Part shown: piece by piece, positions 1 through 49,125 of the stretch
How positions within the stretch are numbered: the stretch's first letter is position 1
Layout of the letters: each line of letters opens with the position of its first letter
Notes under the pieces: generated by a model
Told to the model about the DNA's origin: nothing
Databases searched by the model: none
What the model saw: the letters and a program-made list of their open reading frames with translations, nothing else
Translations under genes and position numbers: made by a program
NCBI GenBank assembly: GCA_021296255.1
Contig: JAGWAU010000047.1
Coordinates: 1-49,125, forward strand
Length of the DNA: 49,125 nucleotides
Source of the DNA: Alphaproteobacteria bacterium
GTDB lineage: Bacteria > Pseudomonadota > Alphaproteobacteria > UBA2966
Direction: 5' to 3'

Positions 1-94
1 ATTTTCGTCCTCATTTCAAAGCGTTAACGGTCAGAATTCAGAAGTCTTTACAACCACAGCTCTTTCCCGCCGACAAGACGAGAAGACCGCACCG

Positions 95-211
95 TCAGAG
101 TACCATGCCGCCGTCGATGATGAAGGTGGTTCCGATCATGAAGGCAGCGTCATCCGACGCGGGATAACCGTGATCGTACGCTGGAACGAGGTCTGTTTCG
201 ATGGCGCCAAG
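95..211 (-). pseudogene. Short-chain dehydrogenase (SDR) C-terminal relic
   Basis: The minus strand here encodes a short stretch resembling two conserved parts of classical SDR enzymes: a GAIETDLVPA segment, like the PGxIxT motif after the catalytic Tyr-Lys, and an ASDDAAFMIGTTFIIDGG segment, like the usual C-terminal 'ASD-x-A-x-F-x-TG-x-x-x-x-x-DGG' signature, followed by a TGA stop at 95-97. In intact SDRs these motifs are some 30-40 residues apart; here fewer than ten residues separate them, and no Rossmann domain lies upstream because the neighbouring dehydrogenase gene begins at once. I read it as an internally deleted relic, not a gene. The motif match is direct; decay is inference. Confidence 0.55.
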
Positions 212-231
212 GTGGTTTTCCCCGCTTCGAC

Positions 232-1125
232 CTACCCTTCCCCGCCATCCCGAATAAAGGGGAACACGCGAGTGAAATCCGCTCCCGGCATCTTTTTGCC
301 CATTTCCGACCAAATCTTGTTGACTACGGAGCCTACGGCGTTTGGGAAGTTTCCGTTTTCAACTTCCTCGACATAGACGCCTACGTCCTTTACCAGAATC
401 TCGACCGCTGCGCCGACATCGTAGGTCTCCGGTTCGATGCACGTGGGGAAGACGTAGGACGTCGCGATATTGGCGCCGCTCGAGACATTGATCACCTCGA
501 GGATCGACTTCATGTCGAGGTTCTGGCTCAAGCCGTAATTCATCGCCTCGCTCGTCGCGGTCATGGCCGCGCCGATCAGGAAGTTGTTGATCAGCTTGAT
601 AGCCTGTGCCTGACCCGGCTCTTCACCGACGTGGAACAGCTTGCGTCCCATCTTTTCAAGCACCGGGCGGACTGTTTCGACGGCGTCGGTTTTGCCTGCA
701 ACGATGAACGTCAGGGTCGCGGCTTGCGCCGCCGCCGGGCCGATTCCCGTGCCGCCCGATGCGCCCGCGACGGCCGAGTCGATGTAGGTGACGTCGACGG
801 CCCCCAAGCGGGCCTCGGCGGCGCGGGCGGTTTTCGAGCCGATGGTCGAGGTGTCGACGACGATCGAGACGGTCCGGTGGTTGGCTGCCGCCAGTTCTTC
901 CGTGATCTCTTCGACCGCCTGCCGGGTCGCCACGCTGATGATTGCGAACTCGCAGCTTCCCGCAATCTGGGTAACGGAGTCCGCGATTTCGGCCCCTGCG
1001 GGCGCCCGTTCCTTCGTACCCGCGATGTCGTAACAGATAACGGGATATCCCGCCGACACCAGATTGATCGCCATGGGATTGCCCATGTTGCCGAGACCTA
1101 TGAATCCGATGCGTTCTCCCGCCAT
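232..1125 (-). CDS. NAD(P)-dependent oxidoreductase, 3-hydroxyisobutyrate dehydrogenase family
   Basis: Beta-hydroxyacid dehydrogenase of 297 residues. The N-terminus has the dinucleotide-binding GLGNMG turn (about residues 9-14). The substrate-binding stretch around DSAVAGASGG corresponds to the family DAPVSGG motif, and the KLINNF segment carries the presumed catalytic lysine. The family oxidises or reduces short beta-hydroxy acids such as 3-hydroxyisobutyrate, tartronate semialdehyde or 2-(hydroxymethyl)glutarate; the substrate here cannot be read off. The start was chosen at the ATG at 1125, seven bases after an AAGGAG Shine-Dalgarno sequence; longer versions would add a non-conserved Arg-rich leader. 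It is divergent from the RraA-family gene across 144 bp. Length and motifs look intact. Confidence 0.88.
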   Translation of the reverse strand: MAGERIGFIGLGNMGNPMAINLVSAGYPVICYDIAGTKERAPAGAEIADSVTQIAGSCEFAIISVATRQAVEEITEELAAANHRTVSIVVDTSTIGSKTARAAEARLGAVDVTYIDSAVAGASGGTGIGPAAAQAATLTFIVAGKTDAVETVRPVLEKMGRKLFHVGEEPGQAQAIKLINNFLIGAAMTATSEAMNYGLSQNLDMKSILEVINVSSGANIATSYVFPTCIEPETYDVGAAVEILVKDVGVYVEEVENGNFPNAVGSVVNKIWSEMGKKMPGADFTRVFPFIRDGGEG

Positions 1126-1269
1126 GCCATTTCTCCTTGTGCGGTTCCAGCGAATGCCTTTGTTTAGCGAGTCGGCCGTCCGTGGAGCAAGGTAAGCGGG
1201 TTCGCATAATTCTTTCTTGGACTCCATGGGTTAGGCTGCCACGGCGGAAACCAGCGAGGGACAGCGGGT

Positions 1270-1947
1270 ATGGCTATGCAAATCGATCCCCAGATCGTCG
1301 AACGCTTCGAAGCGCTGGCCGGTCCTGACGTCGCGGACGGGCTGGAGCGCAACGGCCTTGAAGGGGCCGCCGAAGGCGTGCTGCCCTTGTGGCCGGACTG
1401 CCGCAAGATTGTCGGGCCGGCCCAAACCCTCAAACTCGTGCCACCCGGCGAAGGGCCTGAATCAGCCGCCTATGACACCTTGCGTGCCGTCGTGGCCGGC
1501 GGCCAAGGCAGCATTCTCGTCATCGACAATGGCAGTCGGCCTACCGTGAACAGCTTCGGCGGCATCGTCGGCACCACGTCGAAACACTATGGCGTCGCCG
1601 GATGTGTCAGCGACGGTGCCATGCGGGATATCAACGAATACAAGGCCCTCGACTTTCCTTGCTACGCGTCCGGACCCGCGCTGACGTCGATTCGCACGCG
1701 CTCGTCGAGCGCCGGCTACGGCATCGAGGTCACCTTCGCGGGCCTCGCCGTCCGGCCGGGCGACCTGGTGTTCGGCGACGAGAACGGCGTGCTCATCGTG
1801 CCTCGGGACCGCATCGAAGCCGTTCTCGAAACAGCGGAACTCGTGAAAGGCACCGAAGAGCGGATCATCGCTGCCATCCGCGGCGGTCAGGATCCGGTCG
1901 CGGCCCACGAAGTGGTGCGCTATGACCAGATGCTCACCGAGACATGA
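1270..1947 (+). CDS. RraA family protein (4-hydroxy-4-methyl-2-oxoglutarate aldolase-like)
   Basis: Protein of 225 residues in the RraA/HMG-aldolase family. Around residues 95-125 it has a GGIVGTTSKHYGVAGC stretch followed by DGAMRDINE, matching the family's G-x-R-D active-site motif, in which Arg and Asp bind the pyruvyl carboxylate and the divalent metal. True members cleave 4-hydroxy-4-methyl-2-oxoglutarate or 4-carboxy-4-hydroxy-2-oxoadipate in the last steps of aromatic-acid pathways, or decarboxylate oxaloacetate; RNase E inhibitors share the fold. Given the Rieske and phthalate-type genes nearby, an aldolase role is plausible but inferred. The ATG at 1270 follows a GAGGGA sequence; an ATG two codons later is also possible. 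It converges on the dihydroxyphthalate-decarboxylase-like gene. Confidence 0.86.
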   Translation: MAMQIDPQIVERFEALAGPDVADGLERNGLEGAAEGVLPLWPDCRKIVGPAQTLKLVPPGEGPESAAYDTLRAVVAGGQGSILVIDNGSRPTVNSFGGIVGTTSKHYGVAGCVSDGAMRDINEYKALDFPCYASGPALTSIRTRSSSAGYGIEVTFAGLAVRPGDLVFGDENGVLIVPRDRIEAVLETAELVKGTEERIIAAIRGGQDPVAAHEVVRYDQMLTET

Positions 1948-2050
1948 GTTCGTCGAGGCATGGCACTCTGAAACCGTGAGTCTCTATCTCCCTCGATATT
2001 GTACGAATTGAATCGAATTTCTCTCGCGTCGCCAATCCGTTAAGTCTTGG

Positions 2051-3031
2051 TCACGTGTCCAGGACGGAGTCGTCGAACAGGCTCTCGACGGGGATCGGAG
2101 CGTCGATCAACCGCTGATCGGCGACATATTCGATGAATTGCTCGAGATTGGCCCGATTCGCCTTGAGGCCGTTTGGAAACAGATCGGGGCCCATGTTGTC
2201 GCGCTGCCATTCATATTCGTTTCTGGCGAACATCAACATCGAGAAGGCCGGGTCATCGTAGAACTCGTCCGTCCTGCGCTTGGCATCCTCCCAGATGTCG
2301 ATCATCGCCTTGGGCAGCCAGGGCTCTCGTGCCACGAGTTCACGCGTAAACACCAGCAGATGCATGATGGGGCAGTAGCCGAACTTCCCGAAATGCCTGA
2401 GCGACTCGGTGCGCGAGTCGGAGAACAGGCGGCGTACCCGCCCGGGATTGCGCAGGACGGCGGGAGGCGGTAGTGGATGGAACAGGGCGTCGACCTCGCC
2501 GGCCACCAGCATCTCGCCGGCATCCTTGCCATCCGGAATGTTCTGAATCGAGATGCCCTCCCCCTCCCAAGGGATCTCCTCATGGTGCTGGATGCACCAG
2601 TGTACTTCTTCCCAGGGCACGCCGTACTCGCTCTTGAGGTCGCCCTTCGCCAGGACGCAGAGCGTGGTCTGGAAGGACCATACGGCCACTCTTTTGCCGA
2701 TCAAGTCCCTGGGTTCGTCGATCCCGGCATCGACGTTTACGAACATGCAGATCTGGCTGAACAGACGGCGGGGAAACACCGGCGTTGCGATGAGTTCGTC
2801 GGACCGCGTCCGCGACATGATGAAGGATGCGAGCGATTGTTCGCAGATGTCGAACTCCCGATCCCGGAACATACGTCCATGGCGGTCCATGCCGTCTCGA
2901 CGGCCAGGATCGAAGCCAACGCCGACTTCGAGCGCACGGAACGATACGCCCTCTGGGCAGTCCACGGTGCCCATGAAGAACGGCGCATGGCGATCGAGCC
3001 GTTCCAGCGCGATGGTGAACGTTTTGTCCAT
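2051..3031 (-). CDS. 4,5-dihydroxyphthalate decarboxylase-like protein (periplasmic-binding fold)
   Basis: Protein of 326 residues resembling the 4,5-dihydroxyphthalate decarboxylase (Pht5/PhtD) group, which uses a type 2 periplasmic-binding-protein fold as an enzyme. Recognisable family stretches are DREFDICEQSLASFIM, ATPVFPRRLFSQICMFVN, EPRDLIGKRVAVW, the GEVDALFHPLPPPA segment and FGYCPIMHLLVF. There is no signal peptide, which fits a cytoplasmic enzyme and argues against a transporter binding protein. The ATG at 3031 follows GGGGAGG; upstream in-frame sequence is low-complexity and unconserved. It lies 41 bp downstream of the carboxyltransferase-like gene, probably in one operon, and close to phthalate-dioxygenase-like Rieske genes. 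The true substrate could be another hydroxylated aromatic acid. Confidence 0.82.
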   Translation of the reverse strand: MDKTFTIALERLDRHAPFFMGTVDCPEGVSFRALEVGVGFDPGRRDGMDRHGRMFRDREFDICEQSLASFIMSRTRSDELIATPVFPRRLFSQICMFVNVDAGIDEPRDLIGKRVAVWSFQTTLCVLAKGDLKSEYGVPWEEVHWCIQHHEEIPWEGEGISIQNIPDGKDAGEMLVAGEVDALFHPLPPPAVLRNPGRVRRLFSDSRTESLRHFGKFGYCPIMHLLVFTRELVAREPWLPKAMIDIWEDAKRRTDEFYDDPAFSMLMFARNEYEWQRDNMGPDLFPNGLKANRANLEQFIEYVADQRLIDAPIPVESLFDDSVLDT

Positions 3032-3072
3032 CGTGTCCCCTCCCCGGTTGGTCGCCGGGGCATGGTAGCCGC

Positions 3073-4533
3073 TCACCTCTGGTAGTTGAACGTCGTCGCA
3101 CCCTTGCCGAGAAAGACGTAGCTCACCTCGGGGCGGTGGGTCAGCTCCCGCAACAGCGTCGCGACCGGTGTTCGCATGACCGATCGACTCGGATGCAGGC
3201 GGCGCGCAGTTTCCCAACGCTCTCGCACGGGGCGGGCGATCTGTAGTGCGGCCAATTGGTCCTCGTCTGACATGAATGGTCCCTCCTGGTCTTGCAACCG
3301 GGACATGACCGGTTCTGCCCGTGCACCGGGACGTTCCGAAATTGGCTCTCGCCCGCCGCTCAATCGGTCGAAGACGTCCGGATCAATTCGGCCTGACACT
3401 TTGCCGAACCACCCCAGCACGTAATTCGCCAAGTCGGCCTGCACGGTCTTGTACCGTTCTCCCTCGATGACGTTGAGCAGAGCCTGGACACCCACGAATT
3501 GCGAGATGGGCGTTACCATGATGGGCCAACCGAGTTCCTCACGAATGCGGGAAATCTCGTCGAGGACGTGGCGAAGCCGGTCCGCCATGCCGAGCGCCTG
3601 GAGCTGGCTCTCCAAATTGCTGCGCATGCCCCCCGGCACCTGATGTCGGACAAGCGAAGGCTCGGGTGTGACGGGTCGGCCGAGGGGTTTACCCTGAAGG
3701 GCGGCCTGCTCCCGGAAATGACGGGCGATCCGGTCGAGAGCATCGACGTCGAGACGAACCTGCAGTCCCGATTCGGCCGCTTCCCGGACCATGAATTCCG
3801 TCGGCGGGTTCGAAGTCCCGTCGGCAAGCGGAGATATTGCCGTCTGCGCCACGTCGATGCCGAGGCGCATGGCCTCGATCGCGTTGAGGGCGCCGAGGCC
3901 GGAGGCGCAGTGAGTCTGGAAATGAAACAGGGCCTGGTCTCCGATCGCGGACCTTAGTTTCATGATCAGCACCCGCAGTCGCGCCGTCGTCATCAGGGAG
4001 GCGGCATCCTCCAGGATGATGCTGTCGGCTCCCAAGGCGAGAAGTTCCTTCGCCTTGGCGACGTAGTACGCATCGGTGTGGATCGGGCTTTCGGTGAAGA
4101 TCAGGGTCGCCGCGACGTGCAGACCCCGTTCCTTGGCTGCCTGAAGGGGAACCGTAATATTGGCCGTATCGTTGAGTCCATCGAACAGATTGACCAGCGT
4201 GATCCCGTTGCCGGCCAGCACGTTCATCGCAAACGGAAACGCCTCGTCTGGCAGCGTCGACCATCCGAACACGCTCAGAGCTCGGATGATGGCGGCGACA
4301 TGGTTTACGCGGGACGCGCGAGCGATCAATCGGACACGCTCCCAAGGATCTTCGGCGTTGAAATGATAGGACGCCTCGTAAACGGCGCCGCTCATCACTT
4401 CGATGCACCAGTATCCGCACCCGCCCATCGTATCGGCAATGGGTGCAATCATGGGCATGGTCATGCGCGTCGCCCAAAGGCTCTGCTGACCGTCGCGAAG
4501 CGCGGTCTCCCAGAATTCAAGGGTTCGCGTCAT
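3073..4533 (-). CDS. DRE-TIM carboxyltransferase-like protein (pyruvate carboxylase / oxaloacetate decarboxylase alpha-like)
   Basis: Protein of 486 residues built like the carboxyltransferase domain of pyruvate carboxylase and oxaloacetate decarboxylase: an ETALRDGQQSLWATRM start (family form DTTLRDAHQSLLATRM), NLFDGLND, an IILEDAASL stretch, HFQTHCASG, and TAISPLADGTSNPPTE. No biotinyl domain is present in its C-terminal part. Three usual active-site positions differ: the His of DAHQS is Gln, the carbamylated-lysine position (KDMAG in pyruvate carboxylase) reads EDAAS, and the first His of the HxH metal pair is Gln. It may therefore catalyse a different lyase or decarboxylase reaction. The ATG at 4533 was preferred to a TTG two codons upstream; no clear Shine-Dalgarno is visible. 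It is divergent from the Rieske operon. Confidence 0.78.
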   Translation of the reverse strand: MTRTLEFWETALRDGQQSLWATRMTMPMIAPIADTMGGCGYWCIEVMSGAVYEASYHFNAEDPWERVRLIARASRVNHVAAIIRALSVFGWSTLPDEAFPFAMNVLAGNGITLVNLFDGLNDTANITVPLQAAKERGLHVAATLIFTESPIHTDAYYVAKAKELLALGADSIILEDAASLMTTARLRVLIMKLRSAIGDQALFHFQTHCASGLGALNAIEAMRLGIDVAQTAISPLADGTSNPPTEFMVREAAESGLQVRLDVDALDRIARHFREQAALQGKPLGRPVTPEPSLVRHQVPGGMRSNLESQLQALGMADRLRHVLDEISRIREELGWPIMVTPISQFVGVQALLNVIEGERYKTVQADLANYVLGWFGKVSGRIDPDVFDRLSGGREPISERPGARAEPVMSRLQDQEGPFMSDEDQLAALQIARPVRERWETARRLHPSRSVMRTPVATLLRELTHRPEVSYVFLGKGATTFNYQR

Positions 4534-4651
4534 GCGCAATAGGCGGCCCGTTTAGGGTTGCACCTGATCAAACTTCATGCCGCAGGATATACTGTGGTCT
4601 CGGAGTACGGTTCAAACTCCGCTTCAGTCGCGGCAAATGGAGGGTCCGTAG

Positions 4652-5818
4652 ATGTCCGTTGCTACCGATGTGATGTTCGATCCCGCGTCGTACGACAAAG
4701 TCCGGTTGTCTCTTGAGGAGGCCGAGACCCTGCCGCCCTGGTGCTACACCTCCGAGGTGTATTACCGCGCCGAAGTCGAGCACATGTTCATGAAGGTGTG
4801 GAATCTTCTCGGCCGGGCCGACCGTATTCCCAACCCGGGAGACTTCTATACGGTCAAGTATGTGGGAGTTCCTATCATTTTCGTCCGTGGCAATGACGGA
4901 GCGGTCCACGCCTATTCAAACAGCTGCCGGCACCGGGGCACACGAATTGCCGTTGGGGAGGGCAACTGCAAGAGCTTCGTTTGTCCCTATCACGGTTGGG
5001 CGTACGGGTTGGACGGCGCCCTGCTCGCCGCCCCGGGGATGGATAAAACGGCGAATTTCGACTTCGCCGACTACGGGCTGGTGCCTCTACGCCTCGAGAC
5101 GTGGGGCGGATTTCTGTTCGTCAACTTCGATGACGATGCCGAGCCGTTGTCCGACTATCTCGGCAACCTGCCCGTGGAGATGGCGTCCTACGGTTACGAA
5201 GACTTGGTACTCACCGGTCATTGGAGCTACGACGTCGCCTGCAACTGGAAGCTCCACATCGAGAACGCGATGGAGGACTATCACGTGCCCTGGGTGCACG
5301 CGACGAGCCTCGACCTGAAGGACGTGCAGTTCTGGAACGTGCCGACCGAGGGAAACTGGTTCGACATGCGCGAATGCCACGACGGCACGAGGGCGCTGCT
5401 GGAAGAAGATGCCCATCACGGCTTTCCCCGCATCAGCACGCTGAAGGGCCATGCCGCGGAGGGAACGAACTTCGTCTGCGTTGCCCCGTCCACTTGCCTC
5501 GCGTCGACGACCGACTGTGTCTGGTACATCGAGCTCCATCCTCAGGGGCCTGGCAGCACCAAGGTGAATGTCGGCGCGTGCTTTCCGAAGGAGACGGTAG
5601 CGCGTCCCGATTTCGACGAGAGAGTCCAGTATTATTACAAGCGCTGGCGTCGGTCGGTCGGTGAAGACAACAACATTTCCGCGGTGCAACAGGAAGGGCT
5701 GTTCTCCCCCTTTGTGACGCCCGGACGTCTGTCGACCCTGGAACCGCTCGTGCGCAGCCTTGGTGAGTGGTGGATTGACTGGGTCATCGACCGTGGGGCC
5801 GCCGCCGAGATCAAGTAA
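4652..5818 (+). CDS. Rieske aromatic ring-hydroxylating dioxygenase, alpha subunit
   Basis: Oxygenase component of 388 residues. The Rieske 2Fe-2S ligands are Cys92, His94, Cys111 and His114 in CRHRG and CPYHGW. The mononuclear iron site lies in the NWKLHIENAMEDYHVPWVH stretch, with His211 and His216 and a preceding acidic pair Glu208-Asp209 in the position of the electron-bridging Asp. This NWK-ENxxE/DxYH-H pattern is that of ring-hydroxylating dioxygenase or aromatic-amine/choline-type oxygenase alpha subunits, unlike the VanA-type genes that follow. The ATG at 4652 has a GGAGGG 9 bases upstream. It is the first gene of a four-gene run with 9-12 base gaps. No beta subunit, ferredoxin or reductase is adjacent. 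Confidence 0.9.
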   Translation: MSVATDVMFDPASYDKVRLSLEEAETLPPWCYTSEVYYRAEVEHMFMKVWNLLGRADRIPNPGDFYTVKYVGVPIIFVRGNDGAVHAYSNSCRHRGTRIAVGEGNCKSFVCPYHGWAYGLDGALLAAPGMDKTANFDFADYGLVPLRLETWGGFLFVNFDDDAEPLSDYLGNLPVEMASYGYEDLVLTGHWSYDVACNWKLHIENAMEDYHVPWVHATSLDLKDVQFWNVPTEGNWFDMRECHDGTRALLEEDAHHGFPRISTLKGHAAEGTNFVCVAPSTCLASTTDCVWYIELHPQGPGSTKVNVGACFPKETVARPDFDERVQYYYKRWRRSVGEDNNISAVQQEGLFSPFVTPGRLSTLEPLVRSLGEWWIDWVIDRGAAAEIK

Positions 5819-5829
5819 ACGGACAACAC

Positions 5830-6963
5830 ATGTTCCTGAAGGGCCACTGGTACGCGGCGGGCTTCCCACATGAACTGGGGCGGGAGTTCCTCGCGCGGAC
5901 TTTCCTGAACCAGGCCGTCGTCATGTTTCGCACGGAGAATGGGACGCCGGTCGCCCTGGAGGATCGTTGTGCTCATCGGCGGGTGCCTCTGTCGCTGGGC
6001 CGCCTGATCGGCGACACCGTCGAGTGCAGTTATCACGGACTTCAATATGACTGCTCGGGCAAATGCACGAGGATTCCCGGACAGAAGCGTCCTCCGCCCA
6101 AGGTCGGCGTTCGGGCCTACCCGATCGTGGAAAAGCACCGCTTCTTGTGGATCTGGATGGGAGACCCCGAGAAGGCCGACGAGGCGTTGATTCCCGACTA
6201 CAGCATGCTGGACCGCACGGGATTGCAGGTCAGCAACATCCAGTTCCACATGGATGCGCATGTCCAGTTCGTCATCGACAACCTGCTGGATCTCTCCCAC
6301 CTTGCCTACGTTCACGGAACGACCACGGGGAGTCCCGAGATTTCCGAGACCGCTGACGTGAAGATCGTCCGGGACGGGGACTCGGTGCGCGTCCTGCGCT
6401 GGATGGAGAACGTGCCGCCGGCGCCGGCATTCCGCCAATTCGGTGGCTACGAGGGGAACATCGATAGCTGGCAGGTCTCCGAGTTCCGGCCACCCACGTA
6501 TGTCCGGGTGAGTTACGGCTCGGCGCCGGCGGGTCACGGCATTCCCGAGGGCGACTGGTACGAGGACCAGGGCCATTGGGGATTCTACGTCTATCACGGA
6601 CTCACGCCGGAAACGGAGAAGCGCTGCCACCAGTATCGTTACGTCGCCTTCGATCCGGGCATGGGCGATGCGCGAACCATCGCGGAATTCCGTTTTCAGT
6701 GCGATCAGATCATCATCGAGGATTCCGTGCTGTTCCCCATCCAGCAGGAGTCCATCGATCGCGATCCGGCGGAGACGTCGGCGCGGGACATCAACACGCA
6801 GGTGGAGATCGTCCACGATGGCGGGTTATCGGCCGCACGTCAGATCATCGACGGACTCCTGGCGGAACAGGAGAATGGTAGGCGCAATGGCGTCGCCGGG
6901 GCGGGCAAGAAAACCGGCCGCAAAACCGGGAAATCCGCACGTGTGCGCGTCGTGGCGAACTGA
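5830..6963 (+). CDS. Rieske oxygenase, phthalate 4,5-dioxygenase / vanillate demethylase (VanA) type, copy 1
   Basis: Oxygenase subunit of 377 residues in the short alpha-subunit subgroup. The Rieske ligands are Cys47, His49, Cys66 and His69 (CAHRR, CSYHG). The iron-site motif is IDNLLDLSHLAYVH, with Asp154, His157 and His162. The C-terminus has a Lys/Arg-rich tail after residue 350 that probably contributes nothing to catalysis. Family members hydroxylate or O-demethylate aromatic acids using electrons from a separate FMN/ferredoxin reductase, which is not encoded in this window. The gene begins 11 bases after the preceding stop and is followed by two paralogues of nearly identical layout. 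The substrate is unknown; phthalate-like acids or methoxybenzoates are reasonable guesses. Confidence 0.9.
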   Translation: MFLKGHWYAAGFPHELGREFLARTFLNQAVVMFRTENGTPVALEDRCAHRRVPLSLGRLIGDTVECSYHGLQYDCSGKCTRIPGQKRPPPKVGVRAYPIVEKHRFLWIWMGDPEKADEALIPDYSMLDRTGLQVSNIQFHMDAHVQFVIDNLLDLSHLAYVHGTTTGSPEISETADVKIVRDGDSVRVLRWMENVPPAPAFRQFGGYEGNIDSWQVSEFRPPTYVRVSYGSAPAGHGIPEGDWYEDQGHWGFYVYHGLTPETEKRCHQYRYVAFDPGMGDARTIAEFRFQCDQIIIEDSVLFPIQQESIDRDPAETSARDINTQVEIVHDGGLSAARQIIDGLLAEQENGRRNGVAGAGKKTGRKTGKSARVRVVAN

Positions 6964-6975
6964 AGGATCGGGCTT

Positions 6976-8082
6976 ATGTTCCTGAGAAATCACTGGTATA
7001 CGGCAGCGTGGTCGGACGAACTCGGCACCGAGCCGCTGGCCCTGACGATGCTCGGCGAGGATGTACTTCTCTACCGTAAACAGGATGGAATGCCCGTCGC
7101 GCTGGAGAACCGTTGTGCCCACCGTCGCATGCCGCTCTCGAAGGGCAAGATCGTTGGCAGCGAAATCCAATGCGGCTATCACGGTCTGGTCTATGACTGC
7201 ACCGGCGCCTGCGTAAAGGTTCCCGGCCAGGTGCGCGTGCCCAAGGGGACGCGGGTCAAGTCCTATCCCGTGATCGAGCGCCACGCGTTTATCTACGTCT
7301 GGATGGGCGATCCGGACGATGCCGACGAATCCCTGATCATCGACTTCCCACGCCTGGATCATCCCGAATGGGGGGTGACCAAGCTTCATCTGCACATCAA
7401 GGCGAATTATTTGCTGTTGATCGATAACTTGCTCGATCTCTCGCACGTCGCCTTTCTGCACAACACGACGATCGGCAATACGCCCGTGGCCGAGGATGCC
7501 GAAGTCATTCACGAGCGTCACGGCGACATGCTGCGGGTCACGCGCGAGATGATCGACGTGCCGGCGGCGCGAACCTATGCGGAGTTCGGGTCCCATCCGG
7601 GCAACTTCGACCGCTGGCAGCTCGCCGAGTGGCGGCCGCCGGCCTACTTCCTCATTAACAACGGGTCTGAAGGCACGGGCTTGAGAGAACCCGGTCAGTA
7701 TCGGGTCTGCGATCAGGGGGAGTGGGGCTTCCAGGTTTATCACGGCATCACACCGGAAACCGACCGGTCGACCCACCAGTTCTGGGCCATCGCCTACGAG
7801 TTGTCGGCCGTTTCGAAGAAAAGCCGGCCGGAGTTCCACCGTCAGTGCCACCAGGTGATCTGGGAGGACGTCGCCATTTACGAGGCGCAGCAGCGTTCGC
7901 TCGACAGCGATCCGGAGGGCGCGACGCCGGAGAACGTCAACGAGAGGGTGCAGATCTCTTTTGACCAGGGTCTGTTGCAAGCCCGCAAGATCATCGCCCG
8001 CCTGCTGAAGAAGGAAGCGGCAGCGAAAAAGAAGGCCGCGGGACCAGTGCCGCAGGGTCGGAGTAGAGAAGCGGCGGCATAG
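6976..8082 (+). CDS. Rieske oxygenase, VanA/phthalate-dioxygenase type, copy 2
   Basis: Paralogue of the preceding gene (368 residues), with the same MFL-x-x-HWY opening. The Rieske ligands are Cys47, His49, Cys66 and His69; the iron-site motif IDNLLDLSHVAFLH has Asp154, His157 and His162. The spacing between conserved elements is identical to copy 1, which points to tandem duplication, while the middle of the proteins (residues 115-140 and 165-260) has diverged, as expected for different substrate pockets. The tail is Lys/Ala-rich. It starts 12 bases after copy 1 and ends 9 bases before copy 3, so cotranscription is very likely. A catalytic role is well supported; the substrate is not known. 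Confidence 0.9.
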   Translation: MFLRNHWYTAAWSDELGTEPLALTMLGEDVLLYRKQDGMPVALENRCAHRRMPLSKGKIVGSEIQCGYHGLVYDCTGACVKVPGQVRVPKGTRVKSYPVIERHAFIYVWMGDPDDADESLIIDFPRLDHPEWGVTKLHLHIKANYLLLIDNLLDLSHVAFLHNTTIGNTPVAEDAEVIHERHGDMLRVTREMIDVPAARTYAEFGSHPGNFDRWQLAEWRPPAYFLINNGSEGTGLREPGQYRVCDQGEWGFQVYHGITPETDRSTHQFWAIAYELSAVSKKSRPEFHRQCHQVIWEDVAIYEAQQRSLDSDPEGATPENVNERVQISFDQGLLQARKIIARLLKKEAAAKKKAAGPVPQGRSREAAA

Positions 8083-8091
8083 GAGGGACGG

Positions 8092-9135
8092 ATGTTTCTG
8101 AAGAACTACTGGTACGTCGGCGCCTACTCGGACGAGGTGACCCGCGAACCGATGGGCCGCGTCTTGCTCGGTGAACCCGTGGTGCTCTTCAGGACCCGGG
8201 ACGGCAAGGCCGTCGCGCTCGAGGATCGTTGCGCCCACCGCCTGCTGCCGCTGTCCATGGGCAAGGTGATTGGGGACGTCATCCAGTGCCACTACCACGC
8301 CCTCGAGTTCGACGACACGGGCGCCTGCGTGCGAATCCCCGGTCAGGAGCGCATCCCGCCGCAGATGAAGGTCAAGAGCTACCCGGTGGTCGAGCGCGAC
8401 AATTGCGTCTTCGTCTGGATGGGCGAGGCCGGGGACGCCGATGAGTCCGAGGCCCCCGAATTCTTCGGCATGCTCTTCCAAGACGGCTGGAGCGTGACCA
8501 AGGTGCATTGCCATGTGCAGGGCCATTACCAGCTCGTCATCGACAACCTGCTCGACCTCTCGCACCTCGCCACGGTACATGCTTCGACCGTCGGCAGCAT
8601 GCACGTCGCGAACCTTGCCGATGTCGAGACGGAACGGGACGGGGATCGCGTCAAGGTCTCCCGCTGGACAATGGATGTTCCGGCCGCCAGGACCTACCGG
8701 CAGTTCGGCAACTACGACTCCAACATCGACCGCTGGCAGATTTCCGAGTTCATGCCGCCCTCCTATTTCCGCATCAACAACGGTTCAGCGGCGGCCGGGA
8801 CCGGTGCCCGCCAGGGCAAGGGCGAGAAACGTTGGGACTTTTGGGTCTGCCACGGCATCACGCCGTCGACCGAGGACTCGACTCACTACTTCTGGCACCT
8901 CGGTCACAGGCTCTGGACCGATGACATGGACGAGGTGAACGAGTTCTACGAGCAGTGCCACAATGTTGTCGGCGAGGATATCGCCGTGTTCGAGGCGCAA
9001 CAGAGAAACATCAACGTCGACCCTGATGCGCCGATGGTCGATATCGGCTACGACGCGGGCCCTCTCCTCGCCCGCCGGATTATCGATCGGCTGCTGAAGG
9101 AGGAAGCCGCGGCAAGGCCGGGCCGGGCGGCCTAA
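8092..9135 (+). CDS. Rieske oxygenase, VanA/phthalate-dioxygenase type, copy 3
   Basis: Third tandem paralogue, 347 residues. The Rieske ligands are Cys47, His49, Cys66 and His69 (CAHRL, CHYHA); the second motif ends in Ala where the other copies have Gly. The iron-site motif IDNLLDLSHLATVH has Asp155, His158 and His163, one residue later because of a single-residue insertion near position 130. An AGGAGGG Shine-Dalgarno sequence lies just before the ATG. It is the last gene of the oxygenase operon, and its TAA overlaps the stop codon of the convergent dctM gene by 4 bases. All ligands are present, so it should be an active oxygenase; the substrate is unknown. Confidence 0.9.
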   Translation: MFLKNYWYVGAYSDEVTREPMGRVLLGEPVVLFRTRDGKAVALEDRCAHRLLPLSMGKVIGDVIQCHYHALEFDDTGACVRIPGQERIPPQMKVKSYPVVERDNCVFVWMGEAGDADESEAPEFFGMLFQDGWSVTKVHCHVQGHYQLVIDNLLDLSHLATVHASTVGSMHVANLADVETERDGDRVKVSRWTMDVPAARTYRQFGNYDSNIDRWQISEFMPPSYFRINNGSAAAGTGARQGKGEKRWDFWVCHGITPSTEDSTHYFWHLGHRLWTDDMDEVNEFYEQCHNVVGEDIAVFEAQQRNINVDPDAPMVDIGYDAGPLLARRIIDRLLKEEAAARPGRAA

Positions 9136-10409
9136 GGACCCAACAACTGCGGCAGGAACAGCGAGACCTCGGGCACGTAGGTGATGATTCCGAGCGCGAT
9201 GATGTTGATGATGATGAACGGCACGACGCCGCGATAGATCGCGGTAAGCGGTGCCCTCAGCACCGATTGCACGACGAAGATGTTGAGCCCGAAGGGCGGC
9301 GTGAACATGCCGATCTCCAGATTCATCACCATAATGATGCCGAAATGGATGAGATCGATGTCGGCGGCCAGCACGATGGGCAGCAGCAGAGGCGTCAGGA
9401 TGATGATTGCGGACGTCGGGTCGAGCAGGCAGCCGACGATCAGCAGCAGCAGGTTGATGACCAGAAGAATGACCCAGGGCGGGGCGCCGATGTTCTCGAT
9501 AAATCCGACGATAGCGGCCGGCACGCCGCTGATCGTCAGCAGCCAGGAATAGAGGCCCGCCGCGGCAATGATGATGAAGATCTGGGCGCATACGTAGGCC
9601 GTGCGAATCGCCGCCTCCCAGACGCCGCGCCAATCGAGCTCCCGGTAGGCGTACATGGTGACGATGATGGCGTAGATCCCCGCGATCGCGCCGGCCTCGG
9701 TAGGATCGAAGATGCCCGAATAGATGCCGCCCAAGATGATCAGCGGCGTCATCAGGGCGAGAAAGCCCGCTCCTGAGGCGCGGATGAATTCGCGGAACGC
9801 GAAGCCTTGGGTGATCCCCATGTTGTTGCGGCGCGCGTAGAGATAGATGTAGGCCGCCATCAGCGCGGACAGCAGCAGGCCGGGCAGGAATCCGGCGATG
9901 AACAGCTTCACCACCGACACCTCCGCCGAACCGCCGTAGATGATCATGGCGATCGAGGGCGGGATGATCACCGCGATGGCGCCGGACGAGGCCAGCACGC
10001 CGGCGGAAAAGCTCTCGCTATAGCCGTTGTTGAGCAGCGGTCGGTAGAGCACCTGTCCCACGGCGGCCGTCGTCGCCGCACCGGACCCCGACATGGCGCC
10101 GAAGAAGGCGCACGATCCCACCGCGGTGATGGGCAGGCTGCCGCGCACGCCGCCGACGATGGAGAGAACCCAGGAGACGATGCGGTTGGAGAGGCCGCCG
10201 CGGCTCATCAGCTCGCCGGCGAAGATGAAGAAGGGCGCTGCCAGGAACGCGAGCTTGTCGACGCTGCCGAACATCTTGATGTGGGCGATGTTCATCGACA
10301 CGTCCATGAAGAACGTGAGGATGACGACGGAGGTCGCGATGAGGATGAGAAAGACCGGGAAGCCGAAGATCAGGAGGCTGATCGGCAGGAGGACCATTAC
10401 CCAGCCCAC
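9132..10409 (-). CDS. dctM: TRAP transporter large permease, DctM subunit
   Basis: Integral membrane protein of 425 residues, the main translocation subunit of a tripartite ATP-independent periplasmic transporter. It has about 12 hydrophobic segments and typical DctM stretches: APFFIFAGELMSRGGLS near the N-terminus, SGSGAATTAAVG, PPSIAMIIYGG, and FDPTEAGAIAG in the middle. These carriers import carboxylates or related solutes with sodium, using a DctP-type binding protein. It is preceded on the same strand by dctQ with a 42-base gap, and the dctP gene lies divergently beyond dctQ. The first residues MGWVMVLLPISLLIFGFP are the normal family start. Substrate inferred only from context: an aromatic or dicarboxylic acid for the adjacent oxygenases. 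Confidence 0.93.
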   Translation of the reverse strand: MGWVMVLLPISLLIFGFPVFLILIATSVVILTFFMDVSMNIAHIKMFGSVDKLAFLAAPFFIFAGELMSRGGLSNRIVSWVLSIVGGVRGSLPITAVGSCAFFGAMSGSGAATTAAVGQVLYRPLLNNGYSESFSAGVLASSGAIAVIIPPSIAMIIYGGSAEVSVVKLFIAGFLPGLLLSALMAAYIYLYARRNNMGITQGFAFREFIRASGAGFLALMTPLIILGGIYSGIFDPTEAGAIAGIYAIIVTMYAYRELDWRGVWEAAIRTAYVCAQIFIIIAAAGLYSWLLTISGVPAAIVGFIENIGAPPWVILLVINLLLLIVGCLLDPTSAIIILTPLLLPIVLAADIDLIHFGIIMVMNLEIGMFTPPFGLNIFVVQSVLRAPLTAIYRGVVPFIIINIIALGIITYVPEVSLFLPQLLGP

Positions 10410-10451
10410 GGCTCGCCTCCCCGTTCCGGGATGTTGCGGGACATTGTGGGA

Positions 10452-11021
10452 CTACACGCCATGATCGATGGTTCTGCCTTCTTTCACCTCCGAGATGTCG
10501 TCGTGTGTCCGGTCCATCTCGCCGAGCACGTTGGCCCGGAAGCGGACCACGACGGCGACCAGCATGAAGAAGAAGCCGATGAGCACCATGGAGTGCGGGT
10601 ACACCATCGGGATCTCGGCGGCGACGCTGTGCTTGTCGAATTGCACCTGGAGAACGGTAACCTGCCAGGACTGGGTGACGATAAAGGCGCAGATGCCGAT
10701 GAACGTGACCGTAGAGGCGAAGCTCACGATCTCCTTCCATGGTTTCGGCAGGAATTGGGACAGAATGTCCATCTTGAGATGGCGCCCGTCCCAGGTCACG
10801 AGGATGGCAGCGATGTAGACGAAGCAGACCAGGATGTAGCGCTGAACTTCTTCGGCCCAGAAGAAAGGTGCGAGGAAGAAGTATCGGGCGACTACGTTGG
10901 CGCCCGAGACCGCGACGATCGCCAGTACGAGAATGCCGCAGATGAAGCGGGGGATCGCGAAGGCGATTCTTTCGAGTCGCCGGTAGCGGTCTTCGGTGTG
11001 GGAACCGGACTCGTCACTCAT
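10452..11021 (-). CDS. dctQ: TRAP transporter small permease, DctQ subunit
   Basis: Membrane protein of 189 residues with four predicted hydrophobic helices, the small subunit that pairs with DctM. The segment NVVARYFFLAPFFWAEEVQRYILVC matches the family pattern N-x-x-x-R-Y-x-F...W-x-E-E-x-x-R at the first periplasmic loop and second helix; it is given here only as a position, about residues 39-63. The ATG at 11021 was chosen because MSDESGS is a normal polar leader and GGGGAGGAG lies upstream; a longer version starting at 11108 would overlap the divergent regulatory region. It is the first gene of a dctQM unit on the minus strand, separated from plus-strand dctP by 192 bp. Confidence 0.9.
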   Translation of the reverse strand: MSDESGSHTEDRYRRLERIAFAIPRFICGILVLAIVAVSGANVVARYFFLAPFFWAEEVQRYILVCFVYIAAILVTWDGRHLKMDILSQFLPKPWKEIVSFASTVTFIGICAFIVTQSWQVTVLQVQFDKHSVAAEIPMVYPHSMVLIGFFFMLVAVVVRFRANVLGEMDRTHDDISEVKEGRTIDHGV

Positions 11022-11213
11022 GGCGGCGGCAGCTCCTCCCCACGACGACCCCATTCCGAGCACGCCGTTTTCGACGCGCCAACTGCTTTTCCGGATCGCA
11101 AAACACACGGAAAAACAAGGCTTAAGGGGGCTCTACGCGCTTTACAGTACCGATATCGCTCTCTAAGCTCAACTTGCCAACCACACCTAGAATGGGACGA
11201 AGGGAGGCTCCAG

Positions 11214-12284
11214 ATGTCCAGGACATTTTCAAGAGTAGTCTCCGGTTTACCGATTACCTTGTTGAGCGCGGCATTTGCGACGTTTTTGATTCTTGGGCCC
11301 CAGCAAGCGGTGGCGGCGGCCGAGTTCGTGATCAAGGTCGCTATTTTCCCGACTGACGAAATCCACCACGAATTCGGACGGAAGTACGAGCAGCGCCTCG
11401 AGGAAGTGACCAACGGACGCATCGACGTCCAGCTCTTCCCAGGCCATCAGTTGGGTGGCATCGGCGAGATGGTGGACGGCGTGCAGATCGGTACCATCGA
11501 GATCAGCCTGTTGCCGCCCGGCTTCTTCAAAGGTGTCGACCGGCGCTATCAGGTGACGGACGTGCCAGGCCTGTTTGACGACATCGCCCACATCTCCCGG
11601 GCCCTGAGCTGCCCGCACTTCCGGAACGACTTCATGCGAATGACCGAGGACAAAGGCATGATCGGCGTAGCCATCTTCGACTATGGGCCGACCGCCTACG
11701 CCTCGCTCGAGCCTATCCGCACGCTGGCCGATTTCAAGGGCAAGAAGATCCGCGTGCTGGCCACCGACGTGGAGCGCGCCGTGATCGAGGAGTTCGGCGG
11801 CACGGGCATTCCGATGCCCATGGGCGATGCCATTCCCGGCCTGCAACGCAAACAGATCGACGGTATCCGCAGCACCATCGTCGTGCTCGCGGCGCTCAAG
11901 TTCTATGACGTCGCCAAGTACATCACCCTGGTCGAGGACACCCACATCCCCGACATGGCGATGATGAGCAAGAAGTTCTACGATTCACTGCCCCCCGACC
12001 TGCAGAAGGCGGTGATGGACGTGGGTGCGGAGCTTGAGCGTTACATGGAAGACGTGGTTATCCGCTATGACCGCCGCGCCGCGAACCTGTGGCGCAGCAA
12101 GGGCGGCGAGGTGATCCGGTTGTCCACGGCGGACCGCGACGAGTTCATGGCCCGGACAGCCAAGATCGGGGACCGCATCATGGGCGAAGATCCGGAACTC
12201 GCGCCGATGTACAACAAGTTGAAAGAGTGCGCGCGCATCACACGCCTGACCGATCATGAGATCAAAAAGGGATCCGGCCTCTGA
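11214..12284 (+). CDS. dctP: TRAP transporter substrate-binding protein, DctP subunit
   Basis: Periplasmic solute-binding protein of 356 residues. It begins with a Sec signal peptide: a short basic start (MSRTFSR), a hydrophobic stretch to about residue 28, and a cleavage site near Ala36. The mature protein shows the DctP layout: F..LEEVTNGRIDVQLFPG around residues 62-80, FDYGP, LADFKGKKIRV, and the GIRSTIVVLAALKFYDVAKY segment near residues 220-240. The ATG at 11214 is preceded by AGGGAGG with a 7-base gap; an open frame continues far upstream but is only the antisense of dctQM. Expressed divergently from its permease genes. A strong terminator follows. Confidence 0.93.
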   Translation: MSRTFSRVVSGLPITLLSAAFATFLILGPQQAVAAAEFVIKVAIFPTDEIHHEFGRKYEQRLEEVTNGRIDVQLFPGHQLGGIGEMVDGVQIGTIEISLLPPGFFKGVDRRYQVTDVPGLFDDIAHISRALSCPHFRNDFMRMTEDKGMIGVAIFDYGPTAYASLEPIRTLADFKGKKIRVLATDVERAVIEEFGGTGIPMPMGDAIPGLQRKQIDGIRSTIVVLAALKFYDVAKYITLVEDTHIPDMAMMSKKFYDSLPPDLQKAVMDVGAELERYMEDVVIRYDRRAANLWRSKGGEVIRLSTADRDEFMARTAKIGDRIMGEDPELAPMYNKLKECARITRLTDHEIKKGSGL

Positions 12285-12311
12285 GGAGAATTCAACGGAC
12301 GCAGGACATCG

Positions 12312-12344
12312 AGGGGCCGGTAAATCGCCGGCCCCTTTCCTTTT
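12312..12344 (+). terminator. Rho-independent terminator after dctP
   Basis: A perfect 9-bp stem, AGGGGCCGG at 12312-12320 and CCGGCCCCT at 12328-12336, encloses a 7-base loop and is followed by a T-rich run to 12344 (TTTCCTTTT). It begins 27 bases after the dctP stop. It lies between dctP and the convergent livF remnant and could also slow readthrough from the opposite side, though the T-tract is on the plus strand only. Confidence 0.88.
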
Positions 12345-12355
12345 CAGCGGCACTC

Positions 12356-13034
12356 TTACCGCCGCACGCCGACGTACCGATGGAGTGGCTCTGGGTCTTT
12401 CTCGAGCTCTCCCGGCGTCGCCTGGTTCGCGACAGATCCGTTCTCGATCAAGACGATGCGGTCAGCGCCCTGCAGCGCCGCTTCCACTTTCTGTTCTACG
12501 AGCAGAATGCCGACGCCGTGATCTTTCCGTCGCCACGATCGTCGGCATCAGTCCTTCGCTCGGTTCGTCGAGCAGAAGGAGCCGTGGTCGGAGGCACAAG
12601 GCCCGGGCGGTCGCCAGCATCTGCTGTTCGCCGCCACTCAGTGTTCCGGCACGCTGGCGCATACGCTCCGTCAAGATAGGAAACAGGCCCAGCACCCAAT
12701 CGAGAGTGTCCTGTCCGCTCTCCTGGACCAGCAGGCCCATCCGGAGGTTTTCCTCGACGCTGAGTCCGGTGAACAGTCTCCGTCCCTGAGGGACATATGC
12801 GACACCGTGTTTCGGGACGTCGTGCGGACTCAGACCGGTCAGTTCGCTGCCGCCCATCTTGATGGTGCCCGACCGCGGTTTGATCTGCCCCATGATGGTG
12901 CGTAGGGTAGTGGTCTTACCGGCGCCATTTCGGCCCAACAGGCCGACGATCTCGCCCGCGCCGACGCCGAAGGACACATCCTTCAAGACCTGAACGGCGC
13001 CGTGGTAGCAGTTGACGTTCTCAAGCCGCAGCAT
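12356..13034 (-). pseudogene. livF: livF, branched-chain amino-acid-type ABC transporter ATPase, frameshifted
   Basis: The first frame from ATG 13034 encodes a normal LivF start: Walker A GRNGAGKTTT, signature LSGGEQQ, and Walker B LLLLDEPSEGL. After MPTIVATE it runs into unconserved Arg-rich sequence and stops near 12462. A shifted frame carries the missing end: DHGVGILLVEQKVEAAL, then GADRIVLIENGSV, GELEKDPEPLHRYVGVRR and a TAA at 12356-12358. Compared with intact LivF, about seven residues between the Walker B region and GVGILLVEQ are missing as well as the frame, so a deletion of about 20-22 bases near 12520-12530 fits. As read, the product lacks the switch-region Gln and would be inactive. 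A sequencing or assembly error is an alternative. The start overlaps livG by 14 bases. Confidence 0.85.
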
Positions 13035-13776
13035 CAGTTCCCAAGTACGCCCGCTGGACCACGGGGTCTCGTTCGATTTCGGACGGCGTTCCTTCGGCAA
13101 TGACCATTCCCTTGTCCATCACGGTGATCAGCTCGGCCAGTTCGAGGACGACCGACATATTGTGCTCGATCAGGAGCACGGTCGCGCGTTTCGAAATCGC
13201 GCGGATTAGATCGCAGAAGCCGGAAATTTCTTCCAGGGCGAGGCCCTGTGTGGGTTCGTCGAGGATCAACAGCTCCGGCTCCAATGCCAATCCCATCGAG
13301 ACTTCCAGGAGTCGCTGGTGACCGTACGGGAGTTCGCCCGCCTGGCGGTGCATCTCGTCCGCCAGGCCGACCCGAGACAGCGCCAGCTCGATACCCTTCG
13401 TGACCCGCTCTTCCGCGAGCACGAGGCGGTCACGCAGACCTCCCATCATGCGTCGCTGTACGGCCAAGGCCACGTTTTCGTAGCAGCTCAGGTTGGCGTA
13501 GATGCTTGTGACCTGAAATGTGTAGACGATCCCCCGACCCACACGATCCCACGCCCGCAGGCCGGTGATGTCCTCGCCTTTGAATCGAATCGAACCTTGG
13601 GTCGGCTTGAGACGACCGCTGACGAGGCTGACCAGCGTCGTTTTGCCCGCGCCGTTGGGGCCGATGACGGCCCTGATCTCGCCAGCCGGGATGACCAGCT
13701 CTACATCGTCAACAGCCTGCAGGCCCTCGAAGTTCTTGCTCAGGCCGATGGTTTCGAGCAGCGTCACGGTAGCCAT
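13021..13776 (-). CDS. livG: Liv-type ABC transporter ATP-binding protein LivG
   Basis: ATPase of 251 residues, one of two energising subunits of a branched-chain-amino-acid-type importer. It shows Walker A GPNGAGKTTL (about residues 40-49), the Q-loop region around YTFQVTSIYANLS, the signature LPYGHQRLLEVS (LivG proteins usually have LSYGxQR), Walker B LLILDEPTQGL and the switch His in LLIEHNMSVV. The ATG at 13776 overlaps the end of livM by 13 bases, which fits translational coupling; an upstream extension in the same frame is antisense or off-frame livM. Many transporters of this type carry aromatic acids, amides or short-chain acids instead of amino acids; the binding protein and catabolic context suggest that here. 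Confidence 0.93.
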   Translation of the reverse strand: MATVTLLETIGLSKNFEGLQAVDDVELVIPAGEIRAVIGPNGAGKTTLVSLVSGRLKPTQGSIRFKGEDITGLRAWDRVGRGIVYTFQVTSIYANLSCYENVALAVQRRMMGGLRDRLVLAEERVTKGIELALSRVGLADEMHRQAGELPYGHQRLLEVSMGLALEPELLILDEPTQGLALEEISGFCDLIRAISKRATVLLIEHNMSVVLELAELITVMDKGMVIAEGTPSEIERDPVVQRAYLGTDAAA

Positions 13777-14726
13777 GGCAACCACTTTTCGCGGATCGTG
13801 CCCATGAGTCCCTTGGGGAAATAAAGCACCAGAACGACCAGAACGATGCCGACGACGATCAGGTGGCTCTCGGTCAGGCCGCTCGCGATATCGACGAGAT
13901 AGAACATGAGCCCCGTCCCAAGGACGGGACCGATCAAAGTTCCCATGCCGCCGACCAGAGTCCACAGAAGCGGAAATATCGAATACTCGATGGACGCGAA
14001 AGTGGAACCAATGTACGAGAATAACAGCGCGTACATGGCGCCCGCGGCTCCCGATATGGTGGCCGAGATCACTAGCGACACCAGCTTGTACTTGTAGGTG
14101 TTGTAGCCCAGCATGCGGGTGCGCGCCTCGTTTTCCCGGATCGCCACGAAGACGCGCCCGATCGGCGAATATACGATGGCGATGCAGACAAGGAAGGTAA
14201 TGCCGAACAAGAGCAGCGCGGCGTTGTACTTCACGTCCGGATCTGAGAATTCCAGCACGGCTCCCCCCACCTCAAGGGGTGGAAGCACCTGAGATATCAC
14301 GATGCCCTGATCTCCGAGCGTGATTTCGTTGAAGTAGAGCGTGGTGAGGAACGCCGCCTGCGCGAACATGAGCGTGACGATCAAGAACGACACGCCGCTC
14401 GTGCGGATGACGATCAGTCCGAATGTGACGCCCAGCAGAAAGCTCGAGACGACGCCGGTCGCGAACGCTTCGAGGGCATTGAACTGCAGGTAGAACACGG
14501 GTAGCCCCGCGCCATAGACGCCAGCGGCGAAGAACATGGCATGTCCGAGGCTCAGCAGGCCCGTGTAACCCAGCAGAACGTTGTAGCCCAACGCGAACGC
14601 CGCAAAGATCATGATCCGCGCGACGTTGATATGGTGGTAGGGGGACAGAAAGAACTGTGCCACCAGCAGCAGCGCGATGATGCCGAGGTGGATGACGAGA
14701 ACCTTGCCCGAAATCCGGCGGCTCAT
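13764..14726 (-). CDS. livM: Liv-type ABC transporter permease LivM
   Basis: Inner-membrane permease of 320 residues with about nine or ten hydrophobic segments. Family landmarks are ALGYNVLLGYTGLLSLGHAMFF (positions about 43-64) and the cytoplasmic coupling motif IGRVFVAIRENEARTRMLGYN (about 192-212), which contacts the ATPases. The start was placed at ATG 14726, which overlaps the livH TGA by 4 bases (ATGA); the longer open frame upstream is only livH sequence in another frame. It partners LivH in the membrane and forms the usual HMGF gene order. Nothing looks abnormal in it, so only LivF of this importer is damaged. Confidence 0.93.
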   Translation of the reverse strand: MSRRISGKVLVIHLGIIALLLVAQFFLSPYHHINVARIMIFAAFALGYNVLLGYTGLLSLGHAMFFAAGVYGAGLPVFYLQFNALEAFATGVVSSFLLGVTFGLIVIRTSGVSFLIVTLMFAQAAFLTTLYFNEITLGDQGIVISQVLPPLEVGGAVLEFSDPDVKYNAALLLFGITFLVCIAIVYSPIGRVFVAIRENEARTRMLGYNTYKYKLVSLVISATISGAAGAMYALLFSYIGSTFASIEYSIFPLLWTLVGGMGTLIGPVLGTGLMFYLVDIASGLTESHLIVVGIVLVVLVLYFPKGLMGTIREKWLPWLP

Positions 14727-15604
14727 GCCTCTTCGTCCCCGAACAATCCGCCGGGCCGTATCACGAGTACCAGCGCCACCAGCAACGTGGCGAGTATCTT
14801 GGCCAACGTCGGCGAGAAGAAGACCGAGATCACGCCGTCCGTGATGCCGATGACGAAGGCGGCGACGAGCGTTCCCCGCAGATTGCCGAGGCCGCCGATG
14901 ATCACGACGATGAATGACAGCAGCAATGGATCGAGGCCCATCAGGTAGTGGGCTTGCTGCATCGGCACGACGAGCACGCCGGCCGCTGCGGCCAGCGCCG
15001 CTCCGAATCCGAAGACCAGGGCATACACACGCCGTACGGGAACGCCGTAGGCCTGGGCCATCTCTTCGTCCTGCTGTGTGGCCCGCATGTAGAGACCCAT
15101 CTGGGTCCGGGAAATGACGATCCACGTTCCGATCAGCAACAGGGCGGACATTCCCGCCACGATCAATTTGTAACCCGAGTAGCCGAACCACGGGAACGAG
15201 ACCCGGAAATAGATCGGAGCTTCTACGGACTTCGCGTCGCCGCCGTAAAACGTCAACACGATCTGCTGGATGATGTAGAGCAGTCCGATGGTGGCCACGA
15301 TGGTGCTTTCCGGGTCGTAGTCGATGCGCCTCAGGATCAGCCAATCGGATGCGACGGCGATGGCGCCGACGACCAGCGGCCCGGCAATCAACGCGACGAG
15401 GAAACCGACGAGCGCGGAGCCGCCCACCAGCGAGCCGAACCACCAAGCGAGCACTGCGCCGAGCATGAAGAACTCGCCGTGCGCGATGTTGACGATGCGC
15501 ATCACGCCGAAAACGAGCGACAGCCCGAGCGCGGTGAGCGCCAGGACGAGCGCGGTTACCGTACCCTCAAGCAGAGCCAGAAACAGATGGGGGCCGAGGC
15601 TCAT
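14723..15604 (-). CDS. livH: Liv-type ABC transporter permease LivH
   Basis: Inner-membrane permease of 293 residues with about eight hydrophobic segments. LivH landmarks are GLSLVFGVMRIVNIAHGEFFMLGA (about residues 27-50), SVEAPIYF, RTQMGLYMRATQQDEEMAQAYGV (about 167-189), the coupling loop, and GLGNLRGTLVAAFVIG near the C-terminus. It is the first gene of the livHMGF block and sits 447 bp downstream of the binding-protein gene, the longest gene-free stretch in the window; that gap holds hairpins that may set a lower expression level for the permease and ATPase genes relative to the binding protein. Confidence 0.93.
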   Translation of the reverse strand: MSLGPHLFLALLEGTVTALVLALTALGLSLVFGVMRIVNIAHGEFFMLGAVLAWWFGSLVGGSALVGFLVALIAGPLVVGAIAVASDWLILRRIDYDPESTIVATIGLLYIIQQIVLTFYGGDAKSVEAPIYFRVSFPWFGYSGYKLIVAGMSALLLIGTWIVISRTQMGLYMRATQQDEEMAQAYGVPVRRVYALVFGFGAALAAAAGVLVVPMQQAHYLMGLDPLLLSFIVVIIGGLGNLRGTLVAAFVIGITDGVISVFFSPTLAKILATLLVALVLVIRPGGLFGDEEA

Positions 15605-15680
15605 TCGAACCAGGATATTTTACGAAGCGAGACTATGCGAGATGAAGCGAGATGATGGTGTCCCTCCCTTTGCCCGTTCC

Positions 15681-15724
15681 GTCATGCATCGGCCCCGCCC
15701 CGGATCGAGGCCGGGAGTGACCCG
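15681..15724. repeat. GTCA...CCCGGATCGAGGCCGGG...TGAC dispersed-repeat-like palindrome
   Basis: An imperfect palindrome with outer GTCA/TGAC and inner CCCGG/CCGGG arms around ATCGAGG. It resembles short intergenic palindromes that are dispersed in many alphaproteobacterial genomes. Only one copy is visible in this window, so the repeat nature is inferred from general resemblance. Confidence 0.35.
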
Positions 15725-15973
15725 CGCATCGACTGGTTGCAGCGTGCGGGCGGCAGTCGGGACATTCAGCATCGGATTTCCTTGCGGTGACCACTCCGAC
15801 GCCTTCCGTTGTGATGATAAAGGATGGCGGTACGCCCCTTCGCAAGTTCCTTTCGCGCGGGTTTGAATTTTTCCTTCAAACAAAGACCGTTATCTGGATT
15901 TTCTAAGATGAGGTCTCAATAAGAAAACCGTTTCTTGATCCGTTCGAACCATTCGTCCCGCCGGCGTTCACGC

Positions 15974-16020
15974 CCCCCCGTCCGGCCTCTCCTGCATCGA
16001 GGGAAGGCCGGGACGGGGGG
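15974..16020 (-). terminator. GC-rich hairpin downstream of the ABC binding-protein gene
   Basis: CCCCCCGTCCGGCCT at 15974-15988 pairs with AGGCCGGGACGGGGGG at 16005-16020 with one bulged G, giving a stem of about 15 bp and a 16-base loop. It starts 32 bases after the stop of the binding-protein gene on the minus strand. No T-tract follows on that strand, so it may act as a partial terminator or an mRNA 3'-end stabiliser instead of a full intrinsic terminator. Confidence 0.55.
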
Positions 16021-16051
16021 TGAGTTCGCCGAACCGTCGTGATCGAGCCGC

Positions 16052-17395
16052 CTACAGAGGTTGCTTCGTGTAATCGTATTCGGGCTCGTACAGGGAATCC
16101 TCGATCGAGGTCTTGTGTACGACCTTCAACCTCTGATTCTCGACTAGAGAAATATACTGTTCCGCGTGGGCTTGGTGGCTTCCGCCCCGGAACAGCTTGT
16201 GGCCCTGAGGGTGCTCGATCCCTTCATTGAACCAGCGGATGTTCTCGAGCGTCTCGATGAATGCCGCTTTGTCCTTCGCCGTGGGATCCACGTAGCCGCT
16301 CTGCTCCACCGTCTGCTTGATGGCGAAGAGCGTTTCCCAGCAGCCGAACATGTGCGAGGCATAGGCAGTGTCCTTGGGGTCGTCCACGTAGGTGCCGGTA
16401 TCCGTCATGCCCACCTTCTGGCGGTAAAAGTCGGCAGCCCGGGTCGGCAGGCCGTCGGCGTAGCGTGGAAAGCCTTCCCAAAAATACGTGCCCTCCAGGA
16501 ACTCCAGGCCGGGGCTCGCGATGTTGACGCCTTCCAGCGAGTCAATGAAGCCGAAGATTTGCGGCCGGTTGTTGCCGAAATGCTCGCCCATCTCGCGCAC
16601 GAAGGTCAGAACACCGGGACCCACCATGACGTGGTAGAGCAGTTCCGTATCCGACGGGATGCGTGGGAAGTATTTGGTGAACGATGATTCCCTGGGTGGA
16701 ATCGGGATGAGTTCTTTCATCTCCGCGCCATTGGCCTTCACGGCCGCTCCGAAGTAGTCCCTGTGAGCATAGCCAAAGGCATAGTCCGGGAAGATCATGG
16801 TCACCTTCTTGCCGAGCTTGTCCAGGACCCATTTGGCGATAGCGGTCATCTGCGAGCGCACGTCGGAGGTGCCGGCCTGGAACACGTAGCGACTGAACTG
16901 CCCGTTGGGAACCGCCGGGGTCTCACTGACCACAAAGTACGGCATCTTCAATTCGCCGGCACGCGGCGCCGAGCCGATCACGACGTGCGAGAACAGCGTG
17001 CCGAAAACGAAATCGACCTTGTGCAGGTTCGCGAACTTCTCGACGACCTCGGCCCCGCGCTTGGGATCGGTACCGTCGTCTTCGACGATCAGCTCGATCG
17101 GCCGGCCGCCGATGCCGCCGGTCTCGTTGATCAGTTTCACCGCAGCCTTGGTGGTGCGCTCGTACCAGCGTCCGTATCCGGCGCCGATTCCGGTTCGGTG
17201 CGCCTGGAATCCGAGCTTGAGAGGCTTGTCAGTCGCCGAAGCCGCCCGGGGCGTGAAGGGACTTGGGATGATGCCGCTGACGAGTCCGCCAGCCGCCGCG
17301 CCACTCGCCAGGGCGGCGCCTTTGAACAATCCGCGTCGGGAGACACCCTGACGACGCAGTTGGGTTGTCTTGTTGTCGGTCTCTTTCTTGGTCAT
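16052..17395 (-). CDS. Liv-type ABC transporter substrate-binding protein, Tat-exported
   Basis: Periplasmic binding protein of 447 residues, peripla_BP_6 type. The N-terminus has a twin-arginine signal: SRRGLFK at residues 19-25, then an Ala/Gly-rich hydrophobic stretch to about residue 45 and a likely cleavage near AASA (51-54). The mature part starts LKLGFQAHRTG and contains LINETGGIGGRPIELIVEDDGTDP (about residues 91-114), typical of Leu/Ile/Val-binding-protein relatives. Members bind amino acids, amides, urea or aromatic acids. The ATG at 17395 follows GGAGGA with an 8-base gap. It lies directly between the membrane protein and the livHMGF block. A nicotinate, nicotinamide or other ring-acid ligand is a context guess only. 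Confidence 0.9.
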   Translation of the reverse strand: MTKKETDNKTTQLRRQGVSRRGLFKGAALASGAAAGGLVSGIIPSPFTPRAASATDKPLKLGFQAHRTGIGAGYGRWYERTTKAAVKLINETGGIGGRPIELIVEDDGTDPKRGAEVVEKFANLHKVDFVFGTLFSHVVIGSAPRAGELKMPYFVVSETPAVPNGQFSRYVFQAGTSDVRSQMTAIAKWVLDKLGKKVTMIFPDYAFGYAHRDYFGAAVKANGAEMKELIPIPPRESSFTKYFPRIPSDTELLYHVMVGPGVLTFVREMGEHFGNNRPQIFGFIDSLEGVNIASPGLEFLEGTYFWEGFPRYADGLPTRAADFYRQKVGMTDTGTYVDDPKDTAYASHMFGCWETLFAIKQTVEQSGYVDPTAKDKAAFIETLENIRWFNEGIEHPQGHKLFRGGSHQAHAEQYISLVENQRLKVVHKTSIEDSLYEPEYDYTKQPL

Positions 17396-17519
17396 CGCTG
17401 CATCCTCCGCGCAGAACGTGAGCTGTCGTTCACGACGCTCGAACGGTAACACGATGGGAGCGACGCGCCAAGTTCGCTCATTGGTTACTCGTGAGAATTT
17501 TCGTACATTTATCAGCTAC

Positions 17520-18956
17520 TTACCCGGCAGCCGGCGTCGACAACAGCCAGAGACCGAACATCGTGTAGGCGATCATCAAGACGGTCATGGGAATCTGGCT
17601 GAGTACGGCGCTTCGCGGCCTCGCATAAAGACGGATGGCCAGGAAGTGGGCAATCGCGACCGCGACCACGTGAGCGGCCACGATACCGACGACCTGGAAG
17701 TTCCAGATCAGCTCGATGGACGTACGGTTCGTTACGATGGAGGCGTGTACGTGCATGTCGCGGGTGCCGATCAAGTTCCAGCCGAGCGCGAACGGGTCGG
17801 ACAATGCGCGCAGCGTGAACTGGCTGTCCAGAAGGAGCTCCGGAAGGTAGTGGGCGAAGTGGTAGCCGAAGGCGATCGGCGCGATCGCCACCACGAAGCA
17901 TCCCAGTTGCGTTCCGATCGGCACATCGGATTTGGCGAGCAGGTGTCCCAGGGTTACGGCGAGGCAGTACACGGACACGAGGGCGCCGAAGACCGCCGCC
18001 AGTCCCAGCGAATTGATTCCGATGAGAGCGGTCCGGCCCGGATACTCCAGCGGGTTTACGCCAACAAAGTCGAGCCAGAGAAAAGTTCGCGAGAAACCGT
18101 CGAACGAGACGGAGGAAAGGGCCAATAGGATGAAAACCATGCCGCTTAGCGGGAGGACGCCCACGTCCAGCAGACGCATGCCGGGAATGGTGATGAAGGT
18201 AGCCCGACGTCTCCCTTCTTCATCCAAGCCGAAGGGGGACAGCCACGAGACGATGCGGAAGAAGATCGAGAAGATCTCCCCATAGCGCAGCCAGGTCTCG
18301 AGGCCGAACAACAGCGTGCCCGTAACCGTGATCAGGAAATAGACGATCACGGCGTGCGCCAGCAGTGCCGGATCCTGCGGTGCGGGATAGACCAGTTCGA
18401 ACCAGGCAAACGCCAGGAAGAGGACGATCGCCGGCCAATATCCCGCGGCTTCGGGATACGACATGGGTGGGATTTGCCTCCAGCGGTCAAGGGGCGTCAG
18501 GGCGGTCAGCAAGTAATGCAGAGCCCTCCACGGATGGAGGAAAGCCCACAGGTTCCCGAAGATCGCGTGAAGAAACGTGAGCGCGACCCACCATATGGTC
18601 CAGAGCATCAGAGGAAGCGGATTGGAGAGAGGGTCCCGGTTTCCCAAGTAACCGGTAGCGATGAGCGCCAGGACGATGACGAGCGTGGCCGCGCTCGGCA
18701 TGAGCGGATTCCAAGCCGGCGCTGAGCCAAGTTTGCAGCGGGCGCGCTCCAGCGCGTTGAGGCCGGTCGCCGGGACCGCGGCCATCAGTACGAACGTCAG
18801 CGCGACGACTACGGCACCCCCGCCGATATACAGGTCGGTCGGCAGCAGCAGGATGACCCCGCGCTCCGTGGCATGGGCGAACGCGGAGGTGGGTAACAAC
18901 AGCCAAAGACCGAGCCAAGGGAGTATCCCTCCCGATCTTTGAATATGCCGAGCCAT
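17520..18956 (-). CDS. Polytopic membrane protein of unknown function
   Basis: Integral membrane protein of 478 residues with about eleven hydrophobic helices, preceded by a cleavable-looking signal ending in PTSAFA followed by HATERG. Several His and Trp residues lie in or next to helices, for example FLHAIFGNLWAFLHPWRALH (about residues 127-146), a YHFAHYLPELL segment (about 367-377) and RDMHVHASI (about 400-408). I do not recognise a transporter family with certainty; there is a faint resemblance, from memory, to membrane proteins annotated as fenitrothion-hydrolase-like. It follows HyuB by 60 bases and precedes the ABC binding protein, so it is probably part of the same catabolic unit, either as a second transporter or a membrane enzyme. 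Confidence 0.8.
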   Translation of the reverse strand: MARHIQRSGGILPWLGLWLLLPTSAFAHATERGVILLLPTDLYIGGGAVVVALTFVLMAAVPATGLNALERARCKLGSAPAWNPLMPSAATLVIVLALIATGYLGNRDPLSNPLPLMLWTIWWVALTFLHAIFGNLWAFLHPWRALHYLLTALTPLDRWRQIPPMSYPEAAGYWPAIVLFLAFAWFELVYPAPQDPALLAHAVIVYFLITVTGTLLFGLETWLRYGEIFSIFFRIVSWLSPFGLDEEGRRRATFITIPGMRLLDVGVLPLSGMVFILLALSSVSFDGFSRTFLWLDFVGVNPLEYPGRTALIGINSLGLAAVFGALVSVYCLAVTLGHLLAKSDVPIGTQLGCFVVAIAPIAFGYHFAHYLPELLLDSQFTLRALSDPFALGWNLIGTRDMHVHASIVTNRTSIELIWNFQVVGIVAAHVVAVAIAHFLAIRLYARPRSAVLSQIPMTVLMIAYTMFGLWLLSTPAAG

Positions 18957-19016
18957 TGGCGTTCTCTCTTTTTCATGGGACGAAGAGCCCCGATGGCTCG
19001 AACGTCTTCCCCTCCC

Positions 19017-20768
19017 CTACTCCGCCGCACGAGCGGTTACACGGCGTTCGGCCCGGAGCTTCTCGGTGGCAGCCGCATCCAGAGCATCCGCCGACAGCAC
19101 AACGCCGTAGAGTTCGGCGGCCTGCTCGACCGTGTAATAGCCGCGGCTTACGTCGTCGCGCACGAGTTCAGGATCGCGGTCGAGCGGATCGCCATAGCCG
19201 CCGCCGCCCGGCGTCGACACGCGGACGCGGTCGCCCGCCGAGATATGGATGTCCTGCTCCTTGGACAGGTGTGGCGGAATATGGGTCTTGCCGTTGCGGG
19301 TTACGCGGACCTTATTGACGTCGCCGTCCGAGCCGCCCAGCACACCTTGGGGACCGGTGCGCCCGTGATCCATGACGAAGGAGGCCCTGGCCTCTCCGCG
19401 CCGCAATGTCACCTCGTAGTTGATGCCGAAGCCGCCGCGTCGTTTGCCGGCCCCGCCGGAGCCCTCGTGCAGCGAGTACTCCTCGAACAGCACGGGGTAG
19501 CGCTGTTCCACGATCTCGACCGGCTGGGTCTTGGAGATGCCGATGGTAGAGCAGCCGTTCGAGATGCCGTCGGCGTCGGCGTTTCCGCCATACCCGCCAC
19601 CGCTCAACAGATACATGATGTAGCTGCGATCCTCCTCGGGGTCGTAACCGCCCAGCGCGAAGTTGCCGCTCGTGCCTGCAGGCGCGGCGAACAGGAGATC
19701 GGGCAACGCCGGAGTCAGGGCGGCGAACACCGACTCCGCAATGCGTTGACTCACTTCGGCCGCGCAACCGGAGACCGGACGCGGATACTCGGCATAGAGA
19801 AAAGTGCCTTTCGGATCTTCGATGTGAAGCGGCGCGTAAGTTCCGGCGTTGATCGGAACTTCGGGAAAGATGTGCTTGACCGCGAGATAGATAGCGGATC
19901 GCGTGGTGGCGATTACGCTGTTCATGGGGCCGAGACACGGTGGACTCGAGTCCGACATATCGAAGTAGAGATCCGTGTCGGTCTTGCGGATCTTCATGTC
20001 GATCTCGAGTGGTTCGTCAACGACTCCGTCGGAGTCGACGTACGCCACGCCGTGGTACTCGCCGTCGGGAATCGTCGCGATCTTGGTCCGCATCTGCCGT
20101 TCCGCCCGCGCGCGCAGTTCGACGATGCATTCGTCGACGGTGTCCTTCCCGTAGCGGTCGAGCAGGGCCGTAAAACGCCGCTCGCCGACGGTCAGTGCCG
20201 CGGCCTGTGCCTTGATGTCACCGATGCGCTGATCCGCCAATCGGATATTCGAGAAGATGATCTCCATGATCTCCTCGTCCATCACGCCTTCCTTGAACAG
20301 CTTGACCGGCGGCAGCCGCAGTCCTTCCTGCTCAACCTCCGTGGCGTTGGCGGAGAAGCCGCCGGGCACGCCCCCGCCCGTGTCCGGCCAGTGCCCCGTG
20401 TTGGAGAGCCAGGCATACATCTCACCCTCGTAGAAGAACGGCTTGTTGAAGCGCACGTCCATCAGATGCGTGCCGCCAAGATAGGGATCGTTGACGATAT
20501 ACATATCGTCCGGCTTCAGGTCCTTGGCGCGCTCGATGACCTCCCGCGTGCCGAACTGCATGGTACCCACGAAGACCGGCAGGCCGAGTTCTCCCTGGGC
20601 GATCAGGTCGCCCGTATCCTTGTGATAGATGCCGTCGGATCGGTCCAGGGCTTCGGATATGACCGGGCTGAAGGCGGAACGCACGAAGGCCAGATCCATC
20701 TCATTGCAGACCTGTTGCAGACCGCTTTGGATCACGGCGAGAGTCACGGGGTCGATAGTCGATGTCAT
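19017..20768 (-). CDS. hyuB: Hydantoinase B / oxoprolinase family protein (HyuB), locus 1
   Basis: Protein of 583 residues, the beta partner of the ATP-dependent hydantoinase/5-oxoprolinase/carboxylase superfamily. Typical features are the DPVTLAVIQSGLQQVCNEM start, FVGTMQFGTREVIERA, IVNDPYLGGTHLMDVRF (about residues 86-102, a conserved metal or active-site stretch), GHWPDTGGGVPGGF, and a Gly-rich C-terminal part with EGSGGAGKRRGGFG and TPGGGGYGDP. The ATG at 20768 overlaps the hyuA stop by 4 bases (ATGA). With HyuA it would hydrolyse or carboxylate a cyclic or linear amide, lactam or ketone at the cost of ATP. In this operon the lactam made by 6-hydroxynicotinate reduction is an attractive substrate, but this is inferred. 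Confidence 0.92.
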   Translation of the reverse strand: MTSTIDPVTLAVIQSGLQQVCNEMDLAFVRSAFSPVISEALDRSDGIYHKDTGDLIAQGELGLPVFVGTMQFGTREVIERAKDLKPDDMYIVNDPYLGGTHLMDVRFNKPFFYEGEMYAWLSNTGHWPDTGGGVPGGFSANATEVEQEGLRLPPVKLFKEGVMDEEIMEIIFSNIRLADQRIGDIKAQAAALTVGERRFTALLDRYGKDTVDECIVELRARAERQMRTKIATIPDGEYHGVAYVDSDGVVDEPLEIDMKIRKTDTDLYFDMSDSSPPCLGPMNSVIATTRSAIYLAVKHIFPEVPINAGTYAPLHIEDPKGTFLYAEYPRPVSGCAAEVSQRIAESVFAALTPALPDLLFAAPAGTSGNFALGGYDPEEDRSYIMYLLSGGGYGGNADADGISNGCSTIGISKTQPVEIVEQRYPVLFEEYSLHEGSGGAGKRRGGFGINYEVTLRRGEARASFVMDHGRTGPQGVLGGSDGDVNKVRVTRNGKTHIPPHLSKEQDIHISAGDRVRVSTPGGGGYGDPLDRDPELVRDDVSRGYYTVEQAAELYGVVLSADALDAAATEKLRAERRVTARAAE

Positions 20769-22828
20769 GATCTGGTCTCGTTCCAATCTCCGGCGAGCGC
20801 GCCGACGGTGACGACGAGGTTGCCGGCGGCGTCCACGCGTACGTCGCATTCTGGCTCGATAACGGTCGTCGTATCCAGTTGCTCGACGATCGCGGGCCCG
20901 CTGAATTCGGTTCCCGGCGGCAGATCTTCACGATGAAGGACGGGTGTTTCCTGCCACCCGCTCCGGTACCAGACATAGCGCTTCACACCCGATCCGTTCC
21001 CGCCGTCTTTGCCGCGGGTTGCCAGCGCGGCGAGCTCGGTGCTCGTTCTCCGGCCGATCACGGCGGTATGCAGATTGACGAGCACCGCCTTGATCTCCGG
21101 AAGATCGACGGCGAAGCGGTCCCAATACACCTCTTCGAACATCTTGCGCAGCTCGTCGCGGGTTGTGTTGGGCGACGGAACCGGGACCGTGAGGATGTGG
21201 CTCTGTCCCACGAACTGCATGTCCGCGTCGTGCACGAAACGCAGATCCTCGACTTCGATCCCTTCCCGTTCGATGGTCTCCCGGCCTTCCGCCATTTGCG
21301 CTTCGAGAATTGACGTGAACAAATCCATGTCGAGTACGTCGAGGGGGGCGTTGACGGTGTTGACGTAGTCGTGCCGCACATCCGCGACCACGCAGCCGAT
21401 CGCACTGGTGATACCGGGACGGATGGGAACGATGACCTTGGGAATGCCGAGTTCGCGGGCCAAGGCCACGACGTGCAAGGGGCCGGCGCCGCCGAATGCG
21501 AACAGCGCAAAGTCGCGAGGATCCTGTCCGCGTGCGAGAGTCACCATCCGCAAGGCACCGGCCATATGATTGTTGGCCACCTGCAGGATGGCGCTGGCGG
21601 CCTCGTCGATGTTCAGCCCCAGCGGTGCGCCGATGTCCTTTGAGATCGCGCCACGCACGTGGTCCAGCGTGACCGGCGAGTCCACCGCCAGCAGCGCGTC
21701 AGGGTTGAGTCGCCCCAGGGCGAGGTTGGCGTCGGTAATCGTCGGCCGCTCGCCGCCGCGGCCGTAGCAGATGGGTCCCGGCACCGCGCCAGCGCTTTCG
21801 GGCCCTACCTGAAGCATACCCGCATCGTCGATCCGTGCGATGGATCCACCGCCCGCGCCAATGGTATGGACGTCCACCATGGGAACGTGGATCGGCAAGG
21901 CATAAGCGAGCTCGAGCTCGGAGCTGACCTGGGGGATGCCGTCCCGAATAATGCCCACGTCGCAGCTCGTCCCACCCATGTCGTAGGTGACGACGTCCAT
22001 GAACCCTGCGCGTCCCGCAGTGTGGGCAGCGGCCATCACGCCCGACGCCGGGCCCGACATCACCGTGTTTACGGCGGCGTCGGAGACGATCCGTGCCGAG
22101 ACGGTGCCGCCGTTACCCTGCATGACCAGGAGATCGTTGGCGTATCCCCTCTCTCGCAGTTCTTCGGACAGGCGATCGATATAGCGGCGCAGGATCGGTT
22201 GAACCGATCCGTTGACCGCGGCAGTGGTGCCCCGTTCGTATTCCCGATATTCCGAGAGGATGGCGTGGCCCATCGTGATGTAGTCGTTGGGCCAGAGTTC
22301 CGCCGCAACTTCGGCGGCGCGGCGTTCATGGGACGGATTGACGTAAGAGTGAAGGAAATGGATCACCAGCGACTCAACGTCCAGGTCAAGTAGCGTCCGG
22401 CATGCCTGTCGCACACCTTCTTCATCAAGGGGTCGATACACTCGACCCTGCGCGTCCATCCGCTCCTCCACCTCGATACGAAGCTCTCGTGGAATCAAAG
22501 GTTCGAATACGCCCTTCAAGCCGTAGGCGTTCGGACGTGTTCTTCGACCCAACTCCAGCACGTCGCGGAATCCTGTCGTAGTTATGAGCCCGACCTTGGA
22601 CAGCTTCCGCTCAAGCACCGCGTTTGTCGTCGTGGTGGTGCCGTGCACCACGACTTTCACGTCCGACAGTGCGACGCCGGTTTCCGCAATCGCTGCAAGA
22701 ACGCCGTACGCTTGGTTCTCCGGCGTGCTCGGTACCTTCGCGATACGCGGTTCTCCGCCTTCCGTGTCCGCAACGATCAAATCCGTGAACGTGCCGCCCA
22801 CGTCGACGCCGATTATGTGATTTCGCAT
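20765..22828 (-). CDS. hyuA: Hydantoinase A / oxoprolinase family protein (HyuA), locus 1
   Basis: ATP-binding partner of HyuB, 687 residues, of the ASKHA-like hydantoinase A family. The N-terminal phosphate loop is GVDVGGTFTDLIVAD (residues 7-21), followed by VVHGTTTTTNAVLERK (about 60-75), and the second nucleotide-binding region has DMGGTSCDVGII (about 289-300) with GAGGGSIA and FGGAGPLH further on. Members use ATP to activate the substrate carbonyl. The ATG at 22828 overlaps the preceding UPF0280 gene by 16 bases. No small third subunit such as that of acetone carboxylase is present, so the pair looks like an oxoprolinase or N-methylhydantoinase type. The second HyuAB pair of the window lies 25 kb away in a different operon. 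Confidence 0.92.
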   Translation of the reverse strand: MRNHIIGVDVGGTFTDLIVADTEGGEPRIAKVPSTPENQAYGVLAAIAETGVALSDVKVVVHGTTTTTNAVLERKLSKVGLITTTGFRDVLELGRRTRPNAYGLKGVFEPLIPRELRIEVEERMDAQGRVYRPLDEEGVRQACRTLLDLDVESLVIHFLHSYVNPSHERRAAEVAAELWPNDYITMGHAILSEYREYERGTTAAVNGSVQPILRRYIDRLSEELRERGYANDLLVMQGNGGTVSARIVSDAAVNTVMSGPASGVMAAAHTAGRAGFMDVVTYDMGGTSCDVGIIRDGIPQVSSELELAYALPIHVPMVDVHTIGAGGGSIARIDDAGMLQVGPESAGAVPGPICYGRGGERPTITDANLALGRLNPDALLAVDSPVTLDHVRGAISKDIGAPLGLNIDEAASAILQVANNHMAGALRMVTLARGQDPRDFALFAFGGAGPLHVVALARELGIPKVIVPIRPGITSAIGCVVADVRHDYVNTVNAPLDVLDMDLFTSILEAQMAEGRETIEREGIEVEDLRFVHDADMQFVGQSHILTVPVPSPNTTRDELRKMFEEVYWDRFAVDLPEIKAVLVNLHTAVIGRRTSTELAALATRGKDGGNGSGVKRYVWYRSGWQETPVLHREDLPPGTEFSGPAIVEQLDTTTVIEPECDVRVDAAGNLVVTVGALAGDWNETRS

Positions 22829-23730
22829 GGCGTGCCTTTTTGTACGGGTCCAATGTTGCGGTACGCGGCGACATCCCGTCGCCCTTCGATGGCGTGTGAG
22901 CCAACGATCCGGGTTTCGCCCTTCAAGGTGAGGGCCGCCGCGACGATCCTCCCGGTCACCTGCATACTTCTGGCGGCATCGGCGCCCCGTTGAAGTGCCG
23001 TATCGATGGAAGCGGAGTCGAGAGTTCCGACATCGACCGTGACGGGGCGCTCGCCCAGGTCACTGTCGAGCTCGATGCTCACGGCTGGAACCCGCCGTAC
23101 CGCCGGGTGATCGACGTCGACGGTGTTGGCGATCAAGGTCGCCGCGACATCCGCATCCGCCGCCGTACGTGCAAGCACCGTGACACTATCGGCGATGCCG
23201 AGCGACATGCTACGCCCCTGCCAACCGCTGGTCGCGATGCCGCGTACCGGTGTTTCGAAGGAGACCTCCGCTCGGCCGTCCAGGGCGGGGGCATCGAAAT
23301 CGGACACCATGCCGACCGTGAATCTCTCACCTGCCGCCAGATGTAGCGCGATGTCCCCACCGTTGTTGACATACGCTCTTTTCAAGGTGCGATCTTCTAT
23401 CGCGGCCGCCAGTGCCGCGTCCGCGACGGCCCCCGCCACCGCCGCCATGGGGGTCACGAAGACTTTCCGATGGGGCCGAACCGCAGCGGCCATACGCCGA
23501 GCCACGGGTCCGTGGAACTCTTCCCGGATTTGGGACATTGGGGTCCGCAACAATTTGAGTTCGTCCACGAGCCGATGTAGTACGCCGTCGAAGAAGCCGG
23601 CCACCTGTCGATAGGCGGCCTCGACCTCCGGTTTCGCGCCGAACGCCTCGACGATGAGATCGATCGGACCGTGATGGAGATGCAGGCGGAGCCCGTCCGG
23701 AAGCATGGCGGACCTGGGTCGGTCCATCAT
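22813..23730 (-). CDS. UPF0280 family protein (ApbE-related)
   Basis: Protein of 305 residues in the UPF0280 family, distantly related to the flavin transferase ApbE. The diagnostic stretch is RAYVNNGGDIALHL (about residues 137-150), preceded by a PMAAVAGAVADAAL segment (about 94-107) and followed by VRGIATSGWQGRSMSLG (about 182-198). ApbE proteins attach FMN to Thr residues of target proteins; UPF0280 members lack a firmly established reaction. It sits immediately after the 6-hydroxynicotinate-reductase-like gene with a 4-base ATGA overlap, which suggests a maturation or accessory role for that reductase. This inference rests on coupling and family relationship alone. The start is ATG 23730; a second in-frame ATG follows directly. 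Confidence 0.88.
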   Translation of the reverse strand: MMDRPRSAMLPDGLRLHLHHGPIDLIVEAFGAKPEVEAAYRQVAGFFDGVLHRLVDELKLLRTPMSQIREEFHGPVARRMAAAVRPHRKVFVTPMAAVAGAVADAALAAAIEDRTLKRAYVNNGGDIALHLAAGERFTVGMVSDFDAPALDGRAEVSFETPVRGIATSGWQGRSMSLGIADSVTVLARTAADADVAATLIANTVDVDHPAVRRVPAVSIELDSDLGERPVTVDVGTLDSASIDTALQRGADAARSMQVTGRIVAAALTLKGETRIVGSHAIEGRRDVAAYRNIGPVQKGTPCEIT

Positions 23731-25259
23731 GCCTTCGCCCCGAGGAATGAAGCTTCATCGAGGGGCCAGGGCGACCCGCCGGACCAGGCTTCCTGGCGTA
23801 CACCGTCCGCATCGATGTCTTCCAGCTCGCGGATACTGTCCGTGTGTCCGCCGAGTGCCGCGTAGTCGTCTCGACCCAAGGTGAACTCGATGGGGGCCAC
23901 GATGGCCGGTGTCGGAACGTATCCGAACCCGTTTGCCGGCAAGCGAGTCACGTCTACCATGATCGTGATACCGCCCCCGGGCCATACGAATGCCGGAGCT
24001 CCGCCGCAAGTGACCCGTGTCAATGTCCGGTGTACCGAATGGGTCAACCGGACCGGGTTTTCGGTGACGCCGGCACGGAGACTACCTCCCGCGCCCGCCA
24101 TGAACAGAATCGACGTCAGGGCCGGTTCGCAGTTTTCGCCGATCCGACTCACGACCATGTCGAGATGCTCCGGCATGGCCGCGGGTTCCGGCTCCAAGTC
24201 CTCATCGAGAACGAAGTACGCGGAATCCTCTCCCGTCGTGCTGACCATGAGAAGGCGCAATCCCGGGTGCGCCTTCTTCGGGTCGATCTTCTCGATAATT
24301 GCGAGGGGATCTGTGACGTCCGTGCCACCCCAGCCGCTCCCCGGCTCCGCGACCTGAAAGTAGCGCCCGGGCGTCGAGCGGCGACCGCGGACCCGGATTC
24401 CGGACGGCTCCATTCCCAGAAAGCGGCCGGCTTGATGCTCGCTCAGCACGCCGGTGATATGGTCGTCGACGACGATGACTTCGTCGGCATGGCCGTGCCA
24501 CTGCTTGGCGAATATGCCGATGGTGGCGGATCCGCAGCCGACCCTCATGCGCTCCTCCTTGAGATCGTCGATGATCGGAGGCTGGCCGGCCTGCAGCGTG
24601 AGGCTCGCGCCGCCTTCGACGGTGAAGTCGACGGCCTCTCCGTTGCAGAGATCGAGCATCATTCGACAGGTGACGGTCCCCTCCTTCTTGCTGCCTCCCG
24701 TCAAATGCCGGACGCCTCCGAGCGCCAGCATCTGTGAGCCGTACTCGGCCGTGGTGACGTGCCCCACCTGCTCTCCTTCGCAGCGAACCGGTGCGGTCTC
24801 GGGTCCGACGTAACGGTCGGTGTCGATCTTCGCCTTCAGGCCGCAGTAGCTGAAGATTCCTTCGGAGACGACCGTCACCATGTCGATGCCCCGATGCTCG
24901 CCCGCGACGATGAACGGCGCGGGTTTGTAGTCCGGGTACGTGGTTCCCGAACCGATCCCGGTGATGAAGGTATCCGCGGGGCGCAGCACGGTGCCGTCCC
25001 AGTCGCCCTCTCCGGCGAAGGGAACGGCATTTCCCGACGCATCCGTGGCCTTGCGCATCACCGCCATGGGGTCCATGCGGGTGAGCACGCCGTCCATGTT
25101 GCCGTAGCGGTCGCAGGCACCGGTCCGCCCCGGCCGTATCCGGCACAACACCGGACAGGCGTCACACGTGACCATCCCCGCGGTTTTGTCGCGCAAGGCG
25201 GCTTCCAGAGTGTCGGTGCCGGTGGTATCCAACTTGGTATGGGTCGGCCTGTCTGACAT
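23727..25259 (-). CDS. 6-hydroxynicotinate reductase-like Fe-S protein
   Basis: Protein of 510 residues that I recognise as 6-hydroxynicotinate-reductase-like. Such enzymes reduce 6-hydroxynicotinate to 1,4,5,6-tetrahydro-6-oxonicotinate in reductive nicotinate breakdown. The N-terminus has a Fe-S cysteine set Cys32, Cys35, Cys39 and Cys49 (CDACPVLC...GACDRYG). More conserved-looking Cys residues occur in FSYCGLKAK, VTCRMMLDLCN, MRVGCGSATIG and RVTCGGAPAF, so a further cluster is possible. A Gly-rich region AGAGGSLRAGVTENPV lies near residue 400. It starts 3 bases after the stop of the fused molybdenum hydroxylase and overlaps UPF0280 by 4 bases. The family call is moderately strong; the exact substrate may be another hydroxypyridine acid. 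Confidence 0.8.
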   Translation of the reverse strand: MSDRPTHTKLDTTGTDTLEAALRDKTAGMVTCDACPVLCRIRPGRTGACDRYGNMDGVLTRMDPMAVMRKATDASGNAVPFAGEGDWDGTVLRPADTFITGIGSGTTYPDYKPAPFIVAGEHRGIDMVTVVSEGIFSYCGLKAKIDTDRYVGPETAPVRCEGEQVGHVTTAEYGSQMLALGGVRHLTGGSKKEGTVTCRMMLDLCNGEAVDFTVEGGASLTLQAGQPPIIDDLKEERMRVGCGSATIGIFAKQWHGHADEVIVVDDHITGVLSEHQAGRFLGMEPSGIRVRGRRSTPGRYFQVAEPGSGWGGTDVTDPLAIIEKIDPKKAHPGLRLLMVSTTGEDSAYFVLDEDLEPEPAAMPEHLDMVVSRIGENCEPALTSILFMAGAGGSLRAGVTENPVRLTHSVHRTLTRVTCGGAPAFVWPGGGITIMVDVTRLPANGFGYVPTPAIVAPIEFTLGRDDYAALGGHTDSIRELEDIDADGVRQEAWSGGSPWPLDEASFLGAKA

Positions 25260-25262
25260 GGT

Positions 25263-28200
25263 TCAGCCCCCTTTCCGTTCCAGCAAGGCGGCGCGGACCC
25301 GGTCGGGCGTGGCCGGCAAGCTTCGAATGCGCACGCCTGCCGCGTCGTCTATGGCGCTCAGGATGGCGGGCGCCGTCGGGATCAAGGCGGGCTCTCCGAT
25401 CCCCTTGGCGCCGTACGGACCAAGCGGTTCCTCGTCCTCGATGATGATGCATTCGATGTCGGGCACGTCGCCCACGGTTGGAATCAGATAGTCGTGCAGG
25501 TTCTCGGTGCGGCCGGGGATGTACTCCTCCATGAGGGCGAACCCGATGCCTTGGGCAATACCGCCGTGGATCTGACCTTCCACCTGCGTTGGATTGATCG
25601 CCCGGCCCACGTCATGCGCCGCGACAAATCGTAAAGGACGAACAAGGCCGAGCTCCATGTCGACATCCACCTCGACGATCTGTGCGGCGAATCCGTAGGT
25701 CGCATAGGGCTCGCCTTGACCATTGCCGTCGAGCGGGGTCGTCGGCGGATCAAAAGTTCCGCGTCCTCTCAGCACGTCGCTACCGTCGATTTCCGGGAGC
25801 CGCGACAGATCGACGCGGCGCGTGGCATCTCCGTCGGTCACGATCAGTTCGGCACCTTTCAACTGAATGTGCGCATCGGGGCTGGCGTTGGAGAGACGGA
25901 GTACTTGCGCCCGCAGGTCCTCGCCGGCGAGGCGCGCCGCGTTGCCCGAGACCAATGCTTGCCGCGAGGCGGAGGACTTGCCGGCATCCAGCGTCAGATC
26001 GGTATCGCCCATCACGTGGTCGAACGCATCCACCGGCACGCCGAGCGCGTCGGCACAGATCTGAATCATGATGGTAGTGGTGCCCTGACCGATTTCCTGC
26101 GCGCCGTTGTAGAGGGTGATCCGGCCGCGCCGATCGATGCCCACTTCCATGGTCGAGGGATTGGACATCGAGGTGTTGCCGATGCCGTACCACATGCATC
26201 CGATGCCGACACCGCGTCTGTGGGCGTTGCCGTCCACGTTGAATTCCGCCGCGAGCGCTTTCCAGCCTCGCCATCTCGATTGCAGGGCTTCTAGGCACTG
26301 AACGAGGCCCACGCTGTGGATCAGCCGCTGTGACGTGGGTGTTTCGTCTCCCGCGCGGATGGCGTTGAGCAGGCGGAATTCGAGACGGTCCATTCCCAGT
26401 TTGTCCGCCAGGGCGTCCATCAGGCCTTCGTGCGCCAACGAAGCCTGGGGCACGCCGAAACCCCGGAAAGCGCCCGAAGGGGGGCCATTCGTATGAATGG
26501 CGCGGGAGTGCGCCTCGACGGCCGGAACCGCGTACGGTCCGGAAGCGTGCACCGGCACCCGATCGGCCACCGTGGGTCCCCAAGAGGCATAGGCGCCCGT
26601 GTCGAAATCTCCTTCAAATCGATAGGCCGTCAGCTTGCCCTCCCGATCGGTGGCCGCCCTAGCCGATATCCGCGAGGGGTGCCGTTTCGTGGAGGCGGCC
26701 ATCGACTCGGGCCGCGTATAGACGCAGCGAACGGGTCGCTCCAGATGCCACGCGGCGACCGCCAGGATCGGCTGTACGGAAACATCGAGCTTGCCGCCGA
26801 ACCCGCCGCCACAGGCCGTGGGCGAGATCCGGATACGGTCGGGCTCGAAACCCATGACCTGGGCGACCTCGTCCCGGTCCATGTAGGGAGACTGAGTCGA
26901 TGCATGAATTTCGATGCGATCGCCCACGCGCAGCGCATAGCCCGCTTCCGGTTCGATGTAGGCATGCTCGACGTATGTCGTTTCCCAGTTGCCGCCGACT
27001 TGCACATGCGCGCGGTCGAGGCCGGCATCGACATCACCTTTCTTCAATCGTCCATGGGTCAGGACGTTGCCGGGACAGCCGGCGTGAAGCTGCGGTGCTT
27101 CCTCAGCGAGCGACGAAGCGATGCCGGTGACGGGTACCAGAGGTTGCCAATCGATGGGGAGGTCTTCGTCGTGGATGGACTCGACCGCGTCCCTCTCGCC
27201 CACCAGTGCGGCGACCGCATCTCCCGGGTACCGAACGACGTCTTTCGCGAGAACCATCTGGTCCTTGATGTCCGGATAGATCCCGAAGCCATTGTTTCCG
27301 GGAATGTCTGCCCACGTCAGGATGCGCTCCAGGCCGGGCGTCCGGTCGACGAGGTCGTCGAAATCTCCGAGCGTGAAGCTGGCGTGAGCATAGGGTGACC
27401 GGATGATGCGCAACCACAATGTGTTCTCCGGCACATGATCGGCACCGTAGACCGCTTCCCCTCTCAGTTTTTCCGGAGCGTCGAGGCGCTTGAGCCGCGC
27501 GCCGACCGCGGCGCCGGCCGCCGGCTCGGCATCTTCCGATAATACGGAGTCATTTGCGGCCGTGAGAACGGCGGCGACAATATTACGGTATCCGGTGCAT
27601 CGGCAGAGCACACCACCCAGCGCGTCGCAGATCTCCTGCTCCGTGACCAGTTCCCCGTCCTTGTGGGACAGAAGATCGCTGGCCGCCATCAGCATGCCGG
27701 GCGTGCAGATACCGCATTGTGCGGCACCCTGGGAATCGAATGCCGACTGAAGACGCGACAACGTGCCATTTGCCGCGAGGCCCTCGACGGTAGTGATCCG
27801 TCGACCCGCGGCCTGCGCGACCGGCACCATGCACGCGCAGATCTGGCGGCCATCCATCAGGATCGTACAGGCGCCGCAGTCTCCAGCATCGCAGCCAACC
27901 TTCGTGCCCGTGAGTCCGAGTTCCTCGCGCAATACATCCGCGAGGCGCGAGACCGGTGGTGCGGAAACTCGAACCGTCTCACCGTTCACGACGAACGCAA
28001 TGGGTGCGCCGGCCGGTGGCGGTAACCGCTTGCCGATCGTGAATCCGGCGGATCGTGCGGCGGCGGCCGGTCCTCTTTCCCCGAGTTCGGCGAGAGCCCG
28101 GCGTACGCAGGTCAGGGCGGCGTCATGCCGGTAGGCGGCCGTCCCACGCACGTCGTTGATGGGGGTCAAGGCGCGGAAGTGATCCGGCTGCGGGACGTTT

Positions 28201-28916
28201 GCCAAATCGGCATGTAGGGGCCGGCCGATCAGCATCCGCTCGAGATCCACAAGCCGTTGGGCGACCTCGGAACAGGAACCGACGACGATACGGGCCGCGG
28301 CCACTTTTCCGTCTCCGGTATCCTCAAGGATCACGGAGACCATGACGATTGAAATGACGAGGTAGCGCCGGGCACCGAGTTTGATGAACGTCGACCGCGA
28401 GGGTCTGGTCGGCTTGGGGATACACAGGCCGGTGACGAGTTCACCGGGAGACAGGGCGGTTTGCCGGTTGCCGGTGATGAATTCGGCCAACGCGACGCGT
28501 CGTTCATCATACGCTGATGCGATTTCGACAACCGCATCCAGTGTCAGGAGTGGCGGGACGCCGTCGGCCGCGGGCGAAGCGTTGCATACGTTCCCGCAAA
28601 CCGTGCCGGCATTCTGAACCTGCATGCCCCCCACCTCCCGTGCCGCCAGTTGGAGGCCCCGGAAAGATGGTGGAAGGTCCGCCGCGATCACGTCGCTCCA
28701 GGTCGTCGTCGCTCCGATTCGGATATGATCGTCCGCTTCGGCGATGCCCTGAAGCTCGGCGATCGCCGTTATGTCGAGTATGTCTTCATCGATGCGCCGG
28801 CCGACCCGCGCGGGATAGAAGTCGGTTCCGCCCGCCAGGATCGTCCAGTCGCGTGCGCTGAGTGCCTGAAGCGCGGCATCAAGAGCATTGGGGCGCAAGT
28901 AGGTCCCCATCGCCAC
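25263..28916 (-). CDS. Single-chain molybdenum hydroxylase: FAD, 2x[2Fe-2S] and Mo domains fused
   Basis: Xanthine-dehydrogenase-family protein of 1217 residues. Residues 1-290 form a CoxM-type FAD domain (AGGTDFYP at 28-35, NAGTVCGNVCNASP at 102-115). Residues 305-455 form the iron-sulfur part with Cys342, 347, 350, 362 for the ferredoxin-like cluster and Cys401, 404, 438, 440 for the helical one. From about 470 the Mo-pterin part follows, with SGAFRGFG and the catalytic Glu1175 in GAKGIGEPA. The order FAD-FeS-Mo differs from eukaryotic XDH (FeS-FAD-Mo). The start is GTG 28916 or ATG 28910; TGAGG lies upstream of both. It is the first gene after a predicted promoter/operator and is followed at 3 bases by the hydroxynicotinate reductase-like gene. 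It probably hydroxylates a nitrogen-ring carbon. Confidence 0.92.
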   Translation of the reverse strand: MAMGTYLRPNALDAALQALSARDWTILAGGTDFYPARVGRRIDEDILDITAIAELQGIAEADDHIRIGATTTWSDVIAADLPPSFRGLQLAAREVGGMQVQNAGTVCGNVCNASPAADGVPPLLTLDAVVEIASAYDERRVALAEFITGNRQTALSPGELVTGLCIPKPTRPSRSTFIKLGARRYLVISIVMVSVILEDTGDGKVAAARIVVGSCSEVAQRLVDLERMLIGRPLHADLANVPQPDHFRALTPINDVRGTAAYRHDAALTCVRRALAELGERGPAAAARSAGFTIGKRLPPPAGAPIAFVVNGETVRVSAPPVSRLADVLREELGLTGTKVGCDAGDCGACTILMDGRQICACMVPVAQAAGRRITTVEGLAANGTLSRLQSAFDSQGAAQCGICTPGMLMAASDLLSHKDGELVTEQEICDALGGVLCRCTGYRNIVAAVLTAANDSVLSEDAEPAAGAAVGARLKRLDAPEKLRGEAVYGADHVPENTLWLRIIRSPYAHASFTLGDFDDLVDRTPGLERILTWADIPGNNGFGIYPDIKDQMVLAKDVVRYPGDAVAALVGERDAVESIHDEDLPIDWQPLVPVTGIASSLAEEAPQLHAGCPGNVLTHGRLKKGDVDAGLDRAHVQVGGNWETTYVEHAYIEPEAGYALRVGDRIEIHASTQSPYMDRDEVAQVMGFEPDRIRISPTACGGGFGGKLDVSVQPILAVAAWHLERPVRCVYTRPESMAASTKRHPSRISARAATDREGKLTAYRFEGDFDTGAYASWGPTVADRVPVHASGPYAVPAVEAHSRAIHTNGPPSGAFRGFGVPQASLAHEGLMDALADKLGMDRLEFRLLNAIRAGDETPTSQRLIHSVGLVQCLEALQSRWRGWKALAAEFNVDGNAHRRGVGIGCMWYGIGNTSMSNPSTMEVGIDRRGRITLYNGAQEIGQGTTTIMIQICADALGVPVDAFDHVMGDTDLTLDAGKSSASRQALVSGNAARLAGEDLRAQVLRLSNASPDAHIQLKGAELIVTDGDATRRVDLSRLPEIDGSDVLRGRGTFDPPTTPLDGNGQGEPYATYGFAAQIVEVDVDMELGLVRPLRFVAAHDVGRAINPTQVEGQIHGGIAQGIGFALMEEYIPGRTENLHDYLIPTVGDVPDIECIIIEDEEPLGPYGAKGIGEPALIPTAPAILSAIDDAAGVRIRSLPATPDRVRAALLERKGG

Positions 28917-28932
28917 CCGGCCTCATTACAAT

Positions 28933-28956
28933 CTAGTGTTCGTACACGAACACTAG
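28933..28956. promoter_or_regulatory. Operator: 11-bp perfect inverted repeat
   Basis: CTAGTGTTCGT at 28933-28943 and its exact reverse complement ACGAACACTAG at 28946-28956 are separated by two bases. Such symmetry over 24 bp is typical of operators for dimeric regulators. It covers the predicted -10 box and start region of the minus-strand promoter that drives the fused molybdenum hydroxylase, so binding would repress. The nearest regulator gene is the MarR-type one at 33720-34154. Confidence 0.8.
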
Positions 28957-28979
28957 AAAGGTATCATGAACGCTGTCAA
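28950..28979 (-). promoter_or_regulatory. Sigma-70-type promoter for the hydroxylase/hydroxynicotinate reductase operon
   Basis: On the minus strand a perfect -35 box TTGACA occupies 28979-28974; 18 bases further is TAGTGT at 28955-28950 as -10 box (a 16-base spacing would give TCTAGT). Transcription would start near 28943, leaving an untranslated leader of about 30 bases before the start codon at 28916 or 28910. The 103-bp gap to the upstream gene and the overlapping inverted repeat support a regulated promoter. Confidence 0.7.
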
Positions 28980-29019
28980 GGCCGCTACGCAACTCCCCGG
29001 CCAGCGAACCGAAGCCTGC

Positions 29020-31434
29020 TCAGGCAGGAGTTTCAGCCGTTTTGCTGCACGCGTCGCGGACCGCTTTCCAGACCCGCTCCGGTGTCAGCGGCATGTCGAT
29101 GTGACGGACGCCAAATTCCGACAACGCATCCACGACCGCGTTGACCACCGCGGCCGGCGCGCCGATGGTCCCACTCTCGCCTACGCCCTTGGCACCGAGC
29201 GGGTTGTCCGTGCACAAGGTTTCCTGGAATTCGGTTCCAATGGACGGCAGATCGTCTGCCCGTGGCACGGCGTAGTCCAGAAACGACCCGGTCAACAACT
29301 GACCGTCTTCATCGAAGATGCAATGTTCAAGAATGGCTTGGCCAACGCCCTGAGCGACACCCCCCTGGATCTGACCCTCGACCACCATGGGGTTGACGAC
29401 GCGTCCGACATCGTCGACTGACCAGTAGTCCCGCAATCCGACGGTACCATCGGTCGGGTCCACCAAAGCGACACAAAGATGGATTCCAGAAGACGTGGCG
29501 CGGCCTGGCGGATCATAGAACGCGGTTTCTTCCAGCCCGGGTTCCAGGTCTTTCGGGTAGTTGTCGATGTGATAGGCGGTTCGGGCGACATCCACGAACC
29601 CGACGCTCAGATTGGTGCCTGCGATCGTATACCGGCCCGACTCGAAGACGACGTCCTTGGCATCGCACTCCATGAGATGCGCGGCTATCTTCAGACCCTT
29701 CTTGATCACCTTGTCGACGGCGTGCGTGACGGCCATTCCGGCCGTCAGCAAGGTGCGTGAGCCGAATGTTCCGAGGCCGAAGGGGGTACGATCGGTATCT
29801 CCCTCGACGATCTCGACCGAGCCGATGTCACAGCCCAGCATCTCTGCGACGATCTGTGCGAACGTGGTGGCATGACCCTGACCATGGGAATGCCCGCCGC
29901 AAAATGCCGTGACCTTGCCGCTCGGATGGACACGCACCGAGGCTGAATCGTATCCGGGCACGCGCCGGCCGACCTTGGATGAGATTCGGCTCGACGGCCC
30001 GCCTGTCGATTCCACGACGCCCGAGAGTCCGATCCCCATGCGCAATCCGTCATCACGGCCTCTGCACTGCTCCTTCAGCAACCTGTCGTATCCGGCAACG
30101 TCTTTGAGCATCCGGAGCAAGCCTGGATAGTCACCCGAGTCGTAGTGTCTGCCGATGGCGTTGGTAAAGGGAAACCGGCCGGGAGGGACGACGTTCTTCG
30201 CCCGAAGTTCCAGCGGATCCATCATCAAGTCGCGGGCCGCCGTATCCATCAGCCGTTCCAACGTGAACGCGGCTTCCGGCTGTCCGGCACCGCGATAGGC
30301 ATCCACCGGCGTCGTGTTGGAATAGATGCCGCGAACCCGGCAGCGGGCGGTCGGAACATCGTAAAGTCCGGTGACGTGCGGTGGGTAGAAAGCGCCGGGT
30401 ATGCCGGCGCCCATCCCGCTGAGATAGGCGCCGACGTTCGCGATCGTGTCGACGTCGAGTGCCAGTATCCTGCCCTCTCCGTCGAAGGCCATGGCGCACC
30501 GCGTGACATGGTCCCGCGCGTACGTGTCGACGGCGAAGTGATCGGACCGCGTGGCGGTCCATCGGACAGGCCGCCCGAGCGCCCGGGAGGCCCACAGGAT
30601 GGTTGCCTCTTCCGGGTAGTGATAGATCTTCTGGCCGAATCCCCCGCCGACATCCGGGGAGACGATGCGGACCTTGTGCTCCGGGACCTTGAGAGAATTG
30701 TCGGCGATCCACTGGCGCAGGAGGTGGGGATTCTGGCTCTGCGCCCAGAGGGTGTAGGAGGCGTCACCCTGGCGGTAATCGCCGATCAGGGCGCGCGGTT
30801 CCATCGGCGCCGGCGCGATGCGGTTGTTGACTATGTCGAGGCAGGTCACATGAGGGGCCTCTTCCAATACCTTCGCCACGCCGTCGGGGTCGCCGAGATC
30901 GATCTCGAACACCATGTTCGACCCGATCTCCGGATGAACTAGAGGCGCATGGGATTCGACCGCGGCGGCCGTGTCCGCGATGGCGGGTAGCGGTTCGTAG
31001 GTCACATCCAGTGCCTCGGCAGCGTCCCGCGCCTCGGGCAGTGTTTCCGCGACGACGGCGGCGACGGTGTCGCCGACGTGACGGACCTTGTCCAGGGCCA
31101 ATGCGGGCCGGGTGATTTCATTCATGCGCCGCCCGTCCGAGAAGTCGACCCGCCAGAGGCAGGGGAGATCGCCGAAGCCTTCTTCCTCCCAGTCCCGTCC
31201 CGTCAGCAGCAGAAGCACACCGGGCATTCCTTCCACGGAGTCCCTGGCGATGTCGACAATCTCCGCGTGGGCGTGAGGGCTTCGGACGAAAACGGCGTGG
31301 GCGGCGTTCGGAAAGCCATTGTCGTCGACATAATTTCCCTGTCCCATGAGGAATCGATGGTCCTCGACGCGCTTTACAGGCCGGCCGATGTACGCGGGAT
31401 CATCTCCGATGTTGACTTGGACAGTGTCTGACAA
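29020..31434 (-). CDS. Molybdopterin-binding large subunit, CoxL-like (xanthine dehydrogenase family)
   Basis: Mo-binding subunit of 804 residues. It starts with the usual [23 protein letters not shown] region, has GGGFGQK (about residues 263-269), AYRGAGQ at 379-385 and the catalytic Glu753 in [16 protein letters not shown] resembles form II CoxL proteins; true aerobic CO dehydrogenase has AYRCSFR, so CO oxidation is not supported. No Fe-S or FAD subunit is adjacent; it may borrow those from the CoxM/CoxS pair upstream. The start is taken as TTG 31434, preceded by AAAGGA with an 8-base gap; GTG 31464, which would overlap the amidohydrolase gene by 17 bases, is the alternative. The substrate is unknown, presumably an N-heterocycle or aldehyde. 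Confidence 0.87.
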
Positions 31435-31447
31435 CGTCCGTTTCCTT

Positions 31448-32959
31448 TCAGGCCGCCACGGCACCGGCTCCCTCTCCAGTCAGAATGGCCGCCGCCGCGT
31501 CCTCGACCACCGTCCCCTCGAAGAAATTCGTGTTCATCCCACCATGCAACTTCACTGGATTCGTGAATGTGAATTCCCGAAAATCGTCTTCCGAGATCAA
31601 ATCCTTCCCGACCAGTTCGTGGGCTTCTTTCAGGACCTCCTTCATGTTGGGAACATCCCAGTGCCCGATGTCCGAGCCGAGCACCGGTTTCAGCTTCGTG
31701 CCGAAGGGCAGCGTCTTCTCCGAGAAGGCCATGGAGGTCATGGGGTCGTCCGCCTCGCAGCCGAAATAGAACGGCTTCGCGAAGCGGTCGAGGATGTCCT
31801 CGGCCCTGGTGATGCCGGCCGCGGCGAAGTCGTCGAGGAGGGCGAGGTCAGCGTCGCTGGCCTGCCCCTCCATGATCGTCGGATCGATGCTCCAGGCGGC
31901 GTAGCCGAGCGACGCCCGGGCTGCGCCGGGAGAACCTTCGAGACGGCCCTTGAACCTGTCGCCCCCGTACCGGTCGAAGAGGTTGCCCAGCTCGGCGCGA
32001 TCGATCGCGGACGGATCGAACAGCGTGACGGCCTCTCCGTTCCGCTTCTCCCAGCAGCTCACGAGGCTTGCCAGAAGATCGCAAGCCCAGCCGACGCCGC
32101 CCTCCAGGATGCCGAAGTTGAGGTTGGGAAAACGATGAGTGATCCCTCCGAAAAACAGGGCTTTAGCGAACGCCTGCCCGGCTTCCGCGAAGTGGCCGAT
32201 CTGGTTGTACATGTAATTGGTCGTAGAGCGCCGGGTTCCGGTGCCCATGGCGAAGGTATGCGCCGTCGGCGCGATGCCCAGCTCCACGCATTTGGACCAG
32301 AACGGATCGTAGTCGTACTCGCTGTCGAGACCGAGAGAGTCGAGCCAGAAAGCGAAGGCGGCCGTTCCCGATTCCGCTGCCGCGACGATGGGACGATGGA
32401 CGAGACTGGCGATCATGGCGACCTTCAGGCCCAGCTCGTCGACCGCGTACTCCAGCTCTTTAATCGCCTCTTCGGGCGTGTTCGTGGGAATACAGGCCGC
32501 GGGGGTGATGCGATCCGCGTGGGCGCCGAAGATGTCCGCCACCATGGCGTTGTAGGCCCGGCATACCGCGGGTCGGACCTCGTCATCCGGTTCCGACGGA
32601 AGATAGAAACCCAGGGTCGGGTACACGATCGTGAAATCGAACCCAAATTCGTCAAGACGCTCCCTCAACAGCGCGGGCAGCATAGCGGTGGCGCGATCCA
32701 ACGTATGGCGCGTGGGATTGGCGAAAAACGGCGGTCGCGCGATTCGCCTCCGCCGCCGCTCCTCGGGAGATACGGCGTGCCACGCCGTGTCGTCACTGGC
32801 CTTCAAACGATCCGCGAAACGGGCCGCCATTTCGCGGCCCGCGATGTCCCTTACGAAGTCGAGGAGGACGGGATAGCACTCCAGCATATGGCCATCCACA
32901 TCGATGACCGGATGGTCGAGCGCGACGCGGATGTCTGCCGCGTTCCGCGATGAGGTCAT
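31448..32959 (-). CDS. Amidohydrolase 2 family protein (ACMSD-like metal-dependent hydrolase)
   Basis: TIM-barrel metal-dependent hydrolase of 503 residues. The N-terminal DVDGHMLE (about residues 20-27) gives the Asp-x-His metal ligands of the amidohydrolase-2 (ACMSD) group. Further possible ligands are in APTAHTF (His near residue 238), the RFPNLNFGILEGG strand and GSDIGHWDVPN near residue 442, where the Asp should be the catalytic base. Members decarboxylate or hydrolyse aromatic-derived acids. It is not an obvious enamidase (which belongs to a different, dihydroorotase-like amidohydrolase group), but a later step of the ring-opening route is plausible. The ATG at 32959 was chosen over an upstream extension of unconserved sequence; the spacing to the upstream MBL gene is 127 bp. 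Confidence 0.87.
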   Translation of the reverse strand: MTSSRNAADIRVALDHPVIDVDGHMLECYPVLLDFVRDIAGREMAARFADRLKASDDTAWHAVSPEERRRRRIARPPFFANPTRHTLDRATAMLPALLRERLDEFGFDFTIVYPTLGFYLPSEPDDEVRPAVCRAYNAMVADIFGAHADRITPAACIPTNTPEEAIKELEYAVDELGLKVAMIASLVHRPIVAAAESGTAAFAFWLDSLGLDSEYDYDPFWSKCVELGIAPTAHTFAMGTGTRRSTTNYMYNQIGHFAEAGQAFAKALFFGGITHRFPNLNFGILEGGVGWACDLLASLVSCWEKRNGEAVTLFDPSAIDRAELGNLFDRYGGDRFKGRLEGSPGAARASLGYAAWSIDPTIMEGQASDADLALLDDFAAAGITRAEDILDRFAKPFYFGCEADDPMTSMAFSEKTLPFGTKLKPVLGSDIGHWDVPNMKEVLKEAHELVGKDLISEDDFREFTFTNPVKLHGGMNTNFFEGTVVEDAAAAILTGEGAGAVAA

Positions 32960-33086
32960 GCCGCTATGCTTTCTTCCACCCTGGCCTGCGCAAGCCGCGA
33001 GCCTTCGTGTCATTTCCCCATGTCCGCCGGCAAGCAGTATGAACTGGTTGGGAAACCGTCAAGGTCGTCGGAGGCGCCACTAGCGA

Positions 33087-33689
33087 TCACGTATCAAATG
33101 ACTTGACCAAGGCCGCAAGGCGATCCCTGGCACCTGTCAAGATGGATACGCCATCCCCAACAAGAAGAGTGTCGACATCAAACTCCAATAATCTTCGAAC
33201 GTTTTCTTGCAGGCGTCGGCAATCATCCACCACGCGATCCGGCAGTAGGGCGCACGCGCCGGGCGGGTTGCCGATCACCGCATCGCCGACGATCAGAGTT
33301 CGTCTCTCCGGCCAGTAAAACGCCACTTCCCCGGGTGATTTGCCGGACGCGTCAACGACCTCCAACGGGCCGACGGTGTCTCCAATTACCAAGTCTTCGT
33401 CGATCTCGGCTCCCTCGCCTTGCGCGTGTGCGGCGTCATCTCGGTGAATTGCCGTCGGCGCCCTCGTCCTGCCGCGAACTTTGTTCGCGGCACGTGAGTG
33501 GTTCCGGTTGGTGAGCAGAACGCGGGCGACACCCTCGGCGGCGAGCTCCTCAAGCGTCGAATGGTCGAGTTCGACGGGGTCAATGCACAGGTTGCCGTCC
33601 GAATGTCGAATCAGATGGCCGTTGAAATCATATCCATGACGTTCCGAAAACCAGGTCCAGGTAAGCACGTCTTCGACGATTTCGCGCAT
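33087..33689 (-). CDS. Metallo-beta-lactamase-fold protein with degenerate metal site
   Basis: Protein of 200 residues that follows the metallo-beta-lactamase fold: a NGHLIRHSDGNLCIDP strand pair near the N-terminus, VLLTNRNHSR at about 57-66, SPGEVAFY at 118-125, LIVGDAVIG at 132-140 and LLVGDG near 175-180. In active enzymes these positions hold HxHxDH, SPGH and GHG; here they read NRNHSR, SPGE and GDG, so most zinc or iron ligands are absent while the fold markers and the bridging Asp136 remain. It may be a binding protein or use a different chemistry. It is 30 bases downstream of the MarR gene, likely cotranscribed. Function unknown. Confidence 0.8.
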   Translation of the reverse strand: MREIVEDVLTWTWFSERHGYDFNGHLIRHSDGNLCIDPVELDHSTLEELAAEGVARVLLTNRNHSRAANKVRGRTRAPTAIHRDDAAHAQGEGAEIDEDLVIGDTVGPLEVVDASGKSPGEVAFYWPERRTLIVGDAVIGNPPGACALLPDRVVDDCRRLQENVRRLLEFDVDTLLVGDGVSILTGARDRLAALVKSFDT

Positions 33690-33719
33690 GTTATCCTCCC
33701 ATCGCGCAGACGGTCCGCT

Positions 33720-34154
33720 TCACTTCAACCGATGCAGGAATTCCAGAAAGACCGCCCTCTCCTCCTCGGACAGAGGCGAGAGGGTCTCTCTGCTGATGCG
33801 TTCTCCGACCGGGATGACGCGGTCCACCAACGTTGTTCCTTCCGGTGTCAGGCGCCAAAGAACGCGACGACGGTTCTCGGGATCCTGTTGGCGTGCGATG
33901 AGGGATCTTTCCTCGAGGCGGGATACCACCCCGTTGATGGTCGCCGGGTCCGTGGCAATCAGGCGCCCCAGATGGTTTTGGGTAACGTTTCCGAGGTCAC
34001 GGATTTTGACGAGGGCAGCGTATTGAACGGGAGTCAGGCCGTCTTTCCCGATCAGATCGGTGAAGATTGCACTGGCCCGCTGATGCGCCCGGCGCAGCAG
34101 GTGACCGACCTGCTCCTCGAGGACGTAATCGTCTTCCGGGACCTTTTTGTTCAC
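33720..34154 (-). CDS. MarR family transcriptional regulator
   Basis: Winged-helix regulator of 144 residues. The recognition helix lies in DPATINGVVSRLEERSLI (about residues 68-85) and the wing in RRRVLWRLTPEG (about 94-105), with flanking dimerisation helices at both ends. MarR proteins act as dimers that leave DNA when a phenolic, heteroaromatic or acyl-CoA ligand binds. It is embedded between the nicotinamidase and the MBL-fold gene in the catabolic run, so it very probably controls that run; the 24-bp inverted repeat at 28933-28956 is the most likely target visible in the window. In Pseudomonas putida the nicotinate pathway is also controlled by a MarR-type protein (NicR), which makes the comparison reasonable, not proof. 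Confidence 0.92.
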   Translation of the reverse strand: MNKKVPEDDYVLEEQVGHLLRRAHQRASAIFTDLIGKDGLTPVQYAALVKIRDLGNVTQNHLGRLIATDPATINGVVSRLEERSLIARQQDPENRRRVLWRLTPEGTTLVDRVIPVGERISRETLSPLSEEERAVFLEFLHRLK

Positions 34155-34174
34155 CCCGGTTCTCTGTCCTCGGC

Positions 34175-34816
34175 TCAGCCGGCCAGTTCCCGACTATCGA
34201 TTCGCTCCACCCCCGCATCCGTCATCTGCTGCCAGGCTGCTTCTACGGAACCTTCGAGGTCGATGCCGCGGCAGGCATCGTCGATCACGATGATCTCGAA
34301 TCCTTCCCTGCGGCCATCGAGCGCCGAATATGCGACGCAGTAGTCCGTCGCCAGTCCCGCCATGAACAATCGTTCGAAACCGCGGTCGCGGAGATACCCG
34401 GCGAGTCCGGTGGACGTACTGCGGTCATTCTCGAACAGAGCGGAATACGAGTCGATAGTCTGTCGATAACCTTTCCGGATCACGAGTTCCGCCGAATCGA
34501 CGTTCAGGCCGGCATGGAATTCCGCCCCGGACGTGCCTTGAACGCAGTGATTCGGCCAAAGGACCTGTGGGCCGTAGTCGACTTGGATTACTTCGAAAGG
34601 ATTGCGTCCCTCGTGCATGGAGGCGAACGAGATGTGATCGATCGGATGCCAGTCCTGAGTCAGCAGCACGTGACGAAACCGCTCCATCAGTCCATTGATC
34701 GGTGCCACGACTTCGTCACCATTTGGGACCTCCAGTGCACCGCCCGGGCAGAAGTCGTTCTGGACGTCGATGACGACCAGGGTGTCGGTATCGTGATTGA
34801 TCGTGGGTGTCGTCAT
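34175..34816 (-). CDS. pncA: Nicotinamidase (isochorismatase-like cysteine hydrolase)
   Basis: Cytoplasmic enzyme of 213 residues that hydrolyses nicotinamide to nicotinate and ammonia. The catalytic triad is present: Asp17 in VVIDVQNDF, Lys115 in VIRKGY and Cys160 in GLATDYCVAYSALDG. Metal ligands Asp55, His57 (TQDWHP) and His90 (WPNHCVQGT) are also there; the Asn before His90 is usually Asp. The stretch HISFASMHEG and the YGPQVLWP segment are classical for PncA. Its place directly after the 2Fe-2S subunit gene (13-base gap) and before the MarR gene suggests it feeds a catabolic route and not only NAD salvage. Other pyrazinamide-like amides could also serve as substrate. Confidence 0.92.
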   Translation of the reverse strand: MTTPTINHDTDTLVVIDVQNDFCPGGALEVPNGDEVVAPINGLMERFRHVLLTQDWHPIDHISFASMHEGRNPFEVIQVDYGPQVLWPNHCVQGTSGAEFHAGLNVDSAELVIRKGYRQTIDSYSALFENDRSTSTGLAGYLRDRGFERLFMAGLATDYCVAYSALDGRREGFEIIVIDDACRGIDLEGSVEAAWQQMTDAGVERIDSRELAG

Positions 34817-34829
34817 GCTCTGGACTCGC

Positions 34830-35288
34830 CTATCCCGTGACCGACTCCACGGCTTCGATGATTTTCTTGTAGCCGGTGCAGCGGCACAGATTCCCCTTGA
34901 TGGCCTCCACGATTTCCGACCGCGTCGGTTTTGGGTTCTCTTCCAGCAACGCCGTCGCCGTCATGAGGAATCCCGGCGTGCAGTAACCACATTGCACGGC
35001 GCCGTGGGTGAGAAAAGCCTGTTGCAGGGGACTCAGCCGCCCGTCCCGTTCCAGACCCTCCACGGTCCTGATTTCTCGACCGTCCGCCTGGGGTGCGAGC
35101 AGCAGGCAGGAGCTCACCGGTCTGTCGTCGAGCAAGACCGTGCAGGCGCCACACACGCCCATGCTGCAGTCCTTGTGCGTACCCGTCAGGCCCAACCGCT
35201 CGCGGAGGATACCGACGACGGTTTCGGTCGGCTCGACCGACAGCGAGTGCGGCCGGCCGTTGACGTTGAGGGTGACGTCCACCGTCAT
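34830..35288 (-). CDS. Molybdenum hydroxylase 2Fe-2S small subunit (CoxS/NdhS-type)
   Basis: Iron-sulfur subunit of 152 residues carrying two [2Fe-2S] clusters. The plant-ferredoxin-like cluster uses Cys41, Cys46, Cys49 and Cys61 (CSMGVCGAC), and the helical cluster Cys100, Cys103, Cys135 and Cys137 (CGYC, CRC). It passes electrons from the Mo site to FAD. The ATG at 35288 overlaps the FAD subunit stop by 4 bases (ATGA), which supports it over an upstream Gly-rich extension. Together with the two genes before it, it completes a three-subunit hydroxylase of the nicotinate, quinoline or CO dehydrogenase class. Confidence 0.94.
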   Translation of the reverse strand: MTVDVTLNVNGRPHSLSVEPTETVVGILRERLGLTGTHKDCSMGVCGACTVLLDDRPVSSCLLLAPQADGREIRTVEGLERDGRLSPLQQAFLTHGAVQCGYCTPGFLMTATALLEENPKPTRSEIVEAIKGNLCRCTGYKKIIEAVESVTG

Positions 35289-36178
35289 CGGATCAGGACC
35301 CCCTCCCCCTCCCAAGTCCCGGAGAACGCCTTCATCACGGTGCGCCGCAGCGTCACCGCTGCGACGTGGCGCTTGTAGTTGGCCGAATAGAGATGGTCCT
35401 CGATCGGCTCCATTACGGCGAAAAGCCTTTCGCGCACTCGGCCAAATACCTCGTCGGAAGGGCGCACGTTCGTAAGCATCTCCTCCAACGCTTCCGAATA
35501 GACGGGCGTTTGCCCAACGCCTCCCAAGCCGAGCGAGATCTCTTCGATGCGTCCGTTGCCGGCTCCTCGGATCAGGCGGACCGCAGCGCTGATCGTGGAG
35601 GTATAGTCCATGGCCTTGCGCGCGGCGTATTTCCCGAATGCGGTGATCGACCCGGGTTTCATTGGCGGGATCAGGATCTCCTGCAGCAACTCGTCATCGC
35701 GAAGGGCGGTCTCGTAGAGGTCGACGAAGAACTCACGCACGGGAATATCACGCCTGCCGTCGGGACCTACGGTCCGCATGGTCGCATCGAGAGCGAGCAT
35801 GGTGATCGGGGGGTCGCCCTGCGGATCGGCCAAACATATGTTTCCGCCGATCGTTCCCTTGTTCATGATCCGGCCGCAGGCAATCTCGGCCGCCATCTCC
35901 GACATCATGGGGAAGGCCTCCGCGATGATCTCCGACTCCGCCACTTCCCGGTGAGTGACGGCGGCGCCGATTCGAACCGTTCCATCGGACAACCGGTCGA
36001 TGCCGTGCAGGGCGTCAATCCGCGAGACATCGACGAGCCAACTCGGCTCGACGAGCTTTTCGTTCATCAGGATGACCAGCGCGACGCCGCCCGCGATGAC
36101 GTGCGCCTCTCCCTTCGCCGCGACCAGAGCTTCGACGGCTTCGGCCGTGGTGCGTGCCGCGGTGTACCGGCAGCTCAT
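35285..36178 (-). CDS. Molybdenum hydroxylase FAD-binding subunit (CoxM-type)
   Basis: FAD subunit of 297 residues. Family features are AHVIAGGVALVILMNEKL (about residues 25-42), where the usual AGGT-x-L-x-x-x-M/L is a little altered, then the second FAD-binding stretch GTIGGNICLADPQGDPP (about 113-129) and a typical C-terminal YKRHVAAVTLRR segment. It takes electrons from the 2Fe-2S subunit and hands them to an acceptor. It overlaps the Mo subunit and the CoxS gene by 4 bases on each side, so the three are translated as a tightly coupled unit in the order L-M-S. Confidence 0.93.
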   Translation of the reverse strand: MSCRYTAARTTAEAVEALVAAKGEAHVIAGGVALVILMNEKLVEPSWLVDVSRIDALHGIDRLSDGTVRIGAAVTHREVAESEIIAEAFPMMSEMAAEIACGRIMNKGTIGGNICLADPQGDPPITMLALDATMRTVGPDGRRDIPVREFFVDLYETALRDDELLQEILIPPMKPGSITAFGKYAARKAMDYTSTISAAVRLIRGAGNGRIEEISLGLGGVGQTPVYSEALEEMLTNVRPSDEVFGRVRERLFAVMEPIEDHLYSANYKRHVAAVTLRRTVMKAFSGTWEGEGVLIR

Positions 36179-38580
36179 GCGCCGTTTCCGTTCAGGAGAC
36201 CGAGCATGTATTCGGCATCCATCGGCAGGTGGCTGGGACGTGCGTCCACGGCATCGGCGACCGCGCTCGCCATGGCCGCGGGTATCGGAATCAGGCTTAC
36301 TTCGGCGACACCCTTGGCGCCGTAGGGTCCGGTGCGATCATGGGTGTCGACGAAGATACTCTCGATCTCCTGCGTGACGTCCTTGGCGCCGGGCAGCAAA
36401 TAGTCCCGATAGTGGGGATTCATGATGTAACCGTCCTGGCGCACCACGCGTTCCCACAGCGCCTGACCGACCCCCATGGCAACACCGCCCTCGATCTGCC
36501 CTTCGGCACCCGTCGGATTGACGATCGTGCCGGCGTCATGGGCGCACCAAGCCTTCAGAAGATCGGTCGTGCCCAACTCCGTGTCCACCTCGATCTCGAC
36601 CAAGTGGGTCGCGAAGACATAGGTGGGATAAGGATTGCCTTCGAAGGTCAAGATATTCACGGCAATGTCGGGATCGAACTTGCCGTAGCCGCCGATTCCA
36701 TCGATTTCGTCGCCGATCAGACGGCAGGCCTCCTCGAAGGTCATGCGTTCGTTGCGGGCGATGACCGAATCCTCCTGCAATCGCACTTCTTCCCGCGGTG
36801 CATGGAGCTTGTTCGCGACGGCTGTCTCGAACTGCTGCTTGAAGTCCTGGCCGGCGATGTGCGCCGCGTTGCCCGAGAAGTACGTCGTGCGGGATGCCGA
36901 GGTCGGTCCCGAATCGTCGGTTTTCGTCGAGTCGCCGCTGACCACCCGGATGCGGTCTACGGCGATACCTGCGGACTCGGCGGCCACCATGGCAAGCGAG
37001 GTGTCGGACCCCGTGCCGATATCGGGTGTCCCGCAGAAGGCGGTCACCGTGCCGTCAGCCTCGGCGCGGACGCGCGCCGTCGACGGGTTGCGGACTCCAC
37101 TGTAGCCGATTCCATAGCCCAGGCAGGCGATTCCGAGGCCGCGCCGCCGCGTGCCGTTCGATTGACCCGCAAGGTCCTTCTGTCGCTGCTCGTAGATCGG
37201 TTCGATGGCGTCGAGCGATTTGAGGAGGCCGACGTCCGTCAGGGTTTGGCCCGTGCTGGTGTGATCACCATCGACCAAACCGTTGATGCGGCGAATCTCG
37301 ATCGGGCTCATGCCCAACTTGTCGGCCAATTCATTGAGCTGGCATTCCATCGCAAATGCCACCTTGACCACGCCGAAGCTCCGCATGGCGCCGCTCGGCG
37401 CGTGATTTGTGAAGACTGCCGTGTGGCGCACCCTGAGGTTCGGGATGCGGTAGGGCATGCCGGCATGGATCACGCACCGGCCACTGCAGATCATGCTGTA
37501 GGAACGGTAGGCCCCGCCATCAAACAGATTACGGACGTCGAGCGCCGTAATACGGCCGTCCTTCGTGGCCCCCAGGCGCTGATGGATCTTCATGGCGTGG
37601 CGCTTGGTCGTCGCCGTGAAGACCTCCTCGCGGGTGAAGACTATCTTGACCGGCCGGCCGGTCTTGAGGGTCAGCAACGCCGAGGCGCACTCGACGGTGT
37701 TGTCCATCTTGCCGCCGAAAGCACCGCCCACCACCGTCTGGACGACCCGCACCCGCTCCATGGGACGGCCCGTGACACGGGCAAGCTGCTTGTGGTGATA
37801 GTGAGGGTATTGCGTGCAGACCAGAACGGTCAGCACGTCGTCCGAGTCTACGAAGGCGACGCCGGCTGGCGTCTCCAGGAAACAATGGTCAATGGGCTCG
37901 GTCTCAAAATCGTTCTCCAGGATGATGTCCGCTTCCGTGAAGCCGATTTCGATGTCGCCCTGGCTATGATGCAGGTCGGTGATGACGTTGCCGTCTTCGG
38001 GATCGATTCTGACGGTACCCTCGGCCAACGCTTGTTCCGGCGTGATGACCGTCTCCAACGGCTCGTAGTCGACCTCGACAAGCAGGCACGCTGCCTCCGC
38101 CTGCTGTTCGGTCTCAGCGACGATCGCAACGATCGGTTCCCCGGCAAAGCGTACCTTGTCCCGGGCCAGGATCGGCGTGTCGTCCGAAATCGGACCGACC
38201 AGGAGGCGATCGTCGGGAATTTCCGCAGCAGTCAAAATGCCTTTGACGCCTGGTGCCGTCTCGGCCTTGGAGATATCGATCTTCAGGATACGTGCGTGAG
38301 GGTATTGGCTGCGGACGAATCGTCCGTAGAGCATGCCCTCCATCTCGATGTTGCCCGCGTAGCGGGCCCGGCCGCGCACCTTGTACAAGGCATCGTTGCG
38401 CGGAATCCGCATGCCGATGGTCCGCAGATCGACATCGACATCCGTTCCTCGGCCCGCGCGCTCCCGCTCCACCGTATCCCGAACAAGGCGATGGTATTCC
38501 GCCTGCCAGCGCGCCTGCTCCTCGACGGTTCCGAGCGCAAATTTTTCGCCTTCCGGCTCCTTCCAGTCTCCGACGGTCAA
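36175..38580 (-). CDS. Molybdenum hydroxylase large Mo-pterin subunit (candidate nicotinate dehydrogenase)
   Basis: Mo-binding subunit of 801 residues. It has a 50-residue N-terminal extension before the family start at IGMRIPRNDALYKVRGRARY. Cofactor motifs are GGAFGGKMDN (about 303-312), SGAMRSFG where relatives have GA-Y/F-R-G-F-G, and the catalytic Glu760 in GAKGVAEV (usual form GVGE). It should hydroxylate a carbon next to a ring nitrogen with water as oxygen source; nicotinate to 6-hydroxynicotinate is the context-based guess because of the nearby pncA and hydroxynicotinate-reductase-like genes. The start codon is TTG, set by a near-perfect Shine-Dalgarno sequence 7 bases upstream. First gene after a 150-bp gap, so probably preceded by its own promoter. 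Confidence 0.9.
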   Translation of the reverse strand: MTVGDWKEPEGEKFALGTVEEQARWQAEYHRLVRDTVERERAGRGTDVDVDLRTIGMRIPRNDALYKVRGRARYAGNIEMEGMLYGRFVRSQYPHARILKIDISKAETAPGVKGILTAAEIPDDRLLVGPISDDTPILARDKVRFAGEPIVAIVAETEQQAEAACLLVEVDYEPLETVITPEQALAEGTVRIDPEDGNVITDLHHSQGDIEIGFTEADIILENDFETEPIDHCFLETPAGVAFVDSDDVLTVLVCTQYPHYHHKQLARVTGRPMERVRVVQTVVGGAFGGKMDNTVECASALLTLKTGRPVKIVFTREEVFTATTKRHAMKIHQRLGATKDGRITALDVRNLFDGGAYRSYSMICSGRCVIHAGMPYRIPNLRVRHTAVFTNHAPSGAMRSFGVVKVAFAMECQLNELADKLGMSPIEIRRINGLVDGDHTSTGQTLTDVGLLKSLDAIEPIYEQRQKDLAGQSNGTRRRGLGIACLGYGIGYSGVRNPSTARVRAEADGTVTAFCGTPDIGTGSDTSLAMVAAESAGIAVDRIRVVSGDSTKTDDSGPTSASRTTYFSGNAAHIAGQDFKQQFETAVANKLHAPREEVRLQEDSVIARNERMTFEEACRLIGDEIDGIGGYGKFDPDIAVNILTFEGNPYPTYVFATHLVEIEVDTELGTTDLLKAWCAHDAGTIVNPTGAEGQIEGGVAMGVGQALWERVVRQDGYIMNPHYRDYLLPGAKDVTQEIESIFVDTHDRTGPYGAKGVAEVSLIPIPAAMASAVADAVDARPSHLPMDAEYMLGLLNGNGA

Positions 38581-38583
38581 ACG

Positions 38584-38592
38584 ATCACCTCC
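38584..38592 (-). promoter_or_regulatory. Strong ribosome binding site that fixes a TTG start
   Basis: The minus strand reads GGAGGTGAT here, a nearly full complement of the 16S rRNA 3' end. With the GGAGG core 7 bases from the TTG at 38580, it decides that unusual start codon for the Mo subunit gene. Confidence 0.75.
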
Positions 38593-38730
38593 CTGGGCGA
38601 ATTATCGCGCTGCGCAAAAACACAATACACCCCCTTCAGGGAGGGAGGAGAAAATAGCCGTGCATTTGCCCCCTTCCCCCGGCAAGGGAAGGTTGGACGG
38701 GGCCGTGCCATGCTGCATCGATCCACCGCC

Positions 38731-40899
38731 TCAGACGATTATTCGTGCGTCCACGACAACGGACCCACTTTCGTCGACGATCAAGGGATTGATATCGATC
38801 TCCTTGATCGAAGAATGACTCGAGACCAGTTGCGACACCCTCAGAAGTGTGTCGACGACGGAGTCCACGTCCGAGGGTGTTTCGCCCCGTACCCCCTCCA
38901 GCAGCGGATACAGCTTCAGTTCGGCCAGCATGCCGCGCGCCTCGGTCTCATCGACCGGCGCCAGGCGGAACGCGTAGTCATCGAGAACTTCCGTGTAGAT
39001 GCCGCCCGTTCCGACGATCAGACACGATCCGAACGTGGGGTCCCGTTTGGCACCGATCATGATCTCCTTGCCTTTGGGCGCCATCGCTTGAAGCAATATG
39101 CCCTCGATCGCCGCCCCCGGATTGGCACGCAGGACATCCTCGCGCATGCCGTGATAGTTCTCCAGGAGTGCCCGATCGTCGGCAATGTCCAGCCGGACGC
39201 CGCCGTCATCCGATTTGTGAATGACGTCGGCGGACACCACCTTCATGCAGAGCGGATATCCGATCTCGGCGGCCCTCCGCGCGAGTTCGCCGTCGCTTTT
39301 CACCAGTTCCCACCGAGCCGAGTTGATGCCGTAAGCGTCAAGGATCTCGAGGCTTTCCGTGAACAGGTAGGGAGAGCCGGACTGCACCGCGGAGGCCAGC
39401 AGTTCGTCCGTGCTCCCGTCGTCCACGTCGAATCGGGGCGGGGCGCCGCGACTCGCCGCGCTGCGGACGGCCCCGTAATCCGCCATCTTGGCGATCGTGG
39501 CGGCCGCGGAGTCCAGAGAGGGGAATACCATTGCCGTGCCCTCATCTTCGATCCTCTTGCTGAAACCGGCGATGTCGAGACCGTAGGTCCAGCAGAGAAC
39601 AGGCTTTTCCCGAAACCGCGACGCGATCTCGCCGACGTATCGGGAGGCGTCGAGGGCATCGTATTTGGGCAGGGTGTAGGAGCAATAGATGCAGATGACG
39701 GCGTCGACGGCGTCGTCGCGCACCACCTGCTCGAGGATGCGGGGAAAGGAGGCGTCGAAATCCCGCGCGACCGGAATCCAGATGTCGACCGGATTGTCGA
39801 TGGTCAGCCAGGGAGGAAACAGATCCCTGATGCCGCTTATCGTTTCCTCCGAAAGACTGGCAAGCTCCAAGCCCGCGCCCTCGATGGCATCGATGGCAAG
39901 GATGGCACCGCCGCCCGAGAAACTCACGACCGCGACCCGCTTTCCCTTGGGCGGCGTGTAGGTCACCAGCGCCTTGGACAGCAGGCGCAGCTCTTCCGAA
40001 TTCCGAGCGGGTATGATCCCGGCCTTGCGAAATGCCGCGTCGTACATCTCGTTTTCGCCGGCCACGGCACCGCTGTGGGAAGCGACCGCAACCTGCCCGG
40101 TGTCGCTGCGACCCGCCTTGAGGAGCACGATGGGTTTCTCCTTCGAGACCCGTGATGCCGTCTCCACGAAAGCGCGGCCGTCAACGATACCTTCCACATG
40201 GCATTGGATGACTTTGATCCTGTCGTTCTGTCCGAAGTACGTGAGCACATCCACGAGATCGATATCGCTGGCATTACCGAGGTCGATCGACATGCAGAAG
40301 CCGGCGGGCTCGTTGTTGATCAGGTGATGCCCCATCATGAACAGACCTGACTGAGAAACCTGTCCGATAGGCGTCTTGTCGTTTGCGAGTTCGATGAACG
40401 ACGACGTGAAACACGAGAACGCATCGGCGACGCCGATCGTATTGGGGCCAAGGACGCGCAGATCGTTGGCCCGCGCCAGAGTCAGCATGTCCTCCTGCAG
40501 GCGACGACCCTCCTCGTCCGCGTCGGCGAATCCTTGCGTGATGACGACGGCACCCTTGATTCCCTTGGCGATACAGCCCGCCAGGACACTTTGGACATGC
40601 TCCCGGGCGACGCTGACCACCGCGAGATCGATGTCTTGCGGAAGCGCATCGAGGTTCGCGCAAACATTGAAGCCGTCCGAATCGGCCGCGGTCATGTTGG
40701 GATTGATCACGTAGATCTCTCCCCCGTAGCCGTAGTCGTTCAGGGTCGTGAGCACGCTCACCGGAGCGCCGATCGCCGAACGAGACAATCCTACGATGAC
40801 GACTTTTTTCGGCGCGAAGAAGCGCTCCAGGAAACCGACATCGCGCGCGGGCGGCATGCCGGCGTGCACAGGTCCGTCCGTTGATTGCCGAAGCGCCAT
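38731..40899 (-). CDS. ADP-forming acyl-CoA synthetase (acetate--CoA ligase family)
   Basis: Protein of 722 residues joining both halves of an ADP-forming acyl-CoA synthetase. Residues 25-150 form a CoA-binding Rossmann part (KKVVIVGLSRS), followed by the ligase part with the presumed phosphohistidine His275 in ASHSGAVAG. From about residue 500 an ATP-grasp part follows, with YGINSARWELV, CMKVVSADVIHKSDDGGV and IEGILLQAMAPKGKEIMIG. The enzyme makes an acyl-CoA from acid, CoA and ATP, giving ADP and phosphate. It lies 13 bases downstream of the broken AMP-forming ligase gene, so it could take over the CoA activation step. The acid is unknown. Confidence 0.9.
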   Translation of the reverse strand: MALRQSTDGPVHAGMPPARDVGFLERFFAPKKVVIVGLSRSAIGAPVSVLTTLNDYGYGGEIYVINPNMTAADSDGFNVCANLDALPQDIDLAVVSVAREHVQSVLAGCIAKGIKGAVVITQGFADADEEGRRLQEDMLTLARANDLRVLGPNTIGVADAFSCFTSSFIELANDKTPIGQVSQSGLFMMGHHLINNEPAGFCMSIDLGNASDIDLVDVLTYFGQNDRIKVIQCHVEGIVDGRAFVETASRVSKEKPIVLLKAGRSDTGQVAVASHSGAVAGENEMYDAAFRKAGIIPARNSEELRLLSKALVTYTPPKGKRVAVVSFSGGGAILAIDAIEGAGLELASLSEETISGIRDLFPPWLTIDNPVDIWIPVARDFDASFPRILEQVVRDDAVDAVICIYCSYTLPKYDALDASRYVGEIASRFREKPVLCWTYGLDIAGFSKRIEDEGTAMVFPSLDSAAATIAKMADYGAVRSAASRGAPPRFDVDDGSTDELLASAVQSGSPYLFTESLEILDAYGINSARWELVKSDGELARRAAEIGYPLCMKVVSADVIHKSDDGGVRLDIADDRALLENYHGMREDVLRANPGAAIEGILLQAMAPKGKEIMIGAKRDPTFGSCLIVGTGGIYTEVLDDYAFRLAPVDETEARGMLAELKLYPLLEGVRGETPSDVDSVVDTLLRVSQLVSSHSSIKEIDINPLIVDESGSVVVDARIIV

Positions 40900-40912
40900 T
40901 CGAGATCCCGCC

Positions 40913-42521
40913 TCAAGTTACGGCTTCTGCGTTTGCTTCCTGCGCGGTCTGGCTCGCGATCATCTCACGCAATCGAAACTTCTGGACCTTGCCCGACGGC
41001 GTCATCGGGAAGGTGTCGACGATCTCGATCCGCTCGGGCCATTTGGGTTTTGCGACGTCGGCCTTCGCCATCCAGTCGCGAACCTCCGCGAGGTCCAGGC
41101 CGTGACCCTCGGATAGAATGACGAAAGCGCAGCTGCCCTCCCCCAATCGCGGATGCGGCAAACCCACCACGGCGGTGGGAGAAGAGGACGCTTTCGACGT
41201 CCGCAGGCGATATGTTGACCCCGCCCCTAATGATGAGATCCTTCATGCGGCCGGTGATCTTGATGTAGCCGTCCTCGTCCATCCAGGCCTGATCACCCGT
41301 ACGGAACCATCCGTCCTCGAGGAAACTTTTCTCGGTCAGGTCGGGGCGGCCGTAGTAGCCCCGCGTTACCATAGCGCCGCGAGCCATAAGCTCCCCGTCG
41401 GTGCGTCTCGGAACTTCGTTGCCGTCCTGGTCGACGACTTTGAGCTCCATCGAGCTGCAAGGCAGTCCGTCGGTCTCGAACAGCTTCTCCCGGGGCGCGT
41501 CATACGGGCACGTGGTCACTCCGCCGCACTCCGTCATGCCCCAGAGTGGCGACGTGAACGTGTAAGGCAAGGCGGTCTGGGCATCCCGCAAGAGCTGATG
41601 GGGGATCGAGGCGCCGCCACAAAGGAACAGTTTCACCGACGACAGGCTTCCGCGCCTCTCCAGATCCGAGTGATAAACCAAGTCCATCAGGAAGGGGGTC
41701 GCGGCCGCCATGAAGGTGCATTTCTCTTGCTGCAGAAGTTCAAGGGCACGGGCCGGGTCCCAACGTTCCTGCAGCACGATGCTGCCGCCAATGGTCAGAG
41801 TCATGCGGAGTGCATGGGTGAACCCGACCGCATGGCCGATGGGCGAACAGCCGAATATACGATCGCCTTCGTTGAAGCCATAGCGTTCGATGAACCCCAT
41901 GTTGGTGGCGTGCAGGATTCGCGTGTCGTACACTGCTCCCTTGAGATCTCCGGTCGTACCGGAGGTGAAACCGAGTGCGGTGATGTCACCCGCCGTGGGC
42001 TTCAGTCCTGCCAGGGATGGCTGATCGCCACGGGCCTCCCACGGCTCCCGCATCAATGCCTCGTAACTGACGTCACTTGCGGACTCGATGTCGCCGCCCA
42101 CGTGGATGACGTGCTCCAGCGTCGGCACACACTCGCGCAGGCTTTCCCCCATGGCCGCATAGTCGAAACCGTGAAACCCGCGGGGGACGACGAGAGCCTT
42201 GGCCTTGGTCAACCGGATGACTCCGGTCAGTTCATGCTTTCGGTAGACGATGGGGATCGTCGCCGTAACGGCGCCGATCGCCGTGAGTGCCACGTGCAGG
42301 ATCAGGAACGGCGCCCAATTCGGTAGCTGGATGATCACGACGTCGCCATGACCGATATCGAGGTTCCGCAGTCCATAGGCAAGCCGCTCGACCTGCTCGG
42401 CGGCCCGCGCATAGGTGACACGTCCGTGGATCTGGTCGCAAACGAGTTCGCGGGTCGGATCGCGTTCCGCAACGTCGAACAGCCGATCTGAAATGAGCTT
42501 GTCGGCCGCGGAAACCGTCAT
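40913..42521 (-). pseudogene. AMP-forming acyl-CoA ligase, frameshifted
   Basis: From ATG 42521 a normal adenylate-forming ligase is read: FTSGTTGDLKGAV (ATP-binding P-loop), YTFTSPLWGMTECGG, GDQAWMDEDGYIKITGRMKD and GGVNISPADVESVLFSH. Directly after this the frame is lost and continues as unconserved Arg/Gly-rich residues to about 40965. Another frame, from about 41173, holds the proper C-terminus: VVGLPHPRLGEGSCAFV, then PKWPERIEIVDTFPMTPSGKVQKFRL, ending at 40913; positions are given rather than the full string. Intact relatives have about six more residues (PAVAEA-like) at the break, so a 17-base deletion at 41173/41174 fits. The catalytic Lys of PSGK is lost from the main frame. A base-calling or assembly error is possible. 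Confidence 0.85.
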
Positions 42522-43456
42522 GAGACCTTCGGGGGTTCCATCTTTTCGAACGCCGGCAGCACGTCCTTGGCCAGACGGTCGAGGTGCGCGCGCCGGTCGT
42601 CGGGGGGCATGATCGGAGCGAGGATGAAATAGTTCACGCCCGCTTCCACGTACTTGGAGAGATAGTCGATGACACGTTCGGGTGGGCCGTAGGCGCAGTA
42701 CTTGTCGACAAGTTCTCCAAAATCCTGATCATAGCGGTAGGAAAGCTCCTTGACCCCCCACTTTCGCGCTTCCTCTATATCGTCATAGAGGCTGACGTAG
42801 ATGAAGCACGCCCACGCGTAGTCGTCGGGAAGCACGCGGCCGTAACTGCCCGCGTATTCGACGACCCGGTCGAACGAGATCTTGCAGCGGTCCGCCGTGT
42901 ACATGTACGGATGCCAACCATCGCCGATTCGCGCTGCCCGTTTCATGGGGCCGTCCTGCCGCCCCGAGACCCAGATCGGGATACCGCCCGGTCGAACCGG
43001 AGTCGGATGCATGTCGACATCCTTCAGATGGAAGATCTTGCCGTCGTAATCGAAGCGCTCTCCGGTCCAGTATTTCTTCATGATCTCTATGGCTTCGGTC
43101 GCACGTTGACCCCGCTCCTTCATCGGGATTTCGCAGCCCGCGAATTCGCGCGGGTAGTCGCCACCGACACCGATCGTCATCAGGACGCGCCCATCCGATT
43201 GGACATCGAGACAAGAGAACTGTTTGGCCACCATCGTCGGATGTCGCAGGGGCAACAAGAGCGTTGCGGGTCCGACCTTGATGCGAGAGGTGAGCGCTGC
43301 CGCCCGGGTCAGTGTCGTTACCGCTTCGAAAATGGGCCGATGGTAAACGATATGTTCACCCGTCCAGAATGAATCGTAACCGGATTCCTCGACGGCGCGG
43401 ATGTCATCCGCGCTCCACAGGTCACCGCCACATGTGACGCCGAACTTGGCTGGCAT
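42518..43456 (-). CDS. LLM class flavin-dependent oxidoreductase (luciferase-like)
   Basis: TIM-barrel flavoprotein of 312 residues in the bacterial luciferase-like group, which includes F420-dependent reductases and FMNH2-dependent monooxygenases. Typical parts are AVEESGYDSFWTGEHIVY (about residues 22-39), LTSRIKVGPATLLLPLRHP (about 55-73), MTIGVGGDYPREF and PIWVSGRQDGPMKRAARIGDGWHPY (about 160-184). The cofactor cannot be told from sequence alone; FMN or F420 are both possible. It overlaps the AMP-forming ligase start by 4 bases (ATGA) and follows the enolase-superfamily gene by 54 bases. Its place in a degradative unit suggests an oxygenation or ring-cleaving step. Confidence 0.9.
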   Translation of the reverse strand: MPAKFGVTCGGDLWSADDIRAVEESGYDSFWTGEHIVYHRPIFEAVTTLTRAAALTSRIKVGPATLLLPLRHPTMVAKQFSCLDVQSDGRVLMTIGVGGDYPREFAGCEIPMKERGQRATEAIEIMKKYWTGERFDYDGKIFHLKDVDMHPTPVRPGGIPIWVSGRQDGPMKRAARIGDGWHPYMYTADRCKISFDRVVEYAGSYGRVLPDDYAWACFIYVSLYDDIEEARKWGVKELSYRYDQDFGELVDKYCAYGPPERVIDYLSKYVEAGVNYFILAPIMPPDDRRAHLDRLAKDVLPAFEKMEPPKVS

Positions 43457-43510
43457 TGGTCCTCCATTTACGACTCGCCGGCGCCTCTCTTGAGGCCTCC
43501 GGTTCGTTGA

Positions 43511-44668
43511 TTATTTGGCTCGATATTTCTCAATCTTGTCGGGGGCGAGTTCGACGCCCAGTCCCGGCCCGTCGGGAACCGTCAAACAACCGTCGGCATA
43601 GGCAAAGGGTTCGGTGATGATGTCGTCGGTATAGAAGACGCCGCCGACCTGGGTCTGTTCCCGACCTTCCAACGTGTTGATGGTGATCACAGCAGGCATC
43701 ACGGTGCCGTCGAGCGCCGCGGCAAGGTGCAAATTTGCCGCATTCCCCACACCCGCCTCAAGCGAGCCGTTGACGTTCATCGGCAGTCCAGCCGCCCGGG
43801 CGATCGCCCCGATCTCCATGGAGCGGAGCAGGCCACTGGCCTTGGTGTAGTAGATCGAGATGATGTCTGCCGCACGGCGGTTCACAATCTCCAGCGCGTC
43901 CTGCGGCGACCAGCATCCTTCGTCGACGATGACGGGGACGTCGACGCCGGCCGCCACCGCCGCCATGGCATCGATTCCCTCGACCGGCTGCTCAATGGCA
44001 CAGATCATCGCCGCGTCCTGCATGGCCCTGACGGCTGCGATCGCCGTCTTGACGCTGCGGTAGCCGCGATTGACGTCGGGATAAAGATGGACGTCGTCTC
44101 CGACGGCTTGGCGGACCGCGCTGAGGACCTCTGTGTCTTTGGCCGGGTCGCCCCCCACCTTGATCTGCATGTAACCCAGGCCGTCGGCGGCGACCTGCGC
44201 CGCCTCGGCCGCGGCGTCTTCCGGTTCCGCGAGACCGACGCTGTGGCAGATCGGAATTTGCTCGCGCATGGCGCCGCCGAGAAGTTGGTAGAGCGGCACG
44301 TTCATGTCTCTGGCGACGATATCCAACAGCGCGGACTCGATCATCGCCTTTGTGTACGGGAATCCCCGGGCGACCTCGTCCATCCGCATGAGTAGAGACC
44401 GCGTCGACCTCGGATCGGCGCCGATCAGGAGAGGCGACAGGACTTCGTCGATCAGGTAGCAGACGATCTGGGGATCTTCGCCGAAATAGCGGCCGTGTTC
44501 TCCGCCCCAGCTGAGGATGGCCGGTGCCTCGCCGAGGCCCGTGATCCCCGTGTCGGTCGTCAGCTTGAGGATGACATATCGGCCGATCGGAACCTCCAGC
44601 GAACGCCAGCCGTAGGCGGACCGCCCCGGCAGTTCGACGATGATGGTCTCGAGTGATTCGACCTTCAT
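43511..44668 (-). CDS. Mandelate racemase / muconate lactonizing enzyme family protein
   Basis: Enolase-superfamily enzyme of 385 residues with an N-terminal capping domain (about residues 1-115) and a TIM barrel. Likely active-site residues are the Lys of MQIKVGG (first Lys of the K-x-K pair replaced by Gln), metal ligands Asp in LYPDVN, Glu in CAIEQPVE and Glu/Asp in VIVDEG, and Lys in YYTKASG on the opposite side. This layout is of the muconate cycloisomerase or dipeptide epimerase-like subgroup and would act on a carboxylate alpha proton. ATG 44668 is preferred because GAAGGG lies 9 bases before it; GTG 44674 would give a GTGA overlap with the hyuB stop. Substrate unknown. Confidence 0.88.
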   Translation of the reverse strand: MKVESLETIIVELPGRSAYGWRSLEVPIGRYVILKLTTDTGITGLGEAPAILSWGGEHGRYFGEDPQIVCYLIDEVLSPLLIGADPRSTRSLLMRMDEVARGFPYTKAMIESALLDIVARDMNVPLYQLLGGAMREQIPICHSVGLAEPEDAAAEAAQVAADGLGYMQIKVGGDPAKDTEVLSAVRQAVGDDVHLYPDVNRGYRSVKTAIAAVRAMQDAAMICAIEQPVEGIDAMAAVAAGVDVPVIVDEGCWSPQDALEIVNRRAADIISIYYTKASGLLRSMEIGAIARAAGLPMNVNGSLEAGVGNAANLHLAAALDGTVMPAVITINTLEGREQTQVGGVFYTDDIITEPFAYADGCLTVPDGPGLGVELAPDKIEKYRAK

Positions 44669-44670
44669 GA

Positions 44671-46344
44671 TCACACACCCTTCAGGCCATAGACGTCTCG
44701 GGCGCTGGCGGCCGAGATCTTTTCTTCCCGCAGATCGCGTTCGACCGAGGCCCGGTCGCGTTCCTTCGGCGGGCCGAAACCGCCGCCGCCCTGCGTTCGC
44801 ATGCTGAAGACGTCGCCATATTTGAACCCATAATCGACGGTTTTGGAGTGGAGTTCTTCGGAATCAGGTCCGTCGGGGTTCATCACCATGCTGCCGGTGG
44901 CGCCTTCCTTGCCCCCGAACAAGCCGAACGGAGCCACTTTGAACTTGTCGAACTGGGTGTTGAGCGATCCGCTCTGGTCGAGGAATTCGATATCCCGCCG
45001 CACACCGAGACCTCCCCGCCGCCGCCCTGCCCCGCCCGTGTCCGGGATGAATTCATAACGCTTGTAGCGGAGCGGATAGGTGGCCTCCACCATTTCAATC
45101 GGGGTGTTCGCCAGATTGTGGATGCCCTGGGAATAGCAATCGAGGCCATCCTTGTTCTTTCGGGCGCCCCAGCCGCCGACTTCGATGTCGAAGAAGATCC
45201 AGCTGTCGCGGCCGTTTCCGCCATCTCCGGCCAGGATGTGCACGTTGGACATGCCGTAGTAGGCTGCCGTGACGCGTTCGGGGATGACCTCCGACAGCGC
45301 CCGCATCAGGGAGTTCACGATGGTATGGGTGATCGCGTTCCGGCCGACGACAGGGGCGGGCGGCAAGGCGTTCACGACAGTGCCCTCGGGTGCGGTGATC
45401 CGGATCGGCTTGTAAACACCGTAGTTGGCGGGGATCGACGGGTCGATGATGGAAAGGATGGCGAAATAGACCGCCGATTCGCATGACGACAGGGTGGCGT
45501 TGATGGGTGAACGGCGCTGGGGATCGGTGCCCGTGAAGGCGATGTGGATCGTTCCGTCCTCGATGGTCACCTTGGTAACGATCTTGATGTGTTCGTCCAC
45601 CACACCGTCGTCGTCCACGAAATACGAAGATTCGTAGGTGCCGCCGGGAATCTCGAGAAGGCGGTCCCGCAGCCGACCTTCCGACGCTTCGATGGCTTCT
45701 TCCAGGCAATCCATGATGGTGTGCACGCCATAGCGTTCGATCAGTTCAAGCACGCCGTCGCGCCCGATTTCGAGAGCCGCCGTCTGGGCCCGGAGGTCGC
45801 CGATGGTCATTGCCGGCTGCCGGATGTTCGCTTCGATCACGGCAAACAGCCGCTCGTTGATTTGACCTTCCTCGAACAGCTTGATGGGGGGAATTCGCAG
45901 CCCTTCCTGAAAGATTTCAACGGCATCCCCGGCATAGCTTCCGGGCCGCATGCCGCCGATATCGAGGTGGTGCCCGAGCGTCCCGCAAATCGCGACGAGC
46001 TCGTTGCCGGCGAACACCGGCAGGAACGTCTGTACGTCCGGAAGGTGCTGGCCGCCTTTGTAGGGATCGTTCGTGATGATGATGTCGCCGGGGCGCCATT
46101 CGTCGACGGGAATCGCCTCATCCAGTGTCGTGCGAAGCGAGCGCGACATCGAATTGAGGTGGATGGGGATGCGACACGATTGCGCGATGATCCTTCCGTT
46201 CAAGTCGAAAACGGCAGTCGAGTAGTCGAGCATCTCTCGGATAACCGTCGAGTACGACGTGCGCAGGATGGTCGCGGCCATCTGCTCCGCAACGCTGACC
46301 AGCGCGTTGTTGACGACTTCGAGGGTTACGGGATCGACGCGCAT
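44671..46344 (-). CDS. hyuB: Hydantoinase B / oxoprolinase family protein (HyuB), locus 2
   Basis: Second HyuB of the window, 557 residues. It starts MRVDPVTLEVVNNALVSVAE, and has ITNDPYKGGQHLPDVQTF (about residues 90-107), GHHLDIGGMRPGSY, and Gly-rich C-terminal stretches DTGGAGRRRGGLG and RTQGGGGFGPPKERD. It is only distantly similar to the locus 1 copy outside these motifs, so the two pairs probably serve different substrates. The ATG at 46344 lies 4 bases after the hyuA stop. Expected role: with HyuA, ATP-driven hydrolysis or carboxylation of an amide, lactam or ketone feeding the acyl-CoA ligases downstream. Confidence 0.92.
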   Translation of the reverse strand: MRVDPVTLEVVNNALVSVAEQMAATILRTSYSTVIREMLDYSTAVFDLNGRIIAQSCRIPIHLNSMSRSLRTTLDEAIPVDEWRPGDIIITNDPYKGGQHLPDVQTFLPVFAGNELVAICGTLGHHLDIGGMRPGSYAGDAVEIFQEGLRIPPIKLFEEGQINERLFAVIEANIRQPAMTIGDLRAQTAALEIGRDGVLELIERYGVHTIMDCLEEAIEASEGRLRDRLLEIPGGTYESSYFVDDDGVVDEHIKIVTKVTIEDGTIHIAFTGTDPQRRSPINATLSSCESAVYFAILSIIDPSIPANYGVYKPIRITAPEGTVVNALPPAPVVGRNAITHTIVNSLMRALSEVIPERVTAAYYGMSNVHILAGDGGNGRDSWIFFDIEVGGWGARKNKDGLDCYSQGIHNLANTPIEMVEATYPLRYKRYEFIPDTGGAGRRRGGLGVRRDIEFLDQSGSLNTQFDKFKVAPFGLFGGKEGATGSMVMNPDGPDSEELHSKTVDYGFKYGDVFSMRTQGGGGFGPPKERDRASVERDLREEKISAASARDVYGLKGV

Positions 46345-46348
46345 CAGA

Positions 46349-48406
46349 TCACTCCCCAATCGCGACCAACAGATTGCCCAGTTCATCGATGCGGGCGCGT
46401 TGGCCCGGATGGATCACCGTCGTGGAGTCCGTCTGTTCGACGATGGCCGGACCTTCGAATCCGCTGCCTGAAGACAGCGACTCCCGGTCGTATACGGCCG
46501 TGTCCACATAGTCGCCTGTCTCATCGAAATACACGGGACGGGTTTCCTTCGGCGCCACGCCGCCGCCACCGCTCGCGGCATGCTTTTGCGGCTCCGGCGC
46601 AGACGTCGAGCCGATCGCGGCAACCCGGCCACTGACGAACTCGACGAGCTTGTCCGGGTGGTGGTGGGCGTACAGTTGCTGATGAAGTTCGTGGAATCTC
46701 CGAATGACATCGGCCGCCGCGTTCTCGTCGAGCGAGCCGGCCGGAACCGGCACGTTCACCTCGTAAGCCTGACCGACGTAACGGAAATCGGCGGAGCGTT
46801 GCAGATCACGCTGCGGTTCCGCAATGCCGTCCCGCTCGAGGGCTTCGTTTGCCTCATGGTCGAGGCCGTCGAACAGCGGATTGAGATTGTCTCCGGAGAT
46901 TTCCTCTCCGCGCAGCACTCTCGTTCGACTGAAATCGTGCCGAATGTCCGACATGACGAGCCCGACCGCCGAGAAGACTCCGGGGTGTTCCGGTATCAGG
47001 ATTTCGGGAATGCCCACGGCTGTCGCCAGCGCGGCAGCGTGCATGGGCCCGGCCCCGCCAAATGCCAAGAGCGTAATATCGCGGGGGTCGTATCCCTTCT
47101 CGGCGGAACTCACCCGAAGGGCACGTTCCATGTTGGCGTTGGCGATGCGGATGATGCCGGCCGCCGCCGCCTCCACCGACATGTCGAGAGGTTTGGCGAT
47201 CTTCTCCGCGATTGCCGTCCGCGCGGCCTCCAGATCGACCGTCATGTCGCCGCCGACAAACCGGTCAGGGTGCATGCGGCCCAATACCAGATTGGCGTCG
47301 GTCACGGTGGGATCCGTGCCGCCGCGCCGGTAGGCGGCAGGGCCGGGATCCGCTCCCGCGCTCTGGGGACCCACGTGCAGGCCGTTCCAGTCGTCGAGCC
47401 AAGCGATGCTTCCGGCGCCGGCGCCGATCGTGTTGATCTCGATCATCGGTACCTTGACGGGTAGCTCGTCGATGCCGCCTTCCGTCGTCATGCGAAGCTT
47501 GCCCTTGTGGATGAGCGAGATATCCGTGCTGGTGCCGCCCATGTCGACGCCGAGCAGATTGGGCTGCCGGGTCGCGGTACCGAGACGTTGCACTGCCAGC
47601 GCGCCCCCTGCGGGACCGGAGGTGATCATGCGGACGGGATAGTCCCGCGCCGCGTTGATAGTGAGTGAGCCTCCGTTCGACTGCATCAGGAGGATGTTGG
47701 CATTCGGCAGTACCGCCTTGATCTTGGGTGTGATGTCTTCGAGGTATTGGGTCACCAGCGGCATGGCGGCCGCATTCAATGCGACCGTGCTCATGCGCTC
47801 AAACTCCCGAATCTCCCGGCAAACCTCGTAAGAGGCGGCGACGTGAACGCCCCGCACACCCTGCCGCAACCAATCGCGCACGAGCGCTTCGTTCACCGGA
47901 TTGACGAAGGAATTGAGGAAGCAGACGGCCACGGCTTGGGAACCGCTGTCGCGAATGACGTCGAAGAGTCCCGATACTTCGTTTTGGTCGGGTTCTTGCA
48001 GGACGTCCCCTTCCGCGTTTACCCGTTCGGCGACGCAGTAGCGTCGCTCGCGGGGGACGACGGGTTCGGGCTTGTCCTGCATCAGGTCATACATATCCGG
48101 CCGGAAATGGCGTCCGATCTCGAGGACGTCCCGGAACCCCTCGGTGGTCAGCAACGCCGTTCGGGGCAGTTTCTTCTCGAGGACCGCGTTGGTCACGATG
48201 GTGGTGCCGTGGACCAGCATGGTGACGTTCCCGGCGTCCACCGCCGCGAGTTCAAGACCGCGCTCGATGGCGTTGATCAGGGCCCCGCCGGGGTCGCTCT
48301 TGCGGCTCGGGACTTTGGCGACGGTGACGCAGCCCGTGTCTTCCTCAAGGACCGTGATGTCGGTGAAGGTGCCGCCGATGTCGATGCCGAGCCTTATCGC
48401 ACCCAT
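46349..48406 (-). CDS. hyuA: Hydantoinase A / oxoprolinase family protein (HyuA), locus 2
   Basis: ATP-binding subunit of 685 residues. Nucleotide-binding motifs are GIDIGGTFTDITVLEE (residues 7-22), LVHGTTIVTNAVLEKK (about 64-79), VDMGGTSTDISLIH (about 286-299), NTIGAGAGSIAW (about 320-331) and FGGAGPMHAAALA (about 447-459). It lies 30 bases after the GntR-type regulator gene and is the first enzyme gene of the second catabolic unit. Compared with the locus 1 copy it keeps all phosphate loops but differs in the central part, in line with separate substrates. Start ATG 48406. Confidence 0.92.
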   Translation of the reverse strand: MGAIRLGIDIGGTFTDITVLEEDTGCVTVAKVPSRKSDPGGALINAIERGLELAAVDAGNVTMLVHGTTIVTNAVLEKKLPRTALLTTEGFRDVLEIGRHFRPDMYDLMQDKPEPVVPRERRYCVAERVNAEGDVLQEPDQNEVSGLFDVIRDSGSQAVAVCFLNSFVNPVNEALVRDWLRQGVRGVHVAASYEVCREIREFERMSTVALNAAAMPLVTQYLEDITPKIKAVLPNANILLMQSNGGSLTINAARDYPVRMITSGPAGGALAVQRLGTATRQPNLLGVDMGGTSTDISLIHKGKLRMTTEGGIDELPVKVPMIEINTIGAGAGSIAWLDDWNGLHVGPQSAGADPGPAAYRRGGTDPTVTDANLVLGRMHPDRFVGGDMTVDLEAARTAIAEKIAKPLDMSVEAAAAGIIRIANANMERALRVSSAEKGYDPRDITLLAFGGAGPMHAAALATAVGIPEILIPEHPGVFSAVGLVMSDIRHDFSRTRVLRGEEISGDNLNPLFDGLDHEANEALERDGIAEPQRDLQRSADFRYVGQAYEVNVPVPAGSLDENAAADVIRRFHELHQQLYAHHHPDKLVEFVSGRVAAIGSTSAPEPQKHAASGGGGVAPKETRPVYFDETGDYVDTAVYDRESLSSGSGFEGPAIVEQTDSTTVIHPGQRARIDELGNLLVAIGE

Positions 48407-48436
48407 GCCCGGCTCCTCACAATCTGGAACATCCAG

Positions 48437-49125
48437 CTACCGCTCTTTCCGTTGACGTTCGGGCGTTTTCCCCGCCCCGGGAGTCGCCTGATGGAACGAC
48501 GCCTCGAAGCGGAATTTGCAGCGATCGATGCGATAGGAGATGACACCTGCCTCGATCGGCTCACCGCCCCGGGAATGCCAGGTATAGGTATTGGCAAGAA
48601 CCAGCGTCCGGGGCGCGACGCCGAGCGCCGCGGAAATCTCACCGGACGCCGAAACGATTTCGCTTTCCCAGTCCACCTGCGCGATACGCGACCCCACGAG
48701 ATCTTCAAGAACCTTGGATGCATCGTGTTCGATCACGCGCTCAGGCTTTAGCCGTTTGGCCACCTCCGGCGGATAGTATCGCCCATCATGGCAAACGATT
48801 CGGTCGTCGACGAGGCGCGTCAGCGACAAATATCCGACCGGACCGTTTGAAGGAAGCCGCAACCGATCGAGAACAAGGTCCGGGGCGGTTGACTTTGGGT
48901 CAAAGGCGAGGACCCGCGTTTCGAAATCTATGCCCTGGCTGGCGAGGTCCTGCTCGAAGCTCTGAAGGGGCGAGAAATGACGTGTGATCTTCGGTGGGCT
49001 GACAGTCGTGCCACTGCCCCGCACCCGGGAGACGAGCCCGCTTTTCTCGAAGAGATCCCGCGCTCCCCGGACCGTGATACGACTGACACCGAACAGTTTC
49101 GCGAGTTGTTGTTCGGTGGGGAGCA
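48437..49125 (-). CDS. GntR family regulator with UTRA ligand domain (partial, runs off the window)
   Basis: The beginning of this gene lies beyond position 49125, so the coordinates are partial. What is visible starts inside the winged helix: LPTEQQLAKLFGVSRITVR, then GARDLFEKSGLVSRVRGSGT, a textbook GntR HTH and wing (encoded at about 49004-49123). The rest (about 180 residues) matches a UTRA/HutC effector domain, ending with a DRCKFRFEASFH strand. HutC-type regulators repress catabolic operons until a pathway intermediate binds. It lies 30 bases upstream of hyuA on the same strand, so it probably controls this operon and itself. A GTG at 49024 could look like a start, but it would cut off the DNA-binding domain. 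Confidence 0.9.
   Translation of the reverse strand, partial: LPTEQQLAKLFGVSRITVRGARDLFEKSGLVSRVRGSGTTVSPPKITRHFSPLQSFEQDLASQGIDFETRVLAFDPKSTAPDLVLDRLRLPSNGPVGYLSLTRLVDDRIVCHDGRYYPPEVAKRLKPERVIEHDASKVLEDLVGSRIAQVDWESEIVSASGEISAALGVAPRTLVLANTYTWHSRGGEPIEAGVISYRIDRCKFRFEASFHQATPGAGKTPERQRKER

Follow-up and report, generated by a model that had tools for sequence, protein, structure and literature searches.

The nicotinate fermentation cluster of Eubacterium barkeri, reportedly described by Alhapel in 2006, serves an anaerobic pathway with an enamidase and a methyleneglutarate branch. The first three steps of the E. barkeri scheme include the enamidase. The alphaproteobacterial locus presented here resembles this cluster in combining a hydroxylase, a homologue of 6-hydroxynicotinate reductase (Hnr) and, as a prediction, the ring opening of 1,4,5,6-tetrahydro-6-oxonicotinate (THON). 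The E. barkeri system is set apart by its anaerobic life, its enamidase and its methyleneglutarate branch.

The preliminary description of this locus had considered a reductive route unusual outside anaerobes. This view did not hold, because the route has been published for the aerobic Azorhizobium caulinodans (in the part of PMC3511419 that describes these clusters) and because the Hnr family is present in 44 of the 289 genomes that we sampled from the class. The same part of that paper reports nicotinate gene clusters for Bradyrhizobium, Rhodopseudomonas and strain SG-6C (Bradyrhizobiaceae), with an SG-6C Hnr homologue that is 42% identical to E. barkeri Hnr. As far as this published description goes, the clusters of Azorhizobium (AZC_2804-2790), Bradyrhizobium (blr3818-3830) and SG-6C share Hnr, a molybdenum hydroxylase, an ABC importer and two conserved unknown proteins with our locus; theirs is a reductive THON route in an aerobe, to which ours is likened by its genes. 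Compared with that description, our locus carries HyuAB and no close enamidase, plus a nicotinamidase and a second hydroxylase. It is a version of an already described vitamin B3 breakdown cluster, and the reductive route is not new in aerobic proteobacteria; the novelty seems to lie in the ring-opening step.

For this step, the closest described relatives of HyuAB are the lactam-hydrolyzing enzymes CapAB (caprolactamase) and OplAB (5-oxoprolinase), the latter of which hydrolyzes the six-membered lactam delta-valerolactam. With these enzymes (PMC8453981, PMC11033972), our HyuAB has in common the domain families, the ATP motifs and an Asp-His-Asp-His metal tetrad. However, the predicted substrate of our HyuAB is an enamide lactam acid, and its scores fall well below the caprolactamase equivalog cut-offs.

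Gene content of the island

The window, i.e., the whole stretch of 49,125 nucleotides analyzed here, carries a tightly packed run of genes on its minus strand that codes for two complete molybdenum hydroxylases and a lone molybdenum subunit, together with a nicotinamidase, Hnr, UPF0280, HyuAB and an importer. From MoL1 through the substrate-binding protein, intergenic gaps range from -85 to +103 b, an operon-like arrangement. All genes named in the preliminary description were found on this strand and, apart from the importer, between 16052 and 38580, most of them with Pfam or NCBIfam matches. Rfam gathering thresholds gave no match anywhere in the window, and none of 40 window ORFs was named as 6-hydroxynicotinate monooxygenase or 2,5-dihydroxypyridine dioxygenase, the enzymes looked for as signs of the aerobic NicC/NicX pathway, in a Pfam scan.

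At the upstream end lies a three-subunit hydroxylase (34830..38580) composed of the Mo-binding large subunit MoL1 (36175..38580; MoCoBD_1/2, Ald_Xan_dh_C), an FAD subunit (35285..36178; FAD_binding_5, CO_deh_flav_C) and a 2x[2Fe-2S] subunit (34830..35315; Fer2, Fer2_2). MoL1 matches 4-hydroxybenzoyl-CoA reductase alpha with E 3.2e-111 and, with E 2e-91, the nicotinate dehydrogenase 3hrd_A. The gene order of the three subunits is the same in the two sister genomes, G001 and G002. This is an extra hydroxylase, conserved in the genus, with a role that the proposed pathway does not explain. The nicotinamidase (NamA/PncA type, 34175..34816) passes NCBIfam PRK11609 (210.9 bits, cut-off 174), and residues 11-211 of its 213 align with the nicotinamidase structure 2wt9 (E 1.7e-78). 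It carries D17, K115 and C160 as well as D55, H57 and H61, which we take to be the catalytic triad and the metal ligands, respectively, in line with the full triad claimed earlier. Its homologues are also linked to Hnr in G001, G002, L097, G051, G275, G178 and G015.

Further along follow a MarR-family regulator (33720..34154; Pfam MarR), a metallo-beta-lactamase-fold protein (33087..33689; PF14597), an Amidohydro_2 protein (31448..33013; Pfam PF04909) and MoL2, a lone CoxL/glyceraldehyde-DH-like Mo subunit (29020..31464; Pfam/NCBIfam). The metallo-beta-lactamase-fold and Amidohydro_2 proteins had gone unlisted in the preliminary description, as had a membrane protein further downstream. The genes between MarR and the fused hydroxylase were not found in the corresponding interval of G001 and G002, and MarR not in that of one of them; we therefore do not count these genes as core, although MarR genes recur near Hnr. 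The Amidohydro_2 protein, which with its two neighbors is not found in the sister clusters, was set aside as a candidate ring opener or decarboxylase.

The fused FAD-[2Fe2S]2-Mo hydroxylase (25263..28916; Pfam domains), a predicted nicotinate 6-hydroxylase, is encoded 3 b upstream of Hnr. A fused or split homologue precedes Hnr in most scanned loci but is missing in some (e.g., L047, L072, L077, L095 and L102). After Hnr (23727..25259) and UPF0280 (22813..23730) come HyuA, the ATP-binding subunit (20765..22828), and HyuB, the metal-site subunit (19017..20849), whose true start is probably inside the ORF at about residue 30. A conserved, unannotated membrane protein (17520..18956) without Pfam or NCBIfam match recurs in Hnr loci. 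The importer that had been claimed is present, but reaches beyond the range first given for it: the substrate-binding protein (16052..17452; Peripla_BP_6) is followed between 12462 and 15604 by a LivH-type permease (14723..15604; named from its translation by inspection), a LivM-type permease (13764..15446; BPD_transp_2 at residues 277-539), whose listed ORF is too long at the 5' end so that the gene is its C-terminal part, a LivG-type ATPase (13021..13965; ABC_tran, BCA_ABC_TP_C) and a LivF-type ATPase (12462..13100; ABC_tran).

Hnr and its partner UPF0280

Hnr has no Pfam or NCBIfam match. It matches 26 plasmid records at 59-68% identity, with the gene annotated as 6-hydroxynicotinate reductase in 17 of them (59-64%) and as hypothetical or not at all in the other nine. 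It is the sole match within its own genome at E <= 0.001 and has eight invariant cysteines (32, 35, 39, 49, 139, 198, 242 and 377). The window Hnr shares its family with Hnr genes which, in the comparison of gene neighborhoods that the preliminary description had suggested, adjoin 2VUN-like enamidases and, in some loci, glutaryl-CoA dehydrogenase (GcdH). Its structure model is poor (pLDDT 69), and a Foldseek search found no match at E <= 0.001.

UPF0280, recognized by PRK04334.1-2 (379 bits, cut-off 290), gave a structure model of pLDDT 90.5 that has the ApbE flavin-transferase fold (versus ApbE 1vrm: Z 16.3, rmsd 3.0 over 214 residues; next unrelated fold Z 8.1). This likeness extends over ApbE/FmnB flavin transferases (Z 13.9-16.3), but sequence identity to them is low (14-18%), and the partner Hnr differs from the partners of ApbE, which carry the flavinylation target motif D-x-x-[ST]-G-A-[ST] (PMC12052999), in that this motif occurs in 0 of 124 Hnr rows. 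With UPF0280 and Hnr in the same locus in 78 of 81 cases, the modeled fold makes it possible that UPF0280 serves Hnr as a flavin transferase or as its flavin subunit, and it may mature Hnr.

HyuAB and enamidase as alternatives in Hnr genomes

HyuAB carries the Pfam domains Hydant_A_N/Hydantoinase_A and Hydantoinase_B. HyuA displays the ATP-site aspartate motifs of CapA, DVGGT at 9 and DMGGT at 283, with the CapA aspartates matched by motif rather than by alignment, and HyuB residues D69, H128, D131 and H153 align with CapB D41, H99, D102 and H124, i.e., all four metal ligands of caprolactamase. Among solved structures, HyuA matches 7hk5 (N-methylhydantoinase) best, and HyuB matches 6yra (Hydantoinase), whose residue numbers fit CapB. 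However, the superfamily includes ATP-dependent carboxylases, of which the structures 5l9w, 5m45 and 5svb were also matched, and HyuAB remains below the caprolactamase cut-offs (NCBIfam NF050156/NF050157; 538 and 346 bits versus 1000 each). HyuAB could therefore carboxylate or hydrolyze a later intermediate while an unrecognized enzyme opens the THON ring. We consider this unlikely, given that 7hk5 and 6yra rank ahead of the carboxylases and that HyuAB and enamidase swap positions and genomes as follows.

No close enamidase homologue was found in the window's own genome, where the best match is partial (27.5 bits). Across an even draw of 289 genomes of the class, searched alike for Hnr, enamidase and HyuA, the 44 Hnr genomes comprised 17 with enamidase (70-78% identity), 26 with HyuA of the window's kind (58-100%), none with both and one with neither, so that 43 of 44 carry one and lack the other; the labels were assigned by identity thresholds, and co-occurrence may have been missed since only the best six enamidase and best four HyuA first-look candidates were scored per genome. 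The sole exception, G238, is 70% complete. A second set, the best 80 of 593 GTDB Hnr loci and hence those nearest the window's Hnr, contained 29 with enamidase, 50 with HyuAB, none with both and one with neither; here and in the HyuAB-linked genomes every candidate was scored, apart from 5 of 38 in a single genome. The two sets overlap (e.g., L055 is G176, L072 is G117), so their counts are not additive. L041, the reference copy of enamidase, was identified by its match to 2VUN (E 1.7e-108). A point against is that 6 of 32 HyuAB-linked genomes contain an enamidase homologue at 37-42% identity. By the labels used, this HyuA and enamidase are mutually exclusive in the Hnr genomes searched.

In an Hnr tree of 124 rows (duplicates removed; G243 and G042 left out as they gave no row of 380 residues), enamidase and HyuA labels are interspersed, with L043 (HyuAB) and L049 (enamidase) as sisters; the plasmid loci L117-L119 are labeled from the locus alone, and L065 shows only HyuB, at a contig end. 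Supported branches hold seven independent enamidase contrasts (17 on all branches), and HyuA ran opposite to enamidase in 6.8 and showed no difference in 0.2 of the contrasts on average (sign test, median p 0.016). Neighborhoods agree with this picture. G222 and G117 (both family f105) share GcdH, CoA-transferase, MarR, KorAB, Hnr, UPF0280, two AA_synth genes and a lone Mo gene, and their clusters end in enamidase in one and HyuBA in the other; in the sister clusters, HyuAB occupies the enamidase position. These patterns suggest that an ATP-using enzyme took over from the known ring opener enamidase, and on the complementary distribution we base the proposal that HyuAB acts as an ATP-dependent THON lactamase, a ring-opening role for which the preliminary description had offered no evidence.

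AA_synth (PF06684) is common beside Hnr but was set aside as a required part, with none in the sister clusters; the window's own genome gave no match either, in a search where control genomes were silent too. Among long loci, pooled with some genomes doubled between the class and GTDB sets as also for nicotinamidase, the enamidase-linked AA_synth subtype is present in 4 of 53 HyuAB loci versus 24 of 27 enamidase loci. HyuAB may therefore stand in for more than enamidase alone, a point in favor of its action on a later intermediate.

It would be fairly improbable, in our estimate, that the two cluster types attack different pyridines, with the HyuAB type serving another hydroxylated N-heterocycle instead of nicotinate. 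Our genus has an additional hydroxylase and another conserved block, neither of which is seen with such conservation in the other loci, and the literature searched yielded no proven substrate for any HyuAB-type strain. HyuAB of the same clade is also found apart from Hnr: 8 of 289 genomes had HyuA above threshold and no Hnr match. In a HyuA tree that places the window HyuA in a clade of Hnr-linked HyuA (built only from fetched stretches with a simpler model, and with long-branch warnings), five of the seven such HyuA viewed (G140 left out) fall in a sister clade; those of G127 (100% complete) and G229 (95%) lie inside the Hnr-linked clade, with HyuAB beside a Mo-hydroxylase large subunit, so membership of this clade does not strictly imply THON as substrate. 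On the other hand, the types alternate among close Hnr relatives whose neighbors otherwise match, and nicotinamidase and GcdH lie near Hnr in both, the Hnr-linked nicotinamidase speaking for one substrate.

A distinctly improbable reading is that our locus merely repeats the published Azorhizobium/Bradyrhizobium cluster and holds no novelty. Hnr, hydroxylase and importer are as in PMC3511419, and HyuAB may be among the genes of those clusters, which are known from the paper's description. However, that description has the cluster cover the first three steps while our genome is without a close enamidase, and we found no paper joining 6-hydroxynicotinic acid and hydantoinase in the open literature searched.

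A predicted route for vitamin B3 breakdown

With Hnr, a Mo hydroxylase beside it and an ABC importer present and no close enamidase found, the island quite probably serves uptake and reductive breakdown of nicotinate/nicotinamide, with HyuAB opening THON instead of enamidase; every substrate and reaction given here for this organism is a prediction from its genes. The importer would bring in nicotinate or nicotinamide, nicotinamidase would convert nicotinamide to nicotinate, the fused hydroxylase would form 6-hydroxynicotinate, and Hnr, as an iron-sulfur flavoprotein that the ApbE-fold UPF0280 probably matures or supplies with flavin, would reduce it to THON. HyuAB would then take the part of enamidase, a metal hydrolase, and open this six-membered lactam at the expense of ATP, with HyuA activating the lactam and the HyuB metal site hydrolyzing it. 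The products would be 2-formylglutarate and ammonia, followed by CO2 loss, glutarate and glutaryl-CoA; a glutaryl-CoA dehydrogenase homologue (69%) is present in the same genome. The earlier proposal of nicotinamide -> nicotinate -> 6-hydroxynicotinate -> tetrahydro-oxonicotinate -> open-chain acid survives as the best reading, with the Hnr family beside enamidase and GcdH in its favor, while its substrates stay at the level of prediction.

We lean towards the combined view that this HyuAB clade represents a new ATP-dependent THON hydrolase activity, that it is the more frequent, in the sampled genomes, of two exchangeable modules for opening the ring in reductive nicotinate breakdown, and that UPF0280 is a dedicated Hnr flavin-loading factor with a non-canonical target site. 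If true, a HyuAB clade of wide occurrence would gain a named substrate, in a superfamily where sequence is a poor guide to substrates, and UPF0280, an unassigned flavin-transferase-like family, would be tied to one partner. It would also complete a vitamin B3 breakdown route for many Hnr genomes without a close enamidase and reveal one step at which two unrelated enzymes, only one of which spends ATP, have repeatedly replaced each other.

Gene content of the cluster

The window is the entire contig C33 of a 4.25-Mb assembly (97% complete) and carries a compact gene run on the minus strand, starting at 38580 and ending at 12462. Scanning against Pfam and NCBIfam confirmed the genes named in the preliminary description and revealed three more, which encode a metallo-beta-lactamase-fold (MBL) protein, a member of Amidohydro_2, and a membrane protein that belongs to no family. 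Intergenic spacing from the Mo subunit (38580) to the binding protein (16052) is -85 to +103 bases. The proposed comparison of gene neighbourhoods was run on sister genomes and on GTDB loci of the 6-hydroxynicotinate reductase homologue Hnr (23727-25259). Both same-genus sisters (G001 and G002) keep the window's order: MoL1-FAD-FeS (three-subunit Mo hydroxylase), nicotinamidase, fused hydroxylase, Hnr, UPF0280, HyuA, HyuB, and membrane protein. Only G002 of the two has MarR between nicotinamidase and fused hydroxylase; the importer lies behind this run in G001, and the G002 contig ends before it. The lone Mo subunit, the Amidohydro_2 gene, and the MBL gene were not found in the cluster of either sister and are therefore not considered core.

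The membrane protein (17520-18956, minus strand; 478 residues) recurs in nine scanned rows from eight genomes (L037 being G001) and on plasmid locus L119, accompanies both types of ring opener discussed below, and in several loci adjoins the binding protein and Liv genes that it has in the window. Directly upstream of MoL1, a second minus-strand block (38731-48406) encodes an ACD-type CoA ligase, an AMP-ligase, a luciferase-like oxidoreductase, a muconate-cycloisomerase-like enzyme, HyuB2, and HyuA2 and is followed by a UTRA-domain protein; its order is kept in both sisters, and HyuA2 shares just 38% identity with the window's HyuA. Four tandem Rieske oxygenases adjoining a TRAP transporter (DctM and DctQ; 4652-9135, plus strand, and 9132-12284, with DctP within the 9807-12284 ORF) seem to form a separate catabolic block.

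The reductase and its companion

Hnr (510 residues) is the sole match within the window's genome and gave no Pfam, NCBIfam, or meaningful PDB match; its 26 plasmid matches share 59-68% identity, and 17 carry the annotation 6-hydroxynicotinate reductase. Two alignments (17 and 30 sequences, the window's among them) show eight invariant cysteines, a number that suffices for two [4Fe-4S] clusters. The family is common, occurring in 44 of the 289 genomes of our class sample and in at least 593 stretches of the GTDB collection. Hnr of G042 (C1:2969799-2971264) is split between two neighbouring matches that differ in frame, although its cluster is otherwise ordinary. The titles of L088, L075, and L065 (Bordetella parapertussis MAG, Mesoflavibacter, and Chloroflexi) disagree with the Hnr tree, which places these loci among alphaproteobacterial or SAR324 rows and thereby points to mislabelled bins or gene transfer. 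Genes for 2-oxoacid:ferredoxin oxidoreductase lie near Hnr in L043, L045, L047, L062, L072, L095, L110, G293, G200, G222, and G117, in several loci together with a ferredoxin-NADP-reductase-like gene, and would fit a ferredoxin-fed reductase.

UPF0280 shares the Hnr locus in 78 of 81 cases (80 GTDB loci and the window), within 300 bases in 66; for two of the three exceptions the contig is short (6.5 and 7.5 kb) and the gene may simply lie beyond its end. Its model (pLDDT 90.5) has an ApbE fold, with Z scores of 19.3 to the DUF375 structure 2o34, 13.9-16.3 to ApbE/FmnB entries, and 8.1 to the next fold. A role in flavin loading is attractive because E. barkeri Hnr carries a covalent flavin. Against it counts that the canonical ApbE target motif (PMC12052999) is found in 0 of 124 Hnr rows.

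The window's Hnr is linked to that of E. barkeri indirectly. Its relatives adjoin an enzyme matching the solved enamidase 2VUN (383 residues, E 1.7e-108), the E. barkeri enzyme, and the SG-6C homologue is reported to be 42% identical to the E. barkeri reductase (PMC3511419). Reduction to 1,4,5,6-tetrahydro-6-oxonicotinate (THON) was described first in E. barkeri and later in the aerobe A. caulinodans, which shares with Bradyrhizobium, Rhodopseudomonas, and SG-6C a conserved cluster that covers the first three steps and includes Hnr, two uncharacterised proteins, and a putative ABC transporter (PMC3511419). The contrast initially drawn between aerobic oxygenation and reduction in an anaerobe overlooks these published cases and is thus incomplete.

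Enamidase and HyuAB across Hnr genomes

THON is opened by enamidase in known pathways, and the hydantoinase-type pair HyuAB is our candidate for an ATP-dependent alternative. Within at most 10 kb on either side of Hnr, 15 of 80 GTDB loci carry enamidase and 31 carry HyuAB; none has both, and 34, many of them truncated by contig ends, have neither. Whole-genome searches of these 34 settled the open loci, with enamidase in 14 (55-78%; two matches partial), HyuA in 19 (57-68%; one partial), and neither in L083; among the 14 is L096, whose additional HyuA at 47% falls in the paralogue range. Such searches found no enamidase of at least 58% in the 31 HyuAB genomes and G006, six of these 32 having a 37-42% homologue, and no HyuA above 46% in the 15 enamidase genomes and G003, G005, and G021. 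The GTDB total is thus 29 with enamidase, 50 with HyuAB, none with both, and one with neither (n = 80). Among the 44 Hnr genomes of the evenly drawn class sample, 17 have enamidase (70-78%), 26 HyuA (58-100%), none both, and one, 70% complete, neither, though scoring there was confined to the best six (enamidase) or four (HyuA) first-look candidates of each genome and may have missed a second gene. The whole-genome searches above, in which every candidate was scored (bar 5 of 38 in one genome), gave the same exclusion. The chance of zero overlap among the 44 is 2.6e-11, supposing independent genomes, which they are not. G095 alone in the class sample has enamidase without an Hnr match.

Given this non-independence, we added a tree-based test. 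In the best tree, built from 124 Hnr rows, at least seven of the 17 changes needed to explain the enamidase label are forced by supported branches. In seven contrasts on supported branches without shared path, HyuA was opposite to enamidase in 6.8 on average (sign-test median p 0.016). Some exchanges are visible in place: G222 and G117 (family f105) share a run of glutaryl-CoA dehydrogenase, CoA-transferase, MarR, KorAB, Hnr, UPF0280, two AA_synth genes, and a lone Mo gene that ends in enamidase in one and HyuBA in the other, with ferredoxin-NADP reductase as an extra gene in G222. Similarly, L043 and L049 are sisters in the Hnr tree (support 100) with different ring openers, and the window's own family has enamidase in G003 and G005 and HyuAB in G006 and the window's genus. 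A second gene may take part in the exchange, since one of two subtypes of AA_synth (PF06684) near Hnr occurs with enamidase in 24 of 27 long loci and with HyuAB in 4 of 53.

Nicotinamidase is linked to Hnr in HyuAB-type clusters (the window's genus and L097) and enamidase-type ones (G051, G275, and G178; the enamidase of G015 is on another contig). Glutaryl-CoA dehydrogenase (at least 60% to the reference copy) is likewise Hnr-linked in both types (six rows, L072 and G117 being one genome), while the window's genome encodes it elsewhere (69%). This linkage argues that both types would process nicotinate to glutaryl-CoA.

A candidate THON lactamase

Hnr-linked HyuA forms one supported clade (support 98; 51 rows, two from Hnr-less genomes) with other HyuA far outside, which makes our identity thresholds sensible. 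Counting against the reading, eight of the 289 genomes lack an Hnr match yet carry HyuA above the search threshold; of seven looked at, five fall in a sister clade and two near-complete genomes (G127 and G229) inside the Hnr clade. There, HyuAB adjoins a Mo-hydroxylase large subunit (in G229 also genes for MarR and a PLP decarboxylase), which would fit lactam opening after Mo hydroxylation, though of a substrate that cannot be Hnr-made THON. The pairing of such HyuAB with a Mo-hydroxylase large subunit in genomes without an Hnr match (L212, 8061-14124; L213, 5503-11641) is possibly a second lactam pathway.

Caprolactamase binds its metal through CapB D41, H99, D102, and H124 and requires CapA D11 and D295 for ATP use (PMC8453981). 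Aligned to 6yra, whose numbering fits CapB, the window's HyuB has the matching tetrad D69, H128, D131, and H153, and HyuA carries DxGGT motifs at 9 and 283 that correspond by motif to the CapA aspartates. HyuAB scores under the caprolactamase equivalog cut-offs; it may work like a CapAB-type enzyme, but we therefore do not file it as a caprolactamase. OplAB hydrolyses delta-valerolactam (PMC11033972), a six-membered lactam like THON.

In the one open-access library searched, no paper among those listed linked hydantoinase to 6-hydroxynicotinate or oxoprolinase to nicotinic acid degradation. The reductive pathway is the likely reading of the window, and this route was already known in kind; what seems new is that enamidase and HyuAB repeatedly stand in for each other, with the latter as a predicted new ATP-dependent THON lactamase.
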